A stretch of 45,116 bases of DNA from Anaerolineaceae bacterium 4572_78 (GTDB lineage: Bacteria > Chloroflexota > Anaerolineae > 4572-78), in NCBI GenBank assembly GCA_002084875.1, contig NBMH01000006.1:1-45116 (forward strand). The letters are read 5' to 3'. Made by a program: the position numbers and the translations under genes. Positions within the stretch are counted from its first letter, which is position 1. Every line of letters begins with the position of its first letter. The notes below the pieces were generated by a model. That model saw only the letters and a list, made by a program, of their open reading frames with translations. It did no database searches and had not been told where the DNA came from. Below, piece after piece: positions 1 to 45,116 of the stretch.

Positions 1-248
1 CCATGTTTTTTGTTTTAGCATTAAACAGCCCCCCGGTCTGGACGGAGTGGACGGTCAATTATTCTACACAGTATACCAAGAATAAGCTAGTATGGTGATG
101 GAAAGTTGAATATCTATGATTCTTTTCATAAATTGACGCAATAGAAAAAGTATGATATATTTCAGGGACTATAGATTTAATGCAAAAAGGAGGTAAGCTC
201 CGTTTTCCTCCCCCAACTAGAAGTCGGGGGTTCCAACGGTTGATTTCT

Positions 249-2057
249 ATGAACAAAACATTAGAAAAGTTACAGGAAAAATTTTCCACAGTTACATTGA
301 AAAGTGATACATTTAGGGAACAAACTAATATCACCATTCCCTCCGAACATCTTTTAGATATGGGACGGTTTTTACGGGATGAGCCTGATTTGAATTATAA
401 TTTGCTCATGGATGTGTACGGCATAGACCGCCGCAATTTAGGAATAGAACCACGCTTTGCCACAATATATGAATTGTTTTCTATTCCACATAACACACAT
501 TTACGTTTGACGGTTCCTGTGAAAAAAGAAGCAGTTGATATAAACTCATCAAGCAATGATAGAGGAAATGGTCACTCCTTTGGCACAGGGAAAACTCTGC
601 CGACTATTGATTCGGTGACGAGCTTGTGGTCAACAGCAAACTGGCTTGAACGGGAAGCTTATGATTTAATGGGTATCCGTTTTGAAGGGCATCCATGGCT
701 ACATCGCATTATGATGCCTGATAGATGGGTAGGGCATCCGTTGCGAAAGGATTACCCAATCGGTGGTGAGCCTGTCTACTTTTCGCATGACAAAGATAAT
801 CCAAAATTTGACCACCTTGCTACTCAAATTATGGATGGTCCGTCGTATCATGCCGATTTAGAGGCGGATATGGATACAGAAAAGCACATGGTTATCAACA
901 TGGGTCCGCATCATCCCTCGACACATGGCGTGTTGCGGCTTGCGGTTGAATTAGATGGTGAACGAGTCATTGCAGTGCGTCCCGAAGTAGGCTATCTTCA
1001 TTCAGGATTTGAGAAGATAGGGGAAAGCAAACGCTACGAAAATTTTATTCCTTATTGTGACCGCATGGATTATGCTTCCACAATGAGTAATAATTTGGGC
1101 TATGTCATGACGATTGAGAAGTTGATGGATGTCGAGGTTCCACAACATGCCCAATATGCCCGCGTTATCTTGACCGAATTGCAACGAATTGCCAGCCACA
1201 TGCTGTGGCTAGGAACACATGCTATGGATGTAAGCGGCATGATTCATTCCTTGTTGATGTATTGCTTTTATTCCCGCGAAAAAATCATGGATATTTTCGA
1301 GATGGTTTGTGGGGCAAGAATGACCACCAGTTATTTTTGCGTGGGCGGCTTACGCTGGGCATTACCTGGTGCATTTATGCCTGCCGTTAAACATTTTGTC
1401 GATGAGTTTAAGGAATCCATCAAAGATTTTGAAGGCATGTTGACTAATAATCCAATTTGGAAGCAACGGTTAATCGGCATTGGGCATATCAGCCGAAAAG
1501 AAGCGATAGATTTGGGATTGACTGGACCCATGTTGCGTGGTTCGGGAGTTGAGTTTGACTTGCGTAAAAAGCAACCATATTCTTCTTATGATGATTTTGA
1601 GTTTGACATTCCTACCTCAACGGCTGGCGATAGTTATGGGCGTTATATAGTTCGCATGGAAGAATTACGTCAAAGCATCCGCATCATTGAGCAGGCGGTT
1701 GAAAAAATTAAGCCAGGCATGCATAAAACTGATGACCGCAAGGTGGCATTACCACCTCGCCCTGAAATCATGAAACAATCAGATAAGGCAAGCATGGAGT
1801 CGCTCATTCATCATTTCAAGTTGGTGACGGAAGGTTATAAACCTCCAGCAGGACATATCTATGGCATGGCTGAAAATCCAAAGGGGATTTTGGGATTTGG
1901 CATAGTCAGCGATGGCTCGGCTATTCCATATCGTTTGCGTGTGCGTGGTCCATCATTTTCGCAGTATTTGCCTAAAATAATAATTTGTGGTAGAATGCTT
2001 TTTATGTTAGAAATTAGGAGTTATTGGTTTGGAGTTAGAAAGTTAGGAAGTTTGTAA
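249..2057 (+). CDS. nuoCD: NADH-quinone oxidoreductase subunit C/D fusion (NuoCD); C-terminus appears truncated or replaced
   Basis: ORF 180..2057; likely start at 249 (MNKTLEKL). NuoC motif ([27 protein letters not shown]) followed by NuoD ([38 protein letters not shown]). The usual NuoD C-terminus after RGPSF is missing. Confidence 0.88.
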
Positions 2058-2134
2058 CTCATTAACTCATTAAGATGTCTTTTATCTCAAAAGTGGATTG
2101 AACCCCACTTTTATTTTTGTTGTTAAAGAGTAAC

Positions 2135-2209
2135 TATACTAAAAAAGGGTTAGTTTTGTGAATACCATAAGCGGGTTTAAAGTTACAATTCTTACCCTTA
2201 GCAAGTATA
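2135..2209 (+). repeat. Short MITE-like element, internally deleted copy (75 bp)
   Basis: Ends tatactaaaaaagggttag / cttacccttagcaagtata are imperfect inverted repeats (14/19). Body matches the reverse complement of 11587..11728. Confidence 0.7.
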
Positions 2210-2259
2210 GTATGGTTAAATAAAAGATTTTCGGTACAGTTGTAGGAGGCGGTTTCGTC

Positions 2260-4086
2260 ATGAAAAGTAATTTCATGGTGGCAATCAATCAGGTTTGTCA
2301 TGAGCGTCAACTTTCAAGAGAAGTTGTTTTAGATGCAATGGAGGTTGCTCTGGTTTCAGCATATAAACGCAACTACGGGAGCAATTTGGTTACAGCTAAA
2401 GTTGATACTGTAACTGGGGCAATTAAAATTTTCATTGAAAAAAAGGTTGTAGAAGAAGTCAAAGATGAAAAAAACGAGGTTACATTAGACCAAGCCCAGC
2501 TGGTAAATCCAGATGCTGAGCTTGGAGGTGTGGTACATGTTGAAAGTACTCCTCCTAAAAAATTCAGCCGCATTGCTGCTCAAACAACCAAACAAGTCAT
2601 CTTGCAACGTATCCGTGAGGCAGAACGAGATGTGCTTTATAACACATATGCTGAACGAGAAGGTGAGATTGTTAGCGGGACGGTCCATAAGATTGAACGT
2701 AATCAAGTAATTTTATCACTAGGTAAAGTTGAGGCAATTTTGTTACGACATGACCAGATTCCAACTGAGCATTATAGGGAAGGGCAAAAGTTACGAGCGT
2801 ATATTTCTCAAGTAAGTAAAGCAATTCGAGGTCCTCAAATCGTGGTTTCTCGCACACATCGTAGCATGTTACGCCGATTGCTTGAGCTTGAAGTACCTGA
2901 AATCCATAATGGTATTGTAGAAATTAAGGCAATTGCCCGAGAGCCAGGCTATCGTTCTAAGGTAGCGGTGTCTGCCCTTCAAGAAGGAGTTGACCCTGTC
3001 GGCTCATGTGTTGGCATGCGAGGCATGCGAATACAGAGCATTGTTAGTGAGTTAGCAGGGGAAAAGATTGATGTAGCTCAATGGAGTATGGATAACAAAA
3101 TTTTTATCGCTAATGCACTTAGTCCTGCAAAAGTTATTAACGTCATCCTACAGGATATTGGGGATGATAAAACGGCTTTGGTTGTTGTGCCAGATAAACA
3201 ACTTTCACTCGCAATTGGAAAAGATGGACAAAATGCACGTTTGGCAGCCAAGTTGACAAGTTGGCGAATTGATATTAAAAGTGCTATTGAAGCGGCTAGA
3301 GATGCTTTAGAACGAGCTTCTAAAAATGAGGAACTAAAAGCACGTGTGTTACACCGCCCTGAAATTTTCAACATGGTTGCAAGTATTCTTTCCGAACAAA
3401 ATGATAACACTGATTTGTCGCAAGGCGAATTGAAGTTGTTAAGCGAGGCTATTGAGTTGGTTGGGCAGGCTGAACTTGACATTGCTCGTGAAAAATACCA
3501 ACAAGAACAAACCCAATTAGCAAAGGATGATGATTTGTTAGCCCAAGCTACTAGTTTGTTGATGGACGATGATTTTGATGCTCTTGATGTGGATCAAATT
3601 TCAGAGGTACTTGCGATTGATGACCAAACAGATGATGATACTTCATCTGATGTTGATGAAACCGATAAAACCGACGAAACTGATGAAACTGATGAAACTG
3701 ATGAAACAGAAACATCGGTACACGATTCGAAAGATACAACAGTTGAGGTAACATCTCCTGCTGAAACGGTTGAGTCGGAACCTAAATCTGAACCAGAATC
3801 ACCCGATATTGGGCAGGACATCAAAGACACTGTCCCTACACCAAAACCTATCATCAAATCAATTTTGGATAAACCGCCTGAGTCTGAACCAGAAAAGAAA
3901 CCTAAGCGAAAACTTAGACCTATTTATATTGGTTCATCAAAGTTGATTGATGACCCGCAGTCTGATACCAAGCGAAAGAGCAAAAAACGTGTTTTAGAAT
4001 ATGATGAGGATTTAGGACGTGTTGTAGCTAAGCGTCGTCGTAAAGAGTCACGTCTTAGAGATAACTGGCAGGATGATATTGATTGA
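2260..4086 (+). CDS. nusA: Transcription termination/antitermination factor NusA with long acidic/basic C-terminal tail
   Basis: NusA N-terminal domain, S1-like (GEIVSGTVHKIERNQVILSLG), KH domains (DPVGSCVGMRGMRIQSIVSELAGEKIDV; LAIGKDGQNARLAAKLTSWRIDI). Confidence 0.96.
   Translation: MKSNFMVAINQVCHERQLSREVVLDAMEVALVSAYKRNYGSNLVTAKVDTVTGAIKIFIEKKVVEEVKDEKNEVTLDQAQLVNPDAELGGVVHVESTPPKKFSRIAAQTTKQVILQRIREAERDVLYNTYAEREGEIVSGTVHKIERNQVILSLGKVEAILLRHDQIPTEHYREGQKLRAYISQVSKAIRGPQIVVSRTHRSMLRRLLELEVPEIHNGIVEIKAIAREPGYRSKVAVSALQEGVDPVGSCVGMRGMRIQSIVSELAGEKIDVAQWSMDNKIFIANALSPAKVINVILQDIGDDKTALVVVPDKQLSLAIGKDGQNARLAAKLTSWRIDIKSAIEAARDALERASKNEELKARVLHRPEIFNMVASILSEQNDNTDLSQGELKLLSEAIELVGQAELDIAREKYQQEQTQLAKDDDLLAQATSLLMDDDFDALDVDQISEVLAIDDQTDDDTSSDVDETDKTDETDETDETDETETSVHDSKDTTVEVTSPAETVESEPKSEPESPDIGQDIKDTVPTPKPIIKSILDKPPESEPEKKPKRKLRPIYIGSSKLIDDPQSDTKRKSKKRVLEYDEDLGRVVAKRRRKESRLRDNWQDDID
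3672..3710 (+). repeat. 9-bp tandem repeat in nusA encoding (T-D-E)n
   Basis: gacgaaactgatgaaactgatgaaactgatgaaaca. Confidence 0.8.
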
Positions 4087-4092
4087 GGTGAA

Positions 4093-4383
4093 GTGCTGAT
4101 GAAACAAAAGCATGTCTCTCAAAGAATGTGTATTGTCTGTCGAGAGGTGCAGGCTAAACATGCACTTATTCGTATTGTTAAGCCAAAGCCTCTCCAGTTT
4201 GATAGTTTAATTTTTATTGATGAAAAAGGTAAAGCATTGGGAAGAGGAGCTTACTTATGTAAAAAGGCTTCATGTTGGCGAAAATGTCTTTCTAAGAAAT
4301 TTCTCAATCGTGCATTACGAACATCAGTTTCTGATGCGGATGTACTATTTTTGAAAATGTATGCGGATACACGGTTTAAGTAA
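4093..4383 (+). CDS. ylxR: YlxR family RNA-binding protein (DUF448)
   Basis: RMCIVCREVQAKHALIRIV...GKALGRGAYLCKKASCWRKCLSKKFLNRALR; position between nusA and infB. ATG start possible at 4099. Confidence 0.92.
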   Translation: MLMKQKHVSQRMCIVCREVQAKHALIRIVKPKPLQFDSLIFIDEKGKALGRGAYLCKKASCWRKCLSKKFLNRALRTSVSDADVLFLKMYADTRFK

Positions 4384-4592
4384 GGTAAAATTTATCGGTC
4401 AACTATCCCATGCTCATACCACTTAATATCAAATATACAAAGACTAAGTTTTCTTATGTAGTCAGTAGCTATGATTTCTAATCACGCGGTTGACAAAGCA
4501 AGTATTGTCACTCCCTCGCGATTGAAAATTGCGGCTATAAAATTCAAAACCTATAGGAGATTGGTCTTTGAAATGGGATGAGGAGGCGAAAT

Positions 4593-6368
4593 ATGGGAAA
4601 TAGAGTTGTTGAGATTTTACCAGATTTGACGGTGCGTGAGTTGGCTGAAAAATTAGGGGAAAGTCCCATTGATGTTATAAAAGAGTTAATAAGAAATGGG
4701 ATTATGGCAACCATTGACCAGAAACTTGACTTTGATACAGCTGCTATTGTTGGTGAGGAGATGGGGTTTGAGATTATTCTTTTTGAGGAAAAAGATGCTG
4801 AACCCATCGCTGAACTTAAAAAGGCGGTGATATTACGACAAAAATTTTTGTCGGAAGAGCCAGAAGATAAGTTAAAATCACGTCCTCCAGTAATTGCTGT
4901 GCTAGGACATGTTGACCATGGCAAGACTACTTTACTAGATGCTATCAGGAATACAAGTGTTGTCAAAGATGAATCTGGTGGAATTACGCAACACATTGGT
5001 GCATACCAAGTTAATGTGAACACACAAAAGATAACTTTTCTTGATACCCCAGGCCATGCTGCTTTCACAGCAATGCGGGCAAGGGGAGCCATGGTTACGG
5101 ATATTGTTATTCTCATCGTAGCGGCAGACGATGGTATCATGCCTCAAACAAAAGAGGCGATTGGTCATGCTAGAGCTGCCAATGTGCCGATTATTGTAGC
5201 AATTAATAAAATTGATAAGTCTAATGCCAACCCTGATAAAGTTAAACAAGAGCTCGCAAATGAGAATCTCATTGTTGAAGATTGGGGCGGTGATGTAATC
5301 TGTGTTCCAATTTCTGCTTTGAACAATGAGGGCATTGATGAACTGTTAGATAATATCATTCTTGCCGCCGAAGTTTCTGATTTCAAGGCTAATCCTGACC
5401 GCTATGCACAAGGAACTGTCATTGAAGGACGGTTGGATAAACAACGAGGAGTAGTGGCAACATTATTGGTGCAGAACGGTACATTAAAACAAGGGGATGT
5501 TGTTGTCATTGGCACAACTTCTGGACGAGTGCGTGCTATGTTCGATGACAAAGGGACAAAGATTATGATGGCAAGCCCGTCCAGCCCTATTTCTATGATG
5601 GGACTATCCGAAGTTCCAATAGCTGGCGACTTCTTTGAAGTTGTCAAGAACAAGAAGCTTGCTCAATCAATCGTCTCTAAACGGAAAGATGCAAAGAAAA
5701 GTAAAAGAAAAGCGAAACGAGGTATGAGCCTTGAAGACTTTCTAATTCGGCTTGAGGGTGAAGAGGTTAAAAAACTCAAATTAATCCTCAAAGCAGATGT
5801 TCAAGGTTCAGTAGAACCAATTACCTCCTCATTAAAACATTTGGGTGATGATGAGCATAAGGTCGATGTTATTTTAGCAGGAACAGGTAATATCACTGAA
5901 ACAGACCTTTCTCTAGCACTGGCTTCAGAAGCTATTATTGTAGGCTTCAACGTTGAAATTGACTATGCTGCCAAGCGTGTTGCCGAATCTGAAGGAGTAG
6001 ATATTCGCACTTATAATATCATCTATAAATTAGTTGAAGATATTGACTTGGCACTTCAAGGATTGTATGAGCCTGTTTATCAAGATAGAATTATTGGACA
6101 TGCTGAAGTTCGGGCTACCTTTAGAGTAGGAAAGTCAATCGCGGCAGGTTGTTATATCAGTGATGGTAAAATTACTCGGAATGCCTTAATTCGTGTTGTT
6201 CGTAACCGAAAACTTATCCATGATGGTACCGTCAGTTCGTTACGTCATTTTAAGGATGATGTTCCTGAAGTGGCTCATGGCTATGAATGTGGCATCGGTA
6301 TAGAAAATTTCAAGGAAGTTGCTATTAGTGATATCCTTGAAGCTTATGTTAAAGAACGAGTTAATTAA
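4593..6368 (+). CDS. infB: Translation initiation factor IF-2
   Basis: ORF 4578..6368; GTPase motifs [25 protein letters not shown]-terminal IF-2 domain. Start at 4593 ([11 protein letters not shown]) or 4578. Confidence 0.97.
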
Positions 6369-6408
6369 GTCTTGTAATAGTTGCCCACCCTTGACCCTGT
6401 GGGAACAC

Positions 6409-6454
6409 ATGGGGTATTGTTTTTAACAGAAATGGGGTATTGTTTTTAACAGAA
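6409..6454 (+). repeat. Tandem duplication of a ~22-bp unit (atggggtattgtttttaacagaa)
   Basis: Two near-identical adjacent copies, the second forming the start of the 6432..6546 repeat. Confidence 0.8.
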
Positions 6455-6546
6455 TATGTAGGGATTTATGGCATAAATCCTACACGATGATAAGACATGT
6501 GTCCCATATTCCTACATGTTCTACCTGAAAAAATAACATTGAACAG
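6432..6546 (+). repeat. ~115-bp near-perfect repeat, inverted relative to 44981..45095
   Basis: atggggtattgtttttaacagaatatgtagggatttatggcataaatcctacacgatgataagacatgtgtcccatattcctacatgttctacctgaaaaa...cattgaacagc is found as reverse complement at 44981..45095 with few mismatches. Confidence 0.92.
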
Positions 6547-6598
6547 CCATGTGGCAACTACTAACAAGATATTTATAATTACATGCAGGTATCTAAAT

Positions 6599-6934
6599 AT
6601 GCCCACAAGACGACAACAAAGAATAGCCAAACTTATTCGCCAAGAAATAAGTAAACTATTGCTATTTAATACACGTGACCCACGTATCAATTTTGTCACT
6701 GTAACAGAAGTAAAAATATCATCTGATTTGAAATCAGCAATGATTTACGTTAGCTTATTGCAGGATGATGAAAAGGATGCTATGTCTGGTTTAGAGAGTG
6801 CGACCCCGTACCTTCGCCGCCAATTGGCTCAAAATGTGAGTTTACGCTATATGCCCAAACTTGTGTTTAAGATTGACCGTACTTTAGCACATGCAAAAAA
6901 AATAGAGGATTTACTGTCGGAAGACGTGGTATGA
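6599..6934 (+). CDS. rbfA: Ribosome-binding factor A
   Basis: ORF 6497..6934; likely start at 6599 (MPTRRQQRIAKLIRQEISKLL). RbfA pattern DPRINFVTVTEVKISSDLKSAMIYVS. The N-terminal ORF extension lies in the repeat. Confidence 0.93.
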   Translation: MPTRRQQRIAKLIRQEISKLLLFNTRDPRINFVTVTEVKISSDLKSAMIYVSLLQDDEKDAMSGLESATPYLRRQLAQNVSLRYMPKLVFKIDRTLAHAKKIEDLLSEDVV

Positions 6935-7809
6935 CTACAGGTATCTTAAATATCAATAAACCTCAGGGCTTAACATCTCATGATGTTATCAATCGAATCC
7001 GCAGACTTATCGGTGTTCGTAAAGTCGGACATACTGGCACACTCGACCCTTTAGCGACGGGTGTGCTTTTGGTTTGTGTTGGGCAAGCTACTCGTCTTAT
7101 CGAGTACATGCAAATGGGAACAAAGGTGTATCAGGCGACAATTCTATTTGGCAAAACAACGAATACTTATGATAGTGAAGGTAAAATTACGGCTGAGCAT
7201 GACCCAAGTCATCTGACCGAATTATCTGTGTGCCAAGCATTAGCTAAATTTGTCGGCACTATCGAACAAGTCCCGCCTGTTTTTTCCGCCATTAAAAAAG
7301 ATGGTGTTCCACTTCACAAACTAGCACGACAGGGTATCCATGTTGAGCCTAAAGCCCGCATGGTTCACATTGATAAAATATTCCTGCTAAATTGGCACAT
7401 GCCCCAAGCAACTATTGAAGTCACTTGTCAGGCAGGTACATACATTCGCTCAATAGCTCATGACATGGGACAGGTTTTAGGGGTAGGAGGACATTTAACT
7501 GATTTGATACGCACTGCTAATGGAAATTGGCATGTTGATACGGCAACTTCATTAGATGATGTAGAAAACGCAGTCAATCATAATAAGTTAAACTCTGTAT
7601 TATATCCCAAAGAAAAAGGAATTACTCACTTACCTGCCATGACTTTGTTATTTGATGAAGTACGTCGGGTTCGGATGGGACAGGCAATTACAAATCGCAT
7701 TGAGATTGAAACCCCCATCGTAGCGGGGTATGATGAAAATAAAAAGCTGGTCGCATTATTGCATACAAAACTGGCAGGTTTCTTAAGACCTACAAAGGTG
7801 TTTCATTGA
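6931..7809 (+). CDS. truB: tRNA pseudouridine(55) synthase TruB
   Basis: GILNINKPQGLTSHDVINRIRR, KVGHTGTLDPLATGVLLVCVGQATRL. Confidence 0.97.
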   Translation: MTTGILNINKPQGLTSHDVINRIRRLIGVRKVGHTGTLDPLATGVLLVCVGQATRLIEYMQMGTKVYQATILFGKTTNTYDSEGKITAEHDPSHLTELSVCQALAKFVGTIEQVPPVFSAIKKDGVPLHKLARQGIHVEPKARMVHIDKIFLLNWHMPQATIEVTCQAGTYIRSIAHDMGQVLGVGGHLTDLIRTANGNWHVDTATSLDDVENAVNHNKLNSVLYPKEKGITHLPAMTLLFDEVRRVRMGQAITNRIEIETPIVAGYDENKKLVALLHTKLAGFLRPTKVFH

Positions 7810-7871
7810 GATGAGAAAATATCACAAAACCGTATTTTATGTTAGGAAGTTGAACGTCTAGTGAAAATAAT

Positions 7872-8798
7872 ATGCAAGTCATCTATAGTCTATCCGAAAA
7901 AATTGTTCTCAAATCAAACCGAAGTGTATTAACTATTGGCTCTTATGATGGCATCCATTGTGGGCATAAAAAAATCATTACTGGCATGAGGACGGCGGCA
8001 ATGAAATATGATGTTTCGAGTGTGCTGATAACATTCCATCCCCATCCAAGAACCATTTTGACTCCCCATATTCCTGTAGAATATTTGACCACTATTGAAG
8101 AAAAATTAAATATTCTCCAGCGACTCGAATTAGATATCGTTACTGTTTTTCCTTTTAGCCATGAGTTTTCACAGACCCCTGCTCATGAGTTTATCCGCAA
8201 AGTAGTTACAGTTTTTAAGCCAATTGAGTTATGGGTTGGTTCTGATTTTGGATTAGGTAAGGGACGCAAAGGAAATGTAGATTACTTGCATTCTTTTGGT
8301 TCAACACTTGGGTACAAATTACAAGTGATTGATTTACGAAAAAATGATAATCAACCAGTTTCATCGACCAACATCAGACAGGCTCTGAAATTAGCTAATA
8401 TAAAAAAAGCGACTAAATTATTGGGAGAATATCCTCTCTTGCTTGGTCAAGTGGTCGAAGGAGCAAAAAGAGGACGTAAGCTGGGTTTTCCCACTGCGAA
8501 TATCCAAATAGATAAACATAAATTGTTACCTCCAAATGGTGTTTATGCTGTGTGGTTAAAGGTCGATGATAGAACCTATCAGGGCGTAGCAAACATCGGA
8601 ACGAGACCGACTTTTGATACAAAAGAACAGACTCTAGAAGTGTATATTTTTGATTTTAATCAAAATATCTATGGCAAAAAGGTATGCGTTTATTATGTTG
8701 AATATATCAGAAAAGAGCAAAAGTTCCATGATACGAGAGCGTTGATTGCTCAAATTCGGCATGATGTCGCTCAAGCTAGGGATATTCTTGAAAAGTAA
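7872..8798 (+). CDS. ribF: Bifunctional riboflavin kinase/FAD synthetase
   Basis: SVLTIGSYDGIHCGHKKII; flavokinase domain GEYPLLLGQVVEGAKRGRKLGFPTANI, NGVYAVWLKV. Confidence 0.95.
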   Translation: MQVIYSLSEKIVLKSNRSVLTIGSYDGIHCGHKKIITGMRTAAMKYDVSSVLITFHPHPRTILTPHIPVEYLTTIEEKLNILQRLELDIVTVFPFSHEFSQTPAHEFIRKVVTVFKPIELWVGSDFGLGKGRKGNVDYLHSFGSTLGYKLQVIDLRKNDNQPVSSTNIRQALKLANIKKATKLLGEYPLLLGQVVEGAKRGRKLGFPTANIQIDKHKLLPPNGVYAVWLKVDDRTYQGVANIGTRPTFDTKEQTLEVYIFDFNQNIYGKKVCVYYVEYIRKEQKFHDTRALIAQIRHDVAQARDILEK

Positions 8799-8902
8799 AT
8801 TCTATTCGTTTACTGCTAAAATTTTGGAGAATAATTGACAAAAAAATAAAATCGGCTATAGTACCCTTAGATTATTTGTTTTTTGATTAGGAGATAATAG
8901 AT

Positions 8903-9286
8903 ATGTCACACTTTACACGAATAAAAACAGAAATGGTCAATAGATTATATCTTACCCAAGCCTTAGAAGATTTGGATTGCCATGTTGAAGTGGGTGAAGC
9001 TGAAATTCGAGGCTATCGTGGAAACCGTACTAAAGTTGACCTCAAAGTTCCAACGCAATATGGTGGTTATGATATTGGCTTTCGTAAAAAAGATAACAGT
9101 TATGAAATGGTTGCTGATTGGTGGGGGATTCATGGCATGAAGCCTAAGCAATTCTTAGCAGACGTAACTCAACGTTATGCCTATCGAGCAACGCGTGCCA
9201 AATTGGAGGAGCAAGGCTTCAATCTTGTTGAGGAAAATATCCAAGAAGGAAATCGTATTCATCTAGTTTTACGGCGTGTTGCATAA
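8903..9286 (+). CDS. DUF1257 (Ycf35-like) protein
   Basis: MSHFTRIKTEMVNRLYLTQALEDLDCHVEVGEAEIRGYRGNRTKVDLKV and ADWWGIHG resemble DUF1257. Confidence 0.85.
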   Translation: MSHFTRIKTEMVNRLYLTQALEDLDCHVEVGEAEIRGYRGNRTKVDLKVPTQYGGYDIGFRKKDNSYEMVADWWGIHGMKPKQFLADVTQRYAYRATRAKLEEQGFNLVEENIQEGNRIHLVLRRVA

Positions 9287-9334
9287 ATATATAGAACAGA
9301 CTTCTAGTCCGTTCAGAAATTATAGGCGGTAAAC

Positions 9335-9538
9335 ATGGAATTACAAGAAATTGAAGTTATCATTGAAAAAGATGGGCAGGTATCCATTCAAGTTCGCGGT
9401 GTAAAAGGCTTATCTTGTCTTGATTTGACCAAAGATTTAGAGTTGATACTTGGTGGTAAAATTGAAGCCCGTGAGATAAATGCCGACTCTTACGACACAT
9501 CTCAAGCTGATTTAGCTACACAACAAGTTAAGGGATAG
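9335..9538 (+). CDS. DUF2997 family small protein
   Basis: MELQEIEVIIEKDGQVSIQVRGVKGLSCLDLTKDLELILGGKIEAREIN; located next to DUF1257. Confidence 0.75.
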   Translation: MELQEIEVIIEKDGQVSIQVRGVKGLSCLDLTKDLELILGGKIEAREINADSYDTSQADLATQQVKG

Positions 9539-9575
9539 TTTTTCGACTGATGTACATGCATGTACACTTTTTATA

Positions 9576-10169
9576 ATGTCTCATACTTTACGTCTGCATG
9601 ATTTTTTGCCAATAAGCCATGCCAATGGGCCTGGTAACAGAACAGTCGTCTGGTTGCAAGGCTGTTCGCTTGGTTGTCCTGGCTGTTTTAATCAAGATAC
9701 CCACTCTGTTGACGGGGGGGATGTCGTTGCTGTGGATGACCTATTTACACGTATTACCTCTTTAAGTGATTCCATTGAAGGAGTTACTATTAGTGGTGGT
9801 GAGCCTCTGCAACAATTTATTCCCATAGTTGCATTATTACATCGCATAAAGAAAGAAACTTCATTATCAGTATTGGTTTTTAGTGGATTTACATGGAATG
9901 AAATCCAAAAAATGGAAATTGCCCATCGAAATCGTCATGCGGAAAACTTATTGAATTCGCCATTGCCTTACATTGATATTTTAATTGCGGGACGGTATGA
10001 CCCAACCAAGCGAGTAGCTCATGATTTGTATGGTTCAGCTAACCAAACTGTTCATTTTCTTACAGACCGTTACACTTTGGCAGACTTGGCATGTTTGCCC
10101 GAAACTGAAGTGGTAATTTCTCTTGATGGTGATGTGATTGTCAGTGGGATTGACCCTATTGAATTTTAG
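9576..10169 (+). CDS. Radical SAM / 4Fe-4S single-cluster activating-enzyme-like protein (NrdG/PflA-like)
   Basis: CX3CX2C motif in WLQGCSLGCPGCFNQDTH; GVTISGGEPLQQ. Confidence 0.88.
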   Translation: MSHTLRLHDFLPISHANGPGNRTVVWLQGCSLGCPGCFNQDTHSVDGGDVVAVDDLFTRITSLSDSIEGVTISGGEPLQQFIPIVALLHRIKKETSLSVLVFSGFTWNEIQKMEIAHRNRHAENLLNSPLPYIDILIAGRYDPTKRVAHDLYGSANQTVHFLTDRYTLADLACLPETEVVISLDGDVIVSGIDPIEF

Positions 10170-10186
10170 CCCAGTAGAAAATACAG

Positions 10187-10231
10187 GTAACCGTTCACCC
10201 CCACCCTAGCCCTCCCCCACAGGGAAAATTT
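10187..10231 (+). repeat. Truncated 5' end of the GTAACCGTTCAC MITE family
   Basis: gtaaccgttcacccccaccctagccctcccccacaggg; runs directly into the metB-like remnant. Confidence 0.8.
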
Positions 10232-10558
10232 GCTACAAAAGCAGTACATGTTGGGATAACTCCTGACCCTTCAACTGGAGCAATTGTTCCACCTATATAC
10301 CAAACATCTACATTTGTATTAGAAGAGATAGGCAAGGATAAGGGATTTAGCTATACGCGTGCTAATAACCCAACACGAGGGGTTTTAGAAGCAAACCTTG
10401 CTGGGATTGAAGGAGGCAAGTATGGTGTCTCTTTTGCTTCGGGATTATCGTCGGCTGATGCTTGCATGAGATTGTTATCAGCAGGCGACCATGTTGTTTC
10501 AAGTGAGGATGTTGAGGATATTATCGCTGATTTAGAACAGGCACTAGAAAAAGTATAA
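10231..10558 (+). pseudogene. Cystathionine gamma-synthase-like (trans-sulfuration PLP enzyme) remnant with N-terminal truncation and large internal deletion
   Basis: Manual translation: FATKAVHVGITPDPSTGAIVPPIYQTSTFVLEEIGKDKGFSYTRANNPTRGVLEANLAGIEGGKYGVSFASGLSSADACMRLLSAGDHVVSSEDV|EDIIADLEQALEKV*. Family N-terminus joined directly to family C-terminus; no start codon; PLP-lysine region absent. Confidence 0.85.
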
Positions 10559-10566
10559 TTCATATT

Positions 10567-10617
10567 GGAGGGTCAAAGCTTGCTTTGACATGAAAAAGCA
10601 AGCTTTGAACAGCCCTA
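10567..10617. repeat. Palindromic repeat family B (caaagcaagctttga/gaaaaagcttgc)
   Basis: ggagggtcaaagcttgctttgacatgaaaaagcaagctttgaacagccctac; hairpin-forming, related copies elsewhere. Confidence 0.75.
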
Positions 10618-11199
10618 CACATGCATATCCATTTTAGGCAATGTGATTCCTGTTTGCCCTTGATATTTTCCTTTACGGTCAGCATAAGTGACCATGCATG
10701 GTTCATCACTCATAAAAAAGAGAACTTGAGCAATCCCTTCATTGGCATAGATGCGAGCAGGTAAAGGATTTGTATTGCTAATTTCAATGGTGATATGTCC
10801 TTCCCAACCTGCCTCTAAAACAGTTGGAGGCGAGACAATCCCACAACGAGCATAGGAGCTTTTTGTTGTCATTAAACCTGTGACATTTGGCAACATGCGG
10901 ATATATTCCACGCTACGAGCTAGGGCAAATGAATTCGGTGGAATGATGCAATAACGTCCTCGTTCATCCTCATGAATTTTGCCCTCAACAAACGACCGTT
11001 CATCAAAGTTTTTTGGGTCAATTACCACCGCATTGACGTTTAAAAAAATCTTGAATTCATCTGCGGTAGAAACATCATACCCATAAGATGAAAGCCCATA
11101 AGAAATCACATTTTGCTGTACCAATTGTCTTGAAAAAGGTTCAATCATATCATGTTCCAAAACCATCTTTTCAATCCAAGAATCGGGTTTTAATGTCAT
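10615..11199 (-). CDS. dcd: dCTP deaminase
   Basis: [57 protein letters not shown]. Confidence 0.96.
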
Positions 11200-11203
11200 C
11201 TGA

Positions 11204-11563
11204 TTACTCCTCCTGTCTAGTCAACATCGGACCAAGCCGCCGACCACCGAGCAAATGAACATGCAAATGAAAAACTTCTTGCCCACCATCTTTATTGCAA
11301 TTGACAATTAGACGATAGCCACTTTCGGCAATGCCCTCTTGTTTAGCAATCTTTGCGGCTACTACAAAAAGATGCCCTAATATTTGTTCATTTTCAGGGG
11401 TGGCATCATTGACAGTGGGAATCACATTGTTTGGCACAATTAGTATATGTGTTGGGGCTTGGGGATGGATGTCCCGAAACGCCGTCGTTTGTTCATCCTG
11501 ATAAATAATATCAGCTGGTATTTCACCATGTATAATTTTGCTAAAAATTGTGTCTTTAGCCAT
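11204..11563 (-). CDS. HIT family histidine triad protein
   Basis: ORF 11204..11656; likely start at 11563 ([24 protein letters not shown]). HIT motif [10 protein letters not shown]. Upstream extension lies in the MITE. Confidence 0.94.
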
Positions 11564-11586
11564 AACCTTAGCTCCTTGTAATAAGT

Positions 11587-11728
11587 TATACTTGCTAAGG
11601 GTAAGAATTGTAATTTTAAACCATGTGGTTTGTGCCACAAACCCCTGCATTAACACTATTCACAAATGTAGGGGTTTATGGCATAAACCCGCTTATGGTA
11701 TTCACAAAACTAACCCTTTTTTGGTATA
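11587..11728 (-). repeat. MITE-like element, long copy (142 bp)
   Basis: Reverse complement tataccaaaaaagggttagttttgtgaatac...cttacccttagcaagtata shares ends and body with 2135..2209 and has ~67 bp extra with nested palindromes (gggtttatggcataaaccc; ggtttgtggcacaaacc). Confidence 0.75.
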
Positions 11729-12520
11729 TCATTGATTTTTAGATATAGTCCGAGTAATGTGTGCTGTTAGATTTCTTGGTGATACTTTTGATACCAATGT
11801 CATCAAGGTATTCAATGCTCCAGGAATAACAACCGTTTGCCCTTTCATCAAACCACGATAGCCAATTTCAGCCACATCTCGAGCTGACATTGAACTCCGT
11901 TGCAATAAATTCGGTATCTTAAAATGTGCTTTATCATGAAAAGCAGTTGTAGTTATGCCAGGACAAAGAACTGTTACCATGACTCCTGTTCCTTTTAACT
12001 CACTAGCGATTGCTTCTGAAAAGGATAATACATACGCTTTACTAGCACTGTAGACAGCCATATTTGGTACTGCTTGAAATGCAAGCCTTGAGCCGACATT
12101 TAATATCCGACCAAATTTACGTTTAACCATACCAGACATGAATAATCTAGTGAGATGAGTTAAGGCAGTCATGTTGACCTGCATCATTTGCAGTTCTTTG
12201 TTGAGGTCAAGCTCTGCAAAATATCCATACGTACCAAACCCCGCATTGTTTACAAGAATGTCAACAGATATACCATCTTTCTGTAACGTCTCAAAAATTT
12301 CATTCGGGGCGTTTGGTTCAGATAAGTCTCTGACAAGCACTTTGCTATCAAGCTGATACTTTTGTGATAATTCTTGTGCTAATTGATTTAATTTTTGCTC
12401 ACTCCGAGCAGTCAATATTAAATTATGGTCATGTTCTGCAAATACTTTGCTTAATTCATAGCCGATGCCACTGGATGCTCCAGTGATAAGAACGTTTTTT
12501 CTTTGTTGAAATTGGGACAT
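11729..12520 (-). CDS. Short-chain dehydrogenase/reductase
   Basis: NVLITGASSGIGYELSKVFAEH, NNAGFG, YSASKAYVLSF. Confidence 0.93.
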   Translation of the reverse strand: MSQFQQRKNVLITGASSGIGYELSKVFAEHDHNLILTARSEQKLNQLAQELSQKYQLDSKVLVRDLSEPNAPNEIFETLQKDGISVDILVNNAGFGTYGYFAELDLNKELQMMQVNMTALTHLTRLFMSGMVKRKFGRILNVGSRLAFQAVPNMAVYSASKAYVLSFSEAIASELKGTGVMVTVLCPGITTTAFHDKAHFKIPNLLQRSSMSARDVAEIGYRGLMKGQTVVIPGALNTLMTLVSKVSPRNLTAHITRTISKNQ

Positions 12521-12546
12521 TATTATTACCTCCAAGTTATGTAAAA

Positions 12547-12672
12547 GTAACCGTTCACACACCCACCCCTAACCCTCCTCACAGGGAGAGGGGAATCTTA
12601 CTTCCCTTCTCCTAGCAGGGGAAGGGGCTTGGGGGTTGGGGTCTATTGACGAGAGGGGGAGTGAATAATTAC
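12547..12672 (+). mobile_element. Complete MITE (126 bp), IS66-like ends, 8-bp TSD ATGTAAAA
   Basis: TIR gtaaccgttcac (12547-12558) vs gtgaataattac (12661-12672). Direct repeat ATGTAAAA at 12539-12546 and 12673-12680. Internal C-rich/G-rich inverted repeat (cacccctaaccctcc...gggggttgggg). Confidence 0.85.
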
Positions 12673-12770
12673 ATGTAAAATCATATCAGACATATTGCTA
12701 AATAAAATATTGTTTAGTTTGCCACTAACATGGCTGTTTGGCAAATTTCCCCATGTAACCCAAAAAACTG

Positions 12771-13439
12771 CTATTCAATGGCTTCAATTATGTATGGATA
12801 GACTGTATCACAAATAACTTTATATCCTTCGGCATTGGGATGCATGCCATCAAAAAGGTTGAGATTTGGGTTGTCAACTACCCCTTCTAGGAAGGACGGA
12901 ATTAAAATGATATTTTTCTCTTTAGCAATCCTAACATACATTTCATCGAAGGCAGCCATGTAAGCATTATCCATCGGGATAAGAGATTCCATACCAGCTA
13001 ATACTACGATGCTACCATGTGCCTGCAATCTATCCACAATTTGGCTGATATTTTGATAAGTGTGTTCAAATTTAATTGCCCAACCTGCATCGTTCACGCC
13101 AATTTCAAGAATGACGATATTGGGATTATAAGAGGCTAAGATTTCATCGACACGCGAAAGTGTGCCCCGACTAATTTCCCCACTGATACCAGCATTGATG
13201 ACATTATAATTGTAACCATTTGCTTTTAGTTTTTGTTCCAAAAGAGCAGGATATGCTTGATTTTCATGTAGGAGATAGCCTTCTGTTAGGCTATCTCCCA
13301 ACGCAACGATAATACCTTGATGAGTTGCTTCAGAATGAGATGAAGTAACAGTTGGCGTTTTGATACTCCCACAAGCTGTCATGCCAAGCATTACAGAAAA
13401 AATAAGTGATTTTAAGAATATAAATTTGTGTTCATGCAT
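12771..13439 (-). CDS. SGNH/GDSL esterase lipoprotein (TesA-like)
   Basis: Signal peptide with lipobox-like LGMTAC; IVALGDSLTEGY block; GVND; DGMHPNAEGY. Confidence 0.88.
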   Translation of the reverse strand: MHEHKFIFLKSLIFSVMLGMTACGSIKTPTVTSSHSEATHQGIIVALGDSLTEGYLLHENQAYPALLEQKLKANGYNYNVINAGISGEISRGTLSRVDEILASYNPNIVILEIGVNDAGWAIKFEHTYQNISQIVDRLQAHGSIVVLAGMESLIPMDNAYMAAFDEMYVRIAKEKNIILIPSFLEGVVDNPNLNLFDGMHPNAEGYKVICDTVYPYIIEAIE

Positions 13440-13447
13440 AATTTTTT

Positions 13448-13495
13448 GTAACCGTTCTGCCCTCTCCCCTGCCCCTCTCCCAAATGGCGAGGGGA
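13448..13495 (+). repeat. Truncated GTAACCGTT-family repeat
   Basis: gtaaccgttctgccctctcccctgcccctctcccaaatggcgagggg. Confidence 0.65.
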
Positions 13496-13500
13496 ATTAT

Positions 13501-13533
13501 AGACCTGACAGGTTTTCAAAACCTGTCAGGTCT
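13501..13533. repeat. Perfect hairpin repeat family C
   Basis: agacctgacaggttttcaaaacctgtcaggtct; another copy at 31365..31397. Confidence 0.85.
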
Positions 13534-13690
13534 AACCTAGAGACATTTTGCCTTATTTCATTTTTATTGTCAACTATGGGATAAGAAGTAGGCTGAATAT
13601 CAATTTCTCTAAAAAAGAACCACATTTGCCTTAATAATATTTCCTGCTAAAATAGCAACTATAATTAAATGAGGAAACAGAAGAAGAAAC

Positions 13691-15688
13691 ATGAAATCGT
13701 CTGGCTCCCGTAATTTCATTCGGGTTATCATAGTATTTATTGTTATTGCAGGTTTGGCAGGTGGTGTTTATTATTATGACACTTTACAAACTACACCCAC
13801 ACCAACTGTAACGCCTGAACCCGAACTTTCGCTGACACCTATGTCAACAGCTGAAACACCTAAATCTACCGTCATATCACCTGAAGTTACGACTGTGCCT
13901 GAAGTTATCACAGTAGAAACAACACCCTCTGTCATGGAAACTAACGTACCTGTTCAGCAGGCTACTGCTACGAAAATGCCAATTCCTTCACCTACAGGCG
14001 GTTTTATTATTTATAATATTTTGCCAGAACCAAATGCTGTTGGGAAGGTACAAGTAACTGAAATAGCCAGAACTTTAGACCAAAATTTGTATGCAGGTCA
14101 AGTAGATGGTATACTATCTCATGGAATTATACAGTTTGATTTATCTTTCATTCCTGATGATGCTGTAGTGGGTTCGGTAGAATTTCGTTTGCTGGGTTTA
14201 GAAGGGGAAGATTTAACGGAAGATGTTGCTTTTTCTGTCAGTATTCTCTCGGATGAAATCGGTCAGGATTGGCGAACCTATCCACCTGAACAAATCCACA
14301 ATGCCGTGGTTGTGGATACGTTATTTCCGACCCTAAAAATGGATAATTTAAATCAAGGTGAAGTTAATCAATTTGTTTTCAATAAGGCTCAATTAAGCAT
14401 TGTTCAACAACGTTTACGGACAAATTTTCTCACCTTAAGGATAAGTAGTCTAACCCCCAATTTAGCAGGCTGGTTTGCATGGGATAGCGGTTTTGAGTCA
14501 GCCACTCCAGGACAGGGACCACGACTACGACTCGGTGTAATTCGTCCAACGGGATCACTAGCAGGGGCTCCAACACCGACGGGTACAACAGTACCAACCT
14601 ATGTAGTAGTTACAAGCATACCTACCCCTGAAAACATTTTAACGGCAGCTGCAATTGCAGCCACTTTAACCACTGAAGCGACTCAAACAGGAACTGCTAC
14701 ACCATTACCACCAAATTTTGTCACGCCGATAGCAGTTACTGATACGCCTGTACCCGAAAATGTTGCTACGGCTATTTTTCAAAAATTGGAAGAGACAGCG
14801 GCTATCATTGCCTTTGGAACACCAACTCTAACGCCAATCAACATAGCAAAAGCGACTGGAACTCCAACCGAGACGACAACACCACTGTTTATTTTTCTCG
14901 TTGACGAGTTGCCGCCATGGACTGCAACACCAACCGTTACGCCGTATCCATCCGTACCTGCTAGTCTTATTGGTAAAATCGCCTTTAAATCAGACCGTAC
15001 TGGTGAGGAACAAACTTACATTATCAATCCTGATGGAACAGGGATTGCCTTGCTGACATCAAGTTGGCCTTATGAAGTTGCCGAGAAGGCTGATTCCTAT
15101 TCGATAGATGGGCGTTTTCGAACATTTAACAGGGATGTTATTCGCTATAGAGCTGTTGAAACAAAATTACAAGACGGTACAATTAATGTTGGTTTTGAGC
15201 GAAATGACGCTCCAGCAATTATGTGGTATGATGCTCATTACTGGGTTGAGGGACAAGTTACTTATTTTGCCGAAGGTATTGCTTACCAAAGTGTTTGGTC
15301 GCCAACTCAGGAACAGATTACTTTTGTTTCTAATGAAACAGGGAATGATGAAATCTACCGAGTTGATAAAAACGGTTTAAATCTGTTACAATTGACCAAA
15401 GATGAATATCATTGGTGGGATAAACATCCATCATGGTCACCCGATGGAGAACAAATTGTTTTTTGGTCTAACCGTACTGGCATACAGCAACTATGGGTAA
15501 TGGATAAAGATGGTGGAAGTTTATATAGTTTGAGTAGAGCAGAGTTTAATGATTGGGACCCTGTTTGGATTAAGTATCCAAATGTACCAATGTATTCGGA
15601 GACACCTGACCCACAGCATGATAAACCTGTTCCGACTGGTATACCAACGAGTACACATGTTCCAACATCAACACCGCCCGAACGGTAA
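13691..15688 (+). CDS. Membrane-anchored extracytoplasmic protein with Thr/Pro-rich linkers and TolB-like (PD40) propeller repeats
   Basis: N-terminal TM segment; TPTPTVTPEPE linkers; propeller repeats KIAFKSDRTGEEQTYIINPDGTGIALLT, QITFVSNETGNDEIYRVDKNGLNLLQLT, QIVFWSNRTGIQQLWVMDKDGGSLYSLS. Confidence 0.82.
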   Translation: MKSSGSRNFIRVIIVFIVIAGLAGGVYYYDTLQTTPTPTVTPEPELSLTPMSTAETPKSTVISPEVTTVPEVITVETTPSVMETNVPVQQATATKMPIPSPTGGFIIYNILPEPNAVGKVQVTEIARTLDQNLYAGQVDGILSHGIIQFDLSFIPDDAVVGSVEFRLLGLEGEDLTEDVAFSVSILSDEIGQDWRTYPPEQIHNAVVVDTLFPTLKMDNLNQGEVNQFVFNKAQLSIVQQRLRTNFLTLRISSLTPNLAGWFAWDSGFESATPGQGPRLRLGVIRPTGSLAGAPTPTGTTVPTYVVVTSIPTPENILTAAAIAATLTTEATQTGTATPLPPNFVTPIAVTDTPVPENVATAIFQKLEETAAIIAFGTPTLTPINIAKATGTPTETTTPLFIFLVDELPPWTATPTVTPYPSVPASLIGKIAFKSDRTGEEQTYIINPDGTGIALLTSSWPYEVAEKADSYSIDGRFRTFNRDVIRYRAVETKLQDGTINVGFERNDAPAIMWYDAHYWVEGQVTYFAEGIAYQSVWSPTQEQITFVSNETGNDEIYRVDKNGLNLLQLTKDEYHWWDKHPSWSPDGEQIVFWSNRTGIQQLWVMDKDGGSLYSLSRAEFNDWDPVWIKYPNVPMYSETPDPQHDKPVPTGIPTSTHVPTSTPPER

Positions 15689-15710
15689 TATTGTCAGTAG
15701 ACCATAATAG

Positions 15711-15736
15711 TTGGGGCGTATGGCCATACGCCCCAA
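15711..15736. repeat. Palindromic repeat family D (ggggcgtatggccatacgcccc)
   Basis: ttggggcgtatggccatacgccccaa perfect palindrome; variants at 24931..24956 and 44944..44971. Confidence 0.8.
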
Positions 15737-15738
15737 CC

Positions 15739-15775
15739 CATGACCTCTCGCCCTCTGGAGAGAGGTCATGAGAGA
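15739..15775 (+). terminator. Possible hairpin terminator or repeat
   Basis: catgacctctcgccctctggagagaggtcatg stem-loop downstream of the PD40 gene. Confidence 0.4.
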
Positions 15776-15803
15776 GGGCTAATTAAACAAAAAAAGGAGT
15801 GAC

Positions 15804-16805
15804 ATGATTATCAGTCGCACGCCGTTGCGAGTTAGTTTTGCAGGTGGGGGAAGTGATTTGCCCGCCTTTTATCAAAAAGAACAAGGAGCAGTAGTTAGCA
15901 CTGCTATTGATAAATATATCTATATCACCGTGAACAAAAAGTTCAATCATCAAGTTCGAGCTAGTTATGCGATAACAGAAATTGTAGATAATGCTGACCT
16001 GCTTAAACATGAGTTGATTCGCGAATCATTACAACTAATTGGTACTAAACAGGGGATTGAAATTACGTCAATCTCCGATATTCCATCTACGGGAACAGGT
16101 TTAGGTTCATCTAGTAGCTACACTGTTGGTCTATTAAATGCTTTGTATGCTTACAAAGGTAAGATGGCAGGAGCTGAACGTCTAGCCAGTGAGGCATGTT
16201 ATGTTGAGATTGAACAATGTGGTAAACCAATTGGTAAACAAGACCAATACATCGCCGCTTATGGTGGCTTGCAATACATTCGGTTTAATCGTGATGGCAC
16301 TGTTTTTACTGACCCTGTTATTTGTGAGCCAAATACGCGGCGGCGTTTGCAAGAAGGATTGCTTTTGTTGTATACTGGGCTGACACGTAGTGCCGATGCT
16401 ATCCTGATAGAACAATCAAGAGAAACAAAGACAAAAGTAGAAAAACAAGCTGTACTGCGTGAAATGGTGGGACTTGCTCATCAATTGTATGATGCTTTGT
16501 GTCTAAATGATACTGATGCTTTTGGAGAAATTTTGCATGACGGTTGGATGAAAAAACGACAACTTACTGCAAAAATCAGTACCCCACTGATTGATGATTG
16601 GTATGAACGGGCACGACAAGCAGGTGCAATTGGGGGTAAAATTTTGGGTGCGGGTGGTGGAGGTTTTTTGCTTCTCTATGCACATCCGCAACGCCATGTT
16701 GATATCTGTCGAGCATTGCCCGAATTAAAACCTGTTTCCTTTAAATTCTGCCCGCAAGGGAGTAAAATTATTTATGTTGAAGAACATGGCTATAATTTAT
16801 ATTAG
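15804..16805 (+). CDS. GHMP kinase, sugar/heptose-7-phosphate kinase-like
   Basis: RTPLRVSFAGGGSDLPAFY, STGTGLGSSSSYTVGLLNAL, GGKILGAGGGGFLLLYA. Confidence 0.9.
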   Translation: MIISRTPLRVSFAGGGSDLPAFYQKEQGAVVSTAIDKYIYITVNKKFNHQVRASYAITEIVDNADLLKHELIRESLQLIGTKQGIEITSISDIPSTGTGLGSSSSYTVGLLNALYAYKGKMAGAERLASEACYVEIEQCGKPIGKQDQYIAAYGGLQYIRFNRDGTVFTDPVICEPNTRRRLQEGLLLLYTGLTRSADAILIEQSRETKTKVEKQAVLREMVGLAHQLYDALCLNDTDAFGEILHDGWMKKRQLTAKISTPLIDDWYERARQAGAIGGKILGAGGGGFLLLYAHPQRHVDICRALPELKPVSFKFCPQGSKIIYVEEHGYNLY

Positions 16806-16846
16806 GAATTATGGATTAGGGATTAGGATGTAGGAGTGACAAACTT

Positions 16847-16908
16847 GGAGCATCAAAGCTGGAGCGAAAAAGCCTGCTTTTTCATGTCAAAGCAAGCTTT
16901 GACGCTCC
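16847..16908. repeat. Palindromic repeat family B
   Basis: ggagcatcaaagctggagcgaaaaagcctgctttttcatgtcaaagcaagctttgacgctcc. Confidence 0.8.
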
Positions 16909-16931
16909 AAATACTATAAGGAGTGTAACTA

Positions 16932-18929
16932 ATGGTTTCTTTAAGTGAGATATTAAAATATATTAAACGTTTTTTGCGATGGTGGTGGTTAATAGTATTG
17001 TGTGTGACCATGGCAGTAGCAGGCACGTATTTGTATACCAAACGGCAACCTGTTATTTATGCCGCCGCTTCAAGCGTCATGATTGGACCAGACCTAATCG
17101 AAGACCCAAACCCCGACTTGAGACAAATCCCAACTATTATCTCGCTTGCAGAAAACTACGCCAATATGGCAAAGCGTACTAAAATCGCGGAGGCTGTCGT
17201 CAAAAAATTGGACTTAGAAATGACTGCTGGTCAGTTGCAAGCTATGATTAATGCTCAAGTTATTCATAGTGCCCAATTGGTGCAAATTATCATCTTTGAT
17301 GAACATCCAAAGCGAGCAAAAGTGTTAGCGGATGCTGTGGCTGAAGAATTGGTCGCTCAAAGTCCGAGTGGGTTGGCAGAAGCAAGAGAACAAGAAATTT
17401 TTATTCAAGACCAATTAGATTATCTCAAAGCAAAAATCAACGAACTTAAAGAAGAATTGGCTATCCAACAAGCTCGGCTCGAAACTGAAAGTACAGCTAC
17501 TGGCTTAGAAGATGCTCGTAAACAGATAACCTTTTTGCAGGGTGAATTATTGAAATATCAAAACACATTCATCGAATTTGTGAAGGAAAGTCAGGATACA
17601 TCGCTCAACCGTGTTCAAGTTTTCGAGTATGCTTCAGTCCCAACGACACCCATCGAGCCAAGCATGAGCAAAAACCTTGTTATCGGAACTGTTGTCAGTG
17701 GTTTATTAGCATTAGTAGCTATCGTCTTACTTGAGTTTTTTGATGTCACTTTAATTTGGGAACGCGGCGAATCCGAATCGATGTGGGGTTTACCTGTTTT
17801 GGGAGCGATGGGTAAAATCCCTGTGGATAAGAAAAAACTGCTTGCTCAAGATAAATTGTGGGCACCTGAAATCGATGCCTTGCGGAATATTTACGGAAAC
17901 ATCCTCCTGACTGCCATAGGACGGGAAATAAAAACGCTCCTTGTAACCAGTCCCTCGCAGGAAGAGGGCAAAAGTTTTCTAGCGGCTAATCTGGCAGCTA
18001 CAGTTGCTACGCCAAATGTCACGTCTGCTATTACGGAAATGACAGGTGCAAAAGTGATATTGATTGATGCCAACTTACGTAATCCCGCTCTGCATGAAAT
18101 ATTCGACATGCCAAATTTGATGGGGCTAACTGATATTTTAACTCAATCCGATGATGCCGCTGAAATGATGCTTCATCAAGCCTTGCGTCCCACGAGTATC
18201 AACAACTTACTGCTGCTGACGGCGGGACGAACTCAGCTTAATCCTGCCAGCCTGCTCAACACATTAAAATTCCCGAAGTTGATTGAATACTTGAAAGAGC
18301 AAGCGGATTTTATTGTCGTTGACAGTGCCCCTATCCTCGAGGCGGTGGAAACTAAAGCCATGGTCACCGCCACAGATGGTACATTTTTGGTTATCGTGGA
18401 CGGACGCACACGAAGTCGGAAAGCTCAAAAAGCTCTCGAATATTTTCAAGGGACTCACTCTGAAAATCTTCTTGGATTTGTCTTCAACCGAGTGTCTCTT
18501 CCTGATTATCAAGCTACTTATGCTTACAAACTTAAATTGCGTGAACTTGAAACACCTGATATTCAACAGACAGCATTGGGCAAATTATGGCCATTCCAAG
18601 AGGCTGTTCCTAGCAATTCAAACTTACTCACCATGCGAGAAGTCGCGGAGCGATTGGGAATTAAATCTGACTTGGCAAAAAGATGGTGTCAAGAAGGACG
18701 CATTAAAGCTGTCAAGAAAGGGCGTAACTGGTTTGTCAAGATGGGCGACTTGGACGAATTTGTTGGCATGTATGAATATCGGGACTTCACCGATACCAGC
18801 GAATTGCTAAAAACCTTAGTCAATGTCGACAAAAAGCGGTCAACTTCCACCAATGGCAAACAAAGAGATGAAATCGAAATCGATTTTGAAAGTGACGATA
18901 TCAATATTGATGACCTTGTCATCAGATAG
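16932..18929 (+). CDS. Wzz/BY-kinase-type polysaccharide biosynthesis protein with C-terminal excisionase-like HTH domain
   Basis: Wzz N-terminus with TM; kinase Walker A LVTSPSQEEGKSFLAANLA, Walker A' VILIDANLRNPALHEIF, FIVVDSAPILE; C-terminal LLTMREVAERLGIKSDLAKRWCQEGRIKAVKKGRNWFVKMGDLDEF. Confidence 0.88.
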   Translation: MVSLSEILKYIKRFLRWWWLIVLCVTMAVAGTYLYTKRQPVIYAAASSVMIGPDLIEDPNPDLRQIPTIISLAENYANMAKRTKIAEAVVKKLDLEMTAGQLQAMINAQVIHSAQLVQIIIFDEHPKRAKVLADAVAEELVAQSPSGLAEAREQEIFIQDQLDYLKAKINELKEELAIQQARLETESTATGLEDARKQITFLQGELLKYQNTFIEFVKESQDTSLNRVQVFEYASVPTTPIEPSMSKNLVIGTVVSGLLALVAIVLLEFFDVTLIWERGESESMWGLPVLGAMGKIPVDKKKLLAQDKLWAPEIDALRNIYGNILLTAIGREIKTLLVTSPSQEEGKSFLAANLAATVATPNVTSAITEMTGAKVILIDANLRNPALHEIFDMPNLMGLTDILTQSDDAAEMMLHQALRPTSINNLLLLTAGRTQLNPASLLNTLKFPKLIEYLKEQADFIVVDSAPILEAVETKAMVTATDGTFLVIVDGRTRSRKAQKALEYFQGTHSENLLGFVFNRVSLPDYQATYAYKLKLRELETPDIQQTALGKLWPFQEAVPSNSNLLTMREVAERLGIKSDLAKRWCQEGRIKAVKKGRNWFVKMGDLDEFVGMYEYRDFTDTSELLKTLVNVDKKRSTSTNGKQRDEIEIDFESDDINIDDLVIR

Positions 18930-18938
18930 TTTTAATGC

Positions 18939-18972
18939 TGGAGTGACATGTCAAACCAAGGTTTGATGCTCC
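18939..18972. repeat. Palindromic repeat family B (short)
   Basis: ggagtgacatgtcaaaccaaggtttgatgctcc. Confidence 0.65.
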
Positions 18973-18975
18973 ATC

Positions 18976-19608
18976 ATGGAGGTATTCTTGAATATTTTAC
19001 ACAGAATAGGAAACCGTTTAACACGTAAGCCTAAATTTAATTATCTCATCATCGTTGCTCGAGAACTGGATGCTACTTTGCCCATGCATGAAGCAAAAAT
19101 TCCATTTAGTTTTGAGACCTTGCCTTCGGATGCAAGCGAAATCGAACAACGCTTAACACACATCCCGCCGCATCATCGAAACGATATTCATGATAGAGTG
19201 GCACGTGGAGACCGTTGCACCATAGCCGTTTATAAGGGACAAATCATTTTTGTCGGTTGGATGGGAATGGAGGTCTGTTACTCGTATTGGTTAGATAGAT
19301 ATTACAAATTGGCTCCACATGAGTCGTATTCATACAGTGCCTATACAATTCCTGAATTTCGAGGGCAAGGTGTTCATCCAACCGCAACATATAAACGATT
19401 ACAACTACTAAACGAATGGGGATGTACCATAGCTTACGCCTTCATAGACCCACACAATAAGGCTGCTTTGCGGATGCCTAAAAAACTTGGCTACACAACC
19501 ATCGGCAAAACTGGATTCATCGAAGTCTTTGGCATACGTTTTTATTTTCATAATGATAAAGGGGTTTTTGAAGCACTAGATAAACATCACTACTTCCGCC
19601 GAGCTTAA
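18976..19608 (+). CDS. GNAT-like N-acetyltransferase
   Basis: SYSAYTIPEFRGQGVHPTATYKRLQLLNEWGCTIAYAFIDPHNKAALRMPKKLGYTTIGK. Confidence 0.75.
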   Translation: MEVFLNILHRIGNRLTRKPKFNYLIIVARELDATLPMHEAKIPFSFETLPSDASEIEQRLTHIPPHHRNDIHDRVARGDRCTIAVYKGQIIFVGWMGMEVCYSYWLDRYYKLAPHESYSYSAYTIPEFRGQGVHPTATYKRLQLLNEWGCTIAYAFIDPHNKAALRMPKKLGYTTIGKTGFIEVFGIRFYFHNDKGVFEALDKHHYFRRA

Positions 19609-19744
19609 GCCTGTTTAGTGACCCGATTTTAATTTTCAACATTAATTTTTTCTAATATAAGCGTTTTTTTATGATACATTGATGATTTATTGATAAGATG
19701 CGTGTAGCAAAATCTTTATAACTAGAAAAGGAATTAATGAAATA

Positions 19745-20140
19745 ATGTACCTCCAAATAAATCACAAACTCGACGTATTGGGTCACACCTTACACGATGC
19801 TCAACAACTGCTCATTGATAGTGATAGCTTGCATGACATTAGTGAGACAATCACCCAATATCTCCACAACTCTGAACATATCGTGAACCAATTGAAAAGT
19901 GCAATGAGTAACGGTCACAATGGTAACTCCAAAGAAAATAATCCACTAGCATCCTTAAGCCCAAGAGAGTCCATCGTCCTACGGCTGATAATGGATGGGA
20001 TGTCCACCAATGATATTTGTGGGAAACTTAAGATTGCACCAAGCACAATTTATACCTATCGAAACCGTATCATGAAAAAGCTGGGTACTAAAACAGTTCC
20101 TGATATGGTAAAACTTGTCCTCCAATATCGACCGTACTAA
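19745..20140 (+). CDS. Small LuxR-type HTH regulator
   Basis: LSPRESIVLRLIMDGMSTNDICGKLKIAPSTIYTYRNRIMKKLGTKTVPDMVKLVLQY. Confidence 0.85.
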   Translation: MYLQINHKLDVLGHTLHDAQQLLIDSDSLHDISETITQYLHNSEHIVNQLKSAMSNGHNGNSKENNPLASLSPRESIVLRLIMDGMSTNDICGKLKIAPSTIYTYRNRIMKKLGTKTVPDMVKLVLQYRPY

Positions 20141-20251
20141 GAACACGCAAGCCATGTGAACTTTAATATCATCATAAAAATTGACCCTATAGCATCACCT
20201 GTTTGGTCGGAATAATTGTCTTCTACAGATTTCACTGTATACTCATTATCC

Positions 20252-20872
20252 ATGATAGATTTCAAAAGTTTTTCTAATAAGACAGGTGTTCTTGCTCACA
20301 TGGTGTCGCACATGATTAATCCTGTTGTGTCAGGTTTTTTAGCAGCTGGGATATTTGCCTTTCAACTAACCACAGACCCATTTTCAACATTCAAGTGGCT
20401 TGGGCTAACGTTTGCTATCACTTCAATACCAACAATCGGATATGTGTTATACTTGGTAGAAACAGGTCATTTGAGGGATTTTCACATGCCCGATAGAGCC
20501 GACAGGATAAAACCACTATTCATCATTTCATGCTGGATAGTTATTAGCACCGCAATGTTAATATGGATACAGGCTCCGCCAATTATTATTTTGGTGCTAG
20601 TTGTTGCCACTGTACAAGTCATACTATTAAGTATTATTACAATGGTTTGGAAGATTAGCTTTCATAGTGCCATAATTATGACAGCAGCCGTAGTCAGCAT
20701 ATTACTTAAAAGTAATTCTGCTTGGTTCATTTCAGGATTGGTGCCATTGGTAGGCTGGTCACGAGTACTTTTAAGACGACATACTATTTCTCAAGTAATA
20801 GGAGGATATCTCGCTGGCATGTGTGTCGCAAGTTTAGCCTTGTATGGTATCGGTTTATACTTAACTCAATAG
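20252..20872 (+). CDS. Integral membrane protein, PAP2-superfamily-like
   Basis: Several hydrophobic segments; LVGWSRVLLRRHTISQVIGGYLAG resembles the C-terminal PAP2 motif. Confidence 0.6.
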   Translation: MIDFKSFSNKTGVLAHMVSHMINPVVSGFLAAGIFAFQLTTDPFSTFKWLGLTFAITSIPTIGYVLYLVETGHLRDFHMPDRADRIKPLFIISCWIVISTAMLIWIQAPPIIILVLVVATVQVILLSIITMVWKISFHSAIIMTAAVVSILLKSNSAWFISGLVPLVGWSRVLLRRHTISQVIGGYLAGMCVASLALYGIGLYLTQ

Positions 20873-20880
20873 TGAACGAT

Positions 20881-21102
20881 ATGCAAAAACCAACAAACAC
20901 ACGTGACATACGCCGTCAAAATGATAAACAACTTGCTATCATGGTGATGGTCGTACTTTTTGTACTTGGCACAGGATTAATTGGTCTGATTTGGGGCTGG
21001 GCTTCTGCCATTGGTGGGGCGTTGTGCCTGATGAGCGGAGTGATTTTAATTGGCGGCTTATGGCTTCTACTTAGTTTTATTGAGCGATTGGTGGAAGATT
21101 AA
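20881..21102 (+). CDS. Small membrane protein, function unknown
   Basis: MQKPTNTRDIRRQNDKQLAIMVMVVLFVLGTGLIGLIWGWASAIGGALCLMSGVILIGGLWLLLSFIERLVED; two TM segments. Confidence 0.6.
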   Translation: MQKPTNTRDIRRQNDKQLAIMVMVVLFVLGTGLIGLIWGWASAIGGALCLMSGVILIGGLWLLLSFIERLVED

Positions 21103-21194
21103 AATCCATGGCTAGCTCACTTAGTTGACATTATTTTCAACATGGTGTAGTATATTCGGACTGATAATTATTGAAATTAAGGAGTAAGGTAACA

Positions 21195-22721
21195 ATGTCC
21201 GAAAAAGAAAACAATAAAGATGTAGGTCAGGTTTCTATGCCTGACAACAAAGAACAAGATGAAAGGTCAATGCTCACTCCGAAAGAAAAGGTTTCGGAAA
21301 CACGACATACTGTTGTGATTGATGACCAAGAAATTTCGTACACGGCAATTGCAGGTACAATTATTTTAAAAGAGCCTGACAAAGAAAAAGGCGAAAAGCC
21401 AAAAGGCACCATATTTTTCATTGCCTATACCATGAATGATGTAGAGGATATTGGCAAACGTCCTCTTACTTTCTCATTCAATGGTGGACCAGGTTCGTCT
21501 TCAGTTTGGCTTCATTTGGGATTATTGGGTCCTCGTCGTGTTTTGTTAGATGATGAAGGGAACGCCCCACCTCCCCCTCATCAATTAGTCAATAACGAAT
21601 ATTCCATTTTCAATAAAACTGATTTGGTATTCATTGACCCAATTGGAACTGGGTTCAGTCGAGCTGTCCCTGGTGAAGATGAAAAACAATTCTATAATTT
21701 TAAAAAAGATATTGAGACCGCGGGGGAGTTTATTCGACGATATGTCACCCGCTATAAACGTTGGTCTTCCCCCAAATTTTTAGCAGGTGAAAGTTATGGA
21801 GCAGTACGAGGAGCAGGTTTGACAGGTTTCCTTCAAGACCGTTATGGCATGTATTTTAATGGAATCATGTTTCTTTCATCGGTACTGAATTTTCAAACAA
21901 TTTTATTTGAGCATGGCAATGACCTGCCGTATATTCTTTTCCTTCCTGCTTATACAGCTGCCGCATGGTATCACAAACAACTTTCAGCCGAATTGCAAAA
22001 AGACTTACGTGAGACTGTCAAGGAAGTGAAAGAATTTGCCTTGACAGAATACACAGTGGCGTTGATGAAAGGCTCTACCATTTCTGATGATGAACGACAA
22101 ACCATCATCCACAAATTGGCAAAATATACAGGACTTAGCGAAACATACATTGAGCAAACAAATTTGCGGATTGAGATATTTCGTTTTACTAAAGAATTGT
22201 TGCGTCATGAACGACGCACCATTGGGCGGCTTGATAGCAGAATGAAAGGAATCGACCGTGATGCTGCTGGACAACATTTTGAATATGACCCTGCTATCAC
22301 TGTTCTTCAAGGATGTTATACAGCCGCATTGTATGATTATCTGGGACGCGAACTCAAGTTCGATAGCGATTTGATATATGAAACATTAAACATTGATGTG
22401 TTTAATTCCTGGCGTTATCAACAACATGAAAATAGATTTGCGGAGGTAAGCGAAACTCTGCGTCATGCAATGACAAAAAATCCATACCTTAAGGTCTTTA
22501 TTGCCTGTGGCTACTATGACATGGGAACACCAGCATTAGCCGCAGAATATGGCTTTAACCATCTTGGTATTGACCCAAGTTTGCAAAAAAATATTTCAAT
22601 GGCACATTACGAAGCTGGTCACATGATGTATATTCATCGTCCATCACTAATCGAAATGAAAAAGGATTTGGATGAATTTATTGAGTCGGCAACTCATGTA
22701 TCACATGCATCTTGCCTATGA
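21195..22721 (+). CDS. S10 family serine carboxypeptidase
   Basis: TFSFNGGPGSSSVWLHLGLLGPRRV, IDPIGTGFSRA, GESYGAVRGAGL, GYYDMGTP, YEAGHMMYIH. Confidence 0.93.
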   Translation: MSEKENNKDVGQVSMPDNKEQDERSMLTPKEKVSETRHTVVIDDQEISYTAIAGTIILKEPDKEKGEKPKGTIFFIAYTMNDVEDIGKRPLTFSFNGGPGSSSVWLHLGLLGPRRVLLDDEGNAPPPPHQLVNNEYSIFNKTDLVFIDPIGTGFSRAVPGEDEKQFYNFKKDIETAGEFIRRYVTRYKRWSSPKFLAGESYGAVRGAGLTGFLQDRYGMYFNGIMFLSSVLNFQTILFEHGNDLPYILFLPAYTAAAWYHKQLSAELQKDLRETVKEVKEFALTEYTVALMKGSTISDDERQTIIHKLAKYTGLSETYIEQTNLRIEIFRFTKELLRHERRTIGRLDSRMKGIDRDAAGQHFEYDPAITVLQGCYTAALYDYLGRELKFDSDLIYETLNIDVFNSWRYQQHENRFAEVSETLRHAMTKNPYLKVFIACGYYDMGTPALAAEYGFNHLGIDPSLQKNISMAHYEAGHMMYIHRPSLIEMKKDLDEFIESATHVSHASCL

Positions 22722-22844
22722 GTTTACAATTCTCTATTTTGTTAATATCTTTTTGGTGTGATTGAACCATTTATTAATTTACAATCTATGTTTTATGTGT
22801 TAATACATATATGGATGAGATGAAAACAAAACCAAGTTTCATGC

Positions 22845-23585
22845 TTGCGGGCATTGGAAATCAAATTAACTGCTTTACCTGATGAACAAACTCATTCACT
22901 ACCTGAAAATAAATATGGAAGCGAAATTGTTGTCAGACCTGATACAATTGTTTATTTAGCATTGAGTATCGCAAGTACTTATCAGTCTGAACGAAATACA
23001 TTACTGAGTATTATGGGACCTGTTTGTTCAACTATTCAAGATTGGGAAAATCCTAAAGAAGTTCAGTCTCTTATTTTAGATATGATAAGTATAATTGATG
23101 GCATTTTGCTTGATAAACTAGATAAACAAAAACCATTACTTTTGCAACCTATATGGAAAACAATTGGTAAGTCAAGTGTTTTGGATATTAATTGTTTAGA
23201 TATATTCGTTTGGAGTGATTTTGCTTTCACTCGTTTATTTATTGATGCATCACTAAGCAAATCTACATACAAAATTACTCGTTTATCTCGTACAGTTATA
23301 TGGCTTATCAAAATGTTATTTGATTTTGCTAAAAATGGTCGTTTTAACCCTAAACAAACAATTGATAAACTAACCTACAACACAAGAAATGATAAGGCAT
23401 TTGCACTTGGTGGCAAAAGTACACACCAATACATGGTTTGTTCAGAGTTAGTTAAACCCAGATTAACAAAACATATTTTCAAAAATATCATTTTAGGAGG
23501 GGGGCAGAATTTTTTAAGTCCTGAGCGAAGGTTAGATGCCGTCATACTAAGCACTTCTGGTCTATTTGAAAAAGAGCGGGAATAA
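22845..23585 (+). pseudogene. Probable type II restriction endonuclease remnant or N-terminally truncated gene paired with the downstream C5 methyltransferase
   Basis: Overlaps the methyltransferase ORF start. Begins at a TTG with RALEIKLTALPDEQ (E-x-K nuclease-like motif at the extreme N-terminus). An ATG at 22811 in another frame stops after ~23 codons. Confidence 0.5.
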
Positions 23586-24528
23586 TATTGTGAAAGTTAT
23601 AGATTTATTTGCAGGTTGCGGTGGTATGTCTCTTGGCTTTATGAACGCAGGTTGTGAGCTATGTGCGTCTTACGACAACTGGCAAGCAGCTATCAATGTC
23701 CACAAAAAAAATTTTAGCCACCCTATATTCAAAGTAGATTTATATCATGGCTTAGAAAATATCTCTACTTTTCAAAAACACGAACCCGATATTATTATTG
23801 GTGGACCTCCATGTCAAGATTTTTCTTCTGCTGGCAAAAGAAATGAGTCATTAGGTAGAGCAAACCTTACAATTATATTTGCTCAAATTGTGTGTCAAGT
23901 AAAACCTACTTGGTTTGTTATGGAAAATGTACCAAGAATTGTAAAAACAAAAACATACCTGAAGACATGGCAAATATTTCAAAATGCTAACTACCAACTG
24001 GTTGAAATTTTTTTAGATGCAAGTTTTTGTGGTGTGCCTCAAAAACGTAAACGTTTATTCTTAATTGGAAAGTTAAATCAAGATATAGGTAGATTGAATT
24101 ATCTTTTAGAGAAAAATTTGACTAAGCATCCTATGAGTGTTCGGGAGTATCTCGGTGATAGTATTTCTGTAAATCATTACTATCGACATCCCCGTAGTTA
24201 TAAAAGGCGTGGTATTTTTAGCATTGACGAACCTAGCCCTACTATCAGAGGGGTTAACCGCCCATTACCATGTGGATATCCAGGTCATCAAGGGGATACT
24301 GCTCCTGTATCAGAAAAAATTCGTGCATTGACAACCAAAGAACGTAGCCTTATCCAAACATTTCCTCCCTACTTTATTTGGGAAGGAACAAAATCCAACT
24401 TGGAACAAATGATAGGAAATGCTGTACCAGTAAAATTAGCGGAGCATGTTGCAAAGGCTATTCTTGATTATGCCGATAAGGAGTATCAACAGATATATTA
24501 TAGTCAAGCAAACTTGTTTTCACAATAA
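23566..24528 (+). CDS. DNA (cytosine-5-)-methyltransferase
   Basis: Motifs DLFAGCGGMSLGF (I), GGPPCQDFSSAGKR (IV), ENVPR (VI), VPQKRKRLFLIG (VIII), GNAVPVKLAEHVAKAI (X). Confidence 0.96.
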   Translation: MKKSGNNIVKVIDLFAGCGGMSLGFMNAGCELCASYDNWQAAINVHKKNFSHPIFKVDLYHGLENISTFQKHEPDIIIGGPPCQDFSSAGKRNESLGRANLTIIFAQIVCQVKPTWFVMENVPRIVKTKTYLKTWQIFQNANYQLVEIFLDASFCGVPQKRKRLFLIGKLNQDIGRLNYLLEKNLTKHPMSVREYLGDSISVNHYYRHPRSYKRRGIFSIDEPSPTIRGVNRPLPCGYPGHQGDTAPVSEKIRALTTKERSLIQTFPPYFIWEGTKSNLEQMIGNAVPVKLAEHVAKAILDYADKEYQQIYYSQANLFSQ

Positions 24529-24585
24529 TGGTATTAATATTTTTGATTTAACAGGACATCCCGTTAAGAAAATAAATTTATTAAC

Positions 24586-26541
24586 ATGACTTTTCTCAAC
24601 CCTGTTTCATTTTTTTTACTGGCACTCATTCCGCCGATTATTGCCTTATATCTGCTCAAATTACGCCGCCGAGAACATTACGTTTCTAGTACATATCTAT
24701 GGCGGCGGTTTGTGCGTGATGTTGAGGCAAATGCCCCATGGCAACGATTAAAGCGAAATTTGCTGTTATTGTTGCAGATTATTTTTATGTTAATTTTGAT
24801 ATTTGCCTTAAGCCGTCCCGTGACAGAAACAGTGAGTATAGCCAGTCAGATGATAGTTATTGTTCTTGATACTTCGGCTAGCATGACCGCTATTGAAAGT
24901 CGGGGCATTTTGCCAAACGCTATTGAGAGTAAGGGCGTTTGGCCAAACGCCCCTACAACACGACTTGACATGGCAAAAAAAATGGCTGGCTCACTCATTA
25001 CCAATCTGCCTTATGATGCTCAAGTAACGGTTATTACTGCTAGTGGGGGGCATGTTGACCTGCTAGTTTCAGCCAGTCGAGACCGCCATCAAACCCTTGC
25101 TCTTTTAGATAGTGTACAAGGCACCCCATTCAATAGCGACTTAATTCCCGCCTTAACTTTAGCCGAAGCGATTACTGCTCGTGAGCCATACTCGGAGATT
25201 GTGCTTTTATCGGATGGAGTTATCCAACTTCCAGCACATCCGCCGCCCATGCGATTTATTCCCGTCGGAAAACAGGGAAGCAATCAACAGATAAGTGCAT
25301 TATCTGCCACCATGTTGGAAAATGGTCAAGCCATGCTATTAGTTCAAATCCGAAATTTTGATGCCCAACCTGTCCAACGCCGTTTGACGGTTAATGTTGA
25401 CGGAAACTTATTTCATGCTGTTGACATGGAACTACCTCCGAATGGATTTCATGCCGTCGGGAATAATCATAATTCGTTGTTAATTCCAGTTCATGCTAAA
25501 ATTGTGACCGTGCAGTTAATGCCCAATCAAGTTGACATGTTTCCTGTTGATGATAATGCATGGCTGGTTATTCGTCCTACTGAAACAGTCAATATTGCCT
25601 TAGTACCACAAGGTAATTTTTTTCTACGGACGGCTTTGAATTTGCTTGATGTTTCTTTTGAGCAGATGGAAACTACTTCTGAAAATAAGGCTACACTGCA
25701 CATTTTTGACTCGTATATACCTGATGAACTTCCAACGGGCAATATTTTGTTTATTGCTCCACCTGCTTCAATTCCATCATTATTTGAGGTTACAGGACAG
25801 GTGTTGAATCCTAGTTCAACCGATTTCATTGCTGATTCTCCTTTATTGGCTCATGTCAATTTACGAAACATACGCATACTGACTACTACAAAAATTAGCG
25901 GGGCAAATTGGGCAAAAACTATTATAGGTTATTATGATGAGGATGAAGTTATCCCGTTATTACTAGCGGGAGAAATTGAAGGTCAACGGATGGCGATTGT
26001 GGCATTTGACCTAAACAATAGTGATTTGCCTTTACGTCCTGCTTTTCCAATTCTCATGGCTAATCTAATAAACTACCTATCACCTACGGGGGCTAATATC
26101 ATGCCTAGTGAACTTATGATAAATTCCGCTCATACCTTTTCAGTATCTCCTGATATTACCACCTTGAATCTGGTTCTGCCCGATGGTCAAAATACGTCAT
26201 TTGCTGTTGAAGCAGGCAGTGCCACATTATCTCAACTTGACCAACTCGGCATTTATCAACTAGAATTTGAGACAACAGGGTTCGGAAAAAAATCGCTGAA
26301 CCCTGTCAATTTTGCCGTTAATTTCTTCGACCCTGTCGAATCAAATCTCACTCCTAAACCAGATTTGCCTTTCATCAAACGTGATATCATAGAAACATCT
26401 ACAGTTACATTACCTCCTGCTTATCATGAATGGTGGCGACCGTTAGCGATGATGGCATTGGGATTGTTGGTATTAGAATGGTTGGTTTACCAACGAAATA
26501 GAATTTTAAGATGGATTGAATTAATCAAAGTGAGGATATGA
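24586..26541 (+). CDS. BatA/VWA-domain membrane protein
   Basis: N-terminal hydrophobic LLALIPPIIALYLLKLRRREHYVSSTYLWRR; MIDAS IVLDTSASM; C-terminal TM. Confidence 0.9.
   Translation: MTFLNPVSFFLLALIPPIIALYLLKLRRREHYVSSTYLWRRFVRDVEANAPWQRLKRNLLLLLQIIFMLILIFALSRPVTETVSIASQMIVIVLDTSASMTAIESRGILPNAIESKGVWPNAPTTRLDMAKKMAGSLITNLPYDAQVTVITASGGHVDLLVSASRDRHQTLALLDSVQGTPFNSDLIPALTLAEAITAREPYSEIVLLSDGVIQLPAHPPPMRFIPVGKQGSNQQISALSATMLENGQAMLLVQIRNFDAQPVQRRLTVNVDGNLFHAVDMELPPNGFHAVGNNHNSLLIPVHAKIVTVQLMPNQVDMFPVDDNAWLVIRPTETVNIALVPQGNFFLRTALNLLDVSFEQMETTSENKATLHIFDSYIPDELPTGNILFIAPPASIPSLFEVTGQVLNPSSTDFIADSPLLAHVNLRNIRILTTTKISGANWAKTIIGYYDEDEVIPLLLAGEIEGQRMAIVAFDLNNSDLPLRPAFPILMANLINYLSPTGANIMPSELMINSAHTFSVSPDITTLNLVLPDGQNTSFAVEAGSATLSQLDQLGIYQLEFETTGFGKKSLNPVNFAVNFFDPVESNLTPKPDLPFIKRDIIETSTVTLPPAYHEWWRPLAMMALGLLVLEWLVYQRNRILRWIELIKVRI
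24889..24956. repeat. 30-bp tandem duplication containing a family D palindrome, in frame within the VWA gene
   Basis: cgctattgaaagtcggggcattttgccaaa / cgctattgagagtaagggcgtttggccaaa followed by cgcccctac. Confidence 0.85.
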
Positions 26542-27665
26542 AAATGAAGACATGGAAAAATATCATAAACACTTTTGTTAAAGTCGAAACAAAATTCGAT
26601 AGTTTAAGGAGACTCTTAAGTCTTCGTCTAAAGCTGAATGACCCTATTCAAATCACGCCCTATTTGGGATATGGGACAACTAAGCATCTTTATTTAAAGG
26701 GGCGTGTCCTCGAAAATGAAAATATCGAACCACCCTCAACCGATGATACGATACTAGATAATATCATCAATATTTATAAACGATTAGAGAGTGATGAAGT
26801 TGTGGGGGCTAGATTGAAGGCTCGCTTTAGGGGGCTAGAAGAAGAGACGGTGACAGATAATGAAGGGTTCTTTGAAGTACATTTTGACATGCCATCCCCA
26901 CTTGAAGATGAGGCGTTTTGGTATGATGTCGAATTAGAATTGATTGAACCAAGCCTCAGTAAGGAAGAGAAGATAAGCTGTAAAGGATGGGTGATGGTAC
27001 CATCTCATACAGCTCAATTTGGGGTCATCAGTGATATCGATGATACGGTCATCAAAACTGAAGCAACAAATTTACTCGCCATGGCAAAAAACACATTACT
27101 ACATAACGCCCACACCCGCCTCCCTTTTGATGGAGTGCCTGCCTTTTATAAGGCATTGAAGCACGGGACTCATGCAACAGCCTTTAATCCAATCTTCTAC
27201 GTGTCAAGCAGTCCATGGAACTTATATGACCTGTTCATAGATATGTTCGAATTTCATCATATCCCATTGGGACCGCTTCTGTTACAAGATTATGGACTAG
27301 ACGAGAATACGATGTTCATCAAAGAACATCATATTCATAAACTTGAGCAAATAAAAAAGGTTCTACAGATTTATCCAAAGTTACCCTTTATTTTGATTGG
27401 TGACAGTGGTCAAAAAGACCCTGAAATATATGAAGAGGTAGTGCGTACATATCCAAATCAAATCAAGGCAATTTATATTCGAGATGTCAGTTCTGAAAGG
27501 CGTGATAAAGAAGTTGAGCGGATAGCGGAGAGAGTCAAAAAACTTGATGTTGACATGCTACTTGTGTGGAACACTTTCGTAGCTGCCGAGCATGCCATAA
27601 AACATCGGCTTATCCCCGCCGAAAAACTAGCTCATATCGGGGCAAATCTAGTCGATAAGGTATGA
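26538..27665 (+). CDS. DUF2183 / App1-like phosphatidate phosphatase
   Basis: FGVISDIDDTVIKTEATN, FYVSSSPWNLYDLF, FILIGDSGQKDPEIY. Confidence 0.9.
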   Translation: MKMKTWKNIINTFVKVETKFDSLRRLLSLRLKLNDPIQITPYLGYGTTKHLYLKGRVLENENIEPPSTDDTILDNIINIYKRLESDEVVGARLKARFRGLEEETVTDNEGFFEVHFDMPSPLEDEAFWYDVELELIEPSLSKEEKISCKGWVMVPSHTAQFGVISDIDDTVIKTEATNLLAMAKNTLLHNAHTRLPFDGVPAFYKALKHGTHATAFNPIFYVSSSPWNLYDLFIDMFEFHHIPLGPLLLQDYGLDENTMFIKEHHIHKLEQIKKVLQIYPKLPFILIGDSGQKDPEIYEEVVRTYPNQIKAIYIRDVSSERRDKEVERIAERVKKLDVDMLLVWNTFVAAEHAIKHRLIPAEKLAHIGANLVDKV

Positions 27666-27808
27666 TGACTTTACTATTGTAGTGGTGCAAGTTTAGATGG
27701 TGGTTAAACCTGAATTAAACCATGCCCCAAACTTGCTTAATCAACAACAAAATGTTAAAATGATAATCAGTTACAATATTTTATTTTTTGACGAGGAAAC
27801 TTAACTAA

Positions 27809-29902
27809 ATGAATAGATTACAAAAATTTTTATGTCCACGTAAAATTGCCCTGATAGGTGCTTCGCGAAAAAAAGAGGCATTGGGGGGCATGTTTTTAAA
27901 TGCAGTCCAACGGATGAACTATCCAGGTGAAATAATTCCCGTCAATCCAAAAGCCACTGAAATTAACGGGTTGGCATGCACAAATTCAATCACCGAATTG
28001 CCATCCGATTTAGATTTGGCAGTGATTATGTTACCTTATCGACTGGTTTTATCCACAGTGGAGGAACTGGCAGAAAGAGGTATAGAAAATATTTTAATTG
28101 TAAGTGCGGGCTTTAAAGAAGTTGGTGGGGATGGAATTGTGCGTGAAAACCAACTGAAGGCTCTCATCGAAAAATATAACCTAAACGTCGTCGGTCCGAA
28201 TTGCATGGGATTTGTCAACACAGACCCTGCGGTTAGGCTCAATGCCTCATTTTCACCCCTAGACCCAAAACCAGGACATGTCGCATTTATCTCACAAAGT
28301 GGTGCTTTAGGAGTTAGTTTGATGGAGCTATCGATGGAAACTCAACTAGAATTTTCAATCTTTGGTAGCACAGGAAACAAAGTGGATATCGATGAAGTAG
28401 ATTTTCTCGAATTTTTATTGGACGATAAAAACACTCACAGCGTCATGCTTTATCATGAAAGCCTTAATCGTGCTCAAGAATTGAGGCGAGTGTGTCAACG
28501 CATGATATTAAAAAAACCAATTATCGCCATCAAGGCTGGACGCGGAAAAAAAGCTCAAGAAGCCGCATCATCACACACAGGGGCATTGGCAAGTCCCGAT
28601 GTCGTAGTAGATGCTTTTCTGCGACAATGTGGGGTTATCCGTTGTGAGACTCTCGAAGACATGTTCGATTTAGCTCGAGGAATGGCAGTCTTAAAACCGC
28701 CGAAAGGAAATCGAGTAGCAATCATCACAAATGCTGGTGGTCCTGCCATCTTAGCTACAGATGTACTCGAGGAACGCGGAATGGAAGTGCCGAATTTATC
28801 AGCAAGAACACAACAAAAGTTACGTGAGTTTCTGCACCAAGAAGCCTCCGTGCTTAATCCAATCGATATGATAGCTTCGGCAACACATGAGACATATCGT
28901 CAGACATTTGAAATAGTTGCTCAAGATAAAAATGTAGATGCCATCCTGCTAATTATGGTCAAATCACCATTCGACATAACCCCAGGTTACATAATCGAAA
29001 CCCTAGCCGATGCGATTAAACAAGCTAAGAAACCTGTCATAGCTGTAGTCTTGGCACAATATGATAAAGAAGCAGGTATTTCTAAATTTTGGGAATTGAA
29101 TGTACCAGTATTTCGCTATCCCGAATCGGCGGCGAGAGTGCTGGGAGGTTTAAACGAATATCGCCTAAATCGGCAAACATTCCGAGAAGAACCTCATCTT
29201 GAAATTCCAATCTCGACCTTGCCCGCCAGCGAAACTTTACAAAGAAAACAAGTTGCCTTGCAACAGGTGTTTGATTACTTGGAAGAATATAATATTCCAC
29301 TGGCACCTTATTTGATTAGTGACAACCTTGACGATATTATAAGTTTTACTCAAATGCATGACGCGGCAATAGTTCTCAAAATTGCTAATGGGGATGTGAT
29401 ACATAAAAGTGACCTTAGCTTGGTCAAGATAAATTTGAAGGATGAAGCAGATGTCCGCAAGGCATTCGACGACATTGTTCAAACCAGCCCTGAATTTTTA
29501 CCTGAGGGCATCAAGCCAATTATCTTGGTTCAACCGATGATTGAAGGTTTTCCTGAACTGGTTATCGGAGCAAAACGTGATGAGAATTTTGGTGTCATAT
29601 TAATGTTCGGTTTAGGAGGAGTTTTTGTAGAAGCATTGCAAGATGTAATCTTTCGTTTCGCACCCATTAATCGGCACATGGCAATGCGGATGATAGATGA
29701 AATTAAAAGTCATCGATTATTGAAGGGATTTCGTCATCATTCTCCAGTGGATTTGGACCAAATCGCTATTATCATCACAAAAGTTGGGCAACTGATGATA
29801 CATCATCCTGAAATTCAAGAGATGGATATTAACCCAATTATATGGTCGCCTCAAGATAATCATCCCTTCGTGGTGGATGCTCGCATGACTATTTTAGATT
29901 AG
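27809..29902 (+). CDS. Acyl-/acetyl-CoA synthetase (ADP-forming), fused alpha/beta subunits
   Basis: CoA-binding PRKIALIGASRKKEALGG, SSHTGALASPDVVVDA, VAIITNAGGPAILATD; C-terminal ATP-grasp GVILMFGLGGVFVEALQDVIFRFAPI. Confidence 0.94.
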   Translation: MNRLQKFLCPRKIALIGASRKKEALGGMFLNAVQRMNYPGEIIPVNPKATEINGLACTNSITELPSDLDLAVIMLPYRLVLSTVEELAERGIENILIVSAGFKEVGGDGIVRENQLKALIEKYNLNVVGPNCMGFVNTDPAVRLNASFSPLDPKPGHVAFISQSGALGVSLMELSMETQLEFSIFGSTGNKVDIDEVDFLEFLLDDKNTHSVMLYHESLNRAQELRRVCQRMILKKPIIAIKAGRGKKAQEAASSHTGALASPDVVVDAFLRQCGVIRCETLEDMFDLARGMAVLKPPKGNRVAIITNAGGPAILATDVLEERGMEVPNLSARTQQKLREFLHQEASVLNPIDMIASATHETYRQTFEIVAQDKNVDAILLIMVKSPFDITPGYIIETLADAIKQAKKPVIAVVLAQYDKEAGISKFWELNVPVFRYPESAARVLGGLNEYRLNRQTFREEPHLEIPISTLPASETLQRKQVALQQVFDYLEEYNIPLAPYLISDNLDDIISFTQMHDAAIVLKIANGDVIHKSDLSLVKINLKDEADVRKAFDDIVQTSPEFLPEGIKPIILVQPMIEGFPELVIGAKRDENFGVILMFGLGGVFVEALQDVIFRFAPINRHMAMRMIDEIKSHRLLKGFRHHSPVDLDQIAIIITKVGQLMIHHPEIQEMDINPIIWSPQDNHPFVVDARMTILD

Positions 29903-29905
29903 CGT

Positions 29906-29990
29906 TTTGACATGTCAAAGCACTATGAGCGAAAAAGCTTGCTTTTTCATGTCAAAGCAAACTTTGACTCTCCTAGTGTTTTTTCGCTCC
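29906..29990. repeat. Palindromic repeat family B (compound)
   Basis: tgacatgtcaaagcactatgagcgaaaaagcttgctttttcatgtcaaagcaaactttgactctcctagtgttttttcgctcc. Confidence 0.75.
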
Positions 29991-29992
29991 AA

Positions 29993-31345
29993 CTATGTGG
30001 ATAGATGTGTTTCCATAAAATTTAACGTCTTTTTCCAAAAGTCAACTGCGGCGGTCGCATTCGATTCGGGGTTACCACCAACTACAAGACAACTCTTACT
30101 GGGATTTTTATAATAATTACTCATCGAGCTTGGCAAATAAGGATAACTAAACATGTGCCCTGCATCCCGATAAATTTCATAGTGATAGGTGTAATCAAAC
30201 CGATGTGCCCTTAAACGATTAATAATTCGGTCACAATGAAATTTTGCAGGGAATGTTTGGTCATCATCGCCGCATGCCATGAAGATAGGACAAGTAATAT
30301 TTTCCACTCGGATAGCTAATTTATCCAACGCCACTTGATTATCATTACCACGAGCGTAAAATTTACGCATTGGCGGAATTAGTCCCAAAAATAACGATGT
30401 AGCAAGAAAAATCTTATCACCTAACCACATGCTAAGCGGCATGTATGGCAATGGTTCATCTTCATATAGCCATGGCGGATGGTTAGGTTGTTTTCTCTTG
30501 AAGCCCGTGAGCGGCACACTACTCGGAGCCTGAACAATTACACCATCAACAATATCGGGAAACAATGAAGCGGTAAGCAATACTGCCTCAGCTCCTTTGG
30601 ATGTGCCAAATAAAGCTACCTTCTTACATTTACCGTCATCTCGCATCCACTTAATTGCCTTTTTGAAATATTCCAGTGGCATATTATTCAAGTGGTCAGG
30701 CAATTCGTTATATTGCCTACTAAAATATTTCACAGCAAAGGAGGCAATTCCACGTGAAGCGAGCAGTGCTGCTTCATGATGAAGAGGCACACCATCAGCA
30801 CCATGCAAAAGTAACATCCCTGGATAAGGTCCTTCTCCTGCGGGTTTATAATACCAGCCCACCAATCCTGCCCGTCGTATCTCCTTGACCGTTACATCAG
30901 GAGCAATAAAATTGCGTTGCAGTTCTAGGACGGCTACAGATTTGCTATCTACTTTCGCCGTGATAACCATTTTAACAGGGACATCCAATTTTAATTTTAT
31001 AAAATGGGAATAGTTATTTTTGGCAAATGCATCCAAATTGGTAATATTTTGAGGAAACATTGACCAAAAAAGTCCCATCGCATCAACACAATTATAACTT
31101 CCTAACATGGGGGCTTGATTACCCAAATCAACTTTGCCATGCTTGTCAGTCTTAAATGTTGCCATCGATTTCCATACCGTGTAAGCTTCATCGGTCATCT
31201 CTGCTCGAAGTACCACCGTTTGATATGGTTCTAGCCCGCTAAGTTGAATTTCGATTTTTTCATCAATCAAAGCTTCTGTGACATTACTTTCGATAATGGG
31301 ACGACCATCATTGGAGATGGATTGATGCGATTTTTGTTGGGTCAT
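29993..31345 (-). CDS. Acyl-CoA thioesterase / BAAT family hydrolase
   Basis: GWYYKPAGEGPYPGMLLLHGADG, KKVALFGTSKGAEAVLLTASLFPD, DAGHMFSYPYLP. Confidence 0.9.
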   Translation of the reverse strand: MTQQKSHQSISNDGRPIIESNVTEALIDEKIEIQLSGLEPYQTVVLRAEMTDEAYTVWKSMATFKTDKHGKVDLGNQAPMLGSYNCVDAMGLFWSMFPQNITNLDAFAKNNYSHFIKLKLDVPVKMVITAKVDSKSVAVLELQRNFIAPDVTVKEIRRAGLVGWYYKPAGEGPYPGMLLLHGADGVPLHHEAALLASRGIASFAVKYFSRQYNELPDHLNNMPLEYFKKAIKWMRDDGKCKKVALFGTSKGAEAVLLTASLFPDIVDGVIVQAPSSVPLTGFKRKQPNHPPWLYEDEPLPYMPLSMWLGDKIFLATSLFLGLIPPMRKFYARGNDNQVALDKLAIRVENITCPIFMACGDDDQTFPAKFHCDRIINRLRAHRFDYTYHYEIYRDAGHMFSYPYLPSSMSNYYKNPSKSCLVVGGNPESNATAAVDFWKKTLNFMETHLST

Positions 31346-31364
31346 TAGTTTTCCTTTATGATTC

Positions 31365-31397
31365 AGACCTGACAGGTTTCCAAAACCTGTCAGGTCT
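31365..31397. repeat. Hairpin repeat family C
   Basis: agacctgacaggtttccaaaacctgtcaggtct. Confidence 0.85.
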
Positions 31398-31442
31398 AGG
31401 AGGTGCGTGATTAGAAATCACGCTACGAATCCAAACCTACGG

Positions 31443-32678
31443 TTATTTTGCTGAAATAGGCGGATGCCGATTTGCCCAAGGACGTGCTGACTCAAGTTGA
31501 GCTGCCAGTCGGAAAAGACTCGCTTCATCACCATAACTGCCAATAAATTGTTAATGGATTGTCAGCAGGAGCATCAAATGTACCAAGTTTCACTGGAGGT
31601 TCTGCTAAAGTTGGCATAATACACATGTCATATTCAGCAAAAGAAGCTACGATTTGACGAGAAATCAATTGCAAAAATTGAATAGCCATCATATAATTAG
31701 TAGCAGTGTAATCCTTACCAAACTCGTATAATGTCCAAGTGAGCGTTTCAAAATCTTCTTCTACAAGGTACTGCCCTGTCAATTGGGTAATCGATTCTAA
31801 GGCAGTTGCCACCCCTGATGTCCAAACAACTGTAAACATCTGCGAAAGTAAATCAGTGTTGAAAGTAGGCTCTATTTCCTCAACATGATGCCCTAGCTCA
31901 CTACACAATTGGGCGGAATCTTCAACTGCTTTTAAACAATCGGGTTGGATATTAAAACCTGTTTGTGGGTCAAGGATAAAGGCAATCCGTAACTTTCCAG
32001 GATTTTCACCTACTTCTTGTAAAAATGGACGAGAGTTAGGCGGGGCATAGTATGGGTCACCTGGCATGGGTCCTGAGGTAACATCCAACAATGCGGCACT
32101 ATCTCGAACTGAACGGGTAATGGCATGTTCAACAACAAGCCCACCCATAATGTCACCACGCGGGGCTAAACTATTGCGTCCACGTGTCGGCTTCAGTCCG
32201 AACACACCACAACAGGAAGCAGGAATCCGAATAGAACCCCCTCCATCATTCCCATGTGCCATTGGGACAAGCCCACTTGCCACAGCCGCCGCCGAACCAC
32301 CACTAGACCCACCAGCAGTGTACTCAACATTCCATGGGTTGCGAGTGGCTCCAAATGCCACAGGCTCTGTACTGGGCAATATACCAAATTCAGGGGTATT
32401 GGTTTTACCAAGTATAACCAACCCTGCTTTTTTGTAACGTTTTACAATTTCGCTATCATCATGGGGAATAAAATTCTTTAATGCCACTGACCCTGAAGAC
32501 AACGGCACACCAGCATAAGTTGCGAGTAAATCTTTAAGAAGACATTTATCTTAGGATTAACATCCTCGATACGTTCAATCGCCGCCTCGACCAATTCAAT
32601 CGGCTTAACTTCTTTGCTACGCACCAATTCAGCTTGAGCTGTTGCATCCATAAAGGCAAGATTGCTTAATGCGGTCAT
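31443..32678 (-). pseudogene. Amidase (amidase signature family) pseudogene with two internal deletions and frameshifts
   Basis: N-terminal piece 32478..32678 (MTALSNLAFMDATAQAELV...EDVNPKINV); middle 31528..32508 ([35 protein letters not shown]); C-terminal piece in a third frame, [35 protein letters not shown]. Confidence 0.9.
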
Positions 32679-32716
32679 AAAAATTGCTCCTATGTATCTG
32701 TATCATAAGTTTTAGG

Positions 32717-32835
32717 GTAACCGTTCACCTCCCACCCCTAGCCCTCCCCCTTATGGAGAGTGGAATCGTACTCCCCTCTCCTTGTAGGGGAGTGGTCGGG
32801 GGTGGGGTCTACTAACGAGGGGAGTGAATAATTAC
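32717..32835 (+). mobile_element. Complete MITE (119 bp), IS66-like ends, 8-bp TSD GTTTTAGG
   Basis: TIR gtaaccgttcac vs gtgaataattac. Direct repeat GTTTTAGG at 32709-32716 and 32836-32843. Near-copy of 12547..12672. Confidence 0.87.
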
Positions 32836-33011
32836 GTTTTAGGCACTATAATTCATTTAATTTCACGCTCAGTTTACCACAATTTGAAAAATAGGAAAAT
32901 TAAGTGACTTAATCAACGATATTACCATAATTATCTTACTGTTTTGCTTAAGTTGCACGTATCACAGTATAATCGAAAAGAAATTTAACCATGTATAAGG
33001 AGTAAAAAATT

Positions 33012-33221
33012 ATGCATATGAGTAACAAGGAAAAAGCGTATTTAATTGGTGGGATAGTTGGAATGATACTCGGAGCAGGAACAGTTTGGCTATTGATGAA
33101 TTTTCCTGAAGAGACCCCCAAAGACGAGTCCAAGCCTATCACTGGTGGAGACGTTCTTAATATCACTAAAACGGCTGCTTCGTTAATTCGTGGGCTTGAT
33201 GATTTTAGGTATCGGCTCTAA
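33012..33221 (+). CDS. Small single-TM hypothetical protein
   Basis: MHMSNKEKAYLIGGIVGMILGAGTVWLLMNFPEETPKDESKP; plausible upstream aaggagt. Confidence 0.6.
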   Translation: MHMSNKEKAYLIGGIVGMILGAGTVWLLMNFPEETPKDESKPITGGDVLNITKTAASLIRGLDDFRYRL

Positions 33222-33286
33222 TTTTATCGGAGTGAGGAAGAAAACCCACCGAGCCTAACGGCATAGGTGGGTAGTTGACAAATTAA

Positions 33287-33655
33287 CTATTGTAATCTCT
33301 TTCCAAAAGGAAAAAGCGAAATGGGGATGAGCTTGATATGTTGTTGAGCAAATGGGATGCCGATAATACTAATCCCAAGCAACACAGTCCAAAAGAGATG
33401 ATTTAAAGCAAGTTCCCAACCAAAGAAAATTACCCACAACGCATTCAGTATCACCTCAATTAGCCCTCCTGCCGTCTCTTCCTCAACAACCTCTCTGCCA
33501 AAAGGTGACATAGTGGCAATTCCCAATTGGATAATGGGCACTCCTAATGGGATACCTACAATAGTTAAACACAGGAAGGCACCACCAACCATATAGCCAA
33601 GCCCAGCAAAAAAACCACCAAAAACTAACCAAATAATATTTCCAAGCGTACTCAT
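33287..33655 (-). CDS. YccF-domain inner membrane protein
   Basis: STLGNIIWLVFGGFFAGLGYMVGGAFLCLTIVGIPLGVPIIQLGIATMSPFGREV. Confidence 0.88.
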   Translation of the reverse strand: MSTLGNIIWLVFGGFFAGLGYMVGGAFLCLTIVGIPLGVPIIQLGIATMSPFGREVVEEETAGGLIEVILNALWVIFFGWELALNHLFWTVLLGISIIGIPFAQQHIKLIPISLFPFGKRLQ

Positions 33656-33798
33656 ACAAATCACTCCTTATCTTAAAAATGCAATTTTTTAGAAACTTGT
33701 TACAGTACGCACACCTAATAAAAAAGTTGTAATATAAAAAATAAATTCAAATTTGCTTTATTTCAAAAAAATGCTACAATGCCCATGATGAATTTTAT

Positions 33799-33887
33799 GG
33801 GAAGGTGCCAGAGCGGTTTAATGGGGCGGTCTCGAAAACCGTTGTGGGCTTTTTAGTCCACCGTGGGTTCGAATCCCACCCTTCCCG
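33799..33887 (+). tRNA. tRNA-Ser (CGA)
   Basis: Acceptor gggaagg/ccttccc; anticodon loop ctCGAaa; variable arm; T-arm gtgggttcgaatcccac. Confidence 0.93.
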
Positions 33888-33898
33888 TAGCAAATTTA

Positions 33899-33983
33899 GG
33901 AGAGGTGTCCGAGCGGCCGAAGGAGCACGACTGGAAATCGTGTAGGTGTCACAGCCTCGAGGGTTCGAATCCCTCTCTCTCCG
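33899..33983 (+). tRNA. tRNA-Ser (GGA)
   Basis: Acceptor ggagagg/tctctcc; anticodon loop ctGGAaa; long variable arm; T-arm gagggttcgaatccctc. Confidence 0.93.
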
Positions 33984-34013
33984 CTTGATTTTGTTTGTAA
34001 GTGTGTTAGTATT

Positions 34014-34132
34014 CACAGGTCACCGGGCGGGTCCTGCGCGGCAAAGGATTGCGAACCTGGTCAGGGTCGAGAGACAGCAGCCATAAGCAGGTTCTTTTGG
34101 GTGACGTAGGGTTACCTGGCCGGTGACCTGTG
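34014..34132 (+). ncRNA. ffs: Bacterial small SRP RNA (4.5S type)
   Basis: Terminal helix cacaggtcaccgg/ccggtgacctgtg; conserved SRP core cctggtcagggtcgagagacagcagcc...gcaggt. Confidence 0.88.
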
Positions 34133-34177
34133 GGTGTTAGCACATTTTGTTCTTTTATGGGAATTTTTCCACAGTAC

Positions 34178-35034
34178 ATGCGTTTTCACATAGCAAAATT
34201 TGGAAAATATCACTGGATAACTAAATTATTCGTTGTTTTAGTGCTTATCATATTCATACCAGCTATCTACATTTTAACAAGTACTCCCATTTTATTTACG
34301 ATTAATGGGCAAATCTTCTTTGTTCGTGGGCATCAGTATCGGTTCAATCGGTGATAGAAAAAATAACATTACATCTCATCCCCCAAGATTATGTTTCTCT
34401 CCCCCTTGAATATGGCTTAAAACCGCATGACACCTTTGAAATTATGCTTGCTCGTCCAATTACGATTGATTTGCCCACAGAACCAGAACCATTTACAATT
34501 TTTACACAACATCAGACTCCACATGATATTTATCAAAGTTTAGAAATTGGAATCATACCTAACTCAATCAGGTACAGCATCATTTGTCAACAGTCAAGAA
34601 GTTTTCGGCACATGTATTACCTTATTTGGTGCATGCCGATTGCCAAATTTACGTTCTTTAGCTGTTCATCTAAAATTAAACTATGCTATTACTATACGAT
34701 TTACCGACAGCAAGGAAACGTATACCTTTCGCAGTCATGATGCAACCGTCGAAGAAACTTTAGCAAGCCATGATATTTTTGTTTACGATGAAGATTTTAT
34801 CCAAACTCGTACTTTATATGCTACCGTCGCCGAAGTGTTATCAATTTATGAAGCAAGATTTATATGCCAGATTATGGCATAGCAATTGCTGGAGATACAG
34901 GGGGATCAATTAAAGACAGACGGATTGATTTAGGTTTTAACGATGGGGAATTGGAATTTTGGTATGATGAGGTAGATGTATATATCTTAACTCCTGTTCC
35001 TCCTGAGGATGAGATTAATTATGTTTTACCTTAA
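34178..35034 (+). pseudogene. RpfB/YabE-like (DUF348 + 3D domain) cell-wall protein pseudogene with multiple frameshifting deletions
   Basis: Fragments: MRFHIAKFGKYHW...ILTSTPILFTINGQIFFVRGH; IPQDYVSLPLEYGLKPHDTFEIMLARPITID; ITIRFTDSKETYTFRSHDATVEETLASHDI; IYMPDYGIAIAGDTGGSIKDRRIDLGFNDGELEFWYDEVDVYILTPVPPEDEINYVLP* (C-terminal part of 3D domain). Next to rsmA. Confidence 0.82.
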
Positions 35035-35059
35035 CATGTTTTTCCTAACTTAAACACAA

Positions 35060-35905
35060 ATGCTATCTCCTTATCAGCTTCTCAAAAAATATAATATCCG
35101 TCCCAAAAAGAAATGGGGACAAAATTTTCTCGCCGATGCCAACCATGTGCAAAAAATTATTGATGTCGCAGATATTACATCTGATGATACCATTTTGGAA
35201 ATTGGAGCAGGTTTGGGAACATTGACCATGCCCTTAACACACCATGCTAAAAACGTTCTTGCTCTTGAAGTAGACCCTATCATGGTCAATATCCTACAAA
35301 ACGAATTGGCAAATATATCTAATTTTCATCTCATGCAGGCTGACATTCTGAAGGTTGAGCCAAGCAATTTGTTGCAAATCCTTATACCTGATTTTTCGGT
35401 TGCTGATGATTATATTGTCGTGGCAAATTTACCGTATTATATCACTTCTGCCATAATTCGCCGTTTGCAAGAGAGTAACCATCCTCCTAAAAAAATGGTT
35501 ATCACGGTGCAGAAAGAAGTGGCTCAACGGATTACCGCTAGACCAAATGACATGAGCTTACTGGCTGTTAGTGTGCAGTTTTATGGAAAACCAACATTAT
35601 GTCACACAATCCCTGCACAGGCATTCATCCCGCTCCCCAACGTTACTTCGGCTGTATTAGGCATTGAACGTCATGCAGTGTTACCGATTACGATTGAATC
35701 AAAATTATTCTTCCGTGTTGTCAAAGCAGGGTTTAGCCAAAAGCGAAAGCAATTGAAAAATACGCTTGCTGGCAGTTTTCATGTTTCCTCACATGAGATT
35801 GCCAATCGCATGCAATCTGTGGGAATTAGCCCAACCCGTCGACCTCAAACACTTTCTTTAGAAGAATGGGAAATCGTAACGAAATGTCTGATAGATTTTA
35901 TATAG
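35060..35905 (+). CDS. rsmA: 16S rRNA (adenine1518/1519-N6)-dimethyltransferase
   Basis: KKWGQNFLAD, ILEIGAGLGTLTMPL, VVANLPYYITSAIIRRL, FSQKRKQLKNTL. Confidence 0.96.
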   Translation: MLSPYQLLKKYNIRPKKKWGQNFLADANHVQKIIDVADITSDDTILEIGAGLGTLTMPLTHHAKNVLALEVDPIMVNILQNELANISNFHLMQADILKVEPSNLLQILIPDFSVADDYIVVANLPYYITSAIIRRLQESNHPPKKMVITVQKEVAQRITARPNDMSLLAVSVQFYGKPTLCHTIPAQAFIPLPNVTSAVLGIERHAVLPITIESKLFFRVVKAGFSQKRKQLKNTLAGSFHVSSHEIANRMQSVGISPTRRPQTLSLEEWEIVTKCLIDFI

Positions 35906-35910
35906 TTTTA

Positions 35911-35968
35911 ACGGAAATTATTCACTCTTCTCATTAGTAAACCACAAACCCCACCCCATGTGAGGGTA
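35911..35968 (-). repeat. Truncated right end of the GTAACCGTTCAC MITE family
   Basis: Reverse complement ggggtggggtttgtggtttactaatgagaagagtgaataattt resembles the 3' part of 32717..32835. Confidence 0.65.
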
Positions 35969-36012
35969 AGGCTGTTTAATGCTAAAACAAAAACATGGCT
36001 TGTGATATTTAT

Positions 36013-36060
36013 GGAGCGAAAAAGCTTGCTTTTTCATGTCAAAGCAAGCTTTGACCCTCC
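36013..36060. repeat. Palindromic repeat family B (clean copy)
   Basis: ggagcgaaaaagcttgctttttcatgtcaaagcaagctttgaccctcc. Confidence 0.85.
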
Positions 36061-36105
36061 AATTTATCTTATCGCTGAAATGCGTAATTTCTGACAATAT
36101 TCAAC

Positions 36106-36366
36106 TTAACGAGGTTCAACTAGAAAACGAAGAGCTGTACGTTCTTGTGCCTCGATTATAACCTCAGTAAATGATGGAATACAGATAACATCAATTCCAT
36201 CTTGGGATAAATATCCCATAGCAATGGCAGTAGCTTTAATAGCTTGATTAACGGCACCCGCACCGATAGCTTGCACTTCGGCACGTCCGATTTCTCGTAC
36301 CACACCTGCTATTGCACCGGCGACTGATGTAGAACGTGATTTGGCAGAAACTTTAATGATGTCCAT
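36106..36366 (-). CDS. Stage V sporulation protein S (SpoVS) family
   Basis: MDIIKVSAKSRSTSVAGAIAGVVREIGRAEVQAIGAGAVNQAIKATAIAMGYL. Confidence 0.93.
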   Translation of the reverse strand: MDIIKVSAKSRSTSVAGAIAGVVREIGRAEVQAIGAGAVNQAIKATAIAMGYLSQDGIDVICIPSFTEVIIEAQERTALRFLVEPR

Positions 36367-36683
36367 GAAGATAGTACCTCCTAAGTTCATTGAGTATGAA
36401 AACAATATATTAAGGCTCACTACCAACCTATTAGCTAGTAATTACACCTTGGGCAGGGGATAAGAAATCAAAATGCTTACCATACCATTTTACTCTATTT
36501 TATTCTCAAAAGATATGGAACATTTTTCCTATTCTCATGAAATTAGTTCGTGTTTAGGACTTTTTACCCGCAAACATTTCAAATAAACACATGGTTACAC
36601 GAACAAATTTTTGACATGTGTAGTTTTGTGGTATAATAAATTAAACTTATGTTAGCTTTACAAATGAGAGGAATTGAAAAAGT

Positions 36684-37571
36684 ATGACTTTATTTATTGA
36701 TTTGATTGTTGGTATATTAGAAATATACAAATGGCTAGTTTTAATACGGGTACTCATTTCTTGGCTACCCATGCTTGGTTTTCATATAGACCCGTATCAT
36801 CCCACTTATGGGCAAATTATCCTATTTATCCATAAAATTACCGAGCCAGTCTTGGCTCCCTTTCGTTCGTTTATCCGCGTAGGTACAATGGATTTTAGCC
36901 CAATTATTGTTTTCATTTTGATTACGTTTGTGCAGAATGTTATTCAAGGTAATGATATTTCAGAAACAATTGCCTTTGCCATTTCATTGGTTATTGCCTT
37001 TACTGTGCATGAATTTGCTCATGCATGGACAGCCTACAAATTGGGCGACTCAACTGCCAAAGATTTAGGGCGATTAACCCTTGACCCTCGTAAGCACTTA
37101 GATGTTATAGGTAGTTTAATGGTCTTGGTATTTCACTTTGGATGGGCAAAACCTGTTCCAGTTAATCCTCATTACTTGCGTGGTGATACAAGAGTAAGCA
37201 TGGCGATTGTTGCCGCCGCTGGTCCGTTGTCAAATTTTGTTTTAGCATGCATCGCCGCCATTCCCCTACGCTTGGGAGTTGTTGAGGTATTTTATACCAC
37301 ACCATTTTTCCCGAACCCAGTGCAGTTACTTTATGTGTTTGTATTTCTCAATGTGATACTTCTCTTTTTCAACCTGATACCGATTGCTCCATTGGATGGG
37401 TTTAAGGTTGTGCAAGGGTTGTTACCGTATCCTGCTGTAGAGAAATTTAGCCGTTTAGAATCAGCAGGCCCAATAATCTTATTATTGTTAGTTTTCGTGG
37501 GTGGAAGTGTTTTTACTGCTTTAATCATGACTCCTACAGAATGGCTGGTCGGCTTACTTATTGGGATATAA
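36684..37571 (+). CDS. YggT-domain / site-2 protease (M50) fused ORF
   Basis: YggT part LVLIRVLISWLPMLGFHIDPYHPTYGQIILFIHKITEPVLAPFRSFI; M50 part VIAFTVHEFAHAWTAYKLGD (HEXXH), LIPIAPLDGFKV. Confidence 0.85.
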   Translation: MTLFIDLIVGILEIYKWLVLIRVLISWLPMLGFHIDPYHPTYGQIILFIHKITEPVLAPFRSFIRVGTMDFSPIIVFILITFVQNVIQGNDISETIAFAISLVIAFTVHEFAHAWTAYKLGDSTAKDLGRLTLDPRKHLDVIGSLMVLVFHFGWAKPVPVNPHYLRGDTRVSMAIVAAAGPLSNFVLACIAAIPLRLGVVEVFYTTPFFPNPVQLLYVFVFLNVILLFFNLIPIAPLDGFKVVQGLLPYPAVEKFSRLESAGPIILLLLVFVGGSVFTALIMTPTEWLVGLLIGI

Positions 37572-37578
37572 TTTTTCG

Positions 37579-37635
37579 GTAACCGTTCACAACACACCCT
37601 ATCCCGCGTGGGGGAGGAGTTAGGGATGGGGGCTA
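37579..37635 (+). repeat. 3'-truncated GTAACCGTTCAC MITE
   Basis: gtaaccgttcacaacacaccctatcccgcgtgggggaggagttagggatggggg. Confidence 0.75.
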
Positions 37636-38405
37636 AATGTATTAATCCATTTTCTATCTTTATCAGAGACACTTGGTGTTAATGTATAATTGTAGTCTAC
37701 AAATAAATAATATCGTCCTTGCTCATAAACATCATGCAAAATATCATTCAACGGCAAATATGGTTCCGATTCGCCAGGACGCAATGGAATTGGGAAATCT
37801 GGTATGGCATCACGAATACTAAACAAATAAACATCTACCCATGGACGTTTACTGCCACGACTGACCATGATACGATAGTCATTGGTTTGCATAATGCCCA
37901 TCGGTAATGATTTACCTTTTCGTAGCAAATCAATTTCCACTAAATTTGTTTCTGTTTCGAAAATTTCTTGTCGTTTTTCCTTGTATTCTCGTCTACCACG
38001 ACCTGTTTTATTTGCGGGCGATAAAATTTCAATAACCGTAATCACTTCGTTATCCCTGACTCGTTTTATTTTTAGATAGCGATGTTTGACCTCCTCAAGC
38101 ATGGGTAATGTTCCCACAATTGGTTTAATGCGTGTTCTATCCATGACCGCAACAGCGGCACCAATTGGTTGCTTATGGGGTCGAGATAAGACCAGTACAT
38201 CGGGTTTACCTGGTCGATTTTTAGGTGGATTACCATTTGGCGAAGTAAGTGATATGTATGTCAGTTGCTCAATAATAGCATAGTAATTGGGTTCTAATTT
38301 TTGAGCTAAGAAATGCTGAATATGACTAATCAAATGTGTATGGATTTGATTCCATACGCCAGGTTGTTCTAAATAGGGATCCATGCCTGGAAAGAGTATT
38401 TTCAT
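37620..38405 (-). CDS. DUF4058 family protein
   Basis: FPGMDPYLEQPGVWNQIHTHLISHIQHFLAQKLEPNYYAIIEQ; VTVIEILSPANKTGRGRREYKEKRQEI. C-terminal residues (NTFSPHP) come from the repeat. Confidence 0.85.
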   Translation of the reverse strand: MKILFPGMDPYLEQPGVWNQIHTHLISHIQHFLAQKLEPNYYAIIEQLTYISLTSPNGNPPKNRPGKPDVLVLSRPHKQPIGAAVAVMDRTRIKPIVGTLPMLEEVKHRYLKIKRVRDNEVITVIEILSPANKTGRGRREYKEKRQEIFETETNLVEIDLLRKGKSLPMGIMQTNDYRIMVSRGSKRPWVDVYLFSIRDAIPDFPIPLRPGESEPYLPLNDILHDVYEQGRYYLFVDYNYTLTPSVSDKDRKWINTFSPHP

Positions 38406-38521
38406 GATTACCTCCATATTTGTCAAAATTAATGAATACGATTATTATAGCATGAAGAATAAATTTTGCTAATTTTGAGTGATTAGAAATTAGAATATCC
38501 AAATCCTTAAACTTAATTCAC

Positions 38522-38926
38522 ATAGCCTACTATCGCAGTAAACAATTTTTTTCTGCTCTCAATCCGACAATTTCCGATGATGAGCGGCAATTGGTCAAAA
38601 TGACATTGGGCAATAATTTGTCTGCTTTGACTCTGTTTGAGAAAATGGATAAAACAGACCGGGTGCTGATTGTGTTACTGGCTACATTCATGCCAAAAAT
38701 ATTACACAAATTTGGAAACGCTTCCTTGAATTGTGTCGCATGGCGAAGACCATTCGTTATTCATGCCAAACATCATGAAATTGGAGCGACATGGGCAAGG
38801 GAAGCTGGATGTGATGAGCTTGTGGTGTGTTTGATTCGGCATCATCAACAAAAACCCGTCATAAACTCCGACATACAATTTGAGAAATTTCAGGCTATTT
38901 TGTATCAAGCAGATAGCATAAACTAG
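38522..38926 (+). pseudogene. HD-superfamily-like protein remnant lacking the HD catalytic core
   Basis: Frame open upstream of the first ATG: AYYRSKQFFSALNPTISDDERQLVKMTLGNNLSALTLFEKMDKTD|RVLIVLLATFMPKIL...RRPFVIHAKHHEIGATWAREAGCDELVVCLIRHHQ. No HDxGK-type motif. Confidence 0.55.
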
Positions 38927-38934
38927 GATTAAAT

Positions 38935-39516
38935 ATGAACAATACAACAATTAAAATCATTATCGCTATTTTAATCTCCATATTCACTGTGTGTGTATGT
39001 TGTGGTGGAGTTTTCACATGGTCAGCCGCCATCACTTTACAATCTTCGTTTATTATCGACCCTGATAAAGTTGAGGCGTTTGGAGCTGATATTGCCACCT
39101 ATACCATGCCCAATGACTATCATCATCTTTTCGGCATGGATATTTTGAATATGAGGATGGTAGTTATGGGAACTCAAAACGAAACAATCGATGGCATGCT
39201 GATAACACTGATGAGTATTCCCGAAGGTGAACAGGTTAATGAGAATGAACTCAAACAGCAATTGCAATTAGCCATGCAACGGCAATATCCGCTTCAAAGT
39301 CTCGATTTGAAATTTGATACACTAGAAAACCACATCGTCAATGAGGAAGAAATAGTTTTTACAGTACGAAAGGGAACAGATTCAACAAACACTGCATATC
39401 AGCAAATATCTGGTTTAGTTACAAGTAATAAAGGGCGTGTATTTGTACTGATTCAGGGTCCCGAAACCATGTGGGATGAAACGGTTATCACTCAATTTTT
39501 AGAGTCGATTCAGTGA
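38935..39516 (+). CDS. Hypothetical protein with N-terminal TM/signal anchor
   Basis: MNNTTIKIIIAILISIFTVCVCCGGVFTW followed by a soluble domain. Confidence 0.65.
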   Translation: MNNTTIKIIIAILISIFTVCVCCGGVFTWSAAITLQSSFIIDPDKVEAFGADIATYTMPNDYHHLFGMDILNMRMVVMGTQNETIDGMLITLMSIPEGEQVNENELKQQLQLAMQRQYPLQSLDLKFDTLENHIVNEEEIVFTVRKGTDSTNTAYQQISGLVTSNKGRVFVLIQGPETMWDETVITQFLESIQ

Positions 39517-39524
39517 GGTAATTT

Positions 39525-40561
39525 ATGAAAATTGCGGTTGCTCATGATTGGCTTAATCAAATGGGTGGTGCAGAGAATGTATTGGAAACGATGATTAGCA
39601 TGTTTCCTGATGCTCCTGTCTTTACGACGATTTATGCCTCCGACCTTATGCCTGCTAAATATCGTGGTTGGGATATTCGGGCAAGTTGGCTGAATAACGC
39701 TCCATATATCCATGCCCATCATCAAATGTATCTGCCATTTTATCCACTGGCGGCACGCAGTTTGGATGTGAGTGGTTATGATGTTGTTCTATCAAATAAA
39801 AGCGGCTTCATACATGGCATAAAAACAACCTCTAATCAAACCCATATTTGTTATTGCCTTGCCCCGACTCGCTATGTTTGGGACTATAAGCAATATGCCC
39901 AACGTGAACAACTGAACCCGTTTATAAAACTGACCTTGTTGCCAATCATCTATCTTCTGCGGAAATGGGATTATCGAATGGCTCAAAATGTTAGCCAATT
40001 CTATGCCATTTCAACCGACATTCAACAACGCATTAAAAAATATTATCATCGCGAGTCTAAAATTATTTATCCGCCAGTTGACATCGCCAGATTTCAACCA
40101 GTTAAATCTCCTAATGAAGATTATTATTTTATCGTCTCGCGGCTAGTTCCCTACAAACGGATTGATTTAGCAGTGCAGGCTTTTACACGAATGAAAAAGC
40201 GTCTTGTCATTACTGGTGATGGATCGAGTTAATGGCAAACTGTAGGGCATTTATTTTTCCTGGTTACGAAGATTTTGGCATAACACCTGTTGAAGCTCAA
40301 GCCGCTGGGCGGGCGGTAATTGCCTTTGCAAATGGCGGGGCATTGGATACGATTATCCATGAAAAAACGGGGCTATTTTTTCAGGAGCAAACTGTAGATA
40401 GTTTGATTGAATCCGTCCACCGTTTTGAATCGATGGATTTTGACACGCATGTCATTCGAGAAAATGCGAAACGATTTAGTACAGAACGTTTTAAGCGAGA
40501 GTTATATCAGGCGATACAAGACCCCACCCCCGACCCCTACCCTGCAAGGAGAGGGGAGTAA
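39525..40561 (+). pseudogene. GT4-type glycosyltransferase disrupted by internal deletion and frameshift
   Basis: ORF 39525..40232 ends MKKRLVITGDGSS*; ORF 40232..40561 continues (EL)MANCRAFIFPGYEDFGITPVEAQAAGRAVIAFANGGALDTI. The linker between GDGS and ELMANC is missing. Confidence 0.85.
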
Positions 40562-40632
40562 AACGCACCCCAATAGGGAGATGAGTTTCTCTTGTTCCCC
40601 TATCCATAAGTGGGAGGGGCTAGGTGTGGGGC
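40519..40632. repeat. MITE-family A derivative overlapping the 3' ends of two convergent ORFs
   Basis: gaccccacccccgacccctaccctgcaaggagagggg...gtgggaggggctaggtgtgggg; related to 32717..32835 in reverse orientation, without the TIRs. Confidence 0.7.
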
Positions 40633-43600
40633 AAATTATTAATCCTGTAAAGATAAGGATACAATAACTTCAACTGCTCATGCACTAGATTCGCATTTTT
40701 AATATCGCTTTCATTTTCATACAATTCCAAAAGATGCAACAAGGATTTGGAACTTTCGATAGAACGGTCTACATAAATTAGTTGAGATATATAAGGAAAA
40801 TAATGCCGTTTTCGAGCAAAGACGACAATTTCATAATTGAGCGAAACCATTTGCGGCGGTACAGCCTGCCAATAAAATGATTTTGCTTTTTCCAATTCGC
40901 CCCGTGCCTCATAAATTCGACCTAAATAATAATTTGATTCCGCATTTTTATAGGCATTGAGAAACCGAGCCATTTTCAAATCTTGGATAGCATCAGCATG
41001 ATTTTCAGTATTTCCTAGCCAACGAGCCTTTCCTCGTAAAGCATATAAATTTCCCTCAATATCACCATGCTCAATCAATTCAGTTAGTATAATTTCTGCT
41101 TCTTCGGTCTGATTTTGTCCAATTAAGGATTTTGCCAATAGTAACCTCAGAGCCTCGCTTTGATATTCCATTTTATCTCGTATAGCCTGCTCAACTTCAT
41201 GATAAGATTTATTAGCTAACTTAAGCGTATATAACACAACCATGTCATCCGTTTGCTGGCTGACCGTATCAATAATGCGATTGCGTTCCTCTGCATCCCA
41301 CAAACCAGACATGATTATCGGCGGCGAAATTTGCACGGCTAAAGCATACTCATGGAGTGATTCAGATTCGTTTCCTAATTGCTCATAAAAATCCCCCAAA
41401 TTAAGCCGATAAATGGCATCATCAGGGGACATGGCAATTGCCATTTTCATGCGTTTGATGGCAGATTCGGGTTCTCCCGCTTGCAATAGTAATTTTGCCA
41501 AATTGGCATGATAAACAGGATTGCTCCCTTCGGATTGCAATGCCATGTCATAATTAGCAATTGCATGTGGTAAATAAGATTTGTCAATGTTAGCCTGCTC
41601 ACCTTGATAATATGCCAACTCAAATTGATAAAATATCATGTTGGGGTCAAGGTTGTGGGCATGTTCTATCATGGAAATTGCCTCATGTAATTTTCCTTGC
41701 AAAGCTAAATCGGCTGATTTTTCGGCGTAGTATTGAGCAATGTCAGAACGAATCAGAAAAAATGCATAACCACAAATCAATGTTATTATCAAAGCAAGCT
41801 TTGACGCTTCAGCCCATCTACCTGTGGGGGACGGGTTAGGGGCTTCTGTCAAAGGAATTATTAAAAATGCAATGCCAATTAGCATGGGTAAAATAATCTG
41901 AGTAGCATTAAAGGTATCTACAATGCTTTGCCCTGCAAAGCCACATAAGGAGGCGAAAATGGCAATTAAACGCAAACGTGTTGTCGCATGTGGAATCGTT
42001 TGCCAATTTCGTCTAAACGCAATCAAGCCCATACCGATTAAGAAAATGCCCGCTAATATGCCAAGCATGCCAGTTTCAGCGGCGGTGTTCAGGTAAATAT
42101 TATGAGCAGTCATCATCTGGTCGCGGGCAAGTTCTGGGTTGCGATATTGACGTAAAAAACGACCATATAATTTCGGTCCCACGCCAGTAATTGGATGGTC
42201 GACTGTCATGTGAATAGCACTTCGCCATAAATCCCAACGAACTAAATCACCGCTAAGGGTGGAATTGCCTTGAAGACGTTGCAAAAAAACGCCGAGCATA
42301 ATGAAACTGAGGAGGAGGATAAGAATTACCCCTGTTATAATGTAAAAACGAGGCTCTGATATTCCTTTGTCAAAGCGAGCAACTATGAGTTGCTTTAATT
42401 TACACGGAATAATGGTCAGACAAGAAAGGTTTTCGAAAACCTTTTTTGTCTTGACCACAGAAGACTTTGACGTTACATACCGTCCAATGAATAATATTGG
42501 CAACGAAATAAACAATGCCAAAAAACCACCGCGTGAAGATGTCAAAACTAATACGACAATAGCCAATATTAACCATGCTGTTAAGACTTGTTTATCCTCA
42601 TGACGATATGTTGTTAATCGCAAGGCAATGGCAGGTGGGATAAACAATGCCAAATATGCCGCTAGCGAAGTGGAGCCGTTTAAGGTGAAATTCAGACGAT
42701 ATAGGTGAGGTGGAATAGGATTTGTCCACCCGCCGATGTCATGCCAACTTTGCTCGAATCCCGCTAGTAATGAAATGCCAAAATACCAACTGACAAATTC
42801 TGTCAAGCCTATGATACATACCACCCCACTACTTAAATACAAAGCACGAATGAATTTTTGTTGCTGATGAGGAATTATATCGAGAAGCAGATAAAACATA
42901 ATGGCATGCGAAATTGGTTGCCATAAGGCTTCAAAACTAAATCGAGGGTCAATCGATTGGCTGGCAGAAATGAACTGCACCACTAACCAAAAAATAATGG
43001 CGATGTCAAGGGATGTTTTGGGAAATCCCCATGATGTATCCCTTTTGGCAAATTTAGTCCATAGCCAGCCGCTAAAGATGGCCATGACCACGATAGCAAT
43101 AATCATTTCTTCTATCGCCTCTTTAGGTAATGGTTCAGCAAAAAGGAAGCCTTGTCCATACTCACAATGTAAATTCTTTAATTTGGTAGCTTGATAATCT
43201 GTTTCTACTCCTTCGGCAACCACTTGCATGCCCAAACTGTGTGCTAGGGTAATAATTGCCTCGACGATTTCTAAATTATTTTCATCTGTTCCAATCCTGC
43301 AAATGAAAGAATAATCAATTTTTAAGATGTCAACAGGCAAACGATGCAGATAACTTAATGATGAATATCCCGTTCCGAAATCGTCAATGGAGAGTTGAAT
43401 CTGACGTTCACGAAGTTTATACAATCTTTCTGTGACCCACTTGGAGCAATCCATGAGCGTCATCTCTGTAATTTCTATTTTGAGGTTAGCACCACTAATC
43501 TGTGTGTCATGCAAAATGTGGTCAATCTTGTTGATTAAATCAGGTTGCAAGAAATGTTTGGCAGAAAGATTAACACTCATTTTTAATGATGGATTGATTG

Positions 43601-44381
43601 AAGAGTGTTTTTGCCATTCTTGAAGTTGACGACATGCCTCATGCAATACCCATTGGTCAATAGATACAATGATGTTGGTTTTTTCTGCTTCATGAATAAA
43701 CATACCTGGTTGAAGCATGCCTCGTTTGGGATGTTGCCAGCGAGTGAGTGCCTCAAGGGCGATGATTTTGCCAGTTGTTAATGACACAATCGGTTGGTAA
43801 TAAACGACAAACTCATGACGTTCTAAGGCTCGTCTCATATCGGTTACTAGTTGTAAAAGATCCACCACTTTGGCATGCATGCTCTCGTCAAATATCTGAT
43901 AGTCTGATTCTTTATTCTCCTTTGCCATGTGCATGGCTGTATCAGCATCACGCAAAATGTGCTCAGTTTGTTTGTAGTCTGATGTGCCTAAGACGATGCC
44001 TATACTCATGTTTATAAATATTTCATGCGAATTAATTTCAAATGGTTTTGTCAATTGATTATTAATCTTTTTAGCCAGGGCTTGGGCTAAATTAATACTT
44101 CTGACATTGACCTGTAGGATGACAAATTTATCTCCTTCAAAACGTGTCAACATGGTTGTGGATACGAGGCATGATTCCAGTCTTTCTGCAAGCAACACTA
44201 GCACTTGCTTTCCTATGACATGCCCCAGCGAATTATTAATTAATCGAAAACGGTCACAATCTAAAAATAACACCGCAAATTTGTTATTAGGTTGTATTTT
44301 TGTCTGAGCAAGTGCCTCGTCTAATTTTCTCATGAGCAGTGCGCGATTTGGCAAGCCTGTTAGGTCATCATGGTACATCAT
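40620..44381 (-). CDS. Chimeric ORF: GGDEF-EAL domain protein (N-terminus) fused to O-antigen ligase/Wzy-like membrane protein with TPR tail
   Basis: GGDEF-like HDDLTGLPNRALLMRKL and degenerate FEGDKF; EAL EALTRWQHP, DDFGTGYSSLSYL; then TM segments, HNIYLNTAAETGMLGILAG (Wzy_C-like), TPR repeats. Confidence 0.8.
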   Translation of the reverse strand: MMYHDDLTGLPNRALLMRKLDEALAQTKIQPNNKFAVLFLDCDRFRLINNSLGHVIGKQVLVLLAERLESCLVSTTMLTRFEGDKFVILQVNVRSINLAQALAKKINNQLTKPFEINSHEIFINMSIGIVLGTSDYKQTEHILRDADTAMHMAKENKESDYQIFDESMHAKVVDLLQLVTDMRRALERHEFVVYYQPIVSLTTGKIIALEALTRWQHPKRGMLQPGMFIHEAEKTNIIVSIDQWVLHEACRQLQEWQKHSSINPSLKMSVNLSAKHFLQPDLINKIDHILHDTQISGANLKIEITEMTLMDCSKWVTERLYKLRERQIQLSIDDFGTGYSSLSYLHRLPVDILKIDYSFICRIGTDENNLEIVEAIITLAHSLGMQVVAEGVETDYQATKLKNLHCEYGQGFLFAEPLPKEAIEEMIIAIVVMAIFSGWLWTKFAKRDTSWGFPKTSLDIAIIFWLVVQFISASQSIDPRFSFEALWQPISHAIMFYLLLDIIPHQQQKFIRALYLSSGVVCIIGLTEFVSWYFGISLLAGFEQSWHDIGGWTNPIPPHLYRLNFTLNGSTSLAAYLALFIPPAIALRLTTYRHEDKQVLTAWLILAIVVLVLTSSRGGFLALFISLPILFIGRYVTSKSSVVKTKKVFENLSCLTIIPCKLKQLIVARFDKGISEPRFYIITGVILILLLSFIMLGVFLQRLQGNSTLSGDLVRWDLWRSAIHMTVDHPITGVGPKLYGRFLRQYRNPELARDQMMTAHNIYLNTAAETGMLGILAGIFLIGMGLIAFRRNWQTIPHATTRLRLIAIFASLCGFAGQSIVDTFNATQIILPMLIGIAFLIIPLTEAPNPSPTGRWAEASKLALIITLICGYAFFLIRSDIAQYYAEKSADLALQGKLHEAISMIEHAHNLDPNMIFYQFELAYYQGEQANIDKSYLPHAIANYDMALQSEGSNPVYHANLAKLLLQAGEPESAIKRMKMAIAMSPDDAIYRLNLGDFYEQLGNESESLHEYALAVQISPPIIMSGLWDAEERNRIIDTVSQQTDDMVVLYTLKLANKSYHEVEQAIRDKMEYQSEALRLLLAKSLIGQNQTEEAEIILTELIEHGDIEGNLYALRGKARWLGNTENHADAIQDLKMARFLNAYKNAESNYYLGRIYEARGELEKAKSFYWQAVPPQMVSLNYEIVVFARKRHYFPYISQLIYVDRSIESSKSLLHLLELYENESDIKNANLVHEQLKLLYPYLYRINNLPHT
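41790..41852. repeat. Family B + family A repeat fragment inserted in frame in the O-antigen ligase region
   Basis: caaagcaagctttgacgcttcagcccatctacctgtgggggacgggttaggggcttctgtc, encoding EAPNPSPTGRWAEASKLA on the minus strand. Confidence 0.75.
42419..42454. repeat. Family C-like hairpin within coding sequence
   Basis: gacaagaaaggttttcgaaaaccttttttgtctt, encoding KTKKVFENLSC on the minus strand. Confidence 0.65.
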
Positions 44382-44440
44382 GTGCGTTAGCTGTTCTTGG
44401 ATGTGCTTACGTTCGGCGATTTCCTTATGAAGGTTTTGGT

Positions 44441-44863
44441 TTATGGTTTGAAGTTGGGCAGTACGTTGTAAGACTCGCGATTCAAGTTCCTCATTTGAGT
44501 TTCTATGCGGGCTAATACTTCTGGCAATTGGAATGGCTTGGTAATATAATCAATTCCTCCCACTTGAAAAGCCTGTACTTTATTTAAGGTTTCACCAAGT
44601 CCACTAATAAAAATAATGGGAATGTTGGAAGTTCGCTCATCACTTTTTAATCTCCGACACACTTCGTAGCCATCCATATCAGGCATGTTGATATCAAGCA
44701 ATATTAAGCTAGGTGGGGCTTTGCGTGCCGCTCTTAAGGCGACATGTCCATTGATTGCAGGACGTACTTTATAGCCGTGTTCTGTCAGTAGGGTTATCAA
44801 AAGTTCTAGGTTGGGGAGAATATCATCAACGATTAAAATATCTCCTTTGTTGGTATTTGTCAT
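44441..44863 (-). CDS. Response regulator receiver domain protein, probably the N-terminal part of a split RR-GGDEF-EAL gene
   Basis: ILIVDDILPNLELLITLLTEHGYKVRPAINGHVALRAARKAPPSLILLDINMPDMDGYEVCRRLK...DYITKPFQLPEVLARIETQ. Frame lost at ~44505. Confidence 0.88.
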   Translation of the reverse strand: MTNTNKGDILIVDDILPNLELLITLLTEHGYKVRPAINGHVALRAARKAPPSLILLDINMPDMDGYEVCRRLKSDERTSNIPIIFISGLGETLNKVQAFQVGGIDYITKPFQLPEVLARIETQMRNLNRESYNVLPNFKP

Positions 44864-44880
44864 AGTTTTTGTTTTCTTTG

Positions 44881-44920
44881 CCCCCACCCCTAGCCCCTCC
44901 CCCACAGGGGGAGGGGGACA
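44881..44920. repeat. Family A fragment
   Basis: cccccacccctagcccctcccccacagggggaggggg. Confidence 0.6.
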
Positions 44921-44926
44921 AGCAGG

Positions 44927-44996
44927 GCTGTTCAATGCTAGTTGTAGGGGCACACGGCCGTACGCCCCTACTATTCAGAGCTGTTCAATGCTAGTT
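44927..44996. repeat. Direct repeats GCTGTTCAATGCTAGTT flanking a family D palindrome
   Basis: gctgttcaatgctagtt at 44927-44943 and 44980-44996 around gtaggggcacacggccgtacgcccctac (44944-44971). Confidence 0.85.
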
Positions 44997-45095
44997 TTTC
45001 AGGTAGAACATGTAGGAATATGGGACACATGTCTTATCATCGTGTAGGATTTATACCATAAATCCCTACATATTCTGTTAAAAACAATACCCCAT
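44981..45095 (-). repeat. ~115-bp repeat, inverted copy of 6432..6546
   Basis: See 6432..6546. Confidence 0.92.
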
Positions 45096-45116
45096 GGATG
45101 AGATTGAGGTACGAAA

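Follow-up and report, generated by a model that had tools for sequence, protein, structure and literature searches.

Introduction

Bacterial pseudogenes, as described in published genomes, carry mainly insertions or deletions shorter than 10 bp and premature stops (PMC2916853), and in a large natural set of indels those of 1 bp predominate (PMC9248902). Genes can also be wrong for technical reasons, unfilled joins and local errors being a known source of such genes in public metagenome genomes (PMC7111523). Here we examine a stretch of 45,116 nucleotides from Anaerolineaceae bacterium 4572_78, referred to as the window, for which the initial annotation had proposed either that the lineage is eroding or that the assembly drops segments. 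The second of these is favoured, and the gene breaks are, on the evidence of the sequence, very likely to be for the most part assembly artefacts.

The window is the whole of contig C212 of a draft genome (G000) of 4.10 Mb in 252 contigs that is 81.6% complete. For its RsmA the nearest named matches come from Chloroflexi/Anaerolineae genomes, at 52-60% identity. The relatives used for comparison include five of the same family and none of the same genus or species.

Results

Broken and intact genes in the window

Frames and family searches bear out the deletion-type lesions that the initial annotation had read in nuoD, metB, a restriction gene, an amidase, where there are two, an rpfB-like gene, a glycosyltransferase and a response regulator/GGDEF region. 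The nuoCD fusion (180-2057, forward strand) is without the C-terminus of NuoD past about position 1958, where sequence of intergenic type follows; the NCBIfam NuoD match spans 2-354 of 386, and the matches to the relatives, all of them intact single open reading frames, end at one residue. In the metB/cystathionine gamma-lyase fragment (10238-10555, forward) about 92 N-terminal residues are fused in frame to the final 14-20 or so. It matches Pfam positions 1-100 of 381 and, in a cystathionine gamma-lyase from the PDB, residues 19-109 and then, weakly, 375-394. The HindVP-type restriction endonuclease (22817-23585, forward) covers profile columns 92-332 of 332, with a short N-terminal piece upstream in another frame. 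The amidase (31446-32702, reverse) is spread over three frames, and frame analysis places its junctions near 32530 and 31555; its middle piece matches Pfam positions 63-397 of 445, and the N and C pieces, once re-joined, match the query rows of the relatives. The RpfB/YabE-like gene (DUF348 ... 3D; 34306-35031, forward) is in pieces, having neither G5 nor the first half of 3D (Pfam 3D, 26-53 of 72), and is some 0.6-1.0 kb shorter than in the relatives, where the copies adjoining rsmA are single reading frames of 468-550 aa. The glycosyltransferase (39525-40561, forward), also a single reading frame in the relatives, is split by a frame switch at 40223 with a net change of -76 bp by tblastn. 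The response regulator receiver domain (44441-44953, reverse; Pfam Response_reg, 1-110 of 111) is out of frame with the GGDEF-EAL part near 44495.

Two further lesions of the initial annotation fare less well. The one in the HD-like gene, as it was named there (38483-38923, forward), is unsupported because the gene has no significant family match, and it is kept as a candidate only. The other concerns a single reading frame (40620-44381, reverse) with Pfam GGDEF, full EAL, Wzy_C and TPR domains, in which EAL is complete through the last profile column and then runs in frame, near 43105, into an O-antigen-ligase-like protein. A search for a reference with which to compare this EAL-Wzy arrangement found none, and we infer that it is a fusion by deletion.

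Several non-coding features were also seen. A dispersed intergenic repeat of about 80-140 bp occurs at 2131-2226 and 11587-11728 and has 61 matching places in the genome, and another short one, with several copies of 82-87% identity, lies at 13600-13655 upstream of 13691. A third, of about 195 bp and with some 40 places, mostly of 88-98% identity, occurs at 6432-6547 and at the contig end (44923-45116); it terminates many contigs, as in short-read assemblies. Two tRNA-Ser genes followed by an SRP RNA gene (33798-34124) all appear intact.

The window's housekeeping genes do look intact, as the initial annotation had noted. The run of nusA, a small ORF, infB, rbfA, truB and ribF (2260-8798, forward) gives full-length or nearly full-length NCBIfam matches, dcd (10615-11199, reverse) matches TIGR02274 over 2-180 of 180 and rsmA (35060-35905, forward) matches TIGR00755 over 1-249 of 256. 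The intactness of these seven named genes is consistent with real deletion-driven erosion, in which many deletions of about 100 bp would accumulate in genes that can be spared, with selection preserving the essential ones. It is also what chance would give, since the seven amount to only 7.3 kb and would carry no lesion with a probability of 0.76 if the rate measured across the genome is applied, or of 0.20 with the window's own rate.

Lesions elsewhere in the genome

A 1.15-Mb sample of G000 was aligned with proteins predicted from the relatives, and lesions were found well outside the window. Within 299 kb of alignable coding sequence 11 frame-shifting deletions were counted, compared with none in 176 kb from five relatives (G012, G011 and G001-G003) put through the same alignment test, where 6.5 would be expected at the G000 rate (P ~0.0016). 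One of the 11, L216 (net -83 bp), is doubtful and may be a difference in repeat number, and it was excluded from the size statistics; L216:1-300 (G000:C7) is an exact tandem repeat within an Rhs/YD-like repeat protein. The remaining ten deletions are of 52-137 bp, or 47-137 bp with a mean of 97 when leuS is included, these sizes being estimates from protein alignments that may err by a few codons. Same-frame differences that are possibly natural, in L132/HdrA (-204) and L269 (-342), were not counted, and three events of a first survey (L134, L140 and L146) are absent from the stricter second one. The survey misses many lesions because it requires a reference on both sides of each; in the window it covered 13 kb and counted one frame-shifting deletion. 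The window may have more lesions than the genome average.

The statement that deletions dominate over point nonsense mutations holds up well, with the 11 frame-shifting deletions standing against one good nonsense candidate in the 299 kb. This is a single in-frame stop at L130:1347-1949 (G000:C136:41347-41949), in a gene 50% identical to that of a relative. Apart from it, the small lesions comprise two weak 1-bp splits at low identity, with no convincing frameshifts of 1-2 bp, and there is one frame-shifting insertion (L268, +41). That the lesions, compared with relatives of the family, appear private to G000 and are dominated by deletions would again suit erosion; the lack of small indels and stops speaks against it. 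Long-read homopolymer error was ruled out, as the losses are not of 1-2 bp.

A few of the losses in the window are larger. Those in metB, the RpfB-like gene, the restriction enzyme and EAL-Wzy, of roughly 0.25-1 kb, lie above the class of 50-140 bp, and at the metB junction both ends have a motif in common. It might be that these few are genuine, older deletions and that most other breaks are artefacts, but size by itself cannot separate an artefact from a genuine deletion in a comparison that has no independent genome of the species, and such a mixture would seem very unlikely.

Essential genes are hit

The apparent sparing of housekeeping genes fails outside the window, where gyrB, the only leuS found and clpC are broken, and with it erosion lost its appeal. 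In leuS (C238), judged by coordinates and frames, residues 3-463 are encoded up to 9587 and residues 480-594 from 9589 onward in another frame, with about 47 bp lost; the relatives have LeuRS as one reading frame each, six of 854-884 aa and that of G002 of 927 aa. The gyrB gene (C21) is frame-shifted with a net change of -91 bp; C151 carries another GyrB-like gene, which is more divergent and unbroken. Three losses leave clpC (C101) in four pieces and one loss breaks yifB, all four to five family orthologues of these being intact. Intact genes in G000 include rpoB, rpoC, dnaE, thrS, aspS, metG, argS, groEL, atpA, recA, valS, secA and dnaA. Searches of G000 for alaS, pheT and pyrG did not find them, as is possible in an incomplete draft. 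The mnmG gene appears to be split over contigs C143 and C202, with about 26 residues absent between its pieces. Two of the essential genes tested carry a lesion, a rate that is not below the overall one. Breaks thus fall irrespective of gene importance, as local assembly error predicts.

Missing intact duplicates are conceivable because the genome is incomplete, and those of leuS or gyrB could be absent from the draft. A real lineage with an unusual mutation process, one that frequently makes near-blunt deletions of about 100 bp and strikes even leuS and gyrB, would need such copies to have been missed, and is highly improbable.

Signs of decay are few in the broken genes. The pieces of clpC share 54-78% identity with the G012 protein, where intact orthologues from the family reach 73-76%, and the fragments of yifB match its intact copies in conservation. 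Unbroken versions of nuoD, the glycosyltransferase, leuS, clpC and yifB are present in relatives in the family. In G000 essential genes are not spared, small frameshifts and stops are nearly absent from the 299 kb surveyed, and neither coding density (0.867) nor ORF length (median 308 aa) is reduced, both being like those of the relatives. Erosion is therefore very unlikely, given the broken leuS and gyrB, the conservation of the broken genes and the normal coding density.

Junctions, repeats and gaps

The junctions are clean and most look blunt or share few bases, with no long direct repeats evident at most of them. As to the initial suggestion that the deletions are possibly microhomology mediated, the metB and response regulator/GGDEF junctions would permit about 7-9 bp of shared sequence. 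A second intact copy of the lesioned stretches was sought in G000, and just dispersed repeats and short weak matches were found.

Chimeras from whole-genome amplification are mostly inverted. Chimeric reads from the amplification of a single cell could have produced the deletions, and the patchy clustering of lesions, with three in clpC and two in the amidase, would suit uneven coverage, but no unique inverted copies beyond near-palindromes occur in the 1.15 Mb, making this origin extremely unlikely.

The 1.15-Mb sample contains just two stretches of Ns, one 44 bp long and one 10 bp. Both lie within coding-like sequence, which indicates that the assembly was scaffolded and that short gaps occur inside genes; their survival rules out blanket stripping of Ns. 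Contig-end overlaps were uninformative as a clue to the assembly word length, with one 104-bp overlap among 111 ends, and no pairs of contig ends completing each other over a short gap were found in the sample.

Discussion

Loss in assembly is favoured over the shedding of genes because similar clean losses of about 50-140 bp break genes that are indispensable, gyrB and leuS among them, and G000 probably does not represent a bacterium shedding genes. An artefact is supported by the clean, frame-breaking character of the losses, by their occurrence in essential genes, by the intact genes of the relatives and by the otherwise undecayed state of the broken genes. It is supported too by the size range of 47-137 bp and the near absence of small frameshifts and stops, which set the lesions apart from known bacterial pseudogenes (PMC2916853). 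Counting against an artefact, the 7-9 bp possibly shared at the metB and response regulator/GGDEF junctions could be as in real slippage deletions, and the two N gaps mean that Ns were not simply removed everywhere. At poorly supported points in the draft, stretches mostly of about 50-140 bp, and sometimes of several hundred, would have dropped out, and their flanks would then have been joined, usually without Ns. The cause may be a faulty join or the removal of poorly covered sequence, and the living genome would retain the missing pieces.

The draft can be expected to yield spurious pseudogenes, gene losses and fusions, such as the apparent GGDEF-EAL-Wzy protein. Clean frame-breaking losses of about 100 bp in otherwise well-conserved genes would be a cheap warning sign for other drafts, and one that is invisible to a completeness score.

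The breaks resemble the local assembly errors and unfilled scaffold joins of metagenome-assembled genomes (PMC7111523) in leaving incomplete or incorrect protein-coding genes in a draft, with essential genes equally hit. There the breaks sit where reads give no support, whereas G000 was judged from the assembled sequence alone, and its lesions differ in that every one is a loss and their sizes are unusually even. With the pseudogenes of reductive genome erosion (PMC2916853) they share frame-breaking losses confined to one lineage. G000 differs from these in being nearly without the short indels and stops that are the commonest lesions there, and in that its essential genes are hit, the conservation of its broken genes is unrelaxed and its coding density is normal.
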